This document shows positions 1-64,000 of a DNA stretch of 64,000 bases, one piece after another; position 1 is the stretch's first letter, and each line of letters opens with the position of its first letter. Source of the stretch: an uncultured Paracoccaceae bacterium (GTDB lineage Bacteria; Pseudomonadota; Alphaproteobacteria; Rhodobacterales; Rhodobacteraceae); assembly GCA_947499715.1 (NCBI GenBank), contig CANMPL010000006.1, positions 124,001 through 188,000 of the forward strand, written 5' to 3'. A program made the translations under genes and the position numbers. The notes below the pieces were generated by a model. That model searched no databases, was not told the origin of the DNA, and worked only from the letters and a program-made list of their open reading frames with translations.

Positions 1-596
1 AGGGCCGACAGCGGCGTGAGGGACGCGGGGCGGACAACAAAACCGCAACCGGCAGCAAGGGCGGGGGCGACTTTGCGGGCGATCATTGCATTGGGAAAGT
101 TCCACGGGGTGATTGCGGCGGCCACGCCGATGGGCTGCTTGATGACGGTGATGCGTTTGTCGGGCTGATGACCGGGGATGGTTTCGCCGTAGATGCGCTT
201 GGCCTCTTCCCCGAACCATTCAACAAAAGAAGCGCCGTAAGCGACCTCGCCGCGGGCTTCGGTCAGGGGCTTGCCCTGTTCCGCCGTCATGATGATGGCA
301 AGGTCTTCGGTATTGGCGATCAGCAAATCATACCATTTGCGCAGCACCTGCGCGCGGTCTTTGCCGGTGCGGGCGGCCCAGGCATGGCGTGCCTTTTCGG
401 CGGCGGCAATCGCGGTAGAGATTTCTGCGCGCGACAGGTCCGGGACCTGCGCGATGACATCGCCGCGCGCGGGGTTGGTCACGTCGAAGGTTTTGCCAGA
501 GGCGGCAGCAACCCATGCGCCGCCGACATAGGCCTTGTCGCAGACAAGGTCGGGGCGCGCGAGTTGCGATTTCAGATCGGTGGCTTGGTCTAGCAT
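1..596 (-). CDS. NAD(P)-dependent succinate-semialdehyde-type aldehyde dehydrogenase (N-terminal part, cut by window edge)
   Basis: The gene reads leftward and leaves the window, so only about 198 N-terminal residues are visible. The aldehyde dehydrogenase cofactor half is clear: a WVAAASGKTFDVTNPA-like entry strand, the EQGKPLTEARGEV stretch and the ITPWNFPNAMIARKVAPALAAG segment that shapes the Rossmann fold. These match the GabD/SSADH branch best. The lysine usually found in the KPAS cofactor-contact motif reads as arginine here (VVRPAS). The catalytic Cys and Glu lie outside the window, so the substrate is not settled. ATG at 594-596 follows an AAGAGG-like ribosome site. It is divergent from the hydrolase gene at 659. 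Confidence 0.85.
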   Translation of the reverse strand, partial: MLDQATDLKSQLARPDLVCDKAYVGGAWVAAASGKTFDVTNPARGDVIAQVPDLSRAEISTAIAAAEKARHAWAARTGKDRAQVLRKWYDLLIANTEDLAIIMTAEQGKPLTEARGEVAYGASFVEWFGEEAKRIYGETIPGHQPDKRITVIKQPIGVAAAITPWNFPNAMIARKVAPALAAGCGFVVRPASLTPLSA

Positions 597-658
597 GATG
601 AACCTCTTGCTGGTCGGTGCAGGATTGGATTGACTAGCAGTAGCGAGGTCGCGGAGAA

Positions 659-1444
659 ATGAAAATGGATTTAGACGATGCATTTGCTGTTTCGGCACAT
701 ATCGCGGGGGCGGAACGGCTGCCTGCTGTCTGGGCCAAAAGTGCGCGCGCATTTCGGGATGTGACACGGCATTTGGCGGACGTGCCTTATGGCGAGGGCA
801 CGCGGGACGTGTTTGATCTGTTTCTACCCGAACGTCTGGCCAAGGGGACGGTGGTTTTCATTCACGGCGGCTATTGGCGGATGTCGGATAAGTCAGATTG
901 GTCCGATCTGGCTGCGGGGGCCTTGGCGGCGGGATGGGCTGTGGCGATGCCGTCATATGACCTATGCCCCAAGGTCGGTATTGCAGAGATTACGCGGCAG
1001 GTGGCCCGCGCCGTGGCGGCGATTGCGGAACGCACGCCGGGTCCATTGCGGATAACGGGGCATTCCGCAGGCGGTCATCTGGCGGCCCGGATGCTGGATC
1101 CGGCGGTCGCGGGTCCGTGGTTGGAAAGGGTTGAGAAGGTCGTCGCAATCTCGCCACTCACTGATTTGGAGCCATTGCTGCGGACGACGATGAACGCTGA
1201 TTTTGGGTTGGATTTGGCAACGGCGCGGGCGGAAAGCCCGGTGCATCAGGTCGCGCCGCAGGTGCCGGTGGTGATTTGGGTCGGCGGAGACGAGCGCCCG
1301 GTTTTTCTGCAACAGGCCCGCGCCTTGTCGCATGCATGGGGTTGCGCCTGCGAGGTTGATCCCGGGCGGCATCACTTTGATGTATTGGACGGGTTGCGCG
1401 ACATGCGGCATCCGTTGATGCAGGCGCTTTTGGCCGAGGATTGA
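659..1444 (+). CDS. alpha/beta hydrolase, kynurenine formamidase (arylformamidase)-like
   Basis: A 261-residue alpha/beta hydrolase. Residues 69-73 are HGGYW, the oxyanion-hole motif typical of the AFMID/BNA7 arylformamidases that cleave N-formylkynurenine. The nucleophile elbow is GHSAGG with Ser136, and Asp211 (WVGGDERP) and His238 or His239 (RHHFDVLD) complete the triad. No signal peptide is visible, so it should be cytosolic. No other tryptophan-catabolism genes lie nearby, so the substrate rests on the family only; other carboxylesters are possible. A GGAG sequence lies 4 bases before the ATG at 659; a second in-frame ATG at 665 is an alternative. Confidence 0.8.
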   Translation: MKMDLDDAFAVSAHIAGAERLPAVWAKSARAFRDVTRHLADVPYGEGTRDVFDLFLPERLAKGTVVFIHGGYWRMSDKSDWSDLAAGALAAGWAVAMPSYDLCPKVGIAEITRQVARAVAAIAERTPGPLRITGHSAGGHLAARMLDPAVAGPWLERVEKVVAISPLTDLEPLLRTTMNADFGLDLATARAESPVHQVAPQVPVVIWVGGDERPVFLQQARALSHAWGCACEVDPGRHHFDVLDGLRDMRHPLMQALLAED

Positions 1445-1453
1445 TCCAAAGGC

Positions 1454-1531
1454 GCGGCTGCGCCGCACGCTATTTTGGGGATGAGGGGCGCTGCCCCTCA
1501 AACTCCCCGGGATATTTTTGGCCAAAAGAAG
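1454..1531 (+). repeat. Dispersed intergenic repeat, family 1, copy A
   Basis: The copy has three modules: a GCGGCTGCGCCGC hairpin (1454-1466), a GAGGGGCGCTGCCCCTC hairpin (1483-1499), and a tail at 1505-1531 starting CCCCGGGATATTT and ending GGCCAAAAGAAG. The tail touches the stop codon of the leftward peptidase gene that ends at 1532. It sits between two convergent genes and may act as a transcription terminator. Related copies are at 9312-9366, 14018-14119 and 22504-22592. Confidence 0.75.
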
Positions 1532-2494
1532 TTAAGGATTATGGACCCTTGCGTAGCAGGGCGGGTCTTCGTGCGGGGTGGAGCGTGCGAGGTAGACGCC
1601 ACGGGCGATGGCGCGGGCCATGCAGGTGGCCCCGGCGTGGCCGAGCGAGAGCAGGTCTTCACATGGGGCAGCGCCCGTGCTGGCGGCAAAGATCAGGTCA
1701 CCATCAAAGGGTGTGTGTGCGGGCACGATGGCGCGGGCAATTCCGTCATGGGCGGCGGTGGCCAGACGGGTGCATTGCGCCTTGGTCAATTGTGCATTGG
1801 TGGCGATGATGCCGATCGTGGTGTTGCGCGCGGCCCGCTTGGTGGCGGGGCGACCAGTGGGATATGTGGGTGAGGGGCCAAGGTTGCCAAATTCGCCCTG
1901 TGCCTCGAAGGGGGCGGCCCAGAAATGCGGCCCGTCACCCACGGTGACCGATCCAACAGCGTTAACCGCCACCAGCGCCCCGATGATTACACCGCCGGGC
2001 AAAGTGACGGAGGCGGAGCCCAAACCCCCCTTGAGCGTGGCGGTTGTGGCACCAAAGCCTGCGCCAGCGGTGCCAAGGGCGAAGTCTGTGCTGGCGGCGT
2101 GGTAGGCTGAGGCACCGAGATCGCGGTAGGGGTTGGTTGCCCAGTTTTTGTCACCACCGTTCAACAGGTCAAACAGGATTGCACCAGGCACAATCGGGAC
2201 ACGCACATCACCCACTGCAAAGCCACGCCCGGCGTCCCGCAGCGCGTCTGCCACGCCAGAGCCTGCATCAAGGCCAAAGCTGCTGCCGCCTGACAGCACC
2301 AGCGCGTCGACCTGTTCGACCAGTTTGTCTGGCGCCAAAAGGTCGGTTTCACGGGTGCCGGGGGCACCGCCCATCACATGTACGCCACAGGTAAATGGGG
2401 CATCCCCCGTCAGCACAGTGCAGCCGGATTTCAGCGTTGCATCATCGGCGTTGCCGACCCGCAAGCCGGGCACATCGGTGATCAGGTTGCGCAT
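1532..2494 (-). CDS. P1 family peptidase (DmpA/S58-type aminopeptidase)
   Basis: The 320-residue product has the hallmarks of S58/P1 peptidases: DVPGLRVGNA at the start, the glycine-rich LSGGSSFGLDAGSGV segment near 67-81, and NTTIGIIATNA near 224-234. In this Ntn-hydrolase family the chain cuts itself before a Ser or Thr that then acts as nucleophile; here Thr225 or Thr226 fits. Members release N-terminal amino acids, D-amino acids or beta-peptides, and the true substrate cannot be told. It is the last gene of a leftward operon; its ATG overlaps the previous stop as TGATG. The stop abuts repeat copy A. Confidence 0.85.
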   Translation of the reverse strand: MRNLITDVPGLRVGNADDATLKSGCTVLTGDAPFTCGVHVMGGAPGTRETDLLAPDKLVEQVDALVLSGGSSFGLDAGSGVADALRDAGRGFAVGDVRVPIVPGAILFDLLNGGDKNWATNPYRDLGASAYHAASTDFALGTAGAGFGATTATLKGGLGSASVTLPGGVIIGALVAVNAVGSVTVGDGPHFWAAPFEAQGEFGNLGPSPTYPTGRPATKRAARNTTIGIIATNAQLTKAQCTRLATAAHDGIARAIVPAHTPFDGDLIFAASTGAAPCEDLLSLGHAGATCMARAIARGVYLARSTPHEDPPCYARVHNP

Positions 2495-2940
2495 CAGATC
2501 GCCACGATCTGCGGGCCGAGGTAGGTCAGCCTGTCGGTATCGTCCAGATCATAAGGAAGGCCGCCAAAGGCATTTTCGGTAATCAGGATCAGGGTGTTGT
2601 CGCCTGACAGCCGCAGCAGGATGTCGTCGGCTTCGGCCTCTGACAGGAATTCGCACAGGCGCGGCAGGATATCGCCGTGGATCATCTCAACCTCGTCTGT
2701 GTCGATAAAGGCGCCGGTCAGCTCGCGGGTCAGGTCAACGGGCAGATCGGGGCCGGGCGCGATATAGCAAAAACGGTGTGCTTCCTCTGCGCTGCCAAAA
2801 TCGGCCCCAAAAAGATGCAGGCGTAGCTGATCAGGGGCCGTAGGCTTGGGCGCGGTTTTCGTGGTGAGGCGCAGGGGCTCTGATGGGATCAAACGCCATG
2901 CATTGCGTGCGATGAGGCGCAGAACAATGCCCCAGTTCAT
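2494..2940 (-). CDS. Conserved-looking hypothetical protein, 148 aa
   Basis: I do not recognise this family. The protein is small, acidic and soluble in appearance, with no signal peptide or membrane span after the first few residues. Its middle (FGADFGSAEEAHRFCYI, then EVEMIHGDILPRLCEFL) loosely recalls short immunity-like or DUF proteins, but that is too weak for a call. I chose the MNWGIV start at 2940 because it overlaps the upstream SDR stop as ATGA, and the downstream peptidase overlaps it as TGATG. That coupling on both sides makes it a real operon member. A start six bases upstream is possible. Confidence 0.6.
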   Translation of the reverse strand: MNWGIVLRLIARNAWRLIPSEPLRLTTKTAPKPTAPDQLRLHLFGADFGSAEEAHRFCYIAPGPDLPVDLTRELTGAFIDTDEVEMIHGDILPRLCEFLSEAEADDILLRLSGDNTLILITENAFGGLPYDLDDTDRLTYLGPQIVAI

Positions 2941-3677
2941 ATGCAACGCCCCCCATCGATTTCCAATGCAACACCGGTGATCATGCTGGCTGCGTCAGAA
3001 CACAGAAATGTCGCGGCAGCCCCAAGATCGGCAGGTGTGGAAAACCGCCCCATGGGGATCGAGGCCAAAAACTTGGCCCGTAGCTCTGGCGTGTCACCGC
3101 CCATGAAACTGGGCAAAAGCGGGGTTTCGCCCGCGACGGGGTTGAGCGCATTGACGCGAACACCATGCGGGGCCAGTTCAACGGCCATTGCCTTCGTGGC
3201 GGTGATCATCCAGCCCTTGGAGGCGTTATACCAGTTCAGATTAGGCCGGGGCGATACGCCAGCAGTTGAGGCGATATTCAGGATTGCGCCCGAACGCTGC
3301 GCCTTCATGGCGGGCACAAAGTGGCGGGCGGTGAGGTAGACGGATTTTGCGTTGACGGCGAGCACGCGGTCAAAGTCATCCTCTGACACCTCTTCCAGCG
3401 CGGTGGGCAAATGGGTGATGCCTGCGTTGTTCACCAGGATATCCAGATCGCCAAGCTGGTCGGCGACGGCATAGGCCAACCCGGCGACAGAGGCGTTATT
3501 GGCGACATCGGCGGTGGCTGCAAAGCCTTCTATTTCGGCCGCGATTTGCTGGGCGGCGTCAGGATTGATATCTGCGATCATTACCTTTGCACCGGCCGCC
3601 GCAAAGGCCCGCGCGATACCCGCGCCAAAGCCGGATCCGCCGCCTGTGACCAGTGCCGTCTTGCCCTTTAGTTGCAT
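2937..3677 (-). CDS. SDR family oxidoreductase
   Basis: A classical short-chain dehydrogenase of 246 residues. It shows the cofactor motif TGGGSGFG (about 11-18), NNAG (about 87-90), the catalytic Ser in STAG and YNASK with Tyr and Lys at about 152-156. The acidic residue in MIADIN after the second beta strand favours NAD(H) over NADP(H). The C-terminus (MITGVALEIDGGRCI) is the usual SDR substrate-loop ending. It belongs to the leftward operon with a DsbA-like protein upstream (10 bp overlap) and the unknown protein downstream (4 bp overlap). The substrate is unknown; 3-oxoacyl or sugar-type alcohols are typical. Confidence 0.85.
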   Translation of the reverse strand: MQLKGKTALVTGGGSGFGAGIARAFAAAGAKVMIADINPDAAQQIAAEIEGFAATADVANNASVAGLAYAVADQLGDLDILVNNAGITHLPTALEEVSEDDFDRVLAVNAKSVYLTARHFVPAMKAQRSGAILNIASTAGVSPRPNLNWYNASKGWMITATKAMAVELAPHGVRVNALNPVAGETPLLPSFMGGDTPELRAKFLASIPMGRFSTPADLGAAATFLCSDAASMITGVALEIDGGRCI

Positions 3678-4405
3678 ATCGGGTCTGCCTGTTGTTCGAT
3701 TTCGATGATCTCTGCGATCTGGTCTTGTGGCAAGGCTCCGAGGATCAGGGTGCGTCCGATCACTGTGCCGGGTGTGCCATAGATGCCAAGGCGGCGGGCG
3801 AGTGCGGCGGTGTCAGCCAAGGCTTTTGTGACCGCGGGGTGGGTCGTGTCGGCCTGCCATTGCGCGGCATCGATGCCGATATCGGCGGCGATTTTGGTCA
3901 GTCGCGCGGGGGTTACAGGGCCGGGGATCGCGGCCAGCAGGCCTGCCACATCCGTCGCAGGGGCCTGACGCTTCGCGGCCAGGATCAGACGTGCGGCGGC
4001 GGTGGATCCGGGGCCCAGCAGCGGGAGTTCATGGCGGATCAGCGGGATTTGTTGGGATCCGATGGCGGCGCGGGTCGCGGCCTCCATCCGGGGGCAATTG
4101 GGGCAGTTGATGTCAGAGAAGTAGGCGATGGCGGGTTGGGGCGATGTCCCATAAAGCGCGTCGCAGATTGGGCCTTGCAGGGGCGGCGCTGTCGTCTCTA
4201 GCCCTGCAAAGATTGCGGCACCGGCGGAAACGGCACCTTCCCGGTCCAGCCGCCGGAAGGGCGCGGCACCGGGAATGTCGGAAAAAGCCAAGGGCTCGCG
4301 GCCCAGACGCGCCAGCCGCGGCACGCCCCAGACCCATGCCCCGATGGCCAAAAGGCCAGCCCCTTGCAAAAGACGGCGGCGCAGGGGGGATAGGGTGTCA
4401 GTCAT
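3668..4405 (-). CDS. DsbA-family thiol-disulfide protein with CPNC active site
   Basis: A 245-residue exported thioredoxin-fold protein. The start at 4405 puts an RRRLLQG stretch and a hydrophobic segment (about 12-27) at the N-terminus, a Tat- or Sec-like signal or anchor. The active site is Cys101-Pro-Asn-Cys104 in SDINCPNCPRM, and the cis-proline loop is GTPG at about 210-213, as in the DsbA/DsbG/Com1 group. CPHC is the usual DsbA form, so the middle pair is unusual. It probably oxidises or isomerises periplasmic disulfides. A longer open frame to 4633 lacks a ribosome site and would bury the signal. It leads the leftward operon. Confidence 0.75.
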   Translation of the reverse strand: MTDTLSPLRRRLLQGAGLLAIGAWVWGVPRLARLGREPLAFSDIPGAAPFRRLDREGAVSAGAAIFAGLETTAPPLQGPICDALYGTSPQPAIAYFSDINCPNCPRMEAATRAAIGSQQIPLIRHELPLLGPGSTAAARLILAAKRQAPATDVAGLLAAIPGPVTPARLTKIAADIGIDAAQWQADTTHPAVTKALADTAALARRLGIYGTPGTVIGRTLILGALPQDQIAEIIEIEQQADPICN

Positions 4406-4485
4406 GAGCGCAGATTGCACATGTTTGCGACAAAGAGAAAGTGCTTGTCCGAAGGTCTTCACGGGGTTTAAGACCATTCCAAGCG

Positions 4486-4581
4486 GTGACGATGGCGTCG
4501 TCACAAGGGGCATTGCCCTGCTGAGGCTTTTTGGCCTTTCGTCCTGAACGCCGGGACCTTTCGGGGTCGCGCATCGACCCC
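4486..4581 (+). promoter_or_regulatory. Two hairpins in the creatinase leader
   Basis: GTGACGA and TCGTCAC pair across a 5-base loop (4486-4504), and GGGGTCG pairs with CGACCCC (4563-4569 with 4575-4581). The second ends 9 bases before the GAGG ribosome site of the creatinase gene. They lie in the divergent region between the DsbA-like gene and creatinase. A role as operator or mRNA leader structure is inference. Confidence 0.35.
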
Positions 4582-4600
4582 ACATCATGTGAGGTCTGAT

Positions 4601-5806
4601 ATGACACAACGTCCACAATACTACCGTTTTCATCAGGGTCAGAAGGTTTTGCCTTTTGCGGCGTCTGAATATGCCGCGCGGCTAAAGGGGTTGCGCGGGA
4701 TCATGGCAGAGGCTGGCGTCGATGCCGTGGTACTGACCAGTATGCACAACATCGCCTATTATGCGGGGTTTCTTTATTGTGCGTTTGGACGGCCCTATGC
4801 GTTGGTCGTGACCCAAACCGAGGATGTGACCATCAGTGCGGGCATTGATGCCGCCCAGCCGTGGCGACGCAGCCATGGCGACAACATCACTTATACTGAT
4901 TGGGAGCGTGACAATTACTGGCGCGCGATCCGGTCGGTGACGGGAGAGGGGCGGGCGATCGGCTATGAGGCGGATCACCTGAGCATGCAGCAACACGGCA
5001 AGTTGGATCGCTTTCTGTCGCCGCAGCGCATTGTCGATCTGTCAGGTCAGACGATGGTGCAGCGGATGCGGAAAAGTCCAGCAGAGCTTGACCTGATCAG
5101 GCAGGGCGCGGCGGTCGCCGACGTCGGCGGCTATGCAATCCGGGCGGCAATCAAGCCCGGCGTGCGCGAAATTGATGTGGCGATGGCGGGTCGTGACGCG
5201 ATGGAGCTTGAGATTGCCAAGCGGTTTCCTGATGCGGAATACCGCGACACTTGGGTCTGGTTTCAATCTGGCATCAACACCGATGGTGCGCATAACCCGG
5301 TGACCGCGCGAGCGCTTGAAGTGGGGGACATCCTGTCGCTGAACACCTTCCCGATGATCTCTGGCTATTACACGGCGCTTGAACGGACCTTGTTCGTGCG
5401 CGAGGTCGACGCCGAGAGCCTGCGCATCTGGGAGGCCAACGTCGCGGCCCATGAATATGGCATGTCTCTGCTGCAACCGGGTGTGTCCTGTGCCGAGGTG
5501 ACGGCCAAAATCAACACCTTCCTGGAGGAACGCGATCTGCTGCAATATCGCACCTTTGGTTATGGCCATTCGTTTGGTGTGCTCAGCCATTACTACGGAC
5601 GCGAGGCAGGGCTGGAACTGCGCGAAGATATCGACACGGTGTTGGAACCCGGCATGGTCATCAGCATGGAACCGATGCTGACGATCCCCGAAGGGCAGCC
5701 CGGTGCAGGTGGCTACCGCGAACATGACATCTTGTTCATCACCGCCGAAGGCAATGAAAACATCACCGGATACCCCTATGGACCGGCAGAAAATGTCGTT
5801 GGCTGA
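4601..5806 (+). CDS. Creatinase (creatine amidinohydrolase)
   Basis: A 401-residue pita-bread (M24) fold enzyme. The sequence follows my memory of Pseudomonas creatinase along its length: FGRPYALVVT, QPWRRSHGDNITYTDW, TWVWFQSGINTDGAHNPVT, ERTLF, QYRTFGYGHSFGVLSHYYGREAG and EPGMVISMEPM. His231 in DGAHNPV matches the catalytic His232 of creatinase. The M24 metal ligands of true aminopeptidases are not all conserved, as expected of a metal-free creatinase. The predicted reaction is creatine plus water to sarcosine plus urea. Start ATG 4601 has GAGG six bases upstream; an earlier ATG at 4589 has none. No creatininase or sarcosine oxidase lies in the window. Confidence 0.88.
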   Translation: MTQRPQYYRFHQGQKVLPFAASEYAARLKGLRGIMAEAGVDAVVLTSMHNIAYYAGFLYCAFGRPYALVVTQTEDVTISAGIDAAQPWRRSHGDNITYTDWERDNYWRAIRSVTGEGRAIGYEADHLSMQQHGKLDRFLSPQRIVDLSGQTMVQRMRKSPAELDLIRQGAAVADVGGYAIRAAIKPGVREIDVAMAGRDAMELEIAKRFPDAEYRDTWVWFQSGINTDGAHNPVTARALEVGDILSLNTFPMISGYYTALERTLFVREVDAESLRIWEANVAAHEYGMSLLQPGVSCAEVTAKINTFLEERDLLQYRTFGYGHSFGVLSHYYGREAGLELREDIDTVLEPGMVISMEPMLTIPEGQPGAGGYREHDILFITAEGNENITGYPYGPAENVVG

Positions 5807-5814
5807 CAAAATTT

Positions 5815-5840
5815 CCCCCTTCGCGATTGCGTGAAGGGGG
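5815..5840 (+). terminator. Hairpin after creatinase
   Basis: CCCCCTTCGC pairs with GTGAAGGGGG (one G-T wobble) over a six-base loop, starting nine bases after the creatinase stop. There is no clear T-run after it, so it could be a terminator or an mRNA 3-prime stabiliser. Confidence 0.55.
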
Positions 5841-5906
5841 CCGCCCTGAATTGCACTTTTGTGACAGACTGGTATGACCGAAACGATTCTTAATTAGGTT
5901 GCTGCC

Positions 5907-6743
5907 ATGCTGTCCGCCCCAAATCTGTCCCGTCGCGCCTTTGGTGCCATGCTGCTTTCATCCGTGGCCGCCTGTGGCCCCAGCGTGCCGGCATCAAATA
6001 GCGACGCCCCCGTGGCGATCAATTTCGCACCCGGTTACGAGCCGATTTTTGATGCCGGTTATAACCTGCCGGGGATTCCGCCAGAATATACGATGGGCGA
6101 TAATCGCCGTATGACGGGGCTATATCTGGGCGAACAGGGACCCGGTACGCTGGACGTGGATCCTTATGCTAAGTTCTTGTATTTCATCGAAGAAGATGGC
6201 CGTGCAGTGCGTTACCCCGTGGGCGTTGGTCGCGCTGGGCTTAGCTTTTCGGGCAATGGCGTGATCCAGTTAAAAAAGAAGTGGCCGGGTTGGACGCCGA
6301 CACAGAACATGCTGCGCCGTGAACCTGACGTTTACGGCCCCTTCGCCCGCGGCATTCCGGGTGGTTTGCGCAGCCCCTTGGGTGCGCGCGCGCTTTATCT
6401 TTATCGCAACGGGCGCGACACCTTCTTCCGCATCCACGGCACCAATGACCTGAATTCGATCGGAAATTCCGGTTCTGCTGGATGTATCCGTTTGTTTAAT
6501 CAGGATATTATCGACCTCTATGAGCGTTGCCCCACAGGCATCCGCGTGCATGTCCGTTCGCGCGAGGAATCACTGCGTGTGGATCCAGAGAATTACGAAC
6601 GTGGCGTTGAATTGCCGCCCCGTCAGATCGACCCGGACGAGATTTATGGCGAAGAAGCGTTGGCCAACGACCGGCCGCCCGATTTCGACGCGATCAATCC
6701 TGATGATCTGGTGTTCGAGGATGCAATCGGCGGCGATACCTAA
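5907..6743 (+). CDS. L,D-transpeptidase (YkuD domain), predicted lipoprotein
   Basis: The 278-residue product opens with SRRAFGAMLLSSVAAC, a twin-arginine-like signal ending in a lipobox with Cys23, so it is probably a lipid-anchored envelope protein. The YkuD catalytic signature is present: His177 in FRIHGTND and Cys193 in GSAGCIRL. Such enzymes form 3-3 crosslinks in peptidoglycan or attach proteins to it. The C-terminal tail (about 225-278) is acidic and proline-rich (RPPDFDAINPDD) and looks disordered. It stands alone, with a hairpin upstream and 134 bases before the next gene. Confidence 0.87.
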   Translation: MLSAPNLSRRAFGAMLLSSVAACGPSVPASNSDAPVAINFAPGYEPIFDAGYNLPGIPPEYTMGDNRRMTGLYLGEQGPGTLDVDPYAKFLYFIEEDGRAVRYPVGVGRAGLSFSGNGVIQLKKKWPGWTPTQNMLRREPDVYGPFARGIPGGLRSPLGARALYLYRNGRDTFFRIHGTNDLNSIGNSGSAGCIRLFNQDIIDLYERCPTGIRVHVRSREESLRVDPENYERGVELPPRQIDPDEIYGEEALANDRPPDFDAINPDDLVFEDAIGGDT

Positions 6744-6877
6744 ATCGTCGCAGCACGCCCCTGAATTGGTCAAACTTCTGTCACGAATTGTGGCGATTAC
6801 CGCATGACGCGAGTTTGTAAAATGGTGTAACATTTCCTAAATGGATTGTGACACCGACACCAACAGGGGAATTTCAT

Positions 6878-7954
6878 ATGGCCGATTTTGACGCGCAGAT
6901 TCAGGAAAGTCAGACACAGGTTGCCGAAGCGCAAAGCAAGATCTCAGAGCTGACAAGCCGGATTGAGGCCGCGCGGCAAAAGATGGCGCAGGGCGCCGAT
7001 ATCGCTGTTGATATCGAAAATGCCTCGCTGGAAGACGTGCACGCGCATACCGAATTGATGAACGCCAATATCGCGGAACTCATCATGGGGTTGGACGATG
7101 TGACGGCGGCCTTTTCCAAGGATTTTGATGAAATGCGATCCAAGACCACGATGGAAAGCATCGTGGGTTGGTTTTCATCAGGCAAGTCGGATTCGATGCG
7201 CGAAGAGCGGATGCGCACCGCCAGCGTCGATGACAAGTTGCAGGATCTGATCAGCAAATCAGACGTCATCACCAAGCTGCTGGAAAGCCAATTGGCGACG
7301 TTGAACGAACAGAAAACCTCTGTGGAAACCAACCTGCAAGGCACCCTGACGGAGCGTGAGACGACCGTGGCCGAGCTGGAAACGGTGCGTGCCGATGTGC
7401 TGGGTATGGATCCCAAGATCATTGAGCTTGAGAACAAGATTTCAGTCGAACAGGATGCCGCAAAGCGCACCGCTTTGGAAACCGAACTGGCCGCGCTGAA
7501 CACCCGTTATAATGAGCTGGTGCAGGAAGAGCAGGTCAAACTGGCGAAAAGCCAGACGCTTGAGCGCTATATCGAAAAGGGCAAAACCTGGATCGACAGC
7601 CTGCAAAATCAGGCGGCAACGCAGATGGTGCTGATCAACAAGTTGCAGACAGACACCAAGCAGCGCGTGGTGCTCTATGATGCCCTGTCAAAGTCGTTGA
7701 AGACCGCCCAGCAGCAAGACGTGGCGCACAAGATCAATGAGATCGGCGTGCAAACCGACCAAGAGGCGCAAACCGCGATGGCGGCCATCGGCTCTGCCAC
7801 GAACGCCCGCATGGCCGACATGATGGAAGCCCACGAAGACCACATGGTCTTTGCCCGCGAGGTGCTAGAGCAGAAGGCGAAAGCCGATGAACGCTTTATC
7901 CGTCGGTTCCAGAAGATCGTGGAAAAGCACGACAGCAATCAGTATGGGGCGTGA
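6878..7954 (+). CDS. Large coiled-coil protein of unknown function, first gene of ATPase cluster
   Basis: A 358-residue, acidic, almost entirely helical protein. Long heptad-like tracts run at about 5-45, 115-225 (QLATLNEQKTSVETN to ELVQEEQVKLAKSQ) and 230-290. There is no signal peptide; a short hydrophobic knot (SIVGWFSSGK) sits near 96. The general layout recalls TelA/toxic-anion-resistance proteins, but I cannot align it by eye. Start ATG 6878 has AGGGGA seven bases upstream; a GTG at 6848 lacks this. It leads an eight-gene run ending at 14008 and may be the cytosolic scaffold of that system. Confidence 0.7.
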   Translation: MADFDAQIQESQTQVAEAQSKISELTSRIEAARQKMAQGADIAVDIENASLEDVHAHTELMNANIAELIMGLDDVTAAFSKDFDEMRSKTTMESIVGWFSSGKSDSMREERMRTASVDDKLQDLISKSDVITKLLESQLATLNEQKTSVETNLQGTLTERETTVAELETVRADVLGMDPKIIELENKISVEQDAAKRTALETELAALNTRYNELVQEEQVKLAKSQTLERYIEKGKTWIDSLQNQAATQMVLINKLQTDTKQRVVLYDALSKSLKTAQQQDVAHKINEIGVQTDQEAQTAMAAIGSATNARMADMMEAHEDHMVFAREVLEQKAKADERFIRRFQKIVEKHDSNQYGA

Positions 7955-7967
7955 GCGCCAGGTGACT

Positions 7968-8192
7968 ATGTTTCAACGCCGGGACTTCATTACCTTTGCT
8001 GGTGCCGTGTTGATGTTGCCGGCGCTTGCATTTGGAGAGGTTGTAGGTGTCGGTGTGTTCATCGGTTCGCAGTTGCTCGCGGGAATAGATGTTTTGCTGC
8101 TCGTGGTTGGAAGATTTTTCCCAATTGCAACAGTTTGGGCAATTCGCGCTGAACAATGGCTTGGTCCGCTGCCGTGGAAACGCCGTGAATGA
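7968..8192 (+). CDS. Small membrane protein, 74 aa
   Basis: The product begins MFQRRDFITFAGAVLML and has two hydrophobic stretches (about 7-24 and 27-52), followed by a basic tail LGPLPWKRRE, so it should sit in the inner membrane. I do not recognise the family. It begins 13 bases after the coiled-coil gene and its stop overlaps the next start as ATGA, which supports translation. A longer in-frame reading from 7887 would overlap the coiled-coil gene and is unlikely. Confidence 0.55.
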   Translation: MFQRRDFITFAGAVLMLPALAFGEVVGVGVFIGSQLLAGIDVLLLVVGRFFPIATVWAIRAEQWLGPLPWKRRE

Positions 8193-9310
8193 CCAAAACT
8201 GACCTCTCTCTCGACCACTTCAAGCTGGAGGATACCCGCGTGACGCGGCGGTATTTCGGTAAGTTTGAAAAGATCACTAACCATCTGACCAAGGTGGCCG
8301 CCACGATGGAGGCTGAGGGGCGGCTGTCTCGTGCGGATATCGAGGCGATGACGCGGTATCTGGCGGGGCTGAATTACACGTTCCGGGCGCTGGCGCATAA
8401 ATACCATTTCAGCGGGCGCTGGGACCACGCAGGGCAGTTGACGTTTGACCGCGTCGACAGCGGTTTTCCGGTTTATCAAGAGCTGCTTGAGATGGCGAAT
8501 GATGCGCTTCAGGCAGAGCGGCATCTGGGGACGATGCCAGACGTGGACACGCTCAAAGACCAGATGGTCCGCGTGATCCTGAGCGAGCAAGAGATTCCGA
8601 CAAAGCTGCAATATGCGCTAAGCCAGCGGCTGTACTACGAGGAACTTGCCAAGGGGCAGCTGTTCTGGGCGCGCAATGATCCACAAGCGGTTTGGCTGGG
8701 CAATGACGGCGACCGGCGGCATTTTCAGATCCATTGGGCGGTCTATGACAGTCAGGTCAACCTGCCGACCATCTATCTGATGGACGTAGAAGACACCGGG
8801 CGCACGGGCCTGCCAAAGGACGAACGCCGCTGGCCCGAAGCACAGCAGCATTTGATGGCACAAAGCCTTGCACATCTGAAGCTGTTGACGATTGCCAAGG
8901 GATTTGACGAGGATTTCGACGATCTGCACCCTATCCGGCTGAGGCGGTTCCACATTGGGCCGATGTATTCCAACGCCTTCACGCGGCAATCGGGGCCATT
9001 GCGCGAGGTGCTGGAGGCGGCGAAATCGCCTGTGGGCGAGGATTGGGCGCTGGTCTGGACCGAGGAAGAGCTGTTGTCGGAACGCGTGGAACACGTCAAA
9101 TCCGGCTGGTTTGGATCCGTTGAACGGCAGATCTTTGCACTGGATCCCTTTGCCGGGCAGGGCGGTGAAACGGGGGCGACGCGTATGGAACGATCGCTCA
9201 TCATGCCAGAGCGGCCCTATCAGGCGCTGGCCGAACGCGACCCGCCGGGGTTTCGGGATGTGCGCAAGTTTGTCGTCGGTGATGGCGGACGGGTTTTGAG
9301 TTACAGGTGA
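8189..9310 (+). CDS. Hypothetical protein, 373 aa, ATPase cluster
   Basis: I do not recognise this family. The protein is soluble in appearance, without signal peptide or membrane spans. The N-terminal third is helical (LDHFKLEDTRVTRRYFGKFEKITNHL, shown only in part as FGKFEKITNHL), and the rest mixes strands with aromatic patches (HFQIHWAVYDSQVN, RRFHIGPMYSNAFT). No catalytic signature stands out. It is coupled by ATGA to the small membrane protein upstream and is followed after 64 bases by the ATPase gene. Its position suggests a partner or substrate adaptor of the ATPase, which is inference. Confidence 0.65.
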   Translation: MTKTDLSLDHFKLEDTRVTRRYFGKFEKITNHLTKVAATMEAEGRLSRADIEAMTRYLAGLNYTFRALAHKYHFSGRWDHAGQLTFDRVDSGFPVYQELLEMANDALQAERHLGTMPDVDTLKDQMVRVILSEQEIPTKLQYALSQRLYYEELAKGQLFWARNDPQAVWLGNDGDRRHFQIHWAVYDSQVNLPTIYLMDVEDTGRTGLPKDERRWPEAQQHLMAQSLAHLKLLTIAKGFDEDFDDLHPIRLRRFHIGPMYSNAFTRQSGPLREVLEAAKSPVGEDWALVWTEEELLSERVEHVKSGWFGSVERQIFALDPFAGQGGETGATRMERSLIMPERPYQALAERDPPGFRDVRKFVVGDGGRVLSYR

Positions 9311-9311
9311 C

Positions 9312-9366
9312 GATTATGCGACGCATAATCGTGGCCTCCGGCGGGGATATTTTGGGCCAGAAGAAG
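9312..9366 (+). repeat. Dispersed intergenic repeat, family 1, copy B
   Basis: A perfect nine-base inverted repeat GATTATGCG-A-CGCATAATC (9312-9330) is followed by the family tail at 9341-9366 (GGGGATATTTTGGGCC then AGAAGAAG). Unlike the other copies, it lies between same-strand genes, and the AAGAAGG end of its tail supplies the ribosome site of the ATPase gene that starts at 9375. Confidence 0.7.
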
Positions 9367-9374
9367 GTGGATCA

Positions 9375-11306
9375 ATGAGCCAGACAAGCGACCAGATGGA
9401 GCTGCGGGAAGAGGATGTACGCGCGCATTATGCAGCCGCACTCGACCTGTTGGATGGGTTCGATCACAGCCCGCGTGTCGCGAAGGCTACGGCTGGCGGC
9501 GTGCCCGGCAAATCTGATGGCGTGCCGACGCGGCGGGCGTTTCGGTCGACCACGCCAGGGCTGTCGACCCGGCGGGTGCAGCGCAAGGAAGGTGTGCAGC
9601 TAACTGCGCGGATTGAGGCCGTGGGCGACGAGGGGCTGGTCACGCCTTTGCAGGCGCATGTGCAGCAGGGGCTGCGGCGCGCGATTGCCTTGGCGCTGGC
9701 GGTGGCAGAGCAATACGCCGAACGCACCGAGCTCAAAGACCTCAAGCGGGCCAATCTGGAAGGGGCCTTGCCCGATGCGCGCAAGGGCGCATTTTCGGAA
9801 TTGCTGACCGCAGAGGCGCTGATTGCGCTTTATACCTTTGCCAACGCCACGGCGTTTCTGCTGGCGGATCATGCCTCTGAAGAGACGGTTGAGGTCGGCG
9901 ATGTCGAGGAACTGCTGACCGAAAACGCGCAACTCGCCCTGCATGGTGCCCTTTGGGAGCTGGATCAGGATATCGCGAACCTTGGCGCGGATGAGCCCAA
10001 GATGGTCGCGACCGTGTTGGGCTTTGCCGAGGCGCTGATGGACAAAGCGGCCGGTCGTGCCAGCACCGCGGCCCGGTTGGAGCCGTTTGAGGCCGCCGCC
10101 TGGCGGGTCGAGGCGGATGATTTTGTGATCGACGGGTTCACCCCGGCGCGCGCCAAGAAGGGTTCGACCCTCACCATGACCTTCAAAAAACCCAACGAGG
10201 TCGTGGGTAACCATATCGCCAAGTATCAGGCGATGAAGCTGGCCAAGATGGTGATGGCCTATGATTTTGACCGAAAGCTCAACCCGTTCGCGGAGCTGGG
10301 CGGGTTCATCTTTACCTTTATGGGCGATGGCAAACCGGGCACCGGTAAGACCACGCTGATCCAGATGATGGCCGGGTTGGTGAACGATTATTGTCAGGTC
10401 GCGGGCTATCCGTTTCGCTATCAGAACCTGAGCACCGACAATATCGACAGCTATCAGGGCAAATCGGGGCAGAACGCAAAGGCTTTTATTAACAACGTGT
10501 TGGACCCCGGCGTGATCGGCTTTGGCACGATTGACGATATCGACCAACTGGCGGGCAAGCGCGGCGACAGGCAATCCAGTGCGGGGCAGTTGGAAATCAC
10601 TGCCGTGCTGATGGAGAGCTTTGCGGGGGCCAATACGGTGGTGCGTGGCAACTGCACCTTTGGCATGTTCTCAAACTACCCTGAAAACGTCGATGATGCC
10701 CTGCGCCAGCGGGCCGGTGCGCGGTTCCTCGTGGACGGACCGCAGACGCGCGACGACTATATCGACATCCTTTACCTGTTGATGGGTAAGAACCACGACA
10801 TCCCCGTCGGTGCGCACGAAGTGTTCAGCGCGCAAGAGATCAAAAAGGCGGTCGCTGCCAGCTTTGAGAGCCATTCCAAACCGCATGAACCCGGCCTGAT
10901 GAAAGTGTTCGAACGGGTGCACGACCAGATCGGCGATCTGGATACAATTGCCAAGATGGGCACCTACCTCAAGGGCATCCAAGAGGCGGATGAACGCTTT
11001 ACCGGTCGCGCGATTAAGAACATCACCGATGCGGTGAAGGTGCGGGCGATGGACTTTGAACTGCCCGACGAATGGATGGAAAACCCGGACCTGTTCTTGC
11101 GCAAAGACTACGATGCCAAGAAAGCGATGATCGCCGACCTGCGCGTGCCGATCACGACCGAAATGGTCATTCAGGAAATCAACCGCTACGCCGATAGCGA
11201 ATTCCGCTATGCAGATAAGTCCGATGAGGTGGCGATTGATGCCATGGTCCGCGATTTTGGTCGTCAGGAAGAAGCCAAAAAGCGCTATCTGGAGGGCAAG
11301 GGTTGA
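9375..11306 (+). CDS. AAA-type ATPase of an uncharacterised cluster
   Basis: A 643-residue protein with an ATPase core in its middle. The Walker A motif is GDGKPGTGKTT at 317-327 (Lys325), and the Walker B-like stretch is FGTIDDID at 383-390. TFGMFSNYPENVDDALRQRAGAR, quoted here as FSNYPENVDDALRQR, looks like AAA sensor 1 plus the arginine-finger region. Walker B ends in DD rather than the usual DE. About 300 N-terminal residues are helical and unlike known AAA partners; no membrane span is seen. The start has AAGAAGG nine bases upstream. It is the only enzyme-like protein in the 6878-14008 cluster and probably drives it. Confidence 0.8.
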   Translation: MSQTSDQMELREEDVRAHYAAALDLLDGFDHSPRVAKATAGGVPGKSDGVPTRRAFRSTTPGLSTRRVQRKEGVQLTARIEAVGDEGLVTPLQAHVQQGLRRAIALALAVAEQYAERTELKDLKRANLEGALPDARKGAFSELLTAEALIALYTFANATAFLLADHASEETVEVGDVEELLTENAQLALHGALWELDQDIANLGADEPKMVATVLGFAEALMDKAAGRASTAARLEPFEAAAWRVEADDFVIDGFTPARAKKGSTLTMTFKKPNEVVGNHIAKYQAMKLAKMVMAYDFDRKLNPFAELGGFIFTFMGDGKPGTGKTTLIQMMAGLVNDYCQVAGYPFRYQNLSTDNIDSYQGKSGQNAKAFINNVLDPGVIGFGTIDDIDQLAGKRGDRQSSAGQLEITAVLMESFAGANTVVRGNCTFGMFSNYPENVDDALRQRAGARFLVDGPQTRDDYIDILYLLMGKNHDIPVGAHEVFSAQEIKKAVAASFESHSKPHEPGLMKVFERVHDQIGDLDTIAKMGTYLKGIQEADERFTGRAIKNITDAVKVRAMDFELPDEWMENPDLFLRKDYDAKKAMIADLRVPITTEMVIQEINRYADSEFRYADKSDEVAIDAMVRDFGRQEEAKKRYLEGKG

Positions 11307-11644
11307 GTGCACTTTCCGACAGCCTGCTGTTCCCGGCGATGATCCTGGGGTTTCTGGCCTGGCTGGTGCCAAAGCTTTTGGCGATGGTGCTGGACGAAGG
11401 GGTGAAGCCGTTGCTGTTCAACGCGTTTTTGTCGACGATCTTCCTTTACGTGCTGTCGTCTGGCTTTTTCTTTTGCCTCTATGTCTGGCGCGGTGTCCCG
11501 CTGGGAGAGCTTTCCGGCTACAGCGTCGCGGACAACATCGTCTTTTTCGGTCGCTTGGGGCTGAGTGCGGCGCTGATCTGGGCGCCAATCATGGTGCTTT
11601 CGGTTGCCGGATTGCCGCGCCATTGGACGCGCGAGACGTGGTGA
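11303..11644 (+). CDS. Membrane protein, 113 aa, ATPase cluster
   Basis: The protein has three likely membrane spans (about 7-28, 38-60 and 80-104) and short loops with few charges. I do not recognise a family. The start is a TTG at 11303 that overlaps the ATPase stop (TTGA), with GGAGGG about seven bases upstream; no in-frame ATG occurs until deeper in the first span. Tight coupling to the ATPase suggests it is its membrane partner. Confidence 0.6.
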   Translation: MSALSDSLLFPAMILGFLAWLVPKLLAMVLDEGVKPLLFNAFLSTIFLYVLSSGFFFCLYVWRGVPLGELSGYSVADNIVFFGRLGLSAALIWAPIMVLSVAGLPRHWTRETW

Positions 11645-11662
11645 GGTTTATCCAAAAGCCAG

Positions 11663-11686
11663 GTGGGCAGAATGCCAACCCTATGG
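11663..11686 (+). repeat. Dispersed repeat, family 2, copy 1
   Basis: The segment starts GTGGGCAGA, continues ATGCC and ends AACCCTATGG. It agrees at 21 of 24 positions with 17591-17614. The base changes weaken the stem seen in the second copy. It directly precedes the GGAGG ribosome site of the gene at 11694. Confidence 0.5.
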
Positions 11687-11693
11687 AGGTGGT

Positions 11694-13049
11694 ATGCACC
11701 GTCTGATCGAAAAAGGCCTGATGTTCGGCAATCTGATCCGGGTGGATAGCCCGGTGTTGGTGGACCGCTACAACCGCGCGCTGCGCAGCCTGACGGGCAA
11801 GACCACGGCGCTAGACGCGTTTCACATCGACATTTCTGGCTATAGCCCTGAGGTCGGGGATGAGCTGGGCGATGATCTGTATCTGAACCATGCGGGTGTG
11901 AACCGGCAGTTTATTTTGCTGACCACCGATCAAAAGACGGCACCGCTGCTGAACGCCAAATTCTCAACCTCGCGGGGGATCTTGCGGCAGTTCATCACGG
12001 ATAATGAACCCCAACTCTTTGCGTTGACCGCGCGGGATGCGGTCGCGGGCGAGCTGGTGAATTCCGTTTACAACGTCGATGATCCGGCGCGGCTTTTTGA
12101 CATCCGCCGGGTGCGGATTGAGGCGGATACGACCAGCGGGACAGTTGCAACAGCCAAGCGGTTGGGCGTGATGATTGACCAGTTCAAGCAGGAAAAGGAC
12201 GCTTGGTTTGATGACGTGCTGATCGGCAAGATGATCGGCCTGTCCAAGGAAACCGGCGACGTCACGCGCAATCCGGTGAAGTTGCGCGAGATGTCGTTTG
12301 ATCAGGATAATTTCTGGACCGCGCATTTTGGCGGGCTTTACATCTTTCGCGGGGTGGAACATCCCGCAGCGATAGCACGCGGAAACCGCCAGGATCTGGG
12401 TGATCTGCCGATCAAATATCTGATGGATTTTGACGATAGGGCAGCGATTGCGAAGTTCCTTGACCTCAATGATCTGGTCGAACCGATCACCGATGGGCGC
12501 GGCATCGATGTGGCAGCGATCCTGCATCAAAAGATGGATTTTGTGGTGGCTGAAGTGGCCGCGACCATGGGCGAAGATCTGACCGGGGCGACGCGGCGCA
12601 CCCTGCGCAATCTGGGGCGGCGTTATGCGAAGCTTTTGCCACTTGAATGGCAGGGCCTGGCCGCACTGGCGCGCTGGGCAGAGGAAGATGGACCCTGGCC
12701 GCGGATCACATCAGAGCATCCTGCCTATTTCTATTCGCTGCGTGCGCGCGACCACGCGGATGCGGATCTGGTGAACATGCTGCTGTCAGAACTGGCACCG
12801 CTGGATATCCGGCAGCTTTTCATCTGCCACAAAGAGGCGTTTTATCGCGCCTATGCCGGCTGGCCGGACGAGAAGAAAGGCTATGTGGCGGATTTTCTGG
12901 CGAACGAGTATCAGGTGGACAAAGCGGGCACGCGGGCCGCACTTTTTGGTCACGAGGCCCCGATGGAAGAGCCGCAGGTGGCAAAACCGCCACCGATACC
13001 CGATATGATAGACAGGGTCGGCCCATGGGGCGCGATCAAGCGGAGGTAG
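11694..13049 (+). CDS. Hypothetical protein, 451 aa (probably DUF6638-like), ATPase cluster
   Basis: From memory the opening (MHRLIEKGLMFGNLIRVDSP) and the segment FHIDISGYSPEVGDELGDD fit a Rhodobacterales family I know as DUF6638; this should be treated as a recollection. The protein is soluble, of mixed alpha/beta character, with a proline-rich tail (VAKPPPIPDMIDRVGP). No catalytic motif is clear. The start at 11694 has GGAGGTGGT just upstream; a longer reading from 11604 would overlap the membrane protein gene. It lies between membrane-protein genes and may be a peripheral component of the same complex. Confidence 0.7.
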   Translation: MHRLIEKGLMFGNLIRVDSPVLVDRYNRALRSLTGKTTALDAFHIDISGYSPEVGDELGDDLYLNHAGVNRQFILLTTDQKTAPLLNAKFSTSRGILRQFITDNEPQLFALTARDAVAGELVNSVYNVDDPARLFDIRRVRIEADTTSGTVATAKRLGVMIDQFKQEKDAWFDDVLIGKMIGLSKETGDVTRNPVKLREMSFDQDNFWTAHFGGLYIFRGVEHPAAIARGNRQDLGDLPIKYLMDFDDRAAIAKFLDLNDLVEPITDGRGIDVAAILHQKMDFVVAEVAATMGEDLTGATRRTLRNLGRRYAKLLPLEWQGLAALARWAEEDGPWPRITSEHPAYFYSLRARDHADADLVNMLLSELAPLDIRQLFICHKEAFYRAYAGWPDEKKGYVADFLANEYQVDKAGTRAALFGHEAPMEEPQVAKPPPIPDMIDRVGPWGAIKRR

Positions 13050-13052
13050 ATT

Positions 13053-13319
13053 ATGGGTTTGGTGCGTCTAGTTGTATTCGGATTTATCGCGCTCAGCGTG
13101 ATCTATCTGTCTGTTTCGGTCTATTCCCGCTCTGTCCGGCGTGAAAAACTGGAAAAGCAATATGACGAAGCCCCGGTTGATGGCATGACCCGCAAGCAAT
13201 ACGTGGAAAAAGGGATCGCAGCGTACAACAGCGGGCTACGGCCCAAACTGCTGTTGTTGATTTATGTGGTGCCAACAGTGATCGTTGCGGCGACCGTCTA
13301 TATCACAAATGCGAATTGA
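13053..13319 (+). CDS. Small membrane protein, 88 aa
   Basis: Two hydrophobic stretches (about 5-22 and 63-83) flank a charged middle (RREKLEKQYDEAPVDGMTRKQYVEKG), quoted in part as EKLEKQYDEAPVDG, so both ends are in the membrane and the loop is probably cytosolic. No family recognised. It starts three bases after the previous stop and ends in the TTGA that leads to the next gene. Translation is supported by this packing. Confidence 0.65.
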   Translation: MGLVRLVVFGFIALSVIYLSVSVYSRSVRREKLEKQYDEAPVDGMTRKQYVEKGIAAYNSGLRPKLLLLIYVVPTVIVAATVYITNAN

Positions 13320-13327
13320 GGTCTGAT

Positions 13328-14008
13328 ATGCGTGCTTTGGGAATAACGTTACGAGTTCTGCCGATCTTGGTTCTGGGTCTGTTGCTGCACTATGTGCTGC
13401 CGCAGCACGACGTGGTCAAAGTCACCTCAACCGAGGTGATCCGCACCGATTTTTCCAGCTTTAACCGCATCTTTTACGCGCAGGCCGATAGTGGCGCGAC
13501 GGAACTGACGACCCGCGATTTGCGGCTGATCAACACCGAGAAGAAAAAGACGTTTCTGTTGGGATTTGTGCCGCGTGATGCGACCGGTGTGATGGTCTAT
13601 CGCAATGAGGATACCGGCTGGATCTGGCCGCCCTATTTCAAGTTCGATAGTTCTGACCTGCAGGCCGAGGCCGCAAGTGCCGCGCGCACTGATGGTTGGG
13701 CTGTGATTACGCACTATGGCTGGCGCGTGCGCTGGGCCTCGATTTATCCCAACGCGATTGCTGTGCGTCCGGTTGATGGGCCAGATGTGCGGGTGATCCC
13801 GTGGTTCAATATCTTCTTCTTTGGGTTTCTGATCGTGGCCATCGTGATGTTGCGCAAGATGTGGTTTCAGTTTCGTGAACGGGCGCTGGACCCGGCGCTG
13901 GATACGGCCGGTGACCGGATGGACGAAGTGTCCGCCGGTGTGGCCGAGAAACGGTCGGGTGTGCGCAAGTGGCTGAATACCTGGCGCAAGAAAGAAAACC
14001 GCAAGTAA
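13328..14008 (+). CDS. DUF1523-like membrane-anchored protein
   Basis: The 226-residue product has an N-terminal span (about 4-24, LRVLPILVLGLLLHYVLPQ) and a second one at about 158-178 (WFNIFFFGFLIVAIVML), with the region between them probably outside. Its core, VMVYRNEDTGWIWPPYFKFDSSDLQAEA, shown here as YRNEDTGWIWPPYFKFD, is what I recall as DUF1523, a family of alphaproteobacteria without known function. The C-terminal tail is basic and cytosolic. ATG 13328 with GAGG seven bases upstream is preferred over a TTG at 13316. It is the last gene of the cluster. Confidence 0.75.
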   Translation: MRALGITLRVLPILVLGLLLHYVLPQHDVVKVTSTEVIRTDFSSFNRIFYAQADSGATELTTRDLRLINTEKKKTFLLGFVPRDATGVMVYRNEDTGWIWPPYFKFDSSDLQAEAASAARTDGWAVITHYGWRVRWASIYPNAIAVRPVDGPDVRVIPWFNIFFFGFLIVAIVMLRKMWFQFRERALDPALDTAGDRMDEVSAGVAEKRSGVRKWLNTWRKKENRK

Positions 14009-14017
14009 CCTGATTGA

Positions 14018-14119
14018 GCGGCTGCGCCGCGCGTGATGTTTTGCGCCGCCCTCTGGGCGACGCGTTTCCCGGGGGCTGTCTGCCCCCGGACCCCCGAGGA
14101 TATTTTGGGCCAAAAGAAG
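14018..14119 (+). repeat. Dispersed intergenic repeat, family 1, copy C
   Basis: The GCGGCTGCGCCGC hairpin (14018-14030) is identical to that in copy A. A CGGGGGC/GCCCCCG hairpin follows (14070-14088), then the tail at 14092-14119 (CCCCGAGGATATTTT, then GGGCCAAAAGAAG). It lies between convergent genes, six bases from the stop of the dehydrogenase gene that ends at 14126. Confidence 0.75.
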
Positions 14120-14125
14120 GGCGGG

Positions 14126-16429
14126 TCAGGCGCCGTAGGGGATCCAGATGTTTTTGACCTCTGTCGCGGCCATCAGCATGTCTTTGGCAGTCGGCTGCGC
14201 AGGGTTGATCCAGGTGCGTTTGAGGTTGCCAGCGGCCCCCTTTTCGATGGTGGCGGCAAGGTCGGTGCCCGAGAATGACCAGACGGCGTCAATGTCCATG
14301 TGGTTGGCCGCCTGCGGCGCGAGTTCGCTGTGATCACCGGTCAGGATGTTGACCACGCCCGCCGGAACGTCCGAGGTCTCTAGGATCTGGTAGAGGTCTG
14401 TCGCGGCGAGTGGGAAGGGTTGGCTGGGCATCAAGGTAATCCGGTTACCCATGGCCATGGCGGCGGCCATCGGGCTGATCGCGCCCAAAAGCGGCCAGTC
14501 ATCGGCGCAGAAGGCCGCGATCTTGCCGACCGGTTCTTTCATTGCCAGTGCCACGCCACGCATGGGCACGCCGTGGGCTTGGCCATCGTATTTGTCGGCC
14601 CAGGCCGCGAAGGTGAAGAGGGTCTTGATGCAGTGCTGGACCTCGTCCTTGCCTGCTTTGCCAGTGAGGTCCTTGAGCCGTTTGGCCAGTTCATCGCCAC
14701 GGGCAGAGAGGTTTTCGGCGATATAATAGAGGATCTGTGCGCGCAGGTGGCCGGTGGTTTTTGCCCAGCCCTTTGCGGCATTCATGGCCTCTACTGCGTT
14801 GCGCAGGTCCTTGCGGTTGGACAAAGAGGCCTCGCCCAGGAGCGCGCCTTTGGGGCCAAAGACCGGGCGTGAATAGCCGCCATCGGGGCGGGCTTGCTTG
14901 CCGCCGATATAGAGCTTTGCCGTGCGGTCCAGCGGGTCAGATGGCCCGCCTGATCCGGTGAAGGCCGCAATTGATTTTGGCTTTTCGGCCTTTTGGCGCG
15001 GTTTTGTGTAGCCTGCGAGGCCTTCCCAGCCGCCTTCGCGGCCAAAGCCGCTTTCGCGCACGCCTCCAAATCCGGCAGCCGCGTCCATCATGTTGGTGCC
15101 ATTGACCCAGACAATGCCAGCGGCCAGTTGCGGCGCGATATCAAGCGCCAGATTGATGTTTTCTGACCAGACTGACGCGGCCAGCCCATAGCGGGTGTTA
15201 TTGGCGATCTCGACAGCCTCTGCCGGGGTGCGGAAGGTGGTGGAGGCAAGGACAGGGCCAAAGATTTCTTCTTGCATCAGGTGTGATGCGGGGGACAGGC
15301 CGGTGATAAGGGTGGGCGGGTAAAAGCAGCCATCGGGCGCTGTGGTCTGGTAGGTCTCGCCTTCGGTATTGCCGCTGACCATAGCGGCGATCATGTCGCG
15401 CTGGCTGGGGTCGACGATGGCGCCGATGTCGATGGCTTTGTCCAGCGGGTCGCCGATGCGCAAGCCATCCATGCGGGATTTGAGCTTGGTGTAAAACCGC
15501 TCTGCGATGCCCTCTTGCACCAGCAGACGCGAGCCTGCGCAGCAGACCTGTCCTTGATTGAACCAGATCGCGTCAACCAGGCCTTCGACAGCGCTGTCCA
15601 CATCGGCGTCTTCAAAGACGATGTAAGGGGATTTGCCGCCCAACTCGAGGCTCAGCGCCTTGCCTGTCCCGGCGGTCTGTTCGCGGATGATCCGCCCGAC
15701 AGAGGTGGAGCCAGTGAAGGCGATCTTGTCCACATCTGCGGCGACAAGTGCAGCCCCGGTGTCGCCGTCGCCGGTGACGATGTTGATGACGCCGGGGGGA
15801 ACGCCTGCGGCCTCTGCGATTTCGCAGAAGATCATCGCGGTCAGCGGGGTAAACTCGGCAGGTTTCAGCACCACCGTGTTGCCCATCGCCAAGGCGGGCG
15901 CGATTTTCCATGCCAGCATCAGCAACGGGAAGTTCCACGGGATAATCTGGCCGCAAACGCCAAGCGGCTGGCGGTCGGGCAGTTCTGCCTCCATCAGCTG
16001 CGCCATGCCTGCGTGATAGTAGAAATGCCGGATCGCCAAGGGCACGTCGATGTCACGGCTTTCGCGGATCGGTTTGCCGTTATCCAGGCTTTCCATCACC
16101 GCCAGAAGGCGGCTGTTCTTCTGCATGCCGCGTGCGATGGCATAAAGGACGCGGGCGCGGGTGTGGGCGTCTTTGGCCCAGCTCGGCTGCGCTTTGCGGG
16201 CGGCCTTGACGGCTGTGGCGACCTCTTCCGCGGTGCCTTTGGTCACGCCAGCCAGCTTCTTGCCCGTCGCGGGGTTGTTGGTGGCAAAGTCATCGCGGAT
16301 CGGTCCCCATTTGCCGCCGATGTAGTGACCAGCACAGCCACCACGATCGGCGAGCCATTGCAGCGCTTCCGATGCACTTTCTGGGGCAGGGCCATAATCC
16401 ATGGTGTCGAAGATTTCTTTGATGGTCAT
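14126..16429 (-). CDS. Long aldehyde dehydrogenase with second, partial ALDH domain
   Basis: A 767-residue protein. Residues about 40-490 form a full aldehyde dehydrogenase: IIPWNFPLLMLAWKIAPALAMGN, the cofactor loop FTGSTSVG, the general base in LELGGKSP and catalytic Cys296 in GQVCCAGS. From about 510 to 767 a second ALDH cofactor half follows (EPVGKIAAFCADDWPLLGAISPMAAAMAMGN), which stops before any catalytic half, so it is structural or regulatory. It lies 75 bases downstream of deoC in the same direction; oxidation of the acetaldehyde made by DeoC is the natural role. Start ATG 16429 is the only good one. Confidence 0.85.
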   Translation of the reverse strand: MTIKEIFDTMDYGPAPESASEALQWLADRGGCAGHYIGGKWGPIRDDFATNNPATGKKLAGVTKGTAEEVATAVKAARKAQPSWAKDAHTRARVLYAIARGMQKNSRLLAVMESLDNGKPIRESRDIDVPLAIRHFYYHAGMAQLMEAELPDRQPLGVCGQIIPWNFPLLMLAWKIAPALAMGNTVVLKPAEFTPLTAMIFCEIAEAAGVPPGVINIVTGDGDTGAALVAADVDKIAFTGSTSVGRIIREQTAGTGKALSLELGGKSPYIVFEDADVDSAVEGLVDAIWFNQGQVCCAGSRLLVQEGIAERFYTKLKSRMDGLRIGDPLDKAIDIGAIVDPSQRDMIAAMVSGNTEGETYQTTAPDGCFYPPTLITGLSPASHLMQEEIFGPVLASTTFRTPAEAVEIANNTRYGLAASVWSENINLALDIAPQLAAGIVWVNGTNMMDAAAGFGGVRESGFGREGGWEGLAGYTKPRQKAEKPKSIAAFTGSGGPSDPLDRTAKLYIGGKQARPDGGYSRPVFGPKGALLGEASLSNRKDLRNAVEAMNAAKGWAKTTGHLRAQILYYIAENLSARGDELAKRLKDLTGKAGKDEVQHCIKTLFTFAAWADKYDGQAHGVPMRGVALAMKEPVGKIAAFCADDWPLLGAISPMAAAMAMGNRITLMPSQPFPLAATDLYQILETSDVPAGVVNILTGDHSELAPQAANHMDIDAVWSFSGTDLAATIEKGAAGNLKRTWINPAQPTAKDMLMAATEVKNIWIPYGA

Positions 16430-16504
16430 TTTGTCATGGTCCTTTCCGGGGCTCCGCCCGTTCGGCGCTGAAAACGCTCCACCGGAGCCTTTTCCGGGCG
16501 CGCC

Positions 16505-17500
16505 TTACCCAATCGCATGCCGCCACTGCGCAGAATATGCGCCGGTGAGGTGGTGTTCGAGTTGTCGTTCAATGTCGCCCAGCAGGCTGGAGGCACCAAA
16601 GCGGAAGAGGTCAGGTTGCAGCCAGCGGTCGCCAAGTTCGTCTTTGATCAAGGCAAGATAAAGCAGGGCGTCTTTGGCCTTGGAGATGCCGCCCGCAGGT
16701 TTGTAGCCGACCTTGAAGCCCGTGCGCGCCTCATAGTCGCGGATCGCGCGGATCATGGTGAGTGAGACGGGCAGGGTGGCGTTGACGCTTTCCTTGCCGG
16801 TTGAGGTCTTGATGAAATCGGCACCTGCCATCATGCAGATCAGCGACGCCTTGGCGACGTTGCGCAGGGTCCCAAGCTCTCCGGTGGCGAGGATGGCTTT
16901 GACGTGGGCCTCGCCACAGGCGGCGCGCATTTCGCGCATCTCATCGTAAAGCGCTTGCCAGTTTCCGGTCAGCACATGGCGGCGGGAGATCACGATATCG
17001 ATCTCTTCGGCCCCGGCAGCGACGCTTTCGCCAATCTCTGCGATGCGCAGATGAAAGGGCGACAGGCCTGCAGGAAATCCGGTGGAAACGGCGGCGACGG
17101 GGATGTTCGTGCCGCGCAGTGCCTCGACCGCAGTGGGGACCATGTCGTGATAGACGCAGACGGCACCGGTGGTCAGACCCTCCATTCCAAGCTGCGCCAG
17201 CAGATCGGCGCGGACAGGCTGGCGTGCTTTGGCACAGAGGCGGCGAACCCGGTTCACGGTGTCATCGCCGGACAGCGTCGTCAGGTCCATCAGGCTGATC
17301 GCCTTGCAAAGCCACGCGGCCTGATAATCCTTCTTGATGCTGCGCCGCCCGCCAAGGGTCGCAGCACGGCGCTCAATCGCGGATGTGTTGGCTTGCACGG
17401 CGGCCACCCAGTCCAGATCAAGCGGCATCCCGTCATTGCGCGGCTCGTGCAGCTGCGGCAATTGCGAGGTCGTCAGCGTTTGGGTTGTGGCAGTGGTCAA
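16505..17500 (-). CDS. deoC: Deoxyribose-phosphate aldolase
   Basis: The 331-residue product carries the class I aldolase signature FIKTSTGK with the Schiff-base lysine, and the C-terminal YKPAGGISKAKDALLYL loop that binds the phosphate. DeoC splits 2-deoxyribose 5-phosphate into glyceraldehyde 3-phosphate and acetaldehyde in deoxynucleoside catabolism. It is longer than E. coli DeoC (about 259) because of an N-terminal extension seen in alphaproteobacteria. I prefer a TTG start at 17500, preceded by GGGGGAGA at a good distance; a GTG at 17536 would add 12 residues. The long ALDH lies downstream. Confidence 0.9.
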   Translation of the reverse strand: MTTATTQTLTTSQLPQLHEPRNDGMPLDLDWVAAVQANTSAIERRAATLGGRRSIKKDYQAAWLCKAISLMDLTTLSGDDTVNRVRRLCAKARQPVRADLLAQLGMEGLTTGAVCVYHDMVPTAVEALRGTNIPVAAVSTGFPAGLSPFHLRIAEIGESVAAGAEEIDIVISRRHVLTGNWQALYDEMREMRAACGEAHVKAILATGELGTLRNVAKASLICMMAGADFIKTSTGKESVNATLPVSLTMIRAIRDYEARTGFKVGYKPAGGISKAKDALLYLALIKDELGDRWLQPDLFRFGASSLLGDIERQLEHHLTGAYSAQWRHAIG

Positions 17501-17590
17501 GGCGGTTCTCCCCCTGGGCTTGGGCAAGCGTGGCACGGTCCGCAGGTCATGGCAAGGTTTGACCGTTTGGTCAAATAAATTCCGGCAGCC

Positions 17591-17614
17591 GTGGGCAGAT
17601 TGCCCACCCTACGG
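17591..17614 (+). repeat. Dispersed repeat, family 2, copy 2
   Basis: GTGGGCA and TGCCCAC form a perfect seven-base stem over GAT (17591-17607), followed by CCTACGG. The copy lies between deoC and the AraC-type gene and ends just after the stop codon of the latter. It may act as a terminator for leftward transcription. Confidence 0.5.
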
Positions 17615-18445
17615 CTGAATGACGTCGCGTTGGAACCTTTGCCGGTACTTCAGTGGGGTCATTTGAAACTGCGCCCGGAACAGCTTGTGAAAATGCGACA
17701 GGTTCGGGATGCCGCAGCTTTCGGCGATCTCGGCCAGCGGTTCGGTGTCGGTCACCAAGGCGCGGGCGGCATAGTCCATCCGCAGCGCGTTGATGTAATC
17801 CGATGGCGTCTGCCCCAGATGCTGCCGCATCGTGCGGCTGACATGCGGATGCGCTTTGCCCGTCAGCGCGACCAAGCCCGCGGCCCCGTCGCGAAACACG
17901 GCTGGATCACGGGCGGCCCGGCAGGCGTCGGCCAGCCAAACTGGCAGGCCCGTCGGCAATCCGCCGTGATCGGCCATTAACCCCGACAGCAAAGGCAGCA
18001 GGAACGCCGTGGTCGACAGCGCATCCCGCGCGCTGCGTTCCAGCGCAATTGCGGCTTGGTTCAGCGTGGCCAGCGCCCGCACATCGCGGTGAAACCGTGC
18101 AGGGCCGTCTTTGCGAAAGGCGACGTCCCGCAAATCGGGGAATCGTTTGACCAGCCCGCGGACCACATCGGGGTGCAGGCAGATCATCGCGACCATGGCC
18201 GCCTCGCCCTTGCCTTGCAGCCCATGTGCCTGACCCGGTGACATGCAGATCAAATCGCCCTCGGCCAGCGTCGTCGCACCCCTTGGCAGGTGATGCCGCA
18301 CCGTGCCGTTCTGGACCCAGAAAACCTCGTAGAAATCATGAGAATGCAAAGGCTTGGGCCGTTGGGACGTCAACGTCGCGCGGGTCACATGGGCCATCGC
18401 GCCTTGGGTCAGAATATCGCTGTGGTGCAGGGTCACGGGTTTCAT
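17609..18445 (-). CDS. AraC family transcriptional regulator
   Basis: A 278-residue regulator. Residues about 20-95 form a cupin-like sensor (HSHDFYEVFWVQNGTVRHHL, GDLICMSPGQAHGL). The C-terminal 100 residues carry two helix-turn-helix units, the second ending LAEIAESCGIPNLSHFHKLFRAQFQMTPLKYR, quoted here as CGIPNLSHFHKLFRAQF, the AraC family signature. It reads in the same direction as deoC and the long ALDH and probably controls them, given their spacing. The start at 18445 follows no strong ribosome site; the frame is open further upstream. Confidence 0.85.
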   Translation of the reverse strand: MKPVTLHHSDILTQGAMAHVTRATLTSQRPKPLHSHDFYEVFWVQNGTVRHHLPRGATTLAEGDLICMSPGQAHGLQGKGEAAMVAMICLHPDVVRGLVKRFPDLRDVAFRKDGPARFHRDVRALATLNQAAIALERSARDALSTTAFLLPLLSGLMADHGGLPTGLPVWLADACRAARDPAVFRDGAAGLVALTGKAHPHVSRTMRQHLGQTPSDYINALRMDYAARALVTDTEPLAEIAESCGIPNLSHFHKLFRAQFQMTPLKYRQRFQRDVIQP

Positions 18446-18553
18446 AAGATCAAAATAGCATGGTGATCGCGGGGTTACCCGCCCCAATTGCGCATGGCGG
18501 GGTGACGCTGGCTGCAAATCGGATTATTGCAGGGCGCAACAAGGGGATTTGCC

Positions 18554-19231
18554 ATGACTTTCGACCGTTCGCTCAAAATTGCGCCATCTATCTTGGCCTC
18601 AGACTTTGCCAATTTTGGTGCGGAATGTGCCGCAGTGGAATCGCAGGGCGCTGACTGGATCCACGTCGACGTGATGGATGGGCACTTTGTGCCCGCGATC
18701 ACCTTTGGCGCGCAAACCTGCGCTGCGATCCGTCCGCATATCAAGACGGTTATGGACGTGCATTTGATGATCGCGCCGGTCGATGCCTATCTGCAAGGCT
18801 TTGCCGATGCGGGCGCAGATATCATCACGGCCCACGTTGAGGCGGGACCGCATATCCACCGCACCCTGCAAAACATCCGCAGCCTTGGCTGCAAGGCGGG
18901 CGTGGCGCTGAACCCCGGCACGCCAGCAAGTGCCGTGGCCGATTTGATCGACGACGTTGATCTGATCTGCGTAATGACAGTGAACCCCGGTTTTGGCGGG
19001 CAAAAGTTCATCGACATGACGGCCAAGGTCCGCACCCTGCGCGAGATGATTGGCGACCGTCCGGTCCACATTGAAATCGACGGTGGCGTTGATCCGACCA
19101 CCGCCCCCTTGGTGCGGGCGGCGGGTGCTGATGTGCTTGTTGCAGGCTCTGCCGTGTTCCGGGGCGGGTCCGTCGCCAACCCGGCCCCCTATGGCGAGAA
19201 CATCCGCGCCATTCGCGCCGCGGCAGAATAA
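18554..19231 (+). CDS. rpe: Ribulose-phosphate 3-epimerase
   Basis: A 225-residue TIM-barrel enzyme with the full family pattern: KIAPSILASDFANFG, GADWIHVDVMDGHFVP, VHLMI, ADIITAHVE, ALNPGTPAS and VMTVNPGFGGQKFI, ending IEIDGGVDPTT. The metal-binding His and Asp residues in HVDVMDGHF and TAHVE are present. It interconverts ribulose 5-phosphate and xylulose 5-phosphate in the pentose phosphate and Calvin pathways. ATG 18554 has AAGGGGA upstream at normal distance; an in-frame ATG at 18527 lacks one. It stands alone, divergent from the AraC-type gene. Confidence 0.95.
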   Translation: MTFDRSLKIAPSILASDFANFGAECAAVESQGADWIHVDVMDGHFVPAITFGAQTCAAIRPHIKTVMDVHLMIAPVDAYLQGFADAGADIITAHVEAGPHIHRTLQNIRSLGCKAGVALNPGTPASAVADLIDDVDLICVMTVNPGFGGQKFIDMTAKVRTLREMIGDRPVHIEIDGGVDPTTAPLVRAAGADVLVAGSAVFRGGSVANPAPYGENIRAIRAAAE

Positions 19232-19318
19232 TCTGCGCAAAATCTGCTGAACACGGCCGCGTGATCTAAGGGACGCGGCGGCTATTCCCAAGTCAAAACA
19301 ATGACAAAGGGATGGCCC

Positions 19319-20719
19319 ATGGCTGAAAGTCTTACATTCTCGCGCGCACCGTCTGGGCGCTTTATCGGGCTGATAGGCCTGTTGATCGCGGCGGACCTGT
19401 TGATATGGGGCCTGTCCCCGGGCCTTGGTTTTGTGGCCTTGACCTTCTGTATCGCACTGGCCACCCAGGTCCTTTGGGGGCGCTGGTTTTGGCAGGCATG
19501 GGTCATTTTGGCCATCAGCCTGATCCCTGCGATCACAGTCATGCAGTTCACGTCTTTCGCGTTTGCGCTTGTTGGGCTGGCGGCTTTTTGCGCTATTCAG
19601 GTCTGCGGCGGGTGGCACGACATGGGCCGCGTTGTCCTTGCGACTTTGCGGATGCCGGTCTGGGGCAACGCGCAGACCGCAATCGACATCAGCGATGGCC
19701 TGCAATTGCGCCATAATGTTGGGAAATCAGCCTTGCGTGGCCTGAATGGTTTGCGCGATTGGGCTGTCCCTGCCGGTCTGGGCCTTGTCTTTATCTTGCT
19801 GTTTGCCGAGGCCAATCCGGTGATTGATGGCTGGCTTTCGAACCTGATCCCGCAGCATGGGCCGGTGATGCCTGATGTGGCACGGATCCTGTTTTGGATG
19901 ATCATCGCGGCACTTGTCTGGCCGATGCTGCGTCTGTCGGTCCTGTCAGATCGCCTGCTGCGCCCTGTGTCCTTTCGGCCCATGCGCCAAAGCGGGATGC
20001 TGACCGAAGGATCGGTCTTGCGCTCGCTCGTCACGTTTAACGCCATCTTTGCCGTGCAGACCCTGCTGGATCTGGCCTATCTCAGCGGCGGCGTCAGCCT
20101 GCCAGAGGGCATTGGCTATGCCGAATATGCCCATCGCGGTGCCTATCCTTTGGTTGTCACGGCTTTGCTGGCGGGCGGCTTTGCCCTGATCGCGCAACCA
20201 TGGCTTACCGGGCGGCCCGTGTTGCGCTGGTTGCTTTTGGCTTGGGTGGCGCAGAATGTGGTGCTTGTGATCTCTTCGATCTTGCGACTGGACCTTTACG
20301 TCGATGTCTATGGCCTGACACGGTTGCGCGTGGCTGCCTTTATCTGGATGGGATTAGTGGCCGTCGGATTGGGGCTGATGATCTGGCAGATCTGGAAAGA
20401 CATCGCCGTTGGCTGGTTGATCGGATGGTCGGCGACATTGGCAATGGCGGCACTCTATGCGGTATCGCTGGTCAATGTGGATGGCGTCGTGGCGCGTCAC
20501 AATCTGACTCAGCCCCACATCATCTTTGACGCATGGTATATTTGCCAGCTCAGCGAGGGGGCCTTGCCCGCCATTCGGACCCACGAGGTTGAGACAGGCG
20601 CGCGCTTTTGTCCGAGCCGCGAACCTCAGATCGCGACCCCGCGCGACTGGCGCGAATGGGGCTATCGCAATGCGCGTCTGCGCCATAAATTAAGTGAAAT
20701 TGAAGGGTTGAATACATGA
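19319..20719 (+). CDS. DUF4153/DUF4173-like polytopic membrane protein
   Basis: A 466-residue membrane protein with about ten hydrophobic spans, mainly within residues 20-400. The segment YAEYAHRGAYPLVVTALLAGG (here shortened to AEYAHRGAYPLVVTALL) and the preceding FAVQTLLDLAYL are what I recall from DUF4153/DUF4173 proteins. The C-terminal 90 residues are soluble and charged. Its stop overlaps the response regulator start as ATGA, so it is co-translated with a two-component system. A sensing role for that system is inference. ATG 19319 has AAGGGA at good spacing; the earlier ATG at 19301 does not. Confidence 0.75.
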   Translation: MAESLTFSRAPSGRFIGLIGLLIAADLLIWGLSPGLGFVALTFCIALATQVLWGRWFWQAWVILAISLIPAITVMQFTSFAFALVGLAAFCAIQVCGGWHDMGRVVLATLRMPVWGNAQTAIDISDGLQLRHNVGKSALRGLNGLRDWAVPAGLGLVFILLFAEANPVIDGWLSNLIPQHGPVMPDVARILFWMIIAALVWPMLRLSVLSDRLLRPVSFRPMRQSGMLTEGSVLRSLVTFNAIFAVQTLLDLAYLSGGVSLPEGIGYAEYAHRGAYPLVVTALLAGGFALIAQPWLTGRPVLRWLLLAWVAQNVVLVISSILRLDLYVDVYGLTRLRVAAFIWMGLVAVGLGLMIWQIWKDIAVGWLIGWSATLAMAALYAVSLVNVDGVVARHNLTQPHIIFDAWYICQLSEGALPAIRTHEVETGARFCPSREPQIATPRDWREWGYRNARLRHKLSEIEGLNT

Positions 20720-21396
20720 GCCGCCATATTCTGATTGCCGATGATGACGCCGCAATCCGCGATGTCCTGCGGATCGCACTGGAACAGGCAGGATTTGTCA
20801 CCAGTGAAGTCGCCGATGGTGTCGCTGCCCTGAAGGCTGCGGATGGGGCTGATCTGGTCTTGCTTGATATCGGGATGCCCGAGATGGACGGGCTAGAGGT
20901 GTGCCGTGAGCTGCGCAAAACCTCTGCCGTGCCGATCCTGTTTCTGACAGCACAAGGGGATGAGATTGACCGCATCGTCGGGCTCGAGATGGGGGCGGAT
21001 GACTACGTGCCCAAGCCCTTTAGTCCGCGCGAAGTGGTCGCCCGGGTCAAGGCGATCCTGAAGCGCGGCGCGCCCGAGGGCGATGCGCCAGATGTTCTTA
21101 GGCGCGGGGTGTTGCGCGTCGATGTGGACAGGCATCAATGCCATGTGGGTGATGCGCAGGTGACACTCACCGCGCGCGAGATGGAGCTTTTGGCGCAGTT
21201 GATGAAGCGGCCCGATCACGTGATGTCCCGGCCGCAACTTGTTGATACTGTTTACGGAACCAACATTCACGTCAGCGACCGGACGATGGATAGCCACCTG
21301 CGCAACCTGCGCACCAAACTGGCCGAAGCCGGGGTGCCTGATGCAATCGAAACGGTGCATGGGGTCGGTGTTCGGATGGGTCCATGTCGCGGGTAG
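20716..21396 (+). CDS. OmpR-family response regulator
   Basis: A 226-residue regulator. The receiver domain has the acidic pair in IADDDAA, phospho-acceptor Asp51 (LVLLDIGMPEMDG), Thr in FLTAQG and the lysine in PKPFSPRE. After a short linker, residues about 130-224 form a winged helix (LTAREMELLAQLMKRPDHVMSRPQL, shortened to LTAREMELLAQL). It is translationally coupled to the membrane protein before it and overlaps the kinase after it by 13 bases. The arrangement is reminiscent of CreB, but target genes are unknown. Confidence 0.9.
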   Translation: MSRHILIADDDAAIRDVLRIALEQAGFVTSEVADGVAALKAADGADLVLLDIGMPEMDGLEVCRELRKTSAVPILFLTAQGDEIDRIVGLEMGADDYVPKPFSPREVVARVKAILKRGAPEGDAPDVLRRGVLRVDVDRHQCHVGDAQVTLTAREMELLAQLMKRPDHVMSRPQLVDTVYGTNIHVSDRTMDSHLRNLRTKLAEAGVPDAIETVHGVGVRMGPCRG

Positions 21397-22310
21397 CGCG
21401 CAAATGGCGGCCGCCGCTTAGCCTTGTGTTGGGCGGAACGCTGGCGGCAGTTTTTGCGCTGCCACTTTTGGGCGTCGGGTATTTTCGGCTTGCAGGCGGC
21501 GTTTTGGGCTGGGCCGAGACAAGCTGGCTGATCGGCTGGATCGCCTTTATCGCCACGGCGGCATTGGGGTATTTTTTGTGGCGCCTGGTGCTGCGCCCGG
21601 TGCGGGCGCTGACCGAATACGCCAAGGCAGAGGGTGAGGCAGAGGCCCCGCAACACTTTGGCACACCAGAGTTTTCCCAGCTGGGCGCCGCGGTGATCGA
21701 GATGACGACAGCATTGCGCGGCAGGGAAGCTGTGGTGCGATCCTATGCCGATCACGTGACCCATGAAATGAAGTCCCCGCTGACCGCAATTCGGGGTGCC
21801 GTGGAGTTGTTGGAAGGCGATCTACCTGAAACAGAACGGAAAAAACTGATCGCGCGGATCGGGGATTCTGCGGCTCGGATGGATGAATTGCTGGCGGCGC
21901 AGCGGGCGCTGGCGAAGGCGGCAGAGCCGTTGCCGAAGGGGCAAACGGCGGTTTTGGGCGGATTTTCCGAGATCTCAGGATTGGCAGTTGAGGTGACGAC
22001 AGTCGAAAATGTGCCAATTGGGCCAGAGGCGTTCAGGTTGGTGATGGATCATTTGCTGAGTAACGCCAAGGCACATGGCGCGTCGCAAGTGACTGTAAGT
22101 GTTGAGGAAAATCAACTTGTGATTGCCGATAATGGTGTCGGGATATCGGATGGAAACAGGGATCGGGTCTTTGATCCGTTCTTTACCACGCGCAGGGATG
22201 CCGGTGGTACCGGCATGGGGTTGGCGATTGTGCGACGGATCTTGCAAACCCAAGGTGCAGAGATTGCGCTAGGCCACGGAAAAGGCGCGGTTTTTGTGAT
22301 TTCGTGGTAG
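21384..22310 (+). CDS. Sensor histidine kinase with almost no external sensor domain
   Basis: A 308-residue kinase with two membrane spans (about 14-36 and 47-70) separated by only about ten residues, so no periplasmic sensor domain. A HAMP-like linker leads to the phospho-acceptor His127 in VTHEMKSPLTAI, then the N box (HLLSNAKAHG), DNGVGI and GGTGMGLAIV of the ATPase domain. It is the partner of the response regulator upstream. A kinase built this way must sense in the membrane or through a partner; the DUF4153-like protein is the obvious candidate. Confidence 0.88.
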   Translation: MSRVARKWRPPLSLVLGGTLAAVFALPLLGVGYFRLAGGVLGWAETSWLIGWIAFIATAALGYFLWRLVLRPVRALTEYAKAEGEAEAPQHFGTPEFSQLGAAVIEMTTALRGREAVVRSYADHVTHEMKSPLTAIRGAVELLEGDLPETERKKLIARIGDSAARMDELLAAQRALAKAAEPLPKGQTAVLGGFSEISGLAVEVTTVENVPIGPEAFRLVMDHLLSNAKAHGASQVTVSVEENQLVIADNGVGISDGNRDRVFDPFFTTRRDAGGTGMGLAIVRRILQTQGAEIALGHGKGAVFVISW

Positions 22311-22503
22311 CGGACGTGGCGCGTATTTGCTGGATACTTAGCCTTAGTGCTAAGTGAGTGGGGTTTGCAAGATCTGACCCACCGCACGGTCCAAAACGGC
22401 CATGCACATTCCATACACAAACCATGCACATGATGGCCACATTCCGTATGCATGAAAGTCTGAAGACGCGTTAACCACCTGCGGGACGTCGTGCGCCGCT
22501 GTT
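22311..22503. other. Intergenic region with an inverted repeat
   Basis: The region after the kinase gene holds ACTTAGC-N6-GCTAAGT (22336-22355), a possible terminator. Further on, short CATGCACA/TGCACAT-like words recur loosely between 22400 and 22455. No gene is visible on either strand. Confidence 0.4.
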
Positions 22504-22592
22504 GGCCGCGTGCCGCGGCCAAGGCGCCCCGCCCGCCGTCCCGCAAGGCGGGGCGCTGCCCCGGACCCCGGGATATTTCTGGCCAAAAGAAG
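22504..22592 (+). repeat. Dispersed intergenic repeat, family 1, copy D
   Basis: Two strong hairpins come first: GGCCGCG-TGC-CGCGGCC (22504-22520) and GCGCCCCGCC paired with GGCGGGGCGC (22524-22533 with 22547-22556). The family tail follows at 22566-22592 (CCCCGGGATATTTCT, then GGCCAAAAGAAG). It lies between convergent genes, eight bases from the stop of the glucosidase gene. Confidence 0.75.
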
Positions 22593-22600
22593 GAGTGGAC

Positions 22601-24208
22601 CTAGGCCACCTTGGGCGCGCCGGTCAGATAGGCAAAGCCGTTGCCGGGCAGGGTCAACTTATCGCCCAAGAGCGCCGCGTGATGGGGGCCGGTGATGGAC
22701 GTGTCGCCCACGGTCAGCGTGTGTGTCTTGTCCGAGAGGTTGAAGACGCAGGTGAGTGTCTGGTCCGCGGCCTTGCGGGTGAAGGCGAGCACCGGATCGG
22801 GCAAGTCGATGAAGGTGGTTTTGCCCAAGGTCAGGGCGGGGTTGGCTTTGCGGAAGGCGATCACCTCGCGGTAGTGGTGCAAGGTGCTGTCGTTGGTTTG
22901 TTCCGCCACGTTGACCGCATTGGCGGCCTGCGGCGGTTTGACGGGCAGCCAGGGCGTGCCGGTTGAGAACCCGGCGTTGGCTGCGTCTTTTTCCCAGACC
23001 ATCGGGGTGCGGCAGCCGTCACGGCCTTTCACGGCAGGCCAGTAGCGCAGCGCGGGCGGGTCGGTGAGTTCGTCGTAGGTGAGCGTCGTCTCGGTCTGGC
23101 CAAGCTCTTCGCCCTGATAGATGCCGATGGTGCCTTCGAAGCTGCAAAGCATCGCGATGGATTGGCGGGCGGCGGCATCGGCGCTGACGGAGCGGTCGGC
23201 CCAGCGGCTGGCATGGCGCGGCACGTCATGGTTGGAAAAGGACCATTTGGGGTGGCCATCTGGCGCGCCTTTCTGGAAGCCTTCGATGCAGCGACGGAAG
23301 TGGGCGGGTTCCCAATCGGGACCCAGCATCGCGAAGCTATAGGCCATATGCAGGCGGTCGGATCCGGCGGTGTATTCGCCCATGATCTCAATACTGCGGT
23401 CGCCCATCTCACCCACTTCGCCGACCATCATGATGTCGTCGTATTGGTCGGTCAGGCGGCGGAGTTTTTCAAGGAAACCAAGATTTTCTGGCCGGGTCTT
23501 GTCGTAGATATGGTGTTGCATCCCATAAAGGTCTGTCGCCATGACTTGTGGGTTAGCATCTGCTGCCGGGTTGGAGCGTAGTTTCTTGTCGTGGAAATAG
23601 TAGTTCACCGTATCAAGGCGGAAGCCATCCAGCCCGCGGTCGAGCCAGAATTTACACGTCGCAAGGATCGCATCAACCACGTCGGGGTTGTGAAAGTTCA
23701 AGTCGGGTTGGCTGGCCAGAAAGTTGTGCAGGTAATATTGGCCGCGCCCGGGGTCGAATTCCCACGCAGGGCCGCCGAAGTGGCTATGCCAGTTGGTGGG
23801 CGGGCTGCCGTCAGGCAGGGGATCGGCCCAGACGTACCAATCGGCGTGAGGGTTGGTGCGGTCCTGACGCGAGGCCTTGAACCATGGATGCTGGTCAGAG
23901 GTGTGGGAGAGGACCTGATCGGTGATCACTTTGAGGCCCAGATCATGGGCGGTGGTGATCAAGTCGTCAAAATCGCTGAGCGTGCCAAAGAGCGGGTCAA
24001 TGTCGGTGTAGTCGCTGACGTCATAGCCCATGTCTTTTTGCGGCGAGGTGAAGATGGGCGATAGCCAGATGCAATCCACACCAAGGCTGGCCACGTGGGG
24101 CAAGCGCCGGGTGATGCCGGGCAGGTCGCCCACGCCATTGCCGGTCGTGTCCTGAAAAGAGCGCGGGTAGATCTGATAGATCACCGCGTCACGCCACCAT
24201 TCGCGCAT
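22601..24208 (-). CDS. GH13 alpha-glucosidase
   Basis: A 535-residue glycoside hydrolase family 13 enzyme. It opens WWRDAVIYQIYPRSFQD and shows the conserved regions in order: DQVLSHTSDQHPWF, GFRLDTVN with nucleophile Asp199, VGEVGE with acid/base Glu264, and FSNHD with Asp328. This set matches the oligo-1,6-glucosidase/alpha-glucosidase group (AglA type in rhizobia). No signal peptide is visible, so it should act on imported alpha-glucosides such as maltose, trehalose or sucrose. No sugar transporter lies next to it. The C-terminal domain is the usual beta sandwich. Confidence 0.9.
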   Translation of the reverse strand: MREWWRDAVIYQIYPRSFQDTTGNGVGDLPGITRRLPHVASLGVDCIWLSPIFTSPQKDMGYDVSDYTDIDPLFGTLSDFDDLITTAHDLGLKVITDQVLSHTSDQHPWFKASRQDRTNPHADWYVWADPLPDGSPPTNWHSHFGGPAWEFDPGRGQYYLHNFLASQPDLNFHNPDVVDAILATCKFWLDRGLDGFRLDTVNYYFHDKKLRSNPAADANPQVMATDLYGMQHHIYDKTRPENLGFLEKLRRLTDQYDDIMMVGEVGEMGDRSIEIMGEYTAGSDRLHMAYSFAMLGPDWEPAHFRRCIEGFQKGAPDGHPKWSFSNHDVPRHASRWADRSVSADAAARQSIAMLCSFEGTIGIYQGEELGQTETTLTYDELTDPPALRYWPAVKGRDGCRTPMVWEKDAANAGFSTGTPWLPVKPPQAANAVNVAEQTNDSTLHHYREVIAFRKANPALTLGKTTFIDLPDPVLAFTRKAADQTLTCVFNLSDKTHTLTVGDTSITGPHHAALLGDKLTLPGNGFAYLTGAPKVA

Positions 24209-24301
24209 TGAAGCCTCCTCTTGTTACGCGGCAGTTAATCAAGTTGACTAGGGTGAACAATGCGCTTTTTGCAGGTGCAGCATTTGAGGGGGGAGTGGGT
24301 C

Positions 24302-24685
24302 ATGGGGATCACACCGGTGGCAGAGATGGTGGCGGCGGCACGGGCGCGGATTGAGGAGATTGAGACCGGTGCGCTGATGGCGATGGCGGATGACCCGGGT
24401 GTTGTGATTGTGGATATTCGGGACATTCGCGAGCGGCAAAAGGGGTTCATTCCGGGATCAGTGCATGCGCCGCGCGGGATGGTGGAGTTTTGGGTTGATC
24501 CTGCGAGCCCCTATCACAAGCCGGTTTTTGCCCAAGACAAACGCTATGTGTTTCACTGCGCCAGCGGCTGGCGGTCGGCGCTGACGGTGGCGACCCTGCA
24601 GGACATGGGGTTTGAGGCGGCGCATTTGCGCGACGGCTATGGCGATTGGGTTGCACGCGGCGGGGCAGTGGCACTGCCGGATTGA
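24302..24685 (+). CDS. Rhodanese-like domain protein
   Basis: A 127-residue single-domain rhodanese. The active loop is CASGWRS with Cys86, after the IVDIRDIRERQKGFIPGSVHAPRG strand-turn region, shortened here as VVIVDIRDIRER. Such proteins carry sulfane sulfur or pass it on. The start at 24302 follows GAGGGGGGAG; an in-frame ATG at 24260 also has an AGGGTGA upstream, so the extra 14 residues cannot be excluded. It is divergent from the glucosidase gene and ends 44 bases before galE. Confidence 0.85.
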   Translation: MGITPVAEMVAAARARIEEIETGALMAMADDPGVVIVDIRDIRERQKGFIPGSVHAPRGMVEFWVDPASPYHKPVFAQDKRYVFHCASGWRSALTVATLQDMGFEAAHLRDGYGDWVARGGAVALPD

Positions 24686-24729
24686 ACGGTGCGGGCTGGG
24701 GGCGTAGAACGGCGCAAAGAGGAGAGCAC

Positions 24730-25737
24730 ATGCGGGTATTGGTGACAGGCGGGGCCGGTTATATCGGGTCCCATACCTTGGTTGAGATGTTGGGGCAGGG
24801 GCATGAGGCGCTGGTGCTTGATGATTTCTCGAACGCGTCGCCATTGGTGCTGGACCGGGTGCGCAAGCTGACCAATGGGGCGGTTGATTGTGTGACGGGT
24901 GACGTGCGTGATGATGCGGTTCTCGAGCAGGTGATGGAGGATTTTCGCCCCGAGGCGGTAATCCATTTTGCCGGGCTGAAGGCGGTGGGCGAGAGTATGG
25001 AAAAGCCGCTGGCCTATTACGACGTGAATGTGAATGGCACGATCCGGTTGGCGCGGGCGATGGACCGGGTGGGCTGTCGTCGGATTATCTTTTCCAGCTC
25101 TGCCACGGTTTACGGAGAGCCGCAGTATCTGCCCTATGACGAGGCGCATCCGCTGAACCCCACCAGCGTTTACGGGCGCACCAAGATGATTGCGGAACAT
25201 ATTCTGAGCGATTGGGCGGAGGCGGGGGGCAAGACGGCAGTTTTATTGCGGTATTTCAACCCTGTGGGCGCGCATCAGAGTGCGACGATTGGTGAGCATC
25301 CAGATGGGGTGCCCAACAATCTGATGCCGTTTATTGCCCAGGTGGCGGTGGGGAAACGCGATCATTTGTCGATCTTTGGCGATGATTATGACACGCCGGA
25401 TGGCACCGGGCAGCGCGATTATATCCATGTGGTTGATCTGGCGCGGGCGCATGTGGCAGCCCTTGATTATGCCGCCGGGGCGACGGGGGCGCGGCCATTC
25501 AATATTGGCACAGGCCAGCCCTATTCGGTGCGTGAGATGGTGGCGGCGTTTGAGGCGGCGAGTGGCAAGGCGATCCCCTGTCAGGTCGCACCGCGTCGTG
25601 AGGGGGACATCGCTGCGATGCAGGCAGATCCGGCCCGCGCTAGGGCAGAGCTGGGGTGGCAGGCGACCCATACGCTTGATGATATGGCCCGCAGCACGTG
25701 GGATTGGCAGTCGGGAAATCCCGAGGGATATGCCTAG
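24730..25737 (+). CDS. galE: UDP-glucose 4-epimerase
   Basis: A 335-residue extended SDR. The NAD motif is VTGGAGYIGSH (5-15), the catalytic serine region is FSSSATVYG and Tyr148-x3-Lys152 is in SVYGRTK. VRYFNPVGAH appears as LRYFNPVGAH, and NNLMPFIAQVAVG and GQRDYIHVVDLA match GalE closely. It converts UDP-glucose and UDP-galactose for polysaccharide synthesis. The ATG at 24730 has GAGGAGA just upstream; a longer frame from 24646 runs back into the rhodanese gene and has no homology look. Its stop overlaps that of the convergent Crp/Fnr gene in a CCTAGG. Confidence 0.95.
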   Translation: MRVLVTGGAGYIGSHTLVEMLGQGHEALVLDDFSNASPLVLDRVRKLTNGAVDCVTGDVRDDAVLEQVMEDFRPEAVIHFAGLKAVGESMEKPLAYYDVNVNGTIRLARAMDRVGCRRIIFSSSATVYGEPQYLPYDEAHPLNPTSVYGRTKMIAEHILSDWAEAGGKTAVLLRYFNPVGAHQSATIGEHPDGVPNNLMPFIAQVAVGKRDHLSIFGDDYDTPDGTGQRDYIHVVDLARAHVAALDYAAGATGARPFNIGTGQPYSVREMVAAFEAASGKAIPCQVAPRREGDIAAMQADPARARAELGWQATHTLDDMARSTWDWQSGNPEGYA

Positions 25738-26474
25738 GACGCCGCTGAGATCCAGCTGGTATCAAGGTTGGCGTAGCGATCCTTGTAGCCCACACGCTTG
25801 GTCCAGTTTTCGCGGTCGGTGATGCGGATATAGGGGCGGGCGACGTCGATCTGGCCGGTGCTGCTAAGTTTGCGCATGAGGCGGTTGACGTAGATATCCG
25901 TGAGCCCAAGCGCATCGCCGATATCTTTTTGCGACATATGCAGCGGAAACCGGTCAGAGGGTTGATCGGTCAGCTGGGCTGTGCGGCTTTTCATCGACAG
26001 CATGAAATGGATCAGGCGATCCTCGGCTGAGAGCCGGGTGATGGCGTGCAGGCGGTCGCGCAGGGCGACCTCTTCGAGGCTGGCCATCGACAAGAGCAGC
26101 GCGAGAAGGCGAGGATGGTTGTGCCCAAGGCGCGACAGGGTGCGGCGGTCGACAAGCGAAACAACGCCGTCGGTCTGCATCTGAACGTCGTGGGGCGGGG
26201 CGGCAAAGCCAAGATCGGCAAGACCAATCACGTCGCCGGGCATGTAGATTTGGGTAATCGTGGACTGTCCGGTCGACGATGTCGCCCGCGAAACGGCCCA
26301 GCCGGATTTGATAATGGCAATACGTGCATCGGCACGGGTCGGGTCAAAAACCGCTGCGCGCTTTTTCCGCGTCAGAATTTCGCGATCCAGCCCCTCAAAT
26401 ATATCTCTCTCATCTGTTGAAAGTTGCGTATGACGTTCAAGTCGCAGTAAAAACGCGCTTGTCGTTGACTTCAT
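25734..26474 (-). CDS. Crp/Fnr family transcriptional regulator
   Basis: A 246-residue regulator. The cyclic-nucleotide-type beta roll covers about 30-125 (SGWAVSRATSSTGQSTITQIYMPGDVIGL, quoted as ITQIYMPGDVIGL). The helix-turn-helix is at about 170-210 (MSQKDIGDALGLTDIYVNRLMRKL, quoted as DIGDALGLTDIYVNRLM). There is no N-terminal cysteine cluster, so it is not an Fnr oxygen sensor. The start at 26474 has GGAAGGG about ten bases upstream. Targets are unknown; the 241-base gap upstream probably holds its promoter. Confidence 0.87.
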   Translation of the reverse strand: MKSTTSAFLLRLERHTQLSTDERDIFEGLDREILTRKKRAAVFDPTRADARIAIIKSGWAVSRATSSTGQSTITQIYMPGDVIGLADLGFAAPPHDVQMQTDGVVSLVDRRTLSRLGHNHPRLLALLLSMASLEEVALRDRLHAITRLSAEDRLIHFMLSMKSRTAQLTDQPSDRFPLHMSQKDIGDALGLTDIYVNRLMRKLSSTGQIDVARPYIRITDRENWTKRVGYKDRYANLDTSWISAAS

Positions 26475-26715
26475 CCGTGAATTCCCTTCCCACCACCTCA
26501 AGGGTTCCGAACCCGCAGTGGTTGCAGGAATCGGTTCCTAAACTTTCGGCCTCTCCACGTTTACTATGTCACGTAAAATTTACACTTTCTTGCCTTACCT
26601 CACTAAATTGGTTTAACTTCAACCACTTTTCATTGCGATTATTGAGATTGCGCATCTCTCTTTTCGTCGGGTCATCTTATGGCGTCTCGACACGGTGAGG
26701 TTGTGTGACCCAGTG

Positions 26716-27621
26716 TCACAGGGGCAGATCAGCAACGGCTTGTTCGATCGCAGCGGTGAAGCGGTCCATCGCTGCGGGGAGTTTCTGATAGGGCGGATAG
26801 AAGGCTGTCAGCCAGATTTCCGGCGCGTCCCAACCCACAAGAACGGGGTCAAGTTGGCCACGTTCAAGCGCATCGGCCACAAGGAAGTTCGGCAGCAGAG
26901 CAATCCCCTGATCGGCGATTGCCATCTGTGCCAGCAGGTCGCCATTGTTGCAGGCAAACCGAAAGGTCTGCCGCACGGGATGGGTGGCGCCTGTGGCGGG
27001 ATCAGAAAGCTCCCAAACCTCGCCCTCTGCCAGATGCGTGTAGCTGAGACAGGCGTGGGCCGTCAGATCAGACGGGTGCGCGGGCGTGCCATGGCCCGCC
27101 AGATAGGCCGGGGAGGCGACAAGGCTGCGCCTTACAGGCTTGATTTTGCGCCAGATTGTTGACCGGTCGGCGGGCGCGCCGGAGATGCGCAGAGCCATGT
27201 CATAATCGGCTTGCATGATATCAACGAAACGGTCGGTGAGGTTGACCGAGAGGTCAATGCCCGGATGCGCACGGCGGAAAGCGGCAATGGGGCCGGACAG
27301 GAAATGGGTTCCAAATGAGAGTGGCGCAGAGATCCGCAAGCGGCCTTGCAGGTCGGTTTGATAGGCCCGGGCGCTGTCATCAATACGGGCAATTTCGGCA
27401 ACGACGGGCAGCATGCGTTGATAGTAGGTCAGGCCCGCCTGCGTCAGCGCCACCTTGCGTGTCGTCCGCTTGAAAAGCTGGACGCCAAGGCTGGATTCCA
27501 GATCAGATATTGCACGGGTGACGGAAGAGGCAGAATTGCCCATTTTGCGGGCCGCACGGGCAAAGCCGCCCGCATCAGCCACAGCGAGAAAGGTCTGAAT
27601 GTGTTCAAGTTGGCCGGACAT
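26716..27621 (-). CDS. LysR family transcriptional regulator
   Basis: A 301-residue LysR protein. Helix-turn-helix residues about 5-60 read FLAVADAGGFARAARKMGNSASSVTRAISDLE, shortened to GGFARAARKMGNSASSV, and the PBP-like effector domain fills about 90-295. It belongs to the CrgA/PecT-like branch by its LFKRTTRKVALTQAG linker. It is divergent from the ring-cleaving dioxygenase gene and most likely controls it, perhaps in response to a quinol or quinone. ATG 27621 is preferred because it starts exactly at the family N-terminus. Confidence 0.88.
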   Translation of the reverse strand: MSGQLEHIQTFLAVADAGGFARAARKMGNSASSVTRAISDLESSLGVQLFKRTTRKVALTQAGLTYYQRMLPVVAEIARIDDSARAYQTDLQGRLRISAPLSFGTHFLSGPIAAFRRAHPGIDLSVNLTDRFVDIMQADYDMALRISGAPADRSTIWRKIKPVRRSLVASPAYLAGHGTPAHPSDLTAHACLSYTHLAEGEVWELSDPATGATHPVRQTFRFACNNGDLLAQMAIADQGIALLPNFLVADALERGQLDPVLVGWDAPEIWLTAFYPPYQKLPAAMDRFTAAIEQAVADLPL

Positions 27622-27622
27622 T

Positions 27623-27639
27623 ATTGCGCCTTTTGCAAT
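27623..27639. promoter_or_regulatory. Possible LysR operator (T-N11-A)
   Basis: ATTGC-N7-GCAAT has the T-N11-A symmetry of LysR boxes and lies directly before the LysR start codon, 77 bases from the start of the divergent dioxygenase. TCGCAA words repeat downstream. Autoregulation and control of the dioxygenase are inference. Confidence 0.35.
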
Positions 27640-27715
27640 AGATAGTCGCAAATTAAGCCAATTATCGCAATGGTGTTGTTGCGCTATATGAGCAGCAGAA
27701 CAGATGGAGGGCGAT

Positions 27716-28648
27716 ATGCTCAATCAAATCAAAGGTCTGCACCACATGACGTCAATCGCGTCGGATGCTGTTGAAAATAATGACTTTTTCACCAAGGCGC
27801 TGGGGCTGCGCAGGGTCAAGAAGACGGTGAACTTTGACGCACCGGAAGTTTATCATTTGTATTATGGCGATGAGGTTGGATCACCCGGTTCGGTGATGAC
27901 CTATTTCCCGTTTCAAAATGCAAAGCGCGGGCGCAAGGGCACCGGAGAAGTGGGCGAGACGGTTTTTTCGATCCCCGAAGGGTCGCTTGGGTTTTGGGCG
28001 GATCGGCTTGCCACGTTTGACGCAAGCAATCTGGCGCAGGTCGATCATTTTGGCGAAACGCGTTTGCGGTTCGACAATCCCGACGGCGAAGGCTTTGCGC
28101 TGGCAGAAATCCGCGAAGATGCGCGGCCCGGCTGGACCGGAAATGGCGTGACAGCGGATCATGCGATCCGGGGCTTTCACGCGGCCACGATGCGATTGCA
28201 GGACACAGGCGCGATGGCTGAATTGCTGGGCTTCATGGGCTACGACAAGGTCGATACACGCGACGGCGTGACCCGTTTTGCGGTGGAGGATGGCACCGGG
28301 GCCAATACGATTGACCTGGCGGCCATGCCCGATGCAAACCGCGCAGAACAAGGGGCCGGATCGGTGCATCACATTGCTTTTGCAGTGGAAAACCGGGACG
28401 CACAGCTTGAAGTGCGCAAGGCGCTGCTGGATACCGGGTATCAGGTGACGCCGGTGATTGACCGGGATTATTTCTGGGCCATTTATTTTCGCACGCCCGG
28501 TGGGGTGCTGTTTGAGGTGGCCACGAATGAGCCGGGGTTTGACCGGGATGAAGACCGCGCAACGCTTGGGGAAACGCTCCGGCTGCCAACGCAACACGAA
28601 CATCTGCGGCCCTTTCTTGAGACCCATTTGCAGCCCTTGGAAGGTTAA
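27716..28648 (+). CDS. VOC-fold ring-cleaving dioxygenase (MhqO/LinE/PcpA-like)
   Basis: A 310-residue protein with two glyoxalase-like (VOC) halves. The iron ligands fit the pattern: His in GLHHMTSIASD near residue 8-9, His in SVHHIAFAVE near 215 and Glu in GVLFEVATNEPGF near 267. This is the group that opens hydroquinones, as in MhqO of Bacillus, LinE and PcpA. It is cytosolic. ATG 27716 has GGAGGGC upstream; ATG 27704 is further and weaker. The divergent LysR gene is the likely regulator. The exact quinol is unknown. Confidence 0.85.
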   Translation: MLNQIKGLHHMTSIASDAVENNDFFTKALGLRRVKKTVNFDAPEVYHLYYGDEVGSPGSVMTYFPFQNAKRGRKGTGEVGETVFSIPEGSLGFWADRLATFDASNLAQVDHFGETRLRFDNPDGEGFALAEIREDARPGWTGNGVTADHAIRGFHAATMRLQDTGAMAELLGFMGYDKVDTRDGVTRFAVEDGTGANTIDLAAMPDANRAEQGAGSVHHIAFAVENRDAQLEVRKALLDTGYQVTPVIDRDYFWAIYFRTPGGVLFEVATNEPGFDRDEDRATLGETLRLPTQHEHLRPFLETHLQPLEG

Positions 28649-28707
28649 GCGGATTGCGCAAGCGCTGGGCTTGCCCCATGGTCGGGCCAGCAGCAGGAGG
28701 CATCAAG

Positions 28708-29205
28708 ATGCGCAGTATTCTGGCCGGGATCGGCATGGTTTTGGCAACGAGCGCCGCAGCGCAGGACGAGGTCGCCAACAACGCGGCGTTTGGCGATTGG
28801 GTGGTGAATTGCGAGGCGGTCAGCACGCAGCGGACACAATGCAGGGTGGTGCAGACGCAGTCGCGGCAGGACACTGGTGCATTGGTCATTCAGTTGATCG
28901 CCTATGCCGCGCCCGAGGGCGGCGCGGTGTTGGTCGCGCAGGTGCCGATTGGCGTTTATCTGCCTGCGCCATTGGCGTTTCGGGCGGAATCAGAGCCTGA
29001 CGCGCCTGAGCAGACGATGATCTGGCAGCGCTGTCTGGGGCAAATTTGCGAAGCGGCTTTGCAGTTGGAAGCCCCGGCGTTTGCGGCGCTGACCGAGGCT
29101 GAGACGGTGTTGTTCGGCTATCAGCCCGCACCGGGGGCAGAGGCCGTGATTACAAGGGTGAACACCATCGGTTTGGCCGATGCGGTGGATGCCACGCGCC
29201 CCTAA
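28708..29205 (+). CDS. Invasion-associated locus B (IalB) family protein
   Basis: A 165-residue exported protein. A Sec signal (MRSILAGIGMVLATSAAAQ) is followed by the family opening FGDWVVNCE and a pair of Cys residues around QRTQCRVV and RCLGQICEAAL. IalB proteins are common in alphaproteobacteria, are periplasmic and have no settled function outside Bartonella. The start has CAGGAGG eight bases upstream. Its stop overlaps the stop of the convergent GntR gene. Confidence 0.85.
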   Translation: MRSILAGIGMVLATSAAAQDEVANNAAFGDWVVNCEAVSTQRTQCRVVQTQSRQDTGALVIQLIAYAAPEGGAVLVAQVPIGVYLPAPLAFRAESEPDAPEQTMIWQRCLGQICEAALQLEAPAFAALTEAETVLFGYQPAPGAEAVITRVNTIGLADAVDATRP

Positions 29206-29879
29206 AGCAGTTGCAGATGATGCTTTTCCAGCAGGCCCACGATCATATTGCGGGCCTGTTCGCGGTGGGCGCGGTGGATGCGGCGTGCCTCTGCCGGGTT
29301 ACCATCGCGTATGGCATTGAACACGCCCCGGTGGTCTTCGTTTGATTGGGTCGGCATGGGGCGGATGAACAGGGTCACGGCACGGGCGCGGCGGACCTGA
29401 TCGGACATCATGCCGACGATGTTCTGGATCCGGGAATTGCCGCCAAGCCGGACGAGTTCACGGTGAAAGGCGTCATCTGCACGGGCCCAGGCCTGAAGGT
29501 CTTCTGACGCGACGGCGTTTTCCATATCGGTGATCGAAAGGGCCAGTTGGTTCAGCTCGTGCGCCGGATAGCCTGCGGCGGCGGCGCGTTCGGCGGCGAG
29601 GCTTTCGAGTTCGGTCAGCACGTCGTAGATTTCGCGCATATCGGTGGCAGAGACGGGCAGGATGCGCACGCCCTTGCGGGGGCGCAGTTCCAGCAGGCCC
29701 TGACTTTCGAGGATCAGTGCCGCCTCTCGCACGGGGGTGCGGGACATGCCAAGGCGTTCGGCCAGTTCGCTTTCAAGGTGGTCGGAGCCGGGGGAGAGTT
29801 GACCGGAAAAGATCAGTTCACGCAGCTCGCCGATGGCGCGCTGCATGTTGGAGATCGGTTTGTGGTCAAGCTCGTTCAA
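29202..29879 (-). CDS. GntR family regulator, FCD subfamily
   Basis: A 225-residue regulator. The winged helix covers about 10-75 (ELAERLGMSRTPVREAALILESQGL, quoted as RLGMSRTPVREAALILE), and the all-helical FCD ligand domain covers about 85-215, with metal-type His residues in DDAFHRELV and HRAHREQ. FCD members usually sense organic acids. It is the last gene of a leftward operon, overlapping the Gfo/Idh gene by four bases, and its operon faces the tct-otn operon. It most likely governs the region at 31984-32117. Confidence 0.88.
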   Translation of the reverse strand: MNELDHKPISNMQRAIGELRELIFSGQLSPGSDHLESELAERLGMSRTPVREAALILESQGLLELRPRKGVRILPVSATDMREIYDVLTELESLAAERAAAAGYPAHELNQLALSITDMENAVASEDLQAWARADDAFHRELVRLGGNSRIQNIVGMMSDQVRRARAVTLFIRPMPTQSNEDHRGVFNAIRDGNPAEARRIHRAHREQARNMIVGLLEKHHLQLL

Positions 29880-30895
29880 GGGCTGTCCAGGTTGATGCGC
29901 CGACCGGTATCGGCAGAGGTGTAGATCGCCGTTTCAATGGCGATGACGGAAAGGTAGTCGCGGGCCTCATTTTCCAAGGGCGTTCCGTTTAGGTGGCCCG
30001 AAACCACGTGACTTTGCAAGGCATGGACGCAATCGCCGCCAAATCCGTCCCAGATGTCTGGCGGCAAAAGCACGGTCTCGTTTGAGGTGCCAAAGACGCG
30101 GTGGCGGACAGAGCCATCGCCAAGCAGCCGGATCGTGCCGGTGGTGCCTTCGATCAGGGCCTCGCCCATGGTGCGGCGCAGGTTGTCGGCGTTGTGGTCC
30201 AGATGGCGGTTGCCGTCGAACATGGCCCGCACACCAGCGGGGTGGGTGAAGATGATGTGGCCCGCATCCTCGCCCGCGATCGCGGGGTTGAGTTGCCGCA
30301 GATCGGCATAGACGGCCGTGGGGTTGCCCAGAAGATAGCGGAAGGTATCGACCCAATGCACGGCGGTTTCGTGGATCAGGAAACGGTCCATCTGCTGAAA
30401 ATAGGGCTGCCGGTCGAGGTAGGCATCCGGTCCCTGACCATCGCCGGGGCGCAGACGAAAGGTGATCTGTTGCAAATCGCCCAGAAGCTCAACATCGAGT
30501 GCCTGTTTGATCGCGCGATACCACGGCTGAAAGCGAAAGTTTTCGTGGATGACGATGCGGGCGCCCGCGGCTTCGGCCTCTGCCGTGATGGTTTCAGCCT
30601 CTGCCAGATGGTTGCAGAACGGTTTCTGGCAGATCATCAGTTTGATGCCTGCGGCAAGCGCCGCGCGGATCGTGGTGGCGTGGGCCACGGGGGGCAGGAT
30701 GATATCAAGAAGGTCAGGTTGAACCTGATCCAACATGGTTTGCAGATCATCAAAGGCAGGCAGGCCGGTGGCCTGCGCTTTGGTGATGTCGCGGTTGCAG
30801 GACCCGACAAGTTCAACCTGCGGGATGCGGGCCCATGATCCATAGTGAAATTGGCTAAAGTAGCCCGCACCAACGCAAGCAACACGCATGGTCAT
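29876..30895 (-). CDS. Gfo/Idh/MocA family oxidoreductase
   Basis: A 339-residue NAD(P)-dependent oxidoreductase. The Rossmann motif is CVGAGYFSQFH near the start, the CQKPF motif (usually EKP) with the catalytic lysine is at about 95-99, and HETAVHWVDTFRYL holds the conserved His and Asp. Substrates in the family are sugars, inositols and sugar acids. It overlaps the dehydrogenase gene upstream and the GntR gene downstream by four bases each. It may oxidise or reduce an acid-sugar intermediate for the otnK-otnC branch; this is inference. Confidence 0.85.
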   Translation of the reverse strand: MTMRVACVGAGYFSQFHYGSWARIPQVELVGSCNRDITKAQATGLPAFDDLQTMLDQVQPDLLDIILPPVAHATTIRAALAAGIKLMICQKPFCNHLAEAETITAEAEAAGARIVIHENFRFQPWYRAIKQALDVELLGDLQQITFRLRPGDGQGPDAYLDRQPYFQQMDRFLIHETAVHWVDTFRYLLGNPTAVYADLRQLNPAIAGEDAGHIIFTHPAGVRAMFDGNRHLDHNADNLRRTMGEALIEGTTGTIRLLGDGSVRHRVFGTSNETVLLPPDIWDGFGGDCVHALQSHVVSGHLNGTPLENEARDYLSVIAIETAIYTSADTGRRINLDSP

Positions 30896-31983
30896 GCCAC
30901 AAATAGCGTGTCGGTGACGGCCTGGGCCGCCTCTGCCGTGCCTGCATTTCCACCAAGGTCGCGGGTCAGAACATGGCCTGTCGCGACGACATGTTCAACG
31001 GCCTCGCGCAGGCGCTGGCCATCGCGTGTCATGGCAGGATTGTCATGCTTGAGGCCAAGCCAGTCGAGCATCATGGCCGCCGAAAGGATCATCGCCAGCG
31101 GATTGGCAAGGCCTTGGCCTGCGATGTCGGGCGCAGAGCCATGGCAGGGTTGGAACACGGCGTTTTCAAGTCCGATATCGGCAGAAGGGGCAAGCCCCAG
31201 CCCGCCCATCAGGCCCGCACCAAGGTCAGACAGAATGTCGCCGAACATGTTTTCAGTGACCAAAACGTCGAAGTCCCAAGGCTTCATCACCATCCAGAGG
31301 GCGGTGGCGTCGACATAGGCGTGATCGGCGGTCAGGTCGGGGTGTTTGGCGGCTTCGGCGTCGAACATTTCGCGGAAGAAGGCGAAGGCGCGGAAGACGT
31401 TGGCCTTATCCACGCAAGTGACGCGACCGGGGCCCCGGCCTTGCGCCTTGCGGTCATGGGCGAGGTTAAAGGCGAATTTGAACAGCTTTTCAGAGATGTC
31501 GCGGGTGATCAGCAGGGTTTCGCGGGCTTCATTCTTGGTCACTTCGCCTTTGCCTTGGGTATAGAACAACCCTTCGGTGCTTTCGCGGATCAGCACGAAA
31601 TCAACCGCTTTACCCTCGGGCATATCAAGGGGGGTGCGCTGGCCCGGCTGGATTGTCACGGGGCGGACACCGGCAAAAAGGGTGAGCGCCTTGCGCAGGT
31701 CGATCTGGGGCGAGATTTCGGTGCCGTCGTCATAGCGCACCGACGGCAGGCCCATCGCGGAAAGAAGGATCGCGTCGGATCTGCGGGCGATGTCCATCGA
31801 GGCATCGGGCAGCGATTCGCCGGTTTTTGCGTAATGGGCGGCACCGGCAGGGGCGTTGGTGAATGAGAGGTCATAATCGGGTGAGGCCGCCGCTATCTGC
31901 GCCAGGATTTCCACCGTGGGCCCCATAATTTCCGGGCCAATGCCGTCCCCATCGAAGACCGCAATTTCAAAGTTCTGTTTCAT
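30892..31983 (-). CDS. Isocitrate/isopropylmalate dehydrogenase family protein
   Basis: A 363-residue beta-decarboxylating dehydrogenase-type protein. Conserved parts: FDGDGIGPEIM at the start, IRESTEGLFYTQGKGE, LVTENMFGDILSDLGAGLMGG with the metal-binding Asp residues, and FQPCHGSAPDIAGQGLANP for cofactor binding. Members oxidise isopropylmalate, tartrate, malate or related hydroxy acids with NAD. A leuB role is unlikely here, since the gene sits in a transporter-linked catabolic operon; tartrate or a 2-hydroxy acid is more likely. ATG 31983 is preferred by family N-terminus; upstream in-frame ATGs exist at 31995 and 32004. Confidence 0.85.
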   Translation of the reverse strand: MKQNFEIAVFDGDGIGPEIMGPTVEILAQIAAASPDYDLSFTNAPAGAAHYAKTGESLPDASMDIARRSDAILLSAMGLPSVRYDDGTEISPQIDLRKALTLFAGVRPVTIQPGQRTPLDMPEGKAVDFVLIRESTEGLFYTQGKGEVTKNEARETLLITRDISEKLFKFAFNLAHDRKAQGRGPGRVTCVDKANVFRAFAFFREMFDAEAAKHPDLTADHAYVDATALWMVMKPWDFDVLVTENMFGDILSDLGAGLMGGLGLAPSADIGLENAVFQPCHGSAPDIAGQGLANPLAMILSAAMMLDWLGLKHDNPAMTRDGQRLREAVEHVVATGHVLTRDLGGNAGTAEAAQAVTDTLFVA

Positions 31984-32042
31984 CCTGCCCCGCATCCTTT
32001 TCATCTTGCATGGCACAATTTCTATGCCCCGGCATCAATAAG

Positions 32043-32071
32043 TTGACAGCGCATTCATTAATGCATACGTA
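32043..32071 (+). promoter_or_regulatory. Candidate promoter with inverted repeat in the spacer, tct-otn operon
   Basis: TTGACA (32043-32048) and TACGTA (32066-32071) are 17 bases apart. The spacer contains GCATT-CATT-AATGC (32051-32064), an inverted repeat that a GntR-type repressor could use to block RNA polymerase. tctC starts 47 bases further on. Promoter and operator assignment are inference from spacing and symmetry. Confidence 0.45.
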
Positions 32072-32117
32072 AAAAAGTGCAACAATAAACGCATTAAGTC
32101 TGGGAGGACTGGAAACC

Positions 32118-33125
32118 ATGAAACTGAACCTGAAAACGCTGGCGGGAATCGCTGCGATGATGACGGGGCTGGCCCAAGGGGCCGCTGCGCAAGACTATCC
32201 GTTCCGCGATATCACCACGGCCGTGGTTTGGGGCGCTGGCGGCGGGACCGACACCATTAACCGCATGATCATGGCGGAGATGGAAAAGCACCTGCCGGTG
32301 TCGATCAATGTGATCAACCAGACGGGTGGCGTGGCCGGTTCCAACGGGATGGTCTACGTCATGAACCAGCCTGACGATGGTTATACGCTGGTCGGTTTGT
32401 CGGAATCCAACGTCACCGCAGCGGTGCAGGGCGGTTGGGATCAGAAGTTTGATTTCTGGTATCCGTTTATCGTCGGCGGTTCGCCTGACCTGATCTCTGT
32501 TCCTGCAGACAGCCCTTACAGCACCATCGAAGAGCTGGTTGAGGCCGCAAAAGCCGCCCCCGGCACAATTCCGGCAGCGGCATCGGGTGCGGGTTCCATC
32601 CACCACCTGAACCTGCTGGCGATCCAGAACGGGTCTGGCGCGGAGTTCAAGTTTGTCCCTTACAAAGGGTCGGCCCCGGGCCAAGAAGCGGCCATCGCGG
32701 GTGAGGTCGCCTTGGTTGTCACATCGCTGGCCGAGCAGGCCGCGTTGATCGAAGGCGGTCAGTTGAAGCCATTGGCAATGCTGGTGCCAGAGACTGCCGA
32801 CATCGCAGGCATGACTGTGCCAAGCGCCTTCGACAGCTTTGACGGATTGGACAAGTATCTGCCGTTGAAGCAGGCGATTGGGTTTGCCGTGCACAATTCG
32901 GCCAGCGACGACGTGAAAGCGGTTCTGGTTGAAGCCTTTGACAAGGCCATGGCAGGTGACGCGGTGGCCGAGTGGGCCGTGGCCAACAACTATGACATCG
33001 GCGGGCAGTCCGGTGAAGAGGCACAGGCACTGTTCACAACGCTCGAGGCGAACTTTGCCTATACTTTGCAAGAGCTTGGCGCGATCGACGTTGATCCGAT
33101 GAGCCTGGGCATCATGAAGCCCTAA
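32118..33125 (+). CDS. tctC: Tripartite tricarboxylate transporter substrate-binding protein (TctC/Bug)
   Basis: A 335-residue periplasmic protein with a Sec signal (about 1-24, ending GAAAQ). The TctC/Bug pattern is visible: TTAVVWGAGGGTDTINRM, INVINQTGGVAGSNGM, the VPADSPYSTIEELVEAAKAAPG segment and FKFVPYKGSAPGQEAAIAGEV. It should capture a carboxylate and hand it to TctA-TctB encoded just downstream. It is the first gene of a seven-gene operon. A GGGAGGA-like ribosome site lies upstream of ATG 32118. The ligand is unknown; neighbours suggest an acid sugar or its lactone. Confidence 0.9.
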   Translation: MKLNLKTLAGIAAMMTGLAQGAAAQDYPFRDITTAVVWGAGGGTDTINRMIMAEMEKHLPVSINVINQTGGVAGSNGMVYVMNQPDDGYTLVGLSESNVTAAVQGGWDQKFDFWYPFIVGGSPDLISVPADSPYSTIEELVEAAKAAPGTIPAAASGAGSIHHLNLLAIQNGSGAEFKFVPYKGSAPGQEAAIAGEVALVVTSLAEQAALIEGGQLKPLAMLVPETADIAGMTVPSAFDSFDGLDKYLPLKQAIGFAVHNSASDDVKAVLVEAFDKAMAGDAVAEWAVANNYDIGGQSGEEAQALFTTLEANFAYTLQELGAIDVDPMSLGIMKP

Positions 33126-33197
33126 GCGGGATTTCAGATAGATTGGGCGGGGCGCTTTCGAGTGCCCCGCCTGCGCGACAAAGGCGGGGGACAGGCA

Positions 33198-33944
33198 GTG
33201 GACGACGACAAGGCCATTCTAAGGGCGCGGGATTTTTGGGGTGCTTGCACTCTGATTGTCGTGTCGATTTTCTTTTTATGGCGGACGTTTGATATCCCGC
33301 TGTGGGGGCAGAACAATGCGGGTGTGGCGGGGATCAACTGGTATGAATCCGCAGCGATTGTGCCTTTGGGGATCTTTTTGGCGCTTCTGGTTCTGGGTTT
33401 TGTGCTGCTGGGCATTGCGGTGCGTGAAGGCGGGGCGGAACGAGCGCTGAGTGCTGCTGGCATCGGGTGGGACAAGGATGAGGCGATCCGCTTTTCGTCG
33501 ATTGCGGTGATCCTTGCTTTCTACATTTTCGGATTGGTGCCACGGGTGGATTTCGTGCTGTGCAGCGGGTTGCTGGTCACGGCGCTGATCTGGGGATTTC
33601 ACACAGGACAGCCGCGCCGGATGGTTCTGGCGGCGTCGTTTGTGGTGGTCCCGGCGGTTTACGCTTTGGTCGCGCATTTCCCGCAGGCCGAATGGGGCGC
33701 GCCACACGACGACGATTGGGTCACGCTGGCGTTCTGGGTCGGGTTGACGGCGCTGGGTCTGTGGCGCGGGCCGCGCGACAAGGTCGCAAAGGCGACGCTT
33801 TGGATCGCTGTGATCTCTCCGCTGGTGCTGGTTTGTGCGATGGCGTTTGGGTTCCGGCAGAATGTGCCGAACCGGGGTGGGCTGATCTTCGCCCAGATCG
33901 AATACCACTATTACGTGACGCTGCGTCCGCTTTGGAGGGACTGA
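33198..33944 (+). CDS. tctB: Tripartite tricarboxylate transporter small permease (TctB)
   Basis: A 248-residue membrane protein with about six spans (near 15-33, 50-75, 98-118, 120-140, 150-170 and 198-218). Position between tctC and tctA fixes its role. It is longer than the usual TctB (about 150-170 residues); the middle segment DDDWVTLAFWVGL adds extra loops. The GTG at 33198 follows a purine-rich GGCGGGGGACAGG; an in-frame ATG at 33162 is an alternative. Its stop overlaps tctA as TGATG. Confidence 0.8.
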   Translation: MDDDKAILRARDFWGACTLIVVSIFFLWRTFDIPLWGQNNAGVAGINWYESAAIVPLGIFLALLVLGFVLLGIAVREGGAERALSAAGIGWDKDEAIRFSSIAVILAFYIFGLVPRVDFVLCSGLLVTALIWGFHTGQPRRMVLAASFVVVPAVYALVAHFPQAEWGAPHDDDWVTLAFWVGLTALGLWRGPRDKVAKATLWIAVISPLVLVCAMAFGFRQNVPNRGGLIFAQIEYHYYVTLRPLWRD

Positions 33945-35449
33945 TGGAATTTGTCCTTTCGCAACTTTCGGGCTTTGGCGGGGCGTTTTACGACCTTGCG
34001 GCGGACCCGGTGACTTATATGTATCTGATCGTCTCGGTCTTTCTGGGGATTGTCTTTGGGGCCTTGCCGGGGCTGACGGCGACGCTGGCGGTGACGATCC
34101 TGACGGGGTTCTTCGGGAACAAGATCCCGCTGGATTATTCGCTGATCGCGCTGCTGGGGGCCTATGTCGGCGCGATCTATGGCGGGTCTTATCCGTCGAT
34201 CCTGTTGAACATTCCGGGCACGGCGGCGAGTGCGGCCACAGCGATGGACGGGCATCCGCTGGCCAAGGCGGGGCGGGGTGGAGAGGCGCTGGGCCTGACC
34301 ACAACGGCGAGCTTTATCGGAACGCTGATTGGCACGGTTGCCTTGCTGATTTTCGTCTGGGTGCTGCTGCTGATTTCCAAGAACATCGCAAGCCCAGAGA
34401 AGGCCATGCTCGCGCTTTTCGGGATCCTCCTGTCGGGAACGCTGATGTCCGAAGACCTTGTGATCAAGGGCTGGATTGCAGGGCTTATCGGGCTTGCGAT
34501 GGCCATGGTGGGGCTTGACCCGCTGTTGTCAGAGCCGCGCTATACCTTTGACTGGCCTTACCTTTTCAGCGGCTTCCAAGTGGTGCCGGTGCTGATGGGG
34601 GCCTTTGCGGTGCCACAGATCATCGAGGGGCTGCGCCATGTCAAAATGGGCGAGGTTGTCCAGCTACAGGGGCGGATCGTGCCGAATTTGGCGACCGTCA
34701 AACGCTATTTGCCCACGATCAGCCGCTCTGGCGTGATTGGCACGGGTGTGGGCGCATTGCCTGGTGTGGGAGAGGACGTTGCGGGCTGGGTCAGCTATGG
34801 CGTGGGCAAGTCGGTCAGCAAGGAAGGCCACATGTTCGGCAAGGGTAGTCTGGAAGGGCTGTTGTCGAGCGAGACGGCGAATAACGCCTGTATCGGTGGT
34901 GCGCTGATCCCGCTTTTGGTGCTGGGCATTCCGGGGTCACCGCCAGCGGCGGCACTGATGGGGGCCTTCAAGATCAACAACATCATTCCGGGGCCAACGA
35001 TTGACCCAGAGATTATCCTGCGGGTCGTGGCGATCATGGTCATGGCGTCGTTCACGATGTTCCTGATGGGCCTGTTTACGGCGCGGATTTTCATCAAGAT
35101 CCTGCGGATCCCTCAGACTGTTTTCCTGCCAATCGTCATGGTGCTGACCACGATCGGGTCGTTCAGCGTGGGCGGCGGGATCAACGACCTATATCTGATG
35201 CTGGGTGTCGGATTGGTCGCTTATTTCATGAATATGCTGAAGTTTCCCATCGCGCCATTGGTCATTGGGGTGATCCTTGGTGGGTTGTTTGACGAAACTT
35301 TCCGGCGGACGCTGTTCATCGCCGACGGGAACCTTTCCGCCTTTATTAGTCGTCCCGGCGCTGCCATCCTCTTGACTATGAATGTGGCACTGATCCTCAG
35401 CCAGATTGGTGCGGTAAAACGTGGTTTTGGGAGGCTGATCGGGAGATGA
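33944..35449 (+). CDS. tctA: Tripartite tricarboxylate transporter large permease (TctA)
   Basis: A 501-residue permease with about twelve spans. The TctA signature is clear: GALPGLTATLAVTIL, AYVGAIYGGSYPSILLNIPGTAASAATAMDGHPLAKAG (quoted as YGGSYPSILLNIPGTAAS), GVGALPGVGEDVAGWVSYG and LGIPGSPPAAALMG. It imports a carboxylate using a cation gradient with TctB and TctC. It is coupled to tctB upstream and to the ABM gene downstream within six bases. The ATG follows GGAGGG. Confidence 0.93.
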   Translation: MEFVLSQLSGFGGAFYDLAADPVTYMYLIVSVFLGIVFGALPGLTATLAVTILTGFFGNKIPLDYSLIALLGAYVGAIYGGSYPSILLNIPGTAASAATAMDGHPLAKAGRGGEALGLTTTASFIGTLIGTVALLIFVWVLLLISKNIASPEKAMLALFGILLSGTLMSEDLVIKGWIAGLIGLAMAMVGLDPLLSEPRYTFDWPYLFSGFQVVPVLMGAFAVPQIIEGLRHVKMGEVVQLQGRIVPNLATVKRYLPTISRSGVIGTGVGALPGVGEDVAGWVSYGVGKSVSKEGHMFGKGSLEGLLSSETANNACIGGALIPLLVLGIPGSPPAAALMGAFKINNIIPGPTIDPEIILRVVAIMVMASFTMFLMGLFTARIFIKILRIPQTVFLPIVMVLTTIGSFSVGGGINDLYLMLGVGLVAYFMNMLKFPIAPLVIGVILGGLFDETFRRTLFIADGNLSAFISRPGAAILLTMNVALILSQIGAVKRGFGRLIGR

Positions 35450-35451
35450 TA

Positions 35452-35745
35452 ATGAGCTATGCAGTGGTTGTGACGTTCCAGATTAACGCAGGACAGATGG
35501 CAGAGTTCCTGCCTTTGATGGAACAGAACGCAGCAACGTCCTTGGCACTGGAGCCGGGGTGTCACCAGTTTGATATCGCACTGGATCCAGCGCGACCAAA
35601 CGAGGTGTTTCTATACGAGCTTTATGCTGATGCGGGTGCGTTTGAGGCGCATTTGGGATCGTCCCATTTCAGGTCGTTCGACAAGGCGGTCACCCCGATG
35701 ATTGCTGAAAAAGAGGTCAAAACCTACGAACGGGTCATTTCATGA
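35452..35745 (+). CDS. Antibiotic biosynthesis monooxygenase (ABM) domain protein
   Basis: A 97-residue single ABM domain (MSYAVVVTFQINAGQMAEFLPLMEQNAATSLALEPGCHQFDI, quoted as EPGCHQFDIALDPARPN). These small dimeric ferredoxin-like proteins act as cofactor-free oxygenases, isomerases or mutarotases; EPGCxxF and the SSHF element are conserved. In this operon a sugar mutarotase or lactone-handling role is as plausible as oxidation. ATG 35452 has GGGAG six bases upstream; ATG 35446 overlaps the tctA stop. It overlaps the next gene by four bases. Confidence 0.8.
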   Translation: MSYAVVVTFQINAGQMAEFLPLMEQNAATSLALEPGCHQFDIALDPARPNEVFLYELYADAGAFEAHLGSSHFRSFDKAVTPMIAEKEVKTYERVIS

Positions 35746-36521
35746 TCTGGGAGGTTCACGCGGTCAAATATGCGGATCGGAACGCGCGCACGCGCGCCGA
35801 CAGTTTCATCTTTGACGACAACCACGACGCACCGCACGCGATGGATTATTTCATGTGGGTGCTGCGGTCGGGTGATCGCGTGATCCTTGTTGATACCGGC
35901 TATGACGGGCCAGAGGCTGCGGCGCGAGATCGCCCGATCAGGATGGAACCGGCAGAGGCGCTGGCCCCGCTGGGGATCCGGCCCGAGGATATCGACGCGC
36001 TGATCGTGACCCATTTGCATTACGATCACGCGGGCGGTTTGCACCTGTTTCCCAACGCTCACCTGCATATGCAATCGGCCGAGATGGCTTATGCCACAGG
36101 CCCTTGCATGTGCCACGATGTGCTGCGGATGCCGTTCACGGCGGGGCATGTTTGTGAAGCTGTCACAAGGCTTTATCAGGGCAAGCTTACGTTCCATGAC
36201 GGCGACAGCGAGGTCGCTGACGGGGTGACGGTGCATTGCATTGGCGGCCATTCGCGCGGCTTGCAGGCGGTGCGGGTGCGCACGGACGCGGGATGGCTGG
36301 TGCTGGCATCGGATGCCGCGCATTACTACGAGAATTTCCAGGCCCGCAAACCCTTTCCCATCGTGGTGGATTTGCAAAATATGCTCGATGGATTTGACAC
36401 GCTGCAAAGGCTGGCCAGTGCGCCAGACCTGATCGTACCGGGGCATGACCCGCTGGTGCGATCGCTGTTTCCGCAAGGCGTGGCGGAACACATTACAAGG
36501 CTAGACCAAGGACAGACATGA
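35742..36521 (+). CDS. MBL-fold hydrolase, N-acyl-homoserine-lactonase-like
   Basis: A 259-residue metallo-beta-lactamase-fold enzyme without a signal peptide. The dizinc motif THLHYDHAGG (about 88-97), the later His in GGHSRGLQ, Asp in LASDAAHY and His in VPGHDPL complete the metal set. The closest group I recall is the AHL lactonase family (AiiA/AttM/YtnP), many of which open other lactones. In this operon it probably opens a sugar-acid lactone taken up by TctABC before kinase action, rather than quenching quorum signals. It is coupled by four-base overlaps on both sides. Confidence 0.83.
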   Translation: MIWEVHAVKYADRNARTRADSFIFDDNHDAPHAMDYFMWVLRSGDRVILVDTGYDGPEAAARDRPIRMEPAEALAPLGIRPEDIDALIVTHLHYDHAGGLHLFPNAHLHMQSAEMAYATGPCMCHDVLRMPFTAGHVCEAVTRLYQGKLTFHDGDSEVADGVTVHCIGGHSRGLQAVRVRTDAGWLVLASDAAHYYENFQARKPFPIVVDLQNMLDGFDTLQRLASAPDLIVPGHDPLVRSLFPQGVAEHITRLDQGQT

Positions 36522-37738
36522 AGATCGGCGTCATTGCGGATGATTTCACGGGCGCATCCGATATCGCCCTGACACTGGCTGAAGGGGGTATGCGCACAGC
36601 GCAGTATATTGGCGTGCCTGATGGCAACACCAGCGCGCGGGTCGATGCGGGGGTTGTGGCGCTGAAGTCAAGAACAGCGCCTGTGGCCGAGGCCGTGTCA
36701 GAGAGCCTTGCTGCGTGCAAATGGCTGGTCCATCAGGGTGCCAAGCAGATCATTTTCAAGGTGTGTTCGACCTTTGACAGCACGGATGAGGGCAATATCG
36801 GACCCGTGCTTGATGCCTTGGCAGATGCCTTGGGCGAGGATCAGGTTATCGTCTGTCCGGCGTTCCCTGAGAATGGGCGCAGCGTTTATCAGGGGCATTT
36901 GTTTGTCGCGGATCGATTGCTGAATGAAAGTGGGATGCAGGATCATCCGCTGACGCCGATGAAGGATGCGGATTTGCGTCGCGTGCTGGCACCGCAGACC
37001 AAGCGCACGGTCGGCCATATCCCGGCGCGGACGGTGGCACAGGGTGCCTTGGCGATGCGGGCCGCGATGCCGTCGGTGCAGACGCATGTGATTGTCGATG
37101 CGATTCAGGATGCGGATTTGCGCGCCATTGGTGCCGCTGCAAAGGATCGCAAATTGTTGTGCGGCGGGTCGGGGATTGCAATTGGGCTGCCAGCGAACTT
37201 TGGCGCCAAGGCGGCGACGCCTGCCTGGCGGGGTGTGGCGGGCAAGGGTGTTGTCCTGTCGGGGTCTTGCAGTCGTGCAACGCGCGAGCAGGTCGAGAAA
37301 TATTGCGGGAAATTTGCATCGTTTGAGGTCACGGCGGAGAAGGCCGTTGGCGGAGAGATTGATGTAGAGGCGCTGGCGGATTGGGTGGTCGCGCAGGATC
37401 GCCCGCTGGTTTATTCCTCGGCTGATCCTGATGTTGTGCGGGCGGCACAGGCCAAGTTTGGACGCGAAGCCTCTGCCACTGCGATTGAGGGGCTGTTTGC
37501 AGATCTGGCCGCCGCGCTGAAGCTGCGCGGTGTGACGCGGATTGTTGTCGCCGGTGGAGAAACGAGCGGCGCTGTGGTGAGGGGGCTGGCGGCTCAGGTG
37601 CTTGAGATCGGACCAAGGATTGCGGCCGGTGTGCCTGCGGTGAAGGTCGACGGTATCGCCTTGGCACTGAAGTCCGGCAATTTTGGTGGGCCGTGCTTTT
37701 TCAAAGAGGCGCTGGCGTTGATGGAAGACACGGTATGA
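36518..37738 (+). CDS. otnK: Four-carbon acid sugar kinase (3-oxo-tetronate kinase)
   Basis: A 406-residue DUF1537 kinase. The N-terminal domain has IADDFTGASDIALTLAEGGM, and the C-terminal nucleotide-binding part has GSCSRATREQV and VVAGGETSGAVVRGLAAQ. OtnK phosphorylates 3-oxo-tetronates at C4. It overlaps the lactonase-like gene before it and otnC after it by four bases each. The pathway oxidises four-carbon acid sugars to the 3-oxo form first; no LtnD-type dehydrogenase is here, but two other dehydrogenases lie in the divergent operon. Confidence 0.88.
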   Translation: MKIGVIADDFTGASDIALTLAEGGMRTAQYIGVPDGNTSARVDAGVVALKSRTAPVAEAVSESLAACKWLVHQGAKQIIFKVCSTFDSTDEGNIGPVLDALADALGEDQVIVCPAFPENGRSVYQGHLFVADRLLNESGMQDHPLTPMKDADLRRVLAPQTKRTVGHIPARTVAQGALAMRAAMPSVQTHVIVDAIQDADLRAIGAAAKDRKLLCGGSGIAIGLPANFGAKAATPAWRGVAGKGVVLSGSCSRATREQVEKYCGKFASFEVTAEKAVGGEIDVEALADWVVAQDRPLVYSSADPDVVRAAQAKFGREASATAIEGLFADLAAALKLRGVTRIVVAGGETSGAVVRGLAAQVLEIGPRIAAGVPAVKVDGIALALKSGNFGGPCFFKEALALMEDTV

Positions 37739-38382
37739 GCGAAGAGGCGCGCGCGCGCGAAGACATATGCACGATTGCCAAGTCGATGTTTGATCGCGGG
37801 CTGACCTGCGGGTCATCGGGCAATATCAGCGTGCGCCTGTCAGACGGGCGGGTGTTGGTGACACCGACGGGGCGGGCGATGGGGTTTCTGGACCCCGCAC
37901 AGATCAGCCTGATGGATGCCGACATGCGGCATGTGTCGGGCGATATGCCGACGAAAGAGGTCCCGCTGCACGCCGCGTTCTATCAGACACGGGCGCAGAC
38001 GGGGGCGGTCGTGCACCTGCATTCGACCCATTCGGTGGCCTTGTCGATGATCCAGGATATTGATCCTGACAATGTGATCCCGCCGCTCACGCCCTACACG
38101 ATCATGCGGCTGGGCAAGGTGCAGTTGCTGCCGTTTTTCCTGCCCGGTGATCCGGCAATGGGAGAGGCGGTGCGGGGGCTTGCGGGGCGCAGGTCTGCGG
38201 TGTTGCTGGCCAATCATGGACCGGTCGTGGCGGGCAAGGATTTGTGGGCGGCAGCCTTTGCCACCGAAGAGCTGGAAGAGACGGCAAAGCTTGCGTTGTT
38301 GACGCGTGGCATTCCGATCAATGCGCTGACCCAAAGCCAGGTCGAGGCTGTCGTGGACACCTTTGACGTGGATTGGGATTAG
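37735..38382 (+). CDS. otnC: 3-oxo-tetronate 4-phosphate decarboxylase (class II aldolase fold)
   Basis: A 215-residue protein of the class II aldolase/adducin fold. GSSGNISVRLSDG, the acidic residue in PTKEVPLHAAFY, the metal ligands in VVHLHSTHSVAL and the third His in LLANHGPVVAG are in place. OtnC decarboxylates the OtnK product to dihydroxyacetone phosphate. A fuculose-phosphate aldolase-type reaction is the main alternative, but the otnK neighbour favours OtnC. ATG 37735 overlaps the otnK stop as ATGA. The stop lies five bases from the convergent GntR gene. Confidence 0.85.
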   Translation: MSEEARAREDICTIAKSMFDRGLTCGSSGNISVRLSDGRVLVTPTGRAMGFLDPAQISLMDADMRHVSGDMPTKEVPLHAAFYQTRAQTGAVVHLHSTHSVALSMIQDIDPDNVIPPLTPYTIMRLGKVQLLPFFLPGDPAMGEAVRGLAGRRSAVLLANHGPVVAGKDLWAAAFATEELEETAKLALLTRGIPINALTQSQVEAVVDTFDVDWD

Positions 38383-38387
38383 CGCCG

Positions 38388-39152
38388 CTATTCCGTGTCT
38401 GAAGGCATGCCCGAATACGCCACAAGATCCATCACTGTTAGGCTTTTGTCCCGCTTTTCAAAGGTTTGGATGTATTCGATCATGGTGTGGGAATGTTCGC
38501 GCATCATGCCTTCGGCGCGGACCGGATCACCGGCCTTGATCGCTTCGTAGATCACCTGATGCTGGGCGTTGCCAAGGCGGAGCCGGAACATCGCACGCTC
38601 TGACTGGTCGGCGGTGTCATTGGCGGAACGGTCAAAAACCATTGAGCCTGCAGCGAGCATCGGCAAGTGGCTGATCTGTTCACAAGTATAGCTGACATAG
38701 GCGTTGCCACAGGCCTTGAGGATCGTCGTGTGAAAGGTCTTGTTGGCTGCTTGCGCCCGACGGATGGCGGCATCATCAAGGCTGCCGGCGTCGGCGCAAT
38801 CCTCGATGACGTTGATGGCGTGTTCCATGTCGGGCAGAAAACTGGCGCGTTTGTCGGAAAGCGCAAAAAGCCGGGCGGCGAGGCTTTCAAGATGGCCGCG
38901 CACCTGCACGGCCTGCAAAATGTCGGCAACCGTGGGGTTTTGAACCAAATATCCACGGCCTTCGCTGCGGCGGATGACGCGTTCTCTTTCCAGCAGGCGC
39001 AGGGCAAGGCGCACCGGAGTGCGCGAGACGTTGTGCGTTTGACACAACTGCGCCTCTGACAGGCGTTCGCCTTCCGCGTAGTTGCCTTGAAGGATGTCAC
39101 TTCGGATGCGAGCGGCAAGCTCTAAGTCAATGGAGTCCATAGTCGCATTCAT
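38388..39152 (-). CDS. GntR family regulator, FCD subfamily; candidate regulator of GGATCC-palindrome regulon
   Basis: A 254-residue regulator. The winged helix covers about 15-80 (AQLCQTHNVSRTPVRLALRLLE, quoted as HNVSRTPVRLALRLLE), and the FCD ligand domain covers about 95-235. FCD metal ligands fit AANKTFHTTIL and REHSHTMIEY. Start 39152 is uncertain because no ribosome site is near; 39140 is an alternative. A palindrome TTTAGGATCCCAAA lies five bases upstream of the start, and two more lie within 150 bases, which suggests autoregulation and control of the divergent ALDH-GST-SDR operon. Confidence 0.85.
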   Translation of the reverse strand: MNATMDSIDLELAARIRSDILQGNYAEGERLSEAQLCQTHNVSRTPVRLALRLLERERVIRRSEGRGYLVQNPTVADILQAVQVRGHLESLAARLFALSDKRASFLPDMEHAINVIEDCADAGSLDDAAIRRAQAANKTFHTTILKACGNAYVSYTCEQISHLPMLAAGSMVFDRSANDTADQSERAMFRLRLGNAQHQVIYEAIKAGDPVRAEGMMREHSHTMIEYIQTFEKRDKSLTVMDLVAYSGMPSDTE

Positions 39153-39156
39153 GAAA

Positions 39157-39170
39157 TTTAGGATCCCAAA
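39157..39170. promoter_or_regulatory. GGATCC palindrome, site 1
   Basis: TTTAGGATCCCAAA, one mismatch from the perfect palindrome TTTGGGATCCCAAA. The centre at 39163.5 lies 63 bp from site 2. It covers the region just before the GntR start codon, as expected for autorepression. Confidence 0.65.
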
Positions 39171-39219
39171 GTCAAGCAAATATCGCTATTACGGGGTAAT
39201 CGCAGATTTTTCCACTTGA

Positions 39220-39233
39220 TTTGGGATCCCAAA
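39220..39233. promoter_or_regulatory. GGATCC palindrome, site 2
   Basis: TTTGGGATCCCAAA, a perfect 14-bp palindrome with its centre at 39226.5. It lies 63 bp from site 1 and 73 bp from site 3, placing all three on about the same face of the helix. Confidence 0.75.
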
Positions 39234-39292
39234 ACGGTGTTTGTATGGGTTAACACGCGTGGAATCGACCGGATTTTGATGCGCTGGGTTCA

Positions 39293-39306
39293 AATGGGAT
39301 CCCAAA
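39293..39306. promoter_or_regulatory. GGATCC palindrome, site 3
   Basis: AATGGGATCCCAAA, with a perfect TGGGATCCCA core and its centre at 39299.5. It is the site nearest the rightward ALDH-GST-SDR operon, about 320 bases before its first start codon. Confidence 0.65.
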
Positions 39307-39623
39307 TGCATGGCCAATTTGCGAGGCCGCTGATTTTTGGAGGATGATATGTCTTCGTCATGTATTGGGCTTTCTGCAATTTTTGCCTCTGACAGCAAGG
39401 AAATCAAGGTGATTTTTGCAAATGCCGCCGCTTGCAGGATCGCGGGTCGCGCAGAGAATATGATGTGACCAATCAGTAAGGAATCCCCGCCCCGAGGCAC
39501 GCCTCGGGATTTCGCACCGGACTTGTCATAGGTTCGAGTTTGGTATGCAGTGGCCGGTATGCACGGCCCGGAACACAAGAAAGCAATCGCTTGTCGGTAA
39601 CGCGCCAGCACAGGAGACGTCCC

Positions 39624-41063
39624 ATGGATAAGAAGACAGACATCAAATCGTTTCAACACTTTATCGGAGGCGCGTGGAGCGACGCAGAGGGCGGGGGCGT
39701 TTTCGACGTTTTGAACCCGCTGGATGACAGCCTGTATGCGCAGGCCGCCAAGGGCACGGCTGCGGATATGGGCCGCGCTGTTGCGGCTGCGAAGGCAGCG
39801 TTTCCGGCCTATAAGGAGACCTTGCCAAAGGACCGCGAGCGGATGCTGCTGCGGGTGGCCGAGATCATGGAGACGCGAAAAGCAGAGCTTTTGGATTGCC
39901 TGATCGACGAGATCGGGTCGCCGATACAGAAGGCGATGTTTGAGTTTGAAAAGGGTCTGACGATGGTCCGTGCGGCGGCGGGACTGTGCCGTTATGTGCG
40001 AGGCGAGACGATCCCGTCGGATGCGCCGGGCAAGTTTTCCATGTCAATTCGCGAGCCGTTGGGCGTTGTCGCCGTGATCACGCCGTTCAACGTGCCGCTG
40101 ATCAAGACCACGCGTCTGGTCGCCAATGCGTTGGCGGTGGGCAACACCGTGGTGCATTTGCCGTCCGAAATGGCGCCGCATCTGACCGTGCTGTTTGCGG
40201 AAATCGTGGCAGAGGCCGGGTTCCCGGAGGGTAGCTATAATGTGGTCACGGGCTTTGGCCATGAGATTGGCGATGACCTGACCAGCAATACGGATGTGGA
40301 TTTTGTGACCTTTACCGGGTCAACGGTGATCGGTCAGCACATCAACGAGATTTGCGCCAAGAACAAGACACGCAACACGCTGGAACTGGGCGGGAAAAGC
40401 CCGACGCTGATCCTGAAAGATGCGGATCTGGACAAGGTGATGCCACTGGCGGCGCGGTCGATCTTTATGTTTGGCGGGCAGGCCTGTATCGGGTCGAGTC
40501 GGTTCTATGTGGAACGGCCCCTTTACGACGAATTCGTCAAGCGGTTTGCGATGATCGCGGGCAAGGTTGGCATGGGGGATCTGCGTGACCCCGGCACGGT
40601 GATTGCGCCGATCATTTCCGATCGCCAGCGCAGCCGCGTCAAAGCGCATATCGCGGATGCGGTTGAAAAGGGTGCCACGGTCGTTGCGGGCGGTGAGTGG
40701 GAAGGCAACCGGTGCCAGCCCACGCTGTTGACCAATGTCAGCGATGAGATGACCGTGTGCCGGGCAGAGACGTTTGGCCCGGTCACGTCGATCTATGCCA
40801 TCGACAGCTATGAAGAAGGTCTGGCGCTGGCCAATGACACAGAGTTCGGTCTGTCCTCGGCCATATTCACAAATGACATCAACAAGGCGATGCATTTTGC
40901 CAAGAATATCGGCGCAGGGATGTGCCATATCAATGGACCGACAATCCATGACGAGGCGCATGTGCCCTTTGGCGGGAATGGTCAATCCGGTGTGGGCCGC
41001 GAGGGAACCGATGCCGACATGGAAGCGATGACCGAGTTGAAATGGGTGACGGTGCAGCTATGA
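39624..41063 (+). CDS. Aldehyde dehydrogenase family protein
   Basis: A 479-residue enzyme with a complete ALDH set: ITPFNVPLIKTTRLVANALAVGN, FTGSTVIG, general base Glu in LELGGKSPT and catalytic Cys in GGQACIGSSR. The segment is closest to the salicylaldehyde/vanillin/benzaldehyde dehydrogenase branch by eye, so an aryl or bulky aldehyde is plausible. The ATG at 39624 has CAGGAGA seven bases upstream. The gene is the first of an operon with a GST and an SDR, downstream of the GGATCC palindromes. With the SDR it could carry an alcohol to an acid. Confidence 0.9.
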   Translation: MDKKTDIKSFQHFIGGAWSDAEGGGVFDVLNPLDDSLYAQAAKGTAADMGRAVAAAKAAFPAYKETLPKDRERMLLRVAEIMETRKAELLDCLIDEIGSPIQKAMFEFEKGLTMVRAAAGLCRYVRGETIPSDAPGKFSMSIREPLGVVAVITPFNVPLIKTTRLVANALAVGNTVVHLPSEMAPHLTVLFAEIVAEAGFPEGSYNVVTGFGHEIGDDLTSNTDVDFVTFTGSTVIGQHINEICAKNKTRNTLELGGKSPTLILKDADLDKVMPLAARSIFMFGGQACIGSSRFYVERPLYDEFVKRFAMIAGKVGMGDLRDPGTVIAPIISDRQRSRVKAHIADAVEKGATVVAGGEWEGNRCQPTLLTNVSDEMTVCRAETFGPVTSIYAIDSYEEGLALANDTEFGLSSAIFTNDINKAMHFAKNIGAGMCHINGPTIHDEAHVPFGGNGQSGVGREGTDADMEAMTELKWVTVQL

Positions 41064-41881
41064 GTTATACGCTTTATCACCACGGTTCATCGGTTTGCGC
41101 GGCCAAGGTGCGCTTTGCCATGGATGAAAAGGGCCTGGAGTGGGATGGCGTTTACATCGACATCCTGAAGGGCGAACAGTTTGAACCCGAATACCTGAAG
41201 CTGAACCCCAAGGGTGTTGTGCCAACGCTGGTGCATGATGACACGGTGGTGCCGGATAGCACGGTGATCATTGAATATCTGGATCAGCTGGAACCTGCCA
41301 CAAGCGTGCATCCCACTGACCCGTGGGAACGTGCGCAGGCGCGGTATTGGACCAAGGCGGTGGACGAAGATCTGCATCCCGCCTGTGGTGCGGTGACGTT
41401 TGTCTGTTCGCACCGCCATACGGTTCTAAAGAACCTTGGCGAAGAGGGGGTGAAAAAATTCCTCGCCTCTACCCCGAAAATCTCGGTCACGTCGGATTGG
41501 AAAAGCATGAAGGACGCCTTTACCCGGTTCGGGTTTGAGGCACCGGGTGCGACCGAAAAGGTCAAACTATACGATACCTACCTGCACAAGATGGAAGATG
41601 CGCTGGCGGGTGGCAATGACTGGCTGGTGGGGAACACATTCTCGATCGCGGATATTGCCATGACGCCTTACGTCAATCGCCTTGCGATGATGTCGATGCG
41701 CGGCATGTGGGAAAACGGGCGGTTGCCCAATGTAGAAAAGTGGTTCGCCCGGATCGAGGCGCGGCCAAATTTCAAAAAGTGCCTGATTGATTGGGTGCCC
41801 GAGGATCTTACCAATGATCTTCGCGAGAACGGGGCCAAGAGCTGGCCTGAAGTCGCAAGAATTCTAGAAATCAGCATCTAA
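41060..41881 (+). CDS. Glutathione S-transferase family protein
   Basis: A 273-residue GST. The thioredoxin-like N-domain shows YHHGSSVCAAKVRFAMDEKG with a Ser/Cys at the position that activates glutathione, and NPKGVVPTLVHD with the cis-proline, then DSTVIIEYLD. The helical C-domain covers about 90-250. A 20-residue insertion and its length above the usual 210 resemble LigF- or LigE-like etherase GSTs, but I cannot align this by eye. It overlaps the ALDH stop as ATGA, so glutathione chemistry belongs to the same pathway. Confidence 0.85.
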   Translation: MSYTLYHHGSSVCAAKVRFAMDEKGLEWDGVYIDILKGEQFEPEYLKLNPKGVVPTLVHDDTVVPDSTVIIEYLDQLEPATSVHPTDPWERAQARYWTKAVDEDLHPACGAVTFVCSHRHTVLKNLGEEGVKKFLASTPKISVTSDWKSMKDAFTRFGFEAPGATEKVKLYDTYLHKMEDALAGGNDWLVGNTFSIADIAMTPYVNRLAMMSMRGMWENGRLPNVEKWFARIEARPNFKKCLIDWVPEDLTNDLRENGAKSWPEVARILEISI

Positions 41882-41895
41882 AACTGGAGGACGCA

Positions 41896-42648
41896 ATGGG
41901 TCGTTTGGATGGAAAAGTCGCAGTCATAACCGGGGCTGCACAGGGGATTGGGTCATTGATGGCCAAGGCAATGGCGGATGAGGGTGCAACGGTGCTTGTC
42001 ACCGATGTGCAGGACACTGCCAACGCCGTGAAGGCGATCACGGATGATGGTGGCTCTGCGCAGGGTATGAAGGTTGACGTGACCAACAATGACGACCTCA
42101 AGGCGATGGTCGAAAAGGCCACCAGCATGGGCGGGTTGGACATCATGGTGAACAATGCGTCGATCTTTGCGACGCTCAAGCCCAAGCCGTTCTTTGAGAT
42201 CAGCGACGAGGAATTCGATACAATCATGCGCGTGAATGCGCGTGGCGTGCATCAGGTGATGCGGGCCATTGTGCCGACAATGATCAAGGGCGGTGGCGGC
42301 AAGGTTGTGAACATTGCCTCTGGGACGTTCTATTACGGACCGCCGGGATTGTCGCACTACACGGCATCCAAGGGGGCCGTGATGGCGCTGACGCGGTGCC
42401 ATGGGCGCGAGCTGGGCGACAAGAACATTCAGGTCAACGCCATCGCGCCTGGCCTGACTGAAAGCGAAGGTCTTGCGGCAAACGCGGACTTTGACCGGGC
42501 GCGTGGCCCGACCGTTGCATCAAGGTCGATCCAGCGCGAGATGCTGCCCGAAGATCTGATGGGGACCCTGCTTTATCTGGCGTCTTCCGACAGCAACTTT
42601 GTCACCGGTCAGACGCTGAACGTCGACGGCGGCAAGATCAACGTCTAA
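41896..42648 (+). CDS. SDR family oxidoreductase
   Basis: A 250-residue classical SDR. TGAAQGIG (about 12-19) binds the cofactor, NNAS replaces the usual NNAG, and catalytic Ser and Tyr-x3-Lys lie in IASGTFYYGPPGLSHYTASKGA, quoted as GLSHYTASKGA. Asp in VTDVQD favours NAD. It lies 14 bases after the GST gene with a CTGGAGGA ribosome site. An alcohol dehydrogenase step before the ALDH is the natural reading. A strong palindromic terminator follows its stop. Confidence 0.87.
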   Translation: MGRLDGKVAVITGAAQGIGSLMAKAMADEGATVLVTDVQDTANAVKAITDDGGSAQGMKVDVTNNDDLKAMVEKATSMGGLDIMVNNASIFATLKPKPFFEISDEEFDTIMRVNARGVHQVMRAIVPTMIKGGGGKVVNIASGTFYYGPPGLSHYTASKGAVMALTRCHGRELGDKNIQVNAIAPGLTESEGLAANADFDRARGPTVASRSIQREMLPEDLMGTLLYLASSDSNFVTGQTLNVDGGKINV

Positions 42649-42651
42649 GGA

Positions 42652-42677
42652 AAACTGGCCCGCGCGCGGGCCAGTTT
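42652..42677 (+). terminator. Perfect 26-bp palindrome after SDR gene
   Basis: AAACTGGCCCGCG is followed directly by its complement CGCGGGCCAGTTT, four bases after the SDR stop. It ends in TTT and should terminate transcription in both directions. Confidence 0.8.
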
Positions 42678-43042
42678 CGTCACGCGATGGAACAGGCTTG
42701 GGCGGGGCTTCTCCTCCCGGTCGTGCGCTTCTGTTCCGTCGCGTGCCTGACATCTTGCGCCAGCCGGCGGCCCAATCCAACGGATCCGGCCCGGTCAGGC
42801 CGGTTCCGTTGCGGCCGGGCAGGCAAGACAAAAGCAACGGCAACGATGCGATAACACGCATGTTGTTTTTCCTTGATATTAATGGCTTCGTTCAAACATG
42901 CCGTGTCTGTCGTGTGGGATGTAAAGCGCGGTGCCGGTCAATAAGCGCCAGTGGGTAAAGTCCAAAAGGGATCGTGATATTCCCTTCAACATGCACGGAA
43001 TCCAAGCATGACACGAAAGAAATCGGTGCCGGGTGGCGATGC
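42678..43042. other. Structured intergenic region without a gene
   Basis: CACGCGATGGAACAG (42681-42695) pairs with CTGTTCCGTCGCGTG (42731-42745) with one wobble, over a 35-base loop. AACGGATCCGGCC (42779-42791) pairs with GGCCGGTTCCGTT (42798-42810) with one mismatch over six bases. The remainder to 43042 shows nothing I recognise. The region could be a structured RNA, a folded transcript end or a remnant mobile element. Confidence 0.5.
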
Positions 43043-44737
43043 TTAGCCGGTTGGCGCCTGCCATGATATGGGCATCACGGGGGTCAGAGACAAAAGTGTG
43101 CGGGTGTAATCGGCTTGCGGGTTCGCATAGAGGGCCTCTGTGCTGCCAATTTCTTCGATCCGGCCATTGCGCAACACGGCTGTGTCGTCGGCCATTTGAC
43201 GCACCACTGCGAGGTTATGGCTGATGAACAGTATCGTGAGGCCGAACTTGGCTTGCAGGTCTTTCAGCAAGTTGAGGATTTCAGCCTGTATCGAGACATC
43301 CAGCGCCGAGGTCGGTTCGTCGCAGATCAGGAACCGGGGGCGCGCGAGCAGGGTTCGGGCCACAGCAATGCGCTGACGCTGCCCCCCGGAAAACTGGTGC
43401 GGATATTTGTCGATGGCGTCGGGGGCCATGCCGACAAGTTCGAGCATTGAGGCGGCAAGGCGGCGGCGGTCACTTGGGTCAGGCGTAAAGCCATAAAACC
43501 AAAGGGGTTCTGCCAGAATTGCGCCGATGGTTTGGCGTGAATTGAGGCTTGAATACGGGTCTTGGAACACCATCTGGATCAGTTGTCGCGAAGGGTGATG
43601 GCGGCTGCGGGATTTGCCGCCGGGCAGGGTGTCATCGCCCAATGTCATGGTGCCGCTACTGGGTGTCACCAGCCCGGTGATCGCCTTGGCGAGCGTCGAT
43701 TTGCCTGATCCGCTTTCCCCCACAAGGCCCATGATCGATGCGGGGCGGATATCAAAACTAATGTCGTGCAGGGCGACATATGGATCGGGCTTGCGCCAGA
43801 GCGAGGTGCGGGTGCCGGGAAAGCGCACGCAGAGGTTTGACAGCGAAAGACCAATAGGGTCTTGCTCTATCCCTTCGAGCAACCACGCCTCTGCCGCGTT
43901 GTCTTGGGTGATCGGGCCGGTGTCGGCCTCTTGCGGGACGCGAAAGCGGTCGATGCGGCGATCCAAAGGCGGGACGGCATCCATCAAGGCACGGGTATAG
44001 GGGTGCCGGGGCGCGCCAAGGACCTGCGCGGTTTCCCCGGTTTCCATGACTTTGCCATGGCGCATAACGGTCACCCGGTCGGCCACCTGCGCGATCACGC
44101 CGATGTCGTGGGTAATCAGCATAAAGGCGATCTTGCGGTCGCGTGCGAGCCTGCGGATCAGATCAAGGACTTGGCTTTGCACGGCCACATCAAGGGCGGT
44201 GGTTGGTTCATCTGCGATGATCAGTTCCGGGTCCGTGCAGATCGCAAGCGCGATGACGACGCGTTGGCGCATTCCGCCTGAAAACTGGTGTGGGTAAGAC
44301 TTGATCCGCGCCGCGGCGTTTTCGATCCCGATGTCTTCAAGCAGGTCAACAGCGCGCTTGAGCGCGGCGGCGTGGCTGACATCGGAGTGGGCTTGGATAG
44401 TTTCAACCAGCTGATCCTCGATCGTCATCAGCGGGTTGAGGCTGGTTTGCGGGTCTTGAAAGATCATCGAGATCCGGTCGCCCCGGATCGCATGGGCCTG
44501 ACCGTCAGAGAGGTCGCGCAGGTCGGTATCGCCCAAGGTGAGCGTGCCACCGGCGATGTATCCGGGTGTTTGCAAAAGCCCGATTACAGCCGCCCCAACG
44601 GTTGATTTGCCTGCGCCGCTTTCGCCGACCAAGCCGTGGATCTCTCCCGGTGCGATGGTCATGTCCACGTCTTCAATGGCGGTGAAATCGCCAAAACGAG
44701 AGGGGAATTTTACCGCGAGGTCTGTGATCGTCAGCAT
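43043..44737 (-). CDS. Dipeptide/oligopeptide-type ABC transporter, fused double ATP-binding protein
   Basis: A 564-residue protein of two ABC domains, as in GsiA or YejF, equal to DppD plus DppF. First domain: GLVGESGAGKSTVG, FSGGMRQRV, IADEPTTALDV. Second: GLVGESGSGKSTLAK, FSGGQRQRIAVART, CDEPTSALDV. Both ATP sites look intact. It is the last gene of a leftward four-gene operon and starts right where the permease gene ends. It powers import of a peptide or peptide-like solute. Confidence 0.93.
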   Translation of the reverse strand: MLTITDLAVKFPSRFGDFTAIEDVDMTIAPGEIHGLVGESGAGKSTVGAAVIGLLQTPGYIAGGTLTLGDTDLRDLSDGQAHAIRGDRISMIFQDPQTSLNPLMTIEDQLVETIQAHSDVSHAAALKRAVDLLEDIGIENAAARIKSYPHQFSGGMRQRVVIALAICTDPELIIADEPTTALDVAVQSQVLDLIRRLARDRKIAFMLITHDIGVIAQVADRVTVMRHGKVMETGETAQVLGAPRHPYTRALMDAVPPLDRRIDRFRVPQEADTGPITQDNAAEAWLLEGIEQDPIGLSLSNLCVRFPGTRTSLWRKPDPYVALHDISFDIRPASIMGLVGESGSGKSTLAKAITGLVTPSSGTMTLGDDTLPGGKSRSRHHPSRQLIQMVFQDPYSSLNSRQTIGAILAEPLWFYGFTPDPSDRRRLAASMLELVGMAPDAIDKYPHQFSGGQRQRIAVARTLLARPRFLICDEPTSALDVSIQAEILNLLKDLQAKFGLTILFISHNLAVVRQMADDTAVLRNGRIEEIGSTEALYANPQADYTRTLLSLTPVMPISWQAPTG

Positions 44738-45643
44738 CTACCGGAGCCTTGGGTTAAAGACGTCGCGCAGGAAGTCGCCCAGGATATTGATCGACACCAC
44801 AAGGGCCACAAGAAACAGGGTCGGGATCCACAAGATCCACCATTCGCCAGACAACAGAAACTGCATCCCGATGCGGATCAGGGTGCCGAGCGAAGGGCTG
44901 TCGGCGGGCAGGCCGATGCCGAGGAAGGACAGCGTCGCCTCGAGCAGGATCGCAGAGGCGAGATCAACGGTCATGATGACCAACAGGGGGCCGAGGATGT
45001 TGGGCAGGATGTGCACGAACATGACGCGTGATGGGCGCTGGCCCATCATGATCGCGGCTTGCACGTATTCCTTTTTCATCTGCACAAAGGTCGATGCGCG
45101 GGCGGTGCGGGCGAAGTTCACCCAAAGCGACAGGGCAATCGCCAGCGTCAGGACAGCGACGCGCAGGTCTTGCTGGATCGCGGCGGGAAGGATGCCACGG
45201 GCGATGCCGTCGATCAAAAGCGCCGTCAGGATCGCGGGCAAGGCGAGTTGCACATCCGCGATGCGCATGATGATCGCGTCAAATCGCCCGCCGTAGTAGC
45301 CCGCGGCAAGGCCAAGTCCGACACCAAGGACGGCGGCGATTGTGAGGGCGGCGATGCCGATGACAAGCGACAGGCGGGCCCCATAAAGGATCGATGAGAT
45401 CATATCGCGGCCCTGATCGTCGGTGCCGAGCAGGTATTTTGGGTTCGCTCCGTCTTCCCATGCTGGGGGTAGCAGCCCGTCAAACAGGCTAAAGGACGCG
45501 AGGTCGTAGGGGTTCACCAGCGCAATCCATGGGGCGAAGACCGCACCAATCAGGATGAGTGCGGCGACCAACGCGGCAATCATTGCAGCGGGGGAGTGAA
45601 CGAAGAGCCATAAGCCTTCGTAGCGTTTGAGGAATGCGATCAT
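44738..45643 (-). CDS. ABC transporter permease, DppC-like
   Basis: A 301-residue permease with an N-terminal span (about 17-38) and five more. The EAA loop is at about 190-215 (RTARASTFVQMKKEYVQAAIMMG, quoted as EYVQAAIMMGQ). LGTDDQGRDMISSILYGARLSLVIG is the DppC/OppC hallmark, quoted here as GTDDQGRDMISSILYGAR. Stop and start are packed tightly against the ATPase gene, and it overlaps the DppB-like gene upstream by four bases. Confidence 0.92.
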   Translation of the reverse strand: MIAFLKRYEGLWLFVHSPAAMIAALVAALILIGAVFAPWIALVNPYDLASFSLFDGLLPPAWEDGANPKYLLGTDDQGRDMISSILYGARLSLVIGIAALTIAAVLGVGLGLAAGYYGGRFDAIIMRIADVQLALPAILTALLIDGIARGILPAAIQQDLRVAVLTLAIALSLWVNFARTARASTFVQMKKEYVQAAIMMGQRPSRVMFVHILPNILGPLLVIMTVDLASAILLEATLSFLGIGLPADSPSLGTLIRIGMQFLLSGEWWILWIPTLFLVALVVSINILGDFLRDVFNPRLR

Positions 45644-46614
45644 GTGACGTCACTCACCCGTAATCGCGGGTCGATGGCAACGTAAAGCAGGTCGACGATC
45701 AGGTTCACAAGCACGAAGAAAAACGCGATGACCACGAGGTAGACGCCCATGACCGGGATGTCGACAAACCGGATGGATTCCAGAAACAGCAGGCCCATGC
45801 CGGGCCACTGAAACACGCTTTCAGTGACGATTGAAAAGGCAATCACACCGCCAAACTGCAACCCGATGATGGTGATCACCGGGACCATGGTATTGGCCAG
45901 CGCGTGTTTGTAATGGAGCCGCCGCATAGGCACGCCGCGCGCCATGCCAAAGCGGATATAATCTGACCGCATGACCTCCATCATCTCGGCCCGCACAAGG
46001 CGCATGGTCAGGGTCAACTGGTAGACACCAAGCGTAATCGCAGGCAGCAACAGCGCGCGCCAGCCTTCGATGGTGAACAGCGAGCTTTCCCAACCGCCAA
46101 TCTGCACCGTGCCGCCGCGCCCAAATGTCGGCAACCAGCCCAGCTGCACCCCAAAGATGAAAATCAACATGATCCCGATGACAAACGTGGGGATCGACAC
46201 CCCCACAAGCGTGGTCATCAATATCGCCTGCGTGGCAATCCCGCGTGGTCGCAACGCCGTATAAACCCCCGTCGGGATTCCCACGACCAGCGAGATAATC
46301 AGCGCCACAACCCCCAATTCCAGCGTCGCGGGAATGCGGGTGGCAATCATCTCGGCCACGGGCTGTCGGGTGCGATAGGAAAACCCGAAATCCCCTTGCA
46401 ACAGATCACCGGTAAACCGCGCAAACTGATAGACAAACGGATCATTCAGACCCAGTTCATCGCGCAACCGCTCCTGATCTTCGACCGAAGTTTCAACCCC
46501 CGTCATCTGGCTGATCGGATCACCGACAAACCGGAACAGGGAAAACGCCAGAAAGGCGACGGCCAGCATCACAAAGACTGATTGGATCAGTCGTTTCAGG
46601 ATGAAATAGGCCAT
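45640..46614 (-). CDS. ABC transporter permease, DppB-like
   Basis: A 324-residue permease with six spans, the first at about 10-30. GDPISQMTG and LGLNDPFVYQFARFTGDLLQGDFGFSYRTRQPV, quoted as GDLLQGDFGFSYRTRQPV, are the DppB/OppB signatures. The EAA loop is MMEVMRSDYIRFGMARGV, quoted from about 210. It forms the membrane pore with the DppC-like protein. The gene begins 23 bases after the binding-protein gene. Confidence 0.93.
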   Translation of the reverse strand: MAYFILKRLIQSVFVMLAVAFLAFSLFRFVGDPISQMTGVETSVEDQERLRDELGLNDPFVYQFARFTGDLLQGDFGFSYRTRQPVAEMIATRIPATLELGVVALIISLVVGIPTGVYTALRPRGIATQAILMTTLVGVSIPTFVIGIMLIFIFGVQLGWLPTFGRGGTVQIGGWESSLFTIEGWRALLLPAITLGVYQLTLTMRLVRAEMMEVMRSDYIRFGMARGVPMRRLHYKHALANTMVPVITIIGLQFGGVIAFSIVTESVFQWPGMGLLFLESIRFVDIPVMGVYLVVIAFFFVLVNLIVDLLYVAIDPRLRVSDVT

Positions 46615-46637
46615 CGCCGTCCTGCTTATTCAGCGCT

Positions 46638-48218
46638 TCAGTTCACTGTCACCCAGCGCAGCATAAAGAAGTTGTCGGCCCGCTGTGTCAGGTCAACATT
46701 GTCCTTGGCCGCCCAGATCAACGGCTGGGTATAAAGCGGGATATAGGCAACCTCTTCCTGCGTGATCGCCACCACCTCATCCACCAGCATCTGGCGCTTG
46801 GCCGGGTCGATTTCCTGCTGGATCATTGGCAGCAATTCATCAACGCGGGCGTTGGAATAGTTGCCAAAGTTCCACGACCCCAGCTTCTTTTCGTCGTCTT
46901 GGCTATGCATCAGGAAGCGGATTGGGTGCTCCATGTCAAAGGTGCCCGGCGACCAGCCCAGCAGATACATGTCAAAGTCATCTTCGCGCAGCTGTGGCCA
47001 GTAATCGCGCACCGGACCGGTGGACAATTCGGCGTTCAGACCAACGGCTGCAAACATGGATGCCGCCGCACGGCACAGAGCCTCATCGTTGATATAACGA
47101 TCATTGGGGCACTTCAGGCCAAAGGAAAACCCATCCGGGTAACCGGCTTCGGCCAAGAGTTCCTTGGCCCGGTCCGGGTTGTAATCAGGACGGCCTGTGT
47201 TCGCCTCTGAAAACCCGGAAATGCCCGCAGGCACCAACTGACTGGCCGGTGCAATCTTGCCCCGGAACAGCACCCGGTTGATCGACGCGATATCAATCGC
47301 ATGGGCCGCAGCAAGGCGCACGCGCGGGTCTGCAAACGGGTTGGCGTCAGTCACATCGGTGGAATAAAGCAGCGCGTCATGCTCATGGCCGAAGCCAAAC
47401 ATGATCACGCGGGTTTCTTCGCCTTCCAGCACCTTGAACCCGTCACGGCCTTCAACCTGTGCCACATCCTGCAACGGGATGGGCTGGATAAAATCGATCT
47501 CACCTGACAGCAGCGCGGCCAGCCCGGTGGCGGCGTTGCCAATGGGGGTAAAGACCGCCTCGGTCACGTTATGGGTTGCGTCATCCCACCAGCCCTCATG
47601 CGGGACCAGTGTGGTTTTGACACCCGGATCGCGGCTTGCCAGCGTAAAGGGGCCGGTGCCGTTGACGTTCATCGTGGCAAAGTTTTCCGCATCACGGGCG
47701 GGCAGGGCGGCGTCGTTGCCCTCGGCCCAATCCTTATCCAGGATCATGAAGTTGGCGATGCTGTCCGGGAACAGCGGGTTGGGCGCGGATGTGACGAAAT
47801 CAATAGTGAAATCATCGACCACCCGCACTTCGGATACGGGCGCAAACCATGACCGCACATCAGCCGCCTCGTTGCTGGCCCGCTCGTAGGAAAACATCAC
47901 GTCTTCTGCGGTAAAGGCGGATCCATCCTGAAAGGTCACGCCTTCGCGCAGGTTAAAGCGCCAGCCATTCTCGCCTGCCAGCGGTTCCCATGATGCGGCC
48001 AGCGATGGTTCGATGGACATATCCTGCCCGCGACGCACAAGACCCTCGTAGATATTGTTGAGGAATGACAGCACGGGGGCGGAGTTTACGGCATGTGGGT
48101 CCATCGTCTGCGGATCCGTCGTGGACGCCCAGCGGAGTGTTTCGGCCGAGACGTTGGATGCACATAGCATCAGCGTGCCAGCGGCCAGCGCAGTGTTTCG
48201 CAGGTTCAGTCGTGTCAT
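46638..48218 (-). CDS. ABC transporter substrate-binding protein, family 5 (DppA-like)
   Basis: A 526-residue periplasmic protein with a Sec signal (about 1-25, ending NVSA). Family features: TDPQTMDPHAVNSAPVLSFLNNIYEGLV, quoted as NNIYEGLVRRG; WRFNLREGVTFQDGSAFTAEDVMFSYER, quoted as GVTFQDGSAFTAEDV; and FADPRVRLAAAHAIDI. Members bind peptides, opines, nickel or glutathione. It is the first gene of the leftward operon. The ligand cannot be read from sequence. Confidence 0.92.
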   Translation of the reverse strand: MTRLNLRNTALAAGTLMLCASNVSAETLRWASTTDPQTMDPHAVNSAPVLSFLNNIYEGLVRRGQDMSIEPSLAASWEPLAGENGWRFNLREGVTFQDGSAFTAEDVMFSYERASNEAADVRSWFAPVSEVRVVDDFTIDFVTSAPNPLFPDSIANFMILDKDWAEGNDAALPARDAENFATMNVNGTGPFTLASRDPGVKTTLVPHEGWWDDATHNVTEAVFTPIGNAATGLAALLSGEIDFIQPIPLQDVAQVEGRDGFKVLEGEETRVIMFGFGHEHDALLYSTDVTDANPFADPRVRLAAAHAIDIASINRVLFRGKIAPASQLVPAGISGFSEANTGRPDYNPDRAKELLAEAGYPDGFSFGLKCPNDRYINDEALCRAAASMFAAVGLNAELSTGPVRDYWPQLREDDFDMYLLGWSPGTFDMEHPIRFLMHSQDDEKKLGSWNFGNYSNARVDELLPMIQQEIDPAKRQMLVDEVVAITQEEVAYIPLYTQPLIWAAKDNVDLTQRADNFFMLRWVTVN

Positions 48219-48535
48219 GATTACCCCTCCAGGATCAAATTCATCGACGACAGAGTGACTGTATATCGGGGCGCGTCAAGGCGAGCGGAGAAGAATACCA
48301 TGCACAGCCGCGGGAAGGGTCCTGCAATTGGCGAACTTGGATCTAAGCGCATAGGGTTCTGACGGCTCGGATCACATCTTTGAGAGGGTCGTCGCCGGAA
48401 TGATCAAAGATGCCACAGCGGAAGGGCGATCAGACCGAAGACACGTTGTTGGCAGAGACCAAACTGGTTATGCGGGGGGCCTTGAACGGATGGCGCATAT
48501 GATGGCCAGCAAATTGAACGAAGGCGCGATTGACG
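48219..48535. other. Divergent intergenic region with a possible gene remnant
   Basis: From 48355 to 48534 a rightward frame stays open for about 60 codons (GSDHIFERVVAGMIKDATAEG and onward) with protein-like composition. Its first ATG is at 48400 and it ends in TGA four bases before the kinase ATG. I do not recognise it; it could be a degraded 3-prime end of a gene or a very small gene. The 48219-48350 part probably holds the leftward transporter promoter. Confidence 0.35.
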
Positions 48536-49480
48536 ATGAACTCTGAATTTTCAACTTCTGTAGATGACGTGGCAAATCGGTTTGTGTCGATCGGTGAGTG
48601 TATGGTTGAAATGGCCCCGGCGGCAGCGGCGGACGAATTTCGGCTTGGCTATGCGGGGGATACGTTCAACACCGCGTGGTACGTCAAGATGCTCGCCCCT
48701 GATTGGGGATCTCGGTTTGTCAGCCGTGTGGGACGCGACAGCGTGTCGGACCGGATGCTTGCAATGATGGCGCAGTCGGGGATTGAAACGGAACATGTTG
48801 CGCGCGATGCGGATCGGTCGGTCGGGCTTTACCTGATTAGTCTGAAGGACGGTGAGCGCAGCTTTTCCTATTGGAGGGACGGTTCGGCAGCGCGTCGGCT
48901 GGCGGATGACAAGGCCATGCTGTCGAAGGCGATGGCAGGCGGTGACATCTTGTATTTCACCGGGATTACCATGGCTATTCTGGATGCCGCCGGGCGCGAC
49001 ACATTGATCGAGGTTTTGGGTAATGCGCGCGCAGCGGGGAAGAGGATCGTGTTTGATTCCAACCTGCGACCAAGGCTGTGGGGATCGACGCAAGAGATGA
49101 CCGCGAATGTCATGCGCGCTGCGGGGATCAGTGATGTCGTGCTGCCGTCTTATGATGATGAAGCGGATCATTTTGGCGATGCGGATATGGATGCGACGCT
49201 TGCGCGGTATCTGGATGCCGGTGCAGGCACCGTTGTTGTCAAAAACGGCGCGGGTGAAATTCAATACGCGCATCAAGGTGTGCGGGGTAAGGTGGTGCCA
49301 GCACCTGCGGCGGCAATCGTGGATACGACGTCGGCTGGTGACAGCTTTAACGCGGGCTTTGTTGTTGGGTTGCAGAAAACGGGCGATATTGAACGCGCGA
49401 TCAAAGCCGGTGCTGTGGTCGCGGGTCATGTTATTGGTCAAAAAGGTGCTTTGGTCCCTTTGCCGGTTGGATTGATCTAA
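48536..49480 (+). CDS. PfkB family sugar kinase, 2-keto-3-deoxygluconate kinase-like
   Basis: A 314-residue ribokinase-fold protein. GYAGDTFNTAWYVKML near 36-51 is the substrate motif of KdgK-type kinases, and DTTSAGDSFNAGFVVGL near 264-280 holds the catalytic Asp and anion hole. Arg-rich YWRDGSAARRL also matches KDG kinases. The product would be 2-keto-3-deoxy-6-phosphogluconate. ATG 48536 is close to a GAAGG sequence; a TTG at 48530 adds two residues. No Entner-Doudoroff partner is nearby, so its role next to a peptide transporter is unclear. Confidence 0.82.
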   Translation: MNSEFSTSVDDVANRFVSIGECMVEMAPAAAADEFRLGYAGDTFNTAWYVKMLAPDWGSRFVSRVGRDSVSDRMLAMMAQSGIETEHVARDADRSVGLYLISLKDGERSFSYWRDGSAARRLADDKAMLSKAMAGGDILYFTGITMAILDAAGRDTLIEVLGNARAAGKRIVFDSNLRPRLWGSTQEMTANVMRAAGISDVVLPSYDDEADHFGDADMDATLARYLDAGAGTVVVKNGAGEIQYAHQGVRGKVVPAPAAAIVDTTSAGDSFNAGFVVGLQKTGDIERAIKAGAVVAGHVIGQKGALVPLPVGLI

Positions 49481-49572
49481 ACTGGTTTGATTCCGATTGG
49501 GTCGTCGTGCAGGGCTGTGAAGATACCGGCGTCCTCAGAATGGATGTCCCGGCAGGCAGTTTGCGTCAGTTT

Positions 49573-49600
49573 TTGCCGGTTTGGGATCCCAAGGCGGCAA
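49573..49600. promoter_or_regulatory. GGATCC palindrome, site 4, with extended symmetry
   Basis: The core TTGGGATCCCAA (49581-49592) is perfect, and outer arms TTGCCG (49573-49578) and CGGCAA (49595-49600) are also symmetric about the same centre, 49586.5. It lies 62 bp from site 5. This is the longest form of the operator in the window. Confidence 0.7.
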
Positions 49601-49642
49601 ATTGAGGGGTTTTGCGGCCATAAATTCAGAAAAGTCTTGACT

Positions 49643-49654
49643 ATGGGATCCCAT
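49643..49654. promoter_or_regulatory. GGATCC palindrome, site 5
   Basis: ATGGGATCCCAT, a perfect 12-bp palindrome directly after TTGACT. Its centre at 49648.5 is 62 bp from site 4. If TTGACT is a -35 box, binding here would cover the promoter spacer and repress the TRAP-sulfatase operon. Confidence 0.7.
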
Positions 49655-49845
49655 TTCACCCAATTTGACTTAGCGGAAACTCGTGCCTGAGCGTCATTCA
49701 CTATCGAAAAGGCGAAGCTGCGGTGTGGGCCGAAGCTTGTGGCGCCGAAGGACCCTTGCAACGACTCTGGGTGGGTCCTTAGAGTTTCATACATAGCGAG
49801 ATCGCGCTGGTAATGGCGCGTTAGGCGGCTTTTTGGGAGGAAAAC

Positions 49846-50892
49846 ATGCTCAGAATACTAAAAATGGCAGCAATTGCCGGGACGATGGCGACGACTGCAG
49901 CAGCGCAGGTAAATCTGACATCGAATACTGCTGGGGCAGGCACAACCGTGGCGCTGACAGCGACAGCGCTGGTGGAATATGCAAGCGAACGCGGCATTGC
50001 GAACATTCAGCTGAAAGATGGTCAGACCGGCACAAACTATTTCCAGCTTTTGGCGGAAGGAAAGATCGATATCGCGAACGGTCCCTTTATCCTGCCGTTC
50101 TTTATGTCACGCGGCGTGGGTCCGTATGCGAGCCTTGGCAAGGAAACGGGGGCAGAGCTTGGCGCGAATATCCAGCTGCTTTATCCTTACACACTCAGCG
50201 TTTTTACGCTCTACGCCTATGATGCCAAGGGGATTTCAGGATGGGATGACCTTGAGGGTCGCAAGATCTTGAACGGCCCGCCACGTGGTGGGGCTGTGAC
50301 GAATTCTCGTGGGTTGGTGCAATTGTTCGCAGGGCTTAAGCCCGACGAGGATTATGAAAGTGTGACGGTGAATTGGAACCAAGCTGCGGCGGTCGTGATT
50401 GACGGCACGGCAGATGCAGCTGTGATGCCAGTCATGTTTCCGGGCCCCCGGGTCACGCGGATAGGGGCGGGTGGTGCGATGACGATGTACTCGCTTCCGA
50501 AAGACACATACGAATCCGAGGCCGCACAAAAGTTGCTGAACAAGCCAGGGTCTGTCGCCTTCGAAATTCCGGTGTCCGAGGTCTTGGCCAGTCTTGGTGA
50601 CGGTTGGACAGTGGTATCAGAGGATGACACATTTCGTGGCATGGCCACGACAGGCGGTGATTTCGTCAACAAGAGTATGGACGAAGAAGTCGCTTATGGC
50701 CTGACCAAAGCACACATCGAAAACCTTGATAATATCAAGGCTTCGGCGCCGTTCATGGCGACACTGAATTTTGGTGTTCTGGATCCGGCGGTTGCCGGTT
50801 TGTGCGGGGCCAATGCCGTGAAGTTCCATCCCGGTTCTGTGCGCGCATGGGAAGAAGCTGGCTATGATGTGCCAGATTGCGCAAAGCCCTAA
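49846..50892 (+). CDS. TAXI-family TRAP transporter substrate-binding protein
   Basis: A 348-residue periplasmic protein with a Sec signal (about 1-21, ending TTAAAQ). The TAXI pattern is present: NTAGAGTTVALTATALVEYA at the N-domain, LYPYTLSVFTLYAYDAKGISGWDDLEGRKILNGPPRG, quoted as GWDDLEGRKILNGPPRG. The C-terminus ends in WEEAGYDVPDCAKP with a Cys. A strong TGGGAGGAA site precedes the ATG. It feeds the fused permease downstream. The ligand is probably an organic anion, and sulfate esters are suggested by the operon. Confidence 0.88.
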   Translation: MLRILKMAAIAGTMATTAAAQVNLTSNTAGAGTTVALTATALVEYASERGIANIQLKDGQTGTNYFQLLAEGKIDIANGPFILPFFMSRGVGPYASLGKETGAELGANIQLLYPYTLSVFTLYAYDAKGISGWDDLEGRKILNGPPRGGAVTNSRGLVQLFAGLKPDEDYESVTVNWNQAAAVVIDGTADAAVMPVMFPGPRVTRIGAGGAMTMYSLPKDTYESEAAQKLLNKPGSVAFEIPVSEVLASLGDGWTVVSEDDTFRGMATTGGDFVNKSMDEEVAYGLTKAHIENLDNIKASAPFMATLNFGVLDPAVAGLCGANAVKFHPGSVRAWEEAGYDVPDCAKP

Positions 50893-50975
50893 GTCAATCT
50901 CGCGGGCCGGTGTGTTGCATCGGCCTACGCACGATTTGAATTTCCCGCGGCCAGATAGAGGCAAAGTGTTCTGTC

Positions 50976-53324
50976 ATGACTGATAAAGAAGCCACCCCAA
51001 AAATGCCCGGTGGGGCTATGACAAACGGAGCCGAGCGGGCGGTCTATTTGCTTGGGCTGGGATTGGTCATTGTCGGCATGTTGAACGTCACACCGTCGAT
51101 TCCTGGCTGGGACGACATGTGGAAAAACCTGACCGGGTCGGACGCCTTCAAGATCAGACGTTTCCCGACCGAATGGCTTTATCCCATCAGCTTCTTCTGG
51201 ATGATGTTGGTTGTCGCGCTCAAGCATTCCATTTGGCGTAGCTGGGCCACGGACCGCCCGGCGTGGAAAGGCATCGGGCTGGTTCTGGATGTGGCGCTCG
51301 TGGTCGCGGCGGCTGCCATCTCATTGACCTATCTGGTAGAGTTGGAGGCCGTTTGCCTGCTGGATGTTCTGTCAGGAGACCGGGCAAGGCTTATGGTCGA
51401 GGCGCTGCAGGCTGAGGTCGAATATGCCGAGCTTTTGGGCCTGCCGATACCGGAAACAGCCGACGACCCGCATTGTCTGAATACAACGGGCGGTTGGCTG
51501 CCTTTCATCCTGTTCGGGGCGATTATCGTTTTCCTGATCTATAACATTAAGGTCTGGGGCTTGCCGCTGGTCTTGGTGTCGATCCTGATCGCCACATACA
51601 CCTTCGCCACAGTGATGAACTGGTATTTCAACGGTGCCGAGGATCAGAATAAATACCTGATCACGATTCTGAGCAGTCAGGAACCAAGAAGCCTTGAGGC
51701 GGGTCGCGAGTTCGTGCGGGATGCCTTGATCAACAACACCGCCGGCCTGCTGGGGCGGTTCATCAATGTGCTGCTGTTGCTGGTCTTTCCTTATGTGATC
51801 CTTGGCGCGTTGTTTGGCAGTTGTGCTGGTGGTCAGTCGCTTATCAAGCTGGCGTTTTCGGCGACGCGAAACTTGCGCGGTGGGCCTGCCCACGCTGCTG
51901 TCATGTCTTCGGCGATGTTTGGGACGATTACCGGAGGACCGGTCGTCAATGTTCTTTCGACGGGTGTTTTGACGATCCCGATGATGATCAAACGCGGGTT
52001 TTCAAAGGTGTTTGCGGGCGGGGTTGAGGCGGCGGCGTCCTCTGGCGGGGCGATCATGCCGCCAATCATGGGGGTTGCGGCCTTTATTATGTCGGCGCTG
52101 ACGGGTGTCGCCTATCGTGAGATCATCATCGCGGCGGCCTTGCCTGCACTTTTCTATTTCTTTTGCCTGTTCCTGTCGGTCATCTTTCAGGCCCGCAAAC
52201 AGAACATCGAGGCGGTTGGCGAAATCACTGATGATATGCGGCTTTCACGTTCTGACCGACTGCACCTGATCCAGATCTTTGCACCGGTTCTGTTGGTGCT
52301 TGTCCTATTGCTGACACCCAAAGACGGGATTGGATGCGGTCCGATTGCAATCATGCTGGGCAGCGTCGTGGAAATGGACGGCACCCAGTGCAATGTCATC
52401 GCGATGCCGTGGATTGTTGAACTGTTCCAGAACGCGGCTGGTGATGCCAGTGCGGCGGGATGGTGGGCGGTCATTCTGCTTTTGGTCCTGATGCTGCTTG
52501 ATCGTGACATTCGGTCAAAGCCGTCAAAGATATTTGACGGTTTGGCAAAGGCCGGCGTCACGATCTCAACGCTATTTCTGATGTTCCTGGCGGTTACAGT
52601 CATTGATGTGTCATTGAACTTTACCGGCTTGGCGAAATTCGTGGCGGTTGACGTGTTGGGGTTCCTGAAGTCGTTCAATGCGGCCGAAGGATCTGTTGGG
52701 TTCTTGCTGTTCGCTCTGACGCTGACGATGCTGCTTGCGGTCTTGTTGGGTATGGGGATGCCAGCCGTGCCAGCCTATATCAATGTGGCCCTTTTGATGG
52801 GACCGATGCTGATCGGGTTGGGGATCGCCACGCTGACGGCGCACATGTTCATCTTCTATTTTGCAGTCGCATCAGCAATCACCCCGCCGGTCGCGATGGC
52901 CGCGTTTGCAGCATCGACAATCACCCATGCTGATCCGCTACGAACCGGGGTCTCTGCGGTGAAATCGGGCATTGTGATGTTCACCATTCCCTTTGTCTTT
53001 GCGATCTACCCAGAGCTGTTGTTGATCGACAAGGCCATGATCGATCCCAATACTGGCGCATTCTTTGCGGGCTATGATGGCAATCTTGATTTGGGGTGGC
53101 TCTTGAGCCTTCTGCTGCGTGTTGCTGTCGCGCTTTATCTGTTGTCCAGCGCGCTTGCGGCCTATGATCACAAAGCGCTGAGCGCAATTGAGATTGTCGT
53201 TCGTCTGGCGATTGCAGTGTTGATCCTGTTCCGACCGCCAGAGGTCTATGTCCCCGCTGTTGCCGCTGGTGTTGGGCTTCACTTGTTCCACGCCTACCAA
53301 AGCCGCAAGGCGCTGGCGGTCTAG
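50976..53324 (+). CDS. TRAP transporter fused permease (DctQM, TAXI type)
   Basis: A 782-residue protein with about 16-18 spans. Residues about 20-230 form the DctQ-like part, and about 260-780 the DctM-like part. Typical stretches are GPAHAAVMSSAMFGTITGGPVVNVLSTG, quoted as SSAMFGTITGGPVVNVLS, AAASSGGAIMPPIMGVAAFIMS and LLGMGMPAVPAYINVALL. It imports an organic anion with sodium or protons, together with the binding protein upstream. A large loop with Cys residues (about 440-480) is unlike most relatives. It ends 25 bases before the sulfatase gene. Confidence 0.92.
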   Translation: MTDKEATPKMPGGAMTNGAERAVYLLGLGLVIVGMLNVTPSIPGWDDMWKNLTGSDAFKIRRFPTEWLYPISFFWMMLVVALKHSIWRSWATDRPAWKGIGLVLDVALVVAAAAISLTYLVELEAVCLLDVLSGDRARLMVEALQAEVEYAELLGLPIPETADDPHCLNTTGGWLPFILFGAIIVFLIYNIKVWGLPLVLVSILIATYTFATVMNWYFNGAEDQNKYLITILSSQEPRSLEAGREFVRDALINNTAGLLGRFINVLLLLVFPYVILGALFGSCAGGQSLIKLAFSATRNLRGGPAHAAVMSSAMFGTITGGPVVNVLSTGVLTIPMMIKRGFSKVFAGGVEAAASSGGAIMPPIMGVAAFIMSALTGVAYREIIIAAALPALFYFFCLFLSVIFQARKQNIEAVGEITDDMRLSRSDRLHLIQIFAPVLLVLVLLLTPKDGIGCGPIAIMLGSVVEMDGTQCNVIAMPWIVELFQNAAGDASAAGWWAVILLLVLMLLDRDIRSKPSKIFDGLAKAGVTISTLFLMFLAVTVIDVSLNFTGLAKFVAVDVLGFLKSFNAAEGSVGFLLFALTLTMLLAVLLGMGMPAVPAYINVALLMGPMLIGLGIATLTAHMFIFYFAVASAITPPVAMAAFAASTITHADPLRTGVSAVKSGIVMFTIPFVFAIYPELLLIDKAMIDPNTGAFFAGYDGNLDLGWLLSLLLRVAVALYLLSSALAAYDHKALSAIEIVVRLAIAVLILFRPPEVYVPAVAAGVGLHLFHAYQSRKALAV

Positions 53325-53349
53325 AGCGCGCCAGGATCCCGGAGAGCCT

Positions 53350-54933
53350 ATGACCGAAAGACCGAGCTTTATTCTGTTCATCACGGACCAACAGCGGTTC
53401 GATCATTTGGGCTGCAATGGTCACCCGGTGCTGCGCACGCCCCATATTGACGCCATGGCGGCGCAAGGCGTGAACTACAAACGGTTCTATGTCGCTTCTC
53501 CGGTTTGTATGCCGAACCGCGCCAGTTTGATGACCTGTCGAATGCCGTCGAGCCATGGCGTGCGGACGCTCGGGATCCCGATGTCGCATGATCAGGTGAC
53601 CTTTGTGGAATTGTTGCGCGCGGCTGGCTATGACACCGCGCTGATCGGCAAAAGCCACCTACAGAATCTGTCTCATTTTCCGGTGCAGGTGCCGCCACCG
53701 GAACATCGCGAAGGTTTTCATGTGCCGCCCGATGACGCCAGCGTTGCGATCCGGTCGGACCTGGATAATGAGACCTATCAATACGAGCGCCAGCCCTACT
53801 GGAACCAGGATGATCCAGTTGTGCCGACGCCGTTCTACGGCTTTGACCACTACGATTCTGTATTGCGACACGGCACGAACGCAGGTGGCGATTATGAGTT
53901 GTGGCTGCGCAAGAACGCACCGGAGGTTTTGGAGATGCGGGGGCCACAGCACCAGTTTCCGCATGACTACATTTGCCCGCAAGCGATCCGCACAAAGATA
54001 CCGGAAGAGCATTATACCACACGCTACATTGCGGATCGGGCCAGTGAATGGATTGCGGCGCGAAAGGGAAACCCAAAGCCGTATTTCCTGATGGTGTCGT
54101 TCCCGGACCCACATCATCCGTTCAACCCGCCCGGCAAATATTGGGACATGTACGAGCCCGAAGACATGCCCGTGCCGCTTGCTTATCAAGCCAACGATTG
54201 GGATCCGCCTGCTTACGTTCTGGCGGCGGAAAAAGCGCGCGCGAAAGACGCCAATATTGGCAAAAAGGCTGGGTATTCCCTTGCCGTGTCCAAGCGGGAG
54301 GCACTAGAGGCGCGGGCGCTGACCTGCGGCATGATTGCCATGGTGGATGATGCCGTCGGGCAGGTGCGCGATGCAGTGAATGATGCGGGTGTTTCTGATG
54401 AGACGGTTCAGATTTTCACCTCTGATCACGGGGATCATCTGGGGGATCATCGGCTGTTGTTCAAAGGATCAGAGCAATACGACAACCTGACCCATGTGCC
54501 ATTTATCTGGTCAGATCCGAAGGGGTCTGCCGGGCAGGACAGTGATGAGATTGCACAGACACATGATATCGGAACGACAATCCTTGAACACGCAATGATC
54601 GAAGGCGCTGTTGGGATGCAGGGCGTCGTGATGTCGGTTGCGGGCGGGCAGGGACGTGAAGCAGCGCATATCCAGTATGAGACGCAGCGCACACAAGAGG
54701 CTTTTGGTGTGCGGCCACGCGTGCATACGATTGTAAAGGGCAGGTGGCGACTGTCGATGTATCTTGGCAAATGCCCTAACGAGCTATTTGATCTCGAGGA
54801 TGATCCGGGCGAGATGGTCAACCTATGGGACAGCCCCACGCACGCGGCGATCAAACATCAGCTGGTTGAAGCGCTGGCCGAAATGGAAATTGCGGCAGTC
54901 GATAGGGTGCCTTTGCCCACGTCAGAGGCCTAG
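53350..54933 (+). CDS. Sulfatase (formylglycine type), copy 1
   Basis: A 527-residue alkaline-phosphatase-superfamily sulfatase without a signal peptide, so probably cytosolic. Metal ligand Asp13 is in FITDQQRFDHLG; Cys53 in CMPNR is the C-x-P-x-R site converted to formylglycine; TSDHGDHLGDH supplies more metal ligands. The usual L-T-G-R after the site reads MTCR here. It may act on choline sulfate, aryl or alkyl sulfates, or phosphonate monoesters. ATG 53350 has GGAGAG six bases upstream. Cotranscription with the TRAP permease suggests the substrate is imported intact. Confidence 0.88.
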   Translation: MTERPSFILFITDQQRFDHLGCNGHPVLRTPHIDAMAAQGVNYKRFYVASPVCMPNRASLMTCRMPSSHGVRTLGIPMSHDQVTFVELLRAAGYDTALIGKSHLQNLSHFPVQVPPPEHREGFHVPPDDASVAIRSDLDNETYQYERQPYWNQDDPVVPTPFYGFDHYDSVLRHGTNAGGDYELWLRKNAPEVLEMRGPQHQFPHDYICPQAIRTKIPEEHYTTRYIADRASEWIAARKGNPKPYFLMVSFPDPHHPFNPPGKYWDMYEPEDMPVPLAYQANDWDPPAYVLAAEKARAKDANIGKKAGYSLAVSKREALEARALTCGMIAMVDDAVGQVRDAVNDAGVSDETVQIFTSDHGDHLGDHRLLFKGSEQYDNLTHVPFIWSDPKGSAGQDSDEIAQTHDIGTTILEHAMIEGAVGMQGVVMSVAGGQGREAAHIQYETQRTQEAFGVRPRVHTIVKGRWRLSMYLGKCPNELFDLEDDPGEMVNLWDSPTHAAIKHQLVEALAEMEIAAVDRVPLPTSEA

Positions 54934-56214
54934 CTAGGCGTCACTGGGTGGGTAGAGTTCCTTTGCGCATTGCAAATAGTAGTGTCGCGTCGGGCAGTTG
55001 ATTTGGTCAACCGCGTGTTCCCGCAGGATCGCAGCTTTGGTGTGCGACAATTCGGTTGGGTCGTCAGCGGCATAGATCAGGCGATCGATCAGTTCTAATG
55101 CCCACTGGTATGACCCATCAGCGCGCGCTTTTGCGATTTCGGCCAAGACAGCTTCGGATCCGCCAGCGAGCTTGATCATGCGCTGCGCTTCTTCTTGTGG
55201 GGACAAACGTCCGAGCGAGGTCGGGTTGCCATCAAACCAGCCCATGGTGCCGACAAAGTAGGCGCGCACAGCGTGGTCAACCCGGCCATAATACTCGCGC
55301 AGGTGCGGCTTTTCCGCGAGCTTTGGCGGGAGTGTGACGCTGTGGGCAAGTTCATCAATCGTCATTCCGGCGTTCATGCCTTCGCGGGTGGCGTCGGTCA
55401 CATGACGGATTGCATCACGGTAATCGGTGAGCGACGACCGGATCGTTTCGGCCCCAAAGAGCGCCTTGGTGTGGCCCGGTCCCAAAACGTCGGCATTGTA
55501 GGCCATCAATTGATCAATCGTATCGGCCCAGGCGTCATAATCGCGGTAGTCTGTGCCGCGAATGGCATAGAGGTTGGGGAAGGCGCGGTAGAAATTGTCA
55601 CCGCTGATCAGCACCTTCTTGGCGGCATACCAGACGATCATATGATCAGGTGTCTCACCGGGGGCCATCGTCAGTTCCAGATCGACACCGCAAATGGTGA
55701 TGTTCTCACCGGCTTGGCCGATCTTGCGTGTCGGTGGCAATGACCCTGCGCCCATGCCTTGCAACGGGCGGTCGCCCGGACCGACACCTATGCCGACAAT
55801 TTCATCCGGGTAGGACAACCCGATACCAAACTGCCGCTTTGTGCGCACCTGCATCGCCTTCACCGGACGGGCGTGTTTGCTGGCCGTAAAGAGCGCGTCG
55901 TCGGAGTATTTTTCACTTGCAAGAATGACAGGGTCACCGCCTTCTGCAAAAACGCTCGCGCCGGAAACGTGGTCGCGGTGGGAATGGGTCAGAATAATGG
56001 TATGGATGGGTAGATCTGTGATCTTGCGGAATTCGGCCAAAATATTTGTGGCCGCCGCTGTCGTTTCCGACGTGTCAATGATGATCAGCCCGCCGTCACC
56101 GATGATCATATAGACATTGGACGCGGCAAAGCCGAAGGCCTGATAGACGTTGTCGGCCAGTTGCACGACTTCCTTTTTGAAGTAGTCGGGATGCGCCTTT
56201 AGTTCTGGATGCAT
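54934..56214 (-). CDS. MBL-fold alkylsulfatase-like enzyme (SdsA/BDS1 family)
   Basis: A 426-residue protein. THSHRDHVSG (His77, His79, Asp81, His82) is the dizinc motif; APGETPDHMIVWYAAKKVLISGDNFYRAFPNLYAIRGT, quoted as SGDNFYRAFPNLYAIRGT, and LGPGHTKALFG match the SdsA-type alkylsulfatases I recall. About 280-426 form their helical dimerisation domain. The C-terminal SCP2-like domain and a signal peptide seen in SdsA1 are absent, so it is a short cytosolic form. Start 56214 has GAGGGGAAC upstream. It is convergent with sulfatase 1, stop next to stop, and divergent from sulfatase 2. Confidence 0.85.
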   Translation of the reverse strand: MHPELKAHPDYFKKEVVQLADNVYQAFGFAASNVYMIIGDGGLIIIDTSETTAAATNILAEFRKITDLPIHTIILTHSHRDHVSGASVFAEGGDPVILASEKYSDDALFTASKHARPVKAMQVRTKRQFGIGLSYPDEIVGIGVGPGDRPLQGMGAGSLPPTRKIGQAGENITICGVDLELTMAPGETPDHMIVWYAAKKVLISGDNFYRAFPNLYAIRGTDYRDYDAWADTIDQLMAYNADVLGPGHTKALFGAETIRSSLTDYRDAIRHVTDATREGMNAGMTIDELAHSVTLPPKLAEKPHLREYYGRVDHAVRAYFVGTMGWFDGNPTSLGRLSPQEEAQRMIKLAGGSEAVLAEIAKARADGSYQWALELIDRLIYAADDPTELSHTKAAILREHAVDQINCPTRHYYLQCAKELYPPSDA

Positions 56215-56309
56215 GATCGTTCCCCTCTTGCCGTGCGCTGCGTAATTCAAACATGACGCGATGGGTGATGTGGGTCAAATATCGCGTTGGTCTATGTCAG
56301 AGAGTGCCA

Positions 56310-56325
56310 ATTTGGGATCCCAAAT
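56310..56325. promoter_or_regulatory. GGATCC palindrome, site 6
   Basis: ATTTGGGATCCCAAAT, a perfect 16-bp palindrome centred at 56317.5, in the divergent region between the alkylsulfatase-like gene and sulfatase 2. It lies 72 bp from site 7. Confidence 0.75.
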
Positions 56326-56383
56326 GCAACGAAATGCTTGCGTTTCGGACGATATTTGCGATTTTGTGGGATTTTTTGCCATT

Positions 56384-56395
56384 AATGGATCCCAA
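56384..56395. promoter_or_regulatory. GGATCC palindrome, site 7 (degenerate)
   Basis: AATGGATCCCAA keeps the GGATCC core and right half of the operator but not the left arm. Centre at 56389.5, 72 bp from site 6 and 73 bp before the sulfatase 2 start. Confidence 0.45.
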
Positions 56396-56462
56396 TCTTG
56401 CTGGTTTCGGTGATTTTGGCGTGCTAGTCTTTGGAAAGTTTCACGTGAAGATTGAGGTCCCA

Positions 56463-58100
56463 ATGGCGCGCAAGAACATCCTATTCATCATGTGTGATCA
56501 ACTGCGGTATGACTACCTTGGCTGCACCGGGCACCCAACGATTAGGACGCCGAATATCGATGCGCTTGCGGCGCGTGGTGTCACCTTTGCCAATACCTAT
56601 TGTCAATCGCCAATCTGCGGCCCCTCACGTATGAGCACCTATACCGGGAGATACGTGTCTTCGCATGGTGCGGCGTCGAACTTTGCCCCACTGCGGATAG
56701 GTGAAAAAAACATCGGACATCATCTGGATCCGCTTGGTGTACGATCTGTATTGGTTGGCAAATCACATGTGATCCCGGACAGGGAAGGGATGGAATCGCT
56801 GGGAATTGATCCCGATGGTCCAGTTGGCCGCCACCATGCGCAGGGTGGGTTTGAAGTTTTTGAGCGTGACGATGGCGTGCATCCCGATTCAATGGTCAAG
56901 CCGGGGTTGCCCTATAACGAATACCTCAAGTCAAAAGGGTATACTGAAGACGCTAATCCGTGGCACTGGACGGCCAATGCCGTTGATGCCGAAGGCGGGG
57001 TAAGGTCGGGATTCTTCAACGACATCGTCAATCTTCCTTCTCGTGCGGAAGAAGAGGATTCTGAGACGCCCTATATGACCCGCCGGGCGATGGAATTCAT
57101 GTCGCAAGACGATGGAAAGCAGCCCTGGATGCTTCACCTGTCCTATATTAAGCCGCATTGGCCCTATGTTGCGCCAGCACCTTACAACGACATGTACTCG
57201 GTTGATGATATCATCCCTTGCGTGAAATCGGAAAGTGAACTGTCTGACAACAATGCACTGATGCAGTTGTTTATCGACCGTGTTGCAGGTCAGACCTTTA
57301 GCAAGGATGAGGCCCGCGAGAAAGTGATCCCGGCTTATATGGGGCTGATTACGCAGGTTGATGACCACCTTGGGATCTTGTTCGATTTCATGCGCGAAAA
57401 GGGACTGTTGGATGACACGTTGATCGTTTTCACGTCGGATCACGGTGATTATCTGGGGGATCATTGGATGGGGGACAAAGACTATTTCCACGATCCTGCG
57501 GTCAAAGTACCGCTGATTGTCGTGGACCCCAGCCCAGAGGCTGACAGCACACGCGGAACGGTTGATACCGACATGGTTGAATCGATTGATCTGATCCCAA
57601 CCTTCGTTGAGTACCACGGCGGCGAGGTGGCGACGCATATCCTCGATGGCCGCTCGCTTTTGCCAAAACTGCGCGGGCAGGCGACGGAATGGCGCGATTA
57701 TACGATCAGCGAATATGATTATTCCTGTCAGGTCTTCCGGCCTCAGACGGGTCGGATGCCGCTGGATTGCCGATCCTATATGGTGGCGACACATGACTGG
57801 AAATACATCTATGCCCCGGGATATGCGCCGGTCTTGTTTGACTTGCAAAATGATCCCGACGAGTTGACGGATCTGGGCACAAGCGATGATCACGCAGGTG
57901 TGCGCCAAGAGATGTTCAACAAGTTAGCCGGGTGGTCTTTGCAGTATCGCCAGCGCGCCACGTGGTCAGAGAAAAAGAATATCGCCATGACCGGTATGGA
58001 AGAGCAGTTGGGCGTTCTTATCGGCTATTGGAACGAAGATGACGCGGCTGGCAAAGATCCCAAGATCTTGCCTGTCCGGTATCCGGAAGGTTCAAAGTAA
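56463..58100 (+). CDS. Sulfatase (formylglycine type), copy 2
   Basis: A 545-residue sulfatase related to the first but not a close copy. FIMCDQLRYDYLG holds a metal-binding Asp12; Cys52 in CGPSR, followed by TYTGRY, is a standard formylglycine site; FTSDHGDYLGDHWMGDKDYFHD holds further ligands, quoted as TSDHGDYLGDHWM. No signal peptide is seen. ATG 56463 with GAGG six bases upstream is preferred; the frame is open to 56253 but would read through the operator. It lies downstream of GGATCC sites 6 and 7. Substrate unknown. Confidence 0.88.
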   Translation: MARKNILFIMCDQLRYDYLGCTGHPTIRTPNIDALAARGVTFANTYCQSPICGPSRMSTYTGRYVSSHGAASNFAPLRIGEKNIGHHLDPLGVRSVLVGKSHVIPDREGMESLGIDPDGPVGRHHAQGGFEVFERDDGVHPDSMVKPGLPYNEYLKSKGYTEDANPWHWTANAVDAEGGVRSGFFNDIVNLPSRAEEEDSETPYMTRRAMEFMSQDDGKQPWMLHLSYIKPHWPYVAPAPYNDMYSVDDIIPCVKSESELSDNNALMQLFIDRVAGQTFSKDEAREKVIPAYMGLITQVDDHLGILFDFMREKGLLDDTLIVFTSDHGDYLGDHWMGDKDYFHDPAVKVPLIVVDPSPEADSTRGTVDTDMVESIDLIPTFVEYHGGEVATHILDGRSLLPKLRGQATEWRDYTISEYDYSCQVFRPQTGRMPLDCRSYMVATHDWKYIYAPGYAPVLFDLQNDPDELTDLGTSDDHAGVRQEMFNKLAGWSLQYRQRATWSEKKNIAMTGMEEQLGVLIGYWNEDDAAGKDPKILPVRYPEGSK

Positions 58101-58193
58101 TCGGACCAACTGCGTTGATCCTGTAAGGTATGCTTTGTAGGATCTGCCTTGTGCGTGCATCTGTGTCAGCCACGCTTACACTTTGAGGGCGCA

Positions 58194-59084
58194 ATGACAA
58201 TTCGGCTGCTACGAACCTTGGTTGCGATTGCAGATACGCAGACCTTTAGCGCGGCAGCAGAGGTCGTGCATGTAACCCATGCCGCTGTCAGCCAGCAGAT
58301 GAAGACACTCGAGGCGGATCTGGGCGTGGTGCTTTTTGACCGCGCGAGGCGGACGCCGGAACTGACGCCGCTCGCACTTCAGATCGTGGCCAAGGCGCGG
58401 ATCTTGATTGCAGATTATGATAATCTGGTGCCGTCGGTTTTGGCTGATGGTGGACTGCACGGTGTGGTCAAGTTGGGCGCGCTGGGCACGACGCTAACGG
58501 GCCTAACGCCACGCGCCATGGCTGTTCTAAAGGCCAAGTTTCCGCAGATGCTGCTGCATATCAGGCCAGGTCTGACCGGTGCGCATTTGGCGGATCTGGA
58601 GCGCGGAAATCTTGATGCCGCAATCATCACCAAGCCGCATTTAATGCCGGAAAGGGTGCAGTTTCGCACATTGACCCAAGAAACGATGCAGGTGATTGCC
58701 GCGGTGCAGGAACCCGAAAACAACCCCTTGGTTCTGTTGCGAAGCAAGCCTTACATCCGTTTCAATCGCAATGCCGTCTTGGGCACGTTGATCGACAATT
58801 GGATCATGTCAAACCGCATTCGCGTCAGCGAAGCGATGGAGTTGGATAGCCCGGAAGCGATTGCCAGTATGGTGCACGCGAATTTAGGTGTCTCAATCGT
58901 GCCGGATCTGGCGGTCAAGCCAAGCGAACAAGTCGCGGTCAAAAGGCTGGACCTTGGACCTGATGCGCCAACCCGGATTCTTGGGCTGGCTTATCAAAAG
59001 GATCATTTGAAGCTGCAGGCAATCGAAGAAATCCATGCTTCTTTGATGTCGGTCATCAATGCGGCGCATACGGATGAGCGGTGA
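58194..59084 (+). CDS. LysR family transcriptional regulator
   Basis: A 296-residue LysR protein. The helix-turn-helix is FSAAAEVVHVTHAAVSQQMKTLEADLG, quoted as AAEVVHVTHAAVSQQMKTLE, and the effector domain covers about 90-290. It lies 93 bases after sulfatase 2 on the same strand, and its end overlaps the TauE/SafE gene by 11 bases, which ties it to sulfur export. It may sense a sulfur compound such as sulfite, which is inference. Start ATG 58194 has GAGG nine bases upstream. Confidence 0.88.
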   Translation: MTIRLLRTLVAIADTQTFSAAAEVVHVTHAAVSQQMKTLEADLGVVLFDRARRTPELTPLALQIVAKARILIADYDNLVPSVLADGGLHGVVKLGALGTTLTGLTPRAMAVLKAKFPQMLLHIRPGLTGAHLADLERGNLDAAIITKPHLMPERVQFRTLTQETMQVIAAVQEPENNPLVLLRSKPYIRFNRNAVLGTLIDNWIMSNRIRVSEAMELDSPEAIASMVHANLGVSIVPDLAVKPSEQVAVKRLDLGPDAPTRILGLAYQKDHLKLQAIEEIHASLMSVINAAHTDER

Positions 59085-59817
59085 AACGGCGCTTTTCTTG
59101 ATCTGCGGTGCAGCTGCTGGCGGGTTTATCAACGGCCTTGCCGGGTCTGGCACGGCACTTTTTGCATTGGGGTTCTACCTTGTGGTGCTGGAACCGATCA
59201 CGGCCGTCGCAATCGTCGCGCTGATGTCCGTGATTGTCGGACTTCAGGGGCTGTGGGTTGTACGGGCAGCAATATTCGCAAACCCGGTTCGATTGTCACG
59301 GTTTGTCGTGCCCGGACTCTTAGGGGTGCCGATCGGCTTATCGCTACTTGAGGTCATCAATGCCGGTGCGCTGCGGGTTGGCATTGCAGCATTGCTGATC
59401 ATCTATGGCGGCTATTTCGGGTTCCGCGCGGCCTTGCCTGCGTTCACGCGGCTGACGCCGTGGTTGGATTCTGCCGTTGGATTTGTTGGCGGCATTCTGG
59501 GTGGGGCAGCGGCAGTATCGGGTGCGATCCCGGCGATGTGGGTATCGATCAGGCCGTGGAGCAAGGCAGAAACACGGGCCGTTCTACAACCTTTCAATGT
59601 GGCGATCCTGAGCACGACAATCGCGTTGCTGTTGATGAAAGGTGCTTATGATCGGACTGCACTGAATGCGCTTTTCGTCACGATACCGGTGGGATTGGTT
59701 GCCGGGCAAATCGGGATTATGGTGTTTCGGTCACTCACCGATATTGGGTTTCGTCGCATCCTGATTTTGCTGTCTTTGCTGTTAGGTCTGGCTATTTTGG
59801 CCGGTGAATTGACCTGA
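59074..59817 (+). CDS. Sulfite exporter TauE/SafE family membrane protein
   Basis: A 247-residue membrane protein with about eight spans. The TSUP pattern is visible as two similar halves: GGFINGLAGSGTALFALG near 15-32 and VGGILGGAAAVSGAIPAMW near 135-155. Members export sulfite, sulfoacetate or other sulfur anions. The position beside sulfatases and a LysR regulator supports a sulfur-anion role. ATG 59074 lies inside the LysR end; no ribosome site is obvious, so translation may depend on coupling. Confidence 0.85.
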   Translation: MSGETALFLICGAAAGGFINGLAGSGTALFALGFYLVVLEPITAVAIVALMSVIVGLQGLWVVRAAIFANPVRLSRFVVPGLLGVPIGLSLLEVINAGALRVGIAALLIIYGGYFGFRAALPAFTRLTPWLDSAVGFVGGILGGAAAVSGAIPAMWVSIRPWSKAETRAVLQPFNVAILSTTIALLLMKGAYDRTALNALFVTIPVGLVAGQIGIMVFRSLTDIGFRRILILLSLLLGLAILAGELT

Positions 59818-59842
59818 GCAATCAAGTGGCGAGGCTGTGCAC

Positions 59843-60469
59843 ATGCTGACGTTCTATTTCTCTAAGGGGTCGTCTGCCTTGGCGGCCCACATTTTGTTGC
59901 ACGAGGTCGGTGCCGACTATGATGCCGTTGAGGTGTCGATTGCCAAGGGCGAACACAAGACGCCTGAATTCCTTGCCCGTAATCCCAAAGGTCGGATCCC
60001 CGCACTTGGAACCCCAGAGGGGATCATTACCGAGAACCCCGCAATATTGGAACATATCGCAGCAACGCATCCGCAAGCGGGCATGCAGCCGAAAGATGCA
60101 TTTGCACGTGCGCGCGCAAGGTCGTTGTGCGCGTATCTATGTGCGACGGCGCATGTTGCCTCTGCCCACGGGCGTCGCGGGTCCCGGTGGGCAAGCGAGG
60201 AGGCATCTTTGCGCGATATGCGCGCGATGGTGCCGCAAAACATGGCCGCTTGTGCGGCCTTTGTGGAAGATGATCTTGCGTTCGGGCCTTGGTCAATCGG
60301 GGCAGACTACAGTTTTGCCGATCCCTATTTGTTTCAGTTCACCCGGTGGCTTTCCAATGCAGGCGTCGAGGTTGAGGATTATCCAAAGCTTGCAGCGCAT
60401 CGCCGGGCCATTTTGGACCGCCCAGCGACCCAAGCGGTTCTGGCGTTACACGAAAAGCCAAAAAGCTAG
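59843..60469 (+). CDS. Glutathione S-transferase family protein
   Basis: A 208-residue GST. The thioredoxin-like half reads FYFSKGSSALAAHILLHEVGADYD, quoted as SKGSSALAAHILLHEVGA, then NPKGRIPALGTPEGIITENPAILEH with the cis-proline and the Glu-Asn/Ser glutathione contact. The C-domain is helical. It resembles beta-class bacterial GSTs. ATG 59843 has GAGG nine bases upstream; a GTG at 59837 is possible. It ends in a CTAG shared with the convergent hydro-lyase gene. Confidence 0.83.
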   Translation: MLTFYFSKGSSALAAHILLHEVGADYDAVEVSIAKGEHKTPEFLARNPKGRIPALGTPEGIITENPAILEHIAATHPQAGMQPKDAFARARARSLCAYLCATAHVASAHGRRGSRWASEEASLRDMRAMVPQNMAACAAFVEDDLAFGPWSIGADYSFADPYLFQFTRWLSNAGVEVEDYPKLAAHRRAILDRPATQAVLALHEKPKS

Positions 60470-61131
60470 ATGACCTCGTCCGAGCGGTCGTCGCTTTCGC
60501 CGTAGCGTTTGAGGACGGCCGGTTTGGTGCCTTCGTAGACCCGTGCGATGTTTTCGGCGATCTTGGCGTTTTCACGCTCAAACAGGCAGTCGCCATTGAG
60601 GTCTGACGCCACGATGAACGGACCCATGCGGTTGCATCTGATCACCCACATGGCTTGGGCGAGGCCCAGCTCTTCGTTCCAGTGCACCGCTTCGACGTTT
60701 TCCACGCCGCGCCCCAGCAAAGCGCCGGTGCCATAGCCGACGGTGGACAGGTAAACCGCGCCGTTGGGCACGAAGTAGTCCTTGTAGTCCTTGGAGGTCA
60801 TGCCGCCTTTGCCCACGATCAGGCGCGCCCCGGTTTTGGCCATCCATTCGGGCAGCCATTTGGCAAAGCGGAACGATGCCGTGGCGGTGACAGCGCCCAT
60901 GTCAAAGGAGCCGTCGGGGTTGATCCGCGCGGCGGGCGAGCAGTGGAAGTTGGCCGCCGACTGGCTGGGCAGGTCCATCGGGATGTTGGCGCGGTCTTCG
61001 AGGGCGCGCATATAGACGCCCTCACGCGCGGTATACATCAGCCCAGTGAGGTAGACGATATCGCCAAGGCGCAGCTCTGCTATCGCCTCGGGCGTGGGGG
61101 TGGTTGAGAGGTTGATTTCGCGCAAGGTCAT
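60466..61131 (-). CDS. Class I fumarase/tartrate dehydratase beta-type subunit
   Basis: A 221-residue protein with the fumarate hydratase C-terminal fold: LRLGDIVYLTGLMYTAREGVYMRALE, quoted as GDIVYLTGLMYTAREG, AARINPDGSFDMGAVTATASFR and IVGKGGMTSKDYKDYFVPNGAVYLS, quoted as VGKGGMTSKDY. It pairs with the alpha-type subunit at 62039. Split-gene class I hydro-lyases include L-tartrate dehydratase (TtdAB) and split fumarases. It is the last gene of a leftward operon and overlaps the methyltransferase gene by four bases. Confidence 0.88.
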   Translation of the reverse strand: MTLREINLSTTPTPEAIAELRLGDIVYLTGLMYTAREGVYMRALEDRANIPMDLPSQSAANFHCSPAARINPDGSFDMGAVTATASFRFAKWLPEWMAKTGARLIVGKGGMTSKDYKDYFVPNGAVYLSTVGYGTGALLGRGVENVEAVHWNEELGLAQAMWVIRCNRMGPFIVASDLNGDCLFERENAKIAENIARVYEGTKPAVLKRYGESDDRSDEVI

Positions 61132-62042
61132 GCTGTCACCTGCGAGGCCATCTGTTCCAAGTGGCGCATATCCGTGCCGCAGCAGCCGCCAAGCACGCGC
61201 AGGTCAGGAAAGCGCTGCACAAGCTCTGCAACTTCGGCGCCCAGTTCAGCGGGGTCGCCGTCGTCCAGGGTTGTGGCGTTGTCCAACTCTGCATGGGAGC
61301 AGCGCGAGGCATTGGCGACGACGCCTTTCAGCCGGGGATTGCCGGTCAGGGCAGTCGCAAAATGGCTGGGGTGGGCACAGTTGATCATGAAATAAGCCGC
61401 CGCGCCCTGCGAGAGATCGTCGATTTCGGCGATGGCGTCTTCTACGGGAGTGCCGTCGTGCAGGCAGCCGTCGGTTTCCACGACGAGAGACAGCGCTAGC
61501 GGCACATCAAGATCGGCAGCGGCCAGCACCGCGCCTGCGGCCTCTTTGACCTGATTGAAGGTATAAGCGTTGACCAGATCAATCCCCTCGTCCCGCGCAA
61601 TTGCGATCTGGGTCTGATGGTAGGCGCGGGCATCTGCGACGCTGAGTGGATCGGCGGTGCCGTAGGGGTCTCTTGCCGGGCCAAGGCAAAGGGCCAATAG
61701 GACGTCATCTGCTTCAGTTTCGTCGCGCAACTGCCGCATCATCGCAACGGCGGTGCGGTTGATCGTCTCAAGCCGGTCGGCATCGTAGCCCAACGTCGCC
61801 GCGCGATCCCGGTTCGCCATCCAGGTTGGGGTATCAAGGATCGCCCCCAGGCCGGCGTTGCGGGCTACGGCGATCAACTCGCGCATTTGCTGCACTAGTA
61901 TAGGACGGGCGGCGTCATCCTCGACAAGCGGGAAAGAGGCGAAACCGGGCAGATCAACCCCGCGATTGAAGATCAGATCGGTGCCGGTTCCGGCATAGAC
62001 CAGAAACCGCCGCTCCGTTTGGTGGGGTAAGTGTCTTGTCAT
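61128..62042 (-). CDS. Homocysteine S-methyltransferase family protein
   Basis: A 304-residue TIM-barrel protein. The zinc ligands of the family are present: Cys in FMINCAHPSHF and the pair in LGGCCGTD. The N-terminus (VYAGTGTDLIFNRGVDLPGF) replaces the usual DGGxGTxLxxRG form. Members transfer methyl groups from S-methylmethionine, betaine or other donors to homocysteine. It sits between the two hydro-lyase subunit genes with four-base overlaps on both sides, which is unusual. The longer frame to 62393 runs into the alpha-subunit gene. Confidence 0.83.
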   Translation of the reverse strand: MTRHLPHQTERRFLVYAGTGTDLIFNRGVDLPGFASFPLVEDDAARPILVQQMRELIAVARNAGLGAILDTPTWMANRDRAATLGYDADRLETINRTAVAMMRQLRDETEADDVLLALCLGPARDPYGTADPLSVADARAYHQTQIAIARDEGIDLVNAYTFNQVKEAAGAVLAAADLDVPLALSLVVETDGCLHDGTPVEDAIAEIDDLSQGAAAYFMINCAHPSHFATALTGNPRLKGVVANASRCSHAELDNATTLDDGDPAELGAEVAELVQRFPDLRVLGGCCGTDMRHLEQMASQVTA

Positions 62043-62995
62043 TCCGCGGCCTCCTGTTGTGGGGCCCAGTCCACCGTTTCGCGCCGTTGGTAAGGTGTGA
62101 ACCAGTTGGGGTCGGTGCGATGTTCGACGCGGCCGTCGGCATGGATGCGAGCAACGGCGCGGCGGGAGGAGAGGCAAAAGGCGTGGACCGACATGGGCAT
62201 CCCGCCGGTGTGGCAATAGCCGACCTCGATATTGCAATCGATCACCATGTTTTTGCCCACAAAACCCATAGCACCCATGCCGATGGAATTGCCAAGCTCT
62301 TTGAATTCGTCTTCCATTTCGGCAATGCGCGGGTCGGTATTGCGGCTGCCGACGATGCGCAGGGTTGAGGCGCGTTTGCCAAGCGCCATGCAAGCATCTT
62401 TGGACCCGCCCAACCCGATCCCGATAATGGCAGGCTGGCAGGCCAAACCACGTTTGCCAAAGGCCATGAGGCTATCAAGGTAGAATCGTTTGATCCCCTG
62501 CACCCCGTCGGAGGGGAAGAGCATCCGGTAATCGGTGCCAAACAGCCCACCTTTGTGCACGGTGATCAGATCGATCCAAGCGCCGTCCGGTTCAAAGCCA
62601 TATTCAATCTCGGGCGCGCCGATGCCGACGTTATTGTCGTGGTCCGTACGCCAGAGCGGATGGACGCGGTTGGGGCGCAGTGGCACGCCGTTGGTGGCAT
62701 TTGCGGTGGCACGGCGCAGGGCGGTTTCCAACGCGACCATGCCGCCTTCGACCCGTGCGGCGTTTCCCAACTTCACAAACCAGCGCGGCACTCCGGTATC
62801 GCCGCACATGGCACGGCGGTCTTCCTTGGCGGCTTGATAATTGTCGAGCATGGCCTTGAGCACGAAGGATGACAGGTCGCCGTCTTCGGTCTTTGCGGCG
62901 TGCTGGAGCCCGTCGAGGTAGTCTTGCGGGATCTCGATGGCTGCTTTGTCCATCAGCGTTTCTGCGGTGGATTGGATGAGGGAGATGGGAATCAT
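62039..62995 (-). CDS. Class I fumarase/tartrate dehydratase alpha-type subunit
   Basis: A 318-residue protein of the iron-sulfur hydro-lyase family. Cluster ligands fit MCGDTGVPRWFV, the Cys in GLGGSKDACMALGKRAS and GYCHTGGMPMSV. It makes the 4Fe-4S part of a two-subunit enzyme with the product of 60466. Reaction: reversible water addition to fumarate or a related diacid. It overlaps the flavoprotein gene upstream by four bases, suggesting that the flavoprotein product (a fumarate-like enoate) is its substrate. Confidence 0.88.
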   Translation of the reverse strand: MIPISLIQSTAETLMDKAAIEIPQDYLDGLQHAAKTEDGDLSSFVLKAMLDNYQAAKEDRRAMCGDTGVPRWFVKLGNAARVEGGMVALETALRRATANATNGVPLRPNRVHPLWRTDHDNNVGIGAPEIEYGFEPDGAWIDLITVHKGGLFGTDYRMLFPSDGVQGIKRFYLDSLMAFGKRGLACQPAIIGIGLGGSKDACMALGKRASTLRIVGSRNTDPRIAEMEDEFKELGNSIGMGAMGFVGKNMVIDCNIEVGYCHTGGMPMSVHAFCLSSRRAVARIHADGRVEHRTDPNWFTPYQRRETVDWAPQQEAAE

Positions 62996-64000
62996 GGTGC
63001 GGTTACCAGTGTTTCGGGTTCGCCAACGGGCAAGATGGTTTCGCCGGGGCGCACGATTGTAAATTCGACCGGGTCGCGGGAGACATGAAGGTGACCGTCC
63101 TTGAGTTGGGCGACCGTAAAATCACTTTCCTCCAACGCGCCGGGGTCTGGGAAGTCTTCTCTGTAATGTGCGCCGCGGGAGTTTTCGCGTGCAAGGCCTG
63201 CTTTGGTAATGACCTCAGAGATATCACAAAGCGAGCGCAGGTTCAGCCAGTCGTGCCAAGTCAGGTTGTACGCGAGGTTTTCGCCCGCCACACCGGTTTG
63301 CATCAGCGCGTCCGAGACGGCAGCAATATCTGTCAGGCCCTGGGTCATACCGGATGCGGTGCGGGTGACGCCGACGTTGTCCCACATGCGATCCTGGAGT
63401 TCTATGCGCAGCGGCTGGATTAGGTCAGGTGGTTGGGTCAGCGGATGGATAGCGCGGGCTAATTCTGATGCAAGGGTGTCTTCGTCGGGGTCGCGCAGGG
63501 ACATGCCAGCAAGATCGGCGGCCATGGTGTCGCCCGCAATGCCGCCGTAGACGGTGGAATTTGCGACGCCATTTCCACCCAATCGGTTTGAGCCATGGGC
63601 ACCGCCTGCGTCCTCTCCGGCGACGTAAAGCCCTTTCATCGCGGTGCGCGTGTCCACGTCAACGACAACGCCGCCCATGAAGTAATGGGCTGTTGGCACG
63701 ACCTCGACCTGTCCGCCGGCAAGGTCAAAGCCGCTGTCGGCGCAGCGTTTGACCATGCCCTTGAACTTTTGCGCCACCCAATCGGGACCAAGATGCGCCA
63801 TGGAGATAAAGACGCCCTCTTGGTTGGGATGGTTGTTCTTGCGCATTTCGGCATAGATTCCGCGGCTGACGACATCGCGCGTCGCGCGTTCGCCCTTGGG
63901 ATCGTAGTCAAACATGAAGCGCTGGCCCGCGTGGTTAATCAATTGGCCGCCCGCGCCGCGCAGCCCTTCTTCCAGCACGGTGCCGGTCATGCGCGTGTGG
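62992..64000 (-). CDS. Fumarate reductase/succinate dehydrogenase-type flavoprotein (cut by window end)
   Basis: The frame is open to the window end, and about 336 C-terminal residues are visible. VVPTAHYFMGGVVVD, GLYVAGEDAGGAHGSNRLGGNGVANSTVYGG, quoted as GSNRLGGNGVANSTVYGG, and SRGAHYREDFP are hallmarks of FrdA/SdhA-type flavoproteins; the His-Arg pair in GAHYRED carries out proton transfer in the family. The FAD-binding N-terminus is outside. The C-terminus is short compared with SdhA. It heads the visible part of the leftward operon with hydro-lyase and methyltransferase genes. Confidence 0.87.
   Translation of the reverse strand, partial: HTRMTGTVLEEGLRGAGGQLINHAGQRFMFDYDPKGERATRDVVSRGIYAEMRKNNHPNQEGVFISMAHLGPDWVAQKFKGMVKRCADSGFDLAGGQVEVVPTAHYFMGGVVVDVDTRTAMKGLYVAGEDAGGAHGSNRLGGNGVANSTVYGGIAGDTMAADLAGMSLRDPDEDTLASELARAIHPLTQPPDLIQPLRIELQDRMWDNVGVTRTASGMTQGLTDIAAVSDALMQTGVAGENLAYNLTWHDWLNLRSLCDISEVITKAGLARENSRGAHYREDFPDPGALEESDFTVAQLKDGHLHVSRDPVEFTIVRPGETILPVGEPETLVTAP

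Follow-up and report, generated by a model that had tools for sequence, protein, structure and literature searches.

VanR, which acts through the operator VanO, originates from Caulobacter. This GntR-family repressor resembles the system described here in that its operator, ATTGGATCCAAT, is a palindrome centred on GGATCC (PMC7970624). The nearest solved structure, by both sequence (approximately 28% identity) and fold, is Atu1419 of Agrobacterium fabrum, a VanR-group protein which is likewise a repressor of catabolic genes with sites also ahead of its own gene (PMC7797058). AlkR is another VanR-group repressor, for which the target carries one palindrome across its -10 region, and the AlkR paper quotes TGGNNNNNCCA as the FCD consensus. 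FadR-subfamily regulons share with our locus the paired sites, the near-constant spacing and the divergent regulator/target regions, and the paired sites were read as cooperative control (PMC4494728).

Here, we report that the palindrome TTTGGGATCCCAAA is very probably the operator of a GntR/FCD repressor encoded at 38388-39140, whose predicted binding would place scattered genes for sulfatases, transport and oxidation under joint control. The window, which is the whole stretch of 64,000 nucleotides that was analyzed, contains the following features:

38388-39140, minus strand: GntR/FCD regulator (Pfam GntR and FCD), start probably at the conserved ATG (MDSIDLEL)
39157-39170, unstranded: palindrome copy 1, TTTAGGATCCCAAA, within the gntR promoter, adjoining TTGACT
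39220-39233, unstranded: palindrome copy 2, TTTGGGATCCCAAA, adjoining a TTGATT that faces the ALDH operon, 63 bp from copy 1
39293-39306, unstranded: palindrome copy 3, AATGGGATCCCAAA, 73 bp from copy 2
39624-41063, plus strand: aldehyde dehydrogenase (Pfam Aldedh), first gene of the ALDH-GST-SDR operon
41060-41881, plus strand: glutathione S-transferase, nearest solved structure LigF
41896-42648, plus strand: short-chain dehydrogenase/reductase
49580-49593, unstranded: palindrome copy 4, TTTGGGATCCCAAG, upstream of TAXI-TRAP-sulfatase 1
49642-49655, unstranded: palindrome copy 5, TATGGGATCCCATT, adjoining TTGACT, 62 bp from copy 4
49846-50892, plus strand: TAXI solute-binding protein of a TRAP transporter (Pfam NMT1_3; TIGR02122 below cut-off)
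50976-53324, plus strand: fused TRAP permease (Pfam DctM; TIGR02123 over cut-off)
53350-54933, plus strand: sulfatase 1 (Pfam Sulfatase)
54934-56214, minus strand: alkylsulfatase-like protein of metallo-beta-lactamase fold, with the dimerisation domain and lacking the C-terminal Alkyl_sulf_C
56311-56324, unstranded: palindrome copy 6, TTTGGGATCCCAAA, with the alkylsulfatase-like gene on one side and sulfatase 2 on the other
56383-56396, unstranded: palindrome copy 7, TAATGGATCCCAAT, the weakest, with 4 mismatches, 72 bp from copy 6
56463-58100, plus strand: sulfatase 2, nearest solved structures 4upi and 4upl

All seven copies proposed in the sequence-only reading exist and fall between genes called here, as it had claimed, although its position 49573 was 7 bases off (actual 49580). 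A LysR gene is also present in the window, at 58149-59084. The label RidA for 60466-61131 was wrong, the Pfam assignment being Fumerase_C.

The palindrome does not occur at random positions of the genome. The exact sequence TGGGATCCCA has 5 copies in the 4,017,392 bases of the 4.02-Mb source genome, all of them at the three promoter regions that the earlier reading had named, and the exact sequence TTGGGATCCCAA is found three times genome-wide, each time at these promoters. Sites of the form T[A/G]GGATCC[C/T]A number eight in the genome (from 35 listed places). Seven of these stand ahead of regulon genes: six are in the window, and the seventh belongs to an operator array upstream of a dctP gene close to G000:C6:62.3 kb, 100 kb away; the eighth (G000:C4:114289) lies within ORFs. 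The regulon drawn from the window holds, but it extends past the window, to the distant dctP and, in relatives, to DctPQM and a second GST, which lie within their ALDH operon. The DctM (G000:C2) and GST2 (G000:C1) homologues of the source genome were rejected as operator targets, with no sites in the stretches read. Under loose matching (up to 3 mismatches), the window stands out only mildly, with 7 matches as compared to a shuffle mean of 2.87 (7 reached in 2 of 100 shuffles), and one of the seven, at 30081, is unrelated. The 10-mer at 2 mismatches showed no excess in the window (37 versus 38.4). Despite these ordinary loose-match counts, chance occurrence is rejected by the exact-match counts.

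GntR orthologues of at least 61% identity were identified in 22 distinct genomes, including the source genome, and every one of them carries at least two copies of the palindrome, a pattern that is partly by design because the orthologue served as the query when the set was gathered. The exact 12-mer, however, was counted independently in 295 genomes of the family. At least two exact 12-mers were found in 6 of the 8 GntR-positive genomes as compared to 1 of the 287 GntR-negative genomes (p = 2e-10; p = 7e-9 with the own genome left out), which bears out the prediction that the palindrome tracks the GntR orthologue. All 17 exact 12-mers of the eight positive genomes sit at promoters of cluster genes. 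At least one exact 12-mer is present in 22 of the 287 negative genomes, and the 22 such 12-mers examined (out of 23) all lack both a second copy within 160 bp and an adjoining cluster gene, except that two of them show a weak similarity to the peptide ABC ATPase of the window. GGATCCC pairs at a similar distance, counted irrespective of annotation, occur in 28 of the 287.

Across the GntR-orthologue genomes, the 14-mer is conserved amid diverged flanks, and the position frequencies of 96 sites give TTTGGGATCCCAAA. Repressor, operator and pathway genes co-occur in alpha- and gammaproteobacterial records, with class taken from the record titles. In G601, a genome from another family whose GntR orthologue was found after the motif had been fixed, sites are observed at the homologous promoters and also before an alkylsulfatase gene, with a GMC oxidoreductase. 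A related cluster beside a LysR gene has no operator sites. We rejected use of the operator by GntR homologues of lower identity (29-43%): across 22 loci, L021-L042, a scan at up to 3 mismatches gave only two matches, both in L025 and both without the GGATCC core. Plasmid carriage was also rejected, as a search of the plasmid collection at E 1e-40 returned nothing that matched GntR. The copies are usually six or seven helical turns apart, and 41 of the 53 spacings deviate by no more than 1.5 bp from a multiple of 10.5 bp, although these statistics are softer than they look because the promoters of related species are not independent.

Pfam assigned the regulator a GntR domain (E 6.9e-16) and an FCD domain (E 1e-14), each over the cut-off. 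Its start, judged from an alignment of 20 orthologues, probably lies four codons further downstream than initially assigned. The same alignment revealed that N133, H137, H194 and H216 are invariant in the 20 sequences; they align with Asn137, His141, His192 and His214 of Atu1419, so that the Asn/Asp-His3 metal site, a trait of part of the VanR group, is found here. FCD domains of the VanR group have six helices instead of seven; in the AlphaFold2 model, the wing is followed by six long helices and, in addition, by two short ones. Its best structural matches are VanR-group entries, with Atu1419 the closest. Based on the modelled fold, the regulator most likely belongs to the VanR group. A short palindrome in own and target promoters, a further trait of the group, is also seen, as judged by site presence. 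In 20 of the 21 genomes with a readable promoter, a TTGAC[T/C] element stands 34-36 nt ahead of the gntR ATG and the operator core separates the two, which strengthens the earlier proposal that GntR is the best candidate for binding; in L046, the copy at the gntR promoter was lost. This arrangement suggests a leaderless, autorepressed gntR. The promoter reading rests on conservation because a consensus scan of the three regions found no sigma-70 promoter, and gntR has a weak -10 element.

The most constant operator targets are the ALDH-GST-SDR and DctPQM genes. Orthologues of the aldehyde dehydrogenase are present at 78-85% identity in 6 other GntR-positive genomes of the family; the ALDH and SDR matches point to no substrate, and the GST resembles LigF. 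The product of 54934-56214 has Pfam Lactamase_B and Alkyl_sulf_dimr and matches SdsA1 with E 2.6e-53. It thus has the core and dimerisation domain of the SdsA1-type alkylsulfatases, but by Pfam it lacks the C-terminal Alkyl_sulf_C, which is present in the operator-linked 623-aa protein of G601.

The reading of a GntR-controlled regulon is supported by the confinement of the exact core, the conservation in 22 genomes and the co-occurrence. That the copies play no part in regulation, being RNA hairpins, mobile repeats or chance BamHI-type palindromes, is hardly credible; the window count under loose matching would fit such an origin, but the exact-match confinement, the 14-mer kept in diverged flanks, the linkage to GntR and the phased spacing speak against it, and almost no leader is left at gntR for an RNA element. 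Another transcription factor, with the GntR gene merely among its targets, would be conceivable given that GntR binding is a prediction and that the window holds a LysR gene. We regard this as very improbable, since the copies accompany the GntR orthologue in two proteobacterial classes (by record titles), recur in the promoter of gntR itself and were linked to it in the independent count. Furthermore, the LysR of the window is unmatched in the GntR-orthologue loci, save for a 28% match in L148.

Given binding by GntR, the protein could act as an activator or in a dual role, as at several promoters the outer copies stand farther upstream than the copy nearest the promoter, in a possible activator position. 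This is unlikely, however, since the copy at gntR lies where a bound protein should block the polymerase, and the nearest characterized relatives, Atu1419 and AlkR, are repressors. For the function of the regulon the balance is even. The genes may share control without forming one organosulfate pathway, the core being another TRAP-fed, glutathione-linked pathway with the sulfatases as optional feeders or acting elsewhere. Sulfatase 2 (at least 64% identity) is seen in just 16 of the 22 GntR-orthologue loci, and in G001 the GntR, DctPQM, ALDH, GST and SDR genes are kept while the best sulfatase homologue genome-wide reaches just 51%. Against this, two sulfatases and an alkylsulfatase-like gene lie behind the operator here, as do a full alkylsulfatase and a GMC oxidoreductase in G601. 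The label of an organosulfate pathway, given in the sequence-only reading, is therefore only partly supported, because sulfatases are not seen in every member.

Most likely, the protein belongs to the VanR group and represses a glutathione-linked pathway that is fed by TRAP uptake and includes sulfatase modules. A GntR/FCD dimer would bind each palindrome. The operator at gntR is flanked by the -35-like TTGACT on one side and the start codon on the other, so the bound protein should keep RNA polymerase away and the gene would repress itself. The promoters of the ALDH operon, dctP, TAXI-TRAP-sulfatase 1 and alkylsulfatase-like/sulfatase 2 each present two to three copies on about the same helix face, so that dimers could cooperate or a tetramer could bridge them, and repression would be tight. 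The inducer, which is probably either a carboxylate or a pathway intermediate, would contact the conserved Asn-His3 metal site, release the repressor and open the whole gene set. More tentatively, and with considerable doubt, the repressor may be a metal-containing tetramer that closes very short loops, phased at five to seven turns, over its leaderless own promoter and several unlinked operons, thereby controlling an undescribed glutathione-dependent uptake and desulfation of organic sulfate esters.

Genome comparison indicates that one neighbouring GntR-type repressor reads the palindrome, and the genes can therefore be treated as one jointly controlled pathway. The phased palindrome can serve as a portable marker by which genes of one pathway are traced regardless of location, and it has already recovered the distant dctP here and the alkylsulfatase-GMC oxidoreductase pair in the genome of another family. 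A loose sulfatase neighbourhood thereby becomes a defined gene set, the substrate of which can be sought via what releases the repressor, and the natural series of spacings in the arrays offers a way to test whether GntR proteins bind cooperatively or form loops.

Neither the motif nor the regulon turned up in the literature searched, with subscription journals, RegPrecise tables and supplements outside the search. VanR has the half-site ATTGGA as compared to TTTGGGA here (PMC7970624); the frequencies from the 96 sites do not yield the vanillate-repressor operator, and no vanillate demethylase gene is found among the targets in the existing annotations. AlkR differs in its motif ATTGTCAGACAAT, odd spacing, acyl-CoA response and dimeric state. 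The FadR subfamily has the common motif TKGT/ACMA, and the main text contains no word beginning GATC (PMC4494728). Atu1419 differs in its palindrome, ATGTATACAT, in sites 190 or 109 bp apart and in its control of hydroxycinnamate catabolism (PMC7797058). A tetramer and looping were shown for Atu1419 (PMC7797058); the phased spacing here is compatible with both. Atu1419 shares with our regulator the same Asn-His3 metal ligands, 10-bp palindromes and paired sites (PMC7797058).

All seven copies of the GGATCC-centred palindrome that a sequence-only reading had proposed as a shared operator are present in the window, with the copy given at 49573 corrected to 49580. The copy at 56383 is clearly weaker than the others (4 mismatches). 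The sites and the gene of their candidate reader are:

38388-39140, minus strand, GntR/FCD regulator gene (gntR)
39157, 39220 and 39293, operator copies
49580 and 49642, operator copies
56311 and 56383, operator copies

The source assembly (G000) comprises 4,017,392 bases in 44 contigs, the window being positions 124001-188000 of contig C6. An exact search of this genome listed all 35 places of TNGGATCCNA. Five of the 35 extend to TGGGATCCCA, all within the three promoter regions, and TTGGGATCCCAA has three copies, one per region; the genome-wide placement of exact TGGGATCCCA copies at the named promoters is non-random. Loose matching of the window gave seven matches with up to three mismatches, as compared to 2.87 expected, and 37 matches to a 10-mer with two mismatches, as compared to 38.4 expected. 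The pattern is visible by exact matching and would be missed by loose matching. No operator copy accompanies the tandem genes at 35742-38382, which encode a metallo-beta-lactamase-fold protein, an SBD_N/NBD_C-type kinase (PF07005/PF17042) and a class II aldolase, point towards gntR and end 5 bases short of it. Nor is there a copy in the peptide-type ABC transporter genes (SBP_bac_5 binding protein, permease and ATPase) at 43043-48218, which are flanked by the ALDH operon and a kinase gene.

GntR orthologues (62-100% identity) were identified in 8 of 295 family genomes, source included, the next homologues reaching at most 43% identity. Sixteen named loci, three of which lie on contigs equal in length to those of G201, G001 and G213 and were taken to be identical with them, and one additional genome in a class-wide sample of 385 (2/385 with the source genome) bring the total to 22 distinct genomes. 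Two of them, L056 and L057, are records titled Granulosicoccaceae and Chromatiales, both gammaproteobacterial taxa. Two or more sites were found in all 22 genomes, as expected if the palindrome tracks with this GntR.

Exact TTGGGATCCCAA was sought in the same 295 family genomes. Seven of the eight GntR-positive genomes contain it (the eighth, G213, having variants only), versus 22 of 287 GntR-negative ones. The association with GntR was sharper for two or more copies, found in 6/8 versus 1/287 genomes (Fisher p = 2e-10; 7e-9 leaving out the source genome). In the GntR-positive genomes, every one of the 17 exact copies is located at a cluster-gene promoter. At the 22 of 23 GntR-negative copies examined, leaving out the second copy of G287, there was no second site within 160 bp and no cluster gene beside the copy, except at L078 and L086, which are weakly similar to the peptide ABC transporter ATPase of the window. 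Pair spacing by itself is not specific, since pairs of GGGATCCC and GGATCCC at such distances occur in 28/287 GntR-negative as well as in 7/8 GntR-positive genomes.

A natural control is provided by G082, a genome with no GntR match at E 1e-20. One cluster there contains sulfatase 2 (65%), SDR (69%), GST (63%) and ALDH (66%), the last adjoined by a LysR gene. No site was found in the cluster; the only two matches with up to three mismatches in the 33 kb read lie at least 4.4 kb from the ALDH start. This locus (L191, G082:C15:272000-291900), an apparent replacement of GntR by LysR, also carries an arylsulfotransferase-family gene and an amidohydrolase.

A common order in relatives is SDR-GST-ALDH-DctM-DctQ-GST2-DctP, sites, GntR, followed beyond GntR by sulfatase 2, the alkylsulfatase-like gene and TAXI-TRAP-sulfatase 1, often with their own site pair. 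ALDH was found in 19 of 22 loci; it is a fragment in L043, could not be seen on the 4-kb contig of L058 (cut at its edge, so that only the sulfatase 2/alkylsulfatase-like promoter is readable) and has no match at E 1e-180 anywhere in G020. Sulfatase 2 (at least 64% identity) was found in 16/22. It was not seen in L043, L046 and L053, read for about 10 kb on each side, or in L056, cut by a contig end; nor was it seen in G001 and G020, whose closest match across the whole genome reaches 51%. Thus, ALDH-GST-SDR and the DctPQM transporter are the most constant targets, and the sulfatases are frequent members but not universal.

Genome G601, from another family, was found after the motif had been fixed. 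Its GGATCC cores precede gntR (62 and 74 apart, with a weak core in the middle), the genes for the alkylsulfatase-like protein and sulfatase 2 (61), TAXI (64, one weak), DctP-GST2-DctM (63 and 63) and a 623-aa SdsA1-family alkylsulfatase followed by a GMC oxidoreductase (62). The 623-aa protein matches YjcS at E 1e-128 and has Alkyl_sulf_dimr and Alkyl_sulf_C domains. These promoters account for the seven annotated among 14 such pairs in the genome.

A search of the source genome for GGATCCC and GGATCC cores 50-79 bp apart gave nine distinct pairs, of which three lie inside ORFs and six at promoters of the regulon. Four of these six are in the window; the remaining two overlap each other at C6:62209, 62272 and 62335 (spacing 63 and 63, measured in L141; the first copy is weak). 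Directly behind this array is a DctP solute-binding protein gene (Pfam), 70% identical to the dctP sited in the ALDH operon of relative L044. The operator thus recovered a dctP about 100 kb away, and the regulon is larger than the sequence-only reading, confined to the window, had described. Counting against this extension, the operator is absent from the stretches read around the best DctM (C2, 75%) and GST2 (C1, 63%) homologues in the source genome. A PUCC-family gene adjoins the distant dctP (L141 11139-12599), and photosynthesis genes may thus be present in this organism. A second paralogous set (L204, G000:C25:1-17472; sulfatase 2-like 54%, DctP-like 33%, DctM-like 51%, GST2-like 37%) lacks the operator, save one 3-mismatch match inside an ORF. 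Another locus (L205, G000:C2:244000-262000), with a paralogous GntR (37%) beside ALDH (39%), SDR (33%) and DctPQM-like genes, is without this operator.

Upstream of the gntR start, TTGAC[T/C] is found in 20/20 aligned loci and is followed by the operator core in 19/20. Its first base is 35 nt ahead of the ATG at 18 loci and 34 nt ahead at the other two (36 nt in G601, counted manually). In the exception, L046 (around 10001), TTGACC is kept 35 nt before the ATG and the palindrome is lost; two operator copies are left 3.4 kb upstream. No Shine-Dalgarno was seen between operator and ATG in the source sequence, and codons ahead of the ATG are not conserved as starts, suggesting that MDSIDLEL (38388-39140) is probably the start and that the mRNA is probably leaderless. 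This reading is of moderate strength, since most loci have a -10 element of no more than xTxAAT form and scanning for promoters gave no consensus promoter.

TTGA abuts 52 of 96 sites (background 4% per side). The 53 distances between neighbouring sites are mostly 61-64 and 72-74 bp, with two at 53, and 41 fall within 1.5 bp of a 10.5-bp multiple (36% expected), although the phasing statistics (Rayleigh p) are not to be taken at face value because related promoters are non-independent. Different promoters inside one genome agree: all six source-genome spacings (63, 73, 62, 72, 63, 63) are phased (chance approximately 0.002), as are six of seven in G601 (approximately 0.014). The predicted binding to one face of the helix is compatible with dimers that cooperate or with a tetramer that bridges the sites. 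Besides the usual spacing, copies lie about two helical turns apart in L057 (9963 and 9983, 20 bp) and L220 (7717 and 7740, 23 bp).

Among solved structures, the GST of the ALDH operon is closest to LigF, and sulfatase 2 is closest to 4upi and 4upl (SpAS1 and SpAS2 of Ruegeria pomeroyi); sulfatase 1 is a more distant match to this group, and the alkylsulfatase-like protein is closest to SdsA1, without its C-terminal domain. We infer that the targets form a TRAP-fed, glutathione-dependent oxidative pathway whose substrate is freed from sulfate esters by the sulfatases. To the limit of the sequence evidence, the proposed regulon is real. No prior description of motif or regulon was found in the open-access literature searched, which is no proof of novelty.

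The regulon is of a known kind. The regulator has GntR and FCD domains, and its AlphaFold2 model (mean pLDDT 83.7) best matches Atu1419 (TM 0.70-0.74 by query length, 27-29% identity, among the twelve top rows), whose four metal ligands are matched by the invariant N133, H137, H194 and H216. Atu1419 is reported to be tetrameric and to loop DNA between palindromes (PMC7797058). The VanO sequence ATTGGATCCAAT, as given in PMC7970624, is close to the operator described here, yet different.
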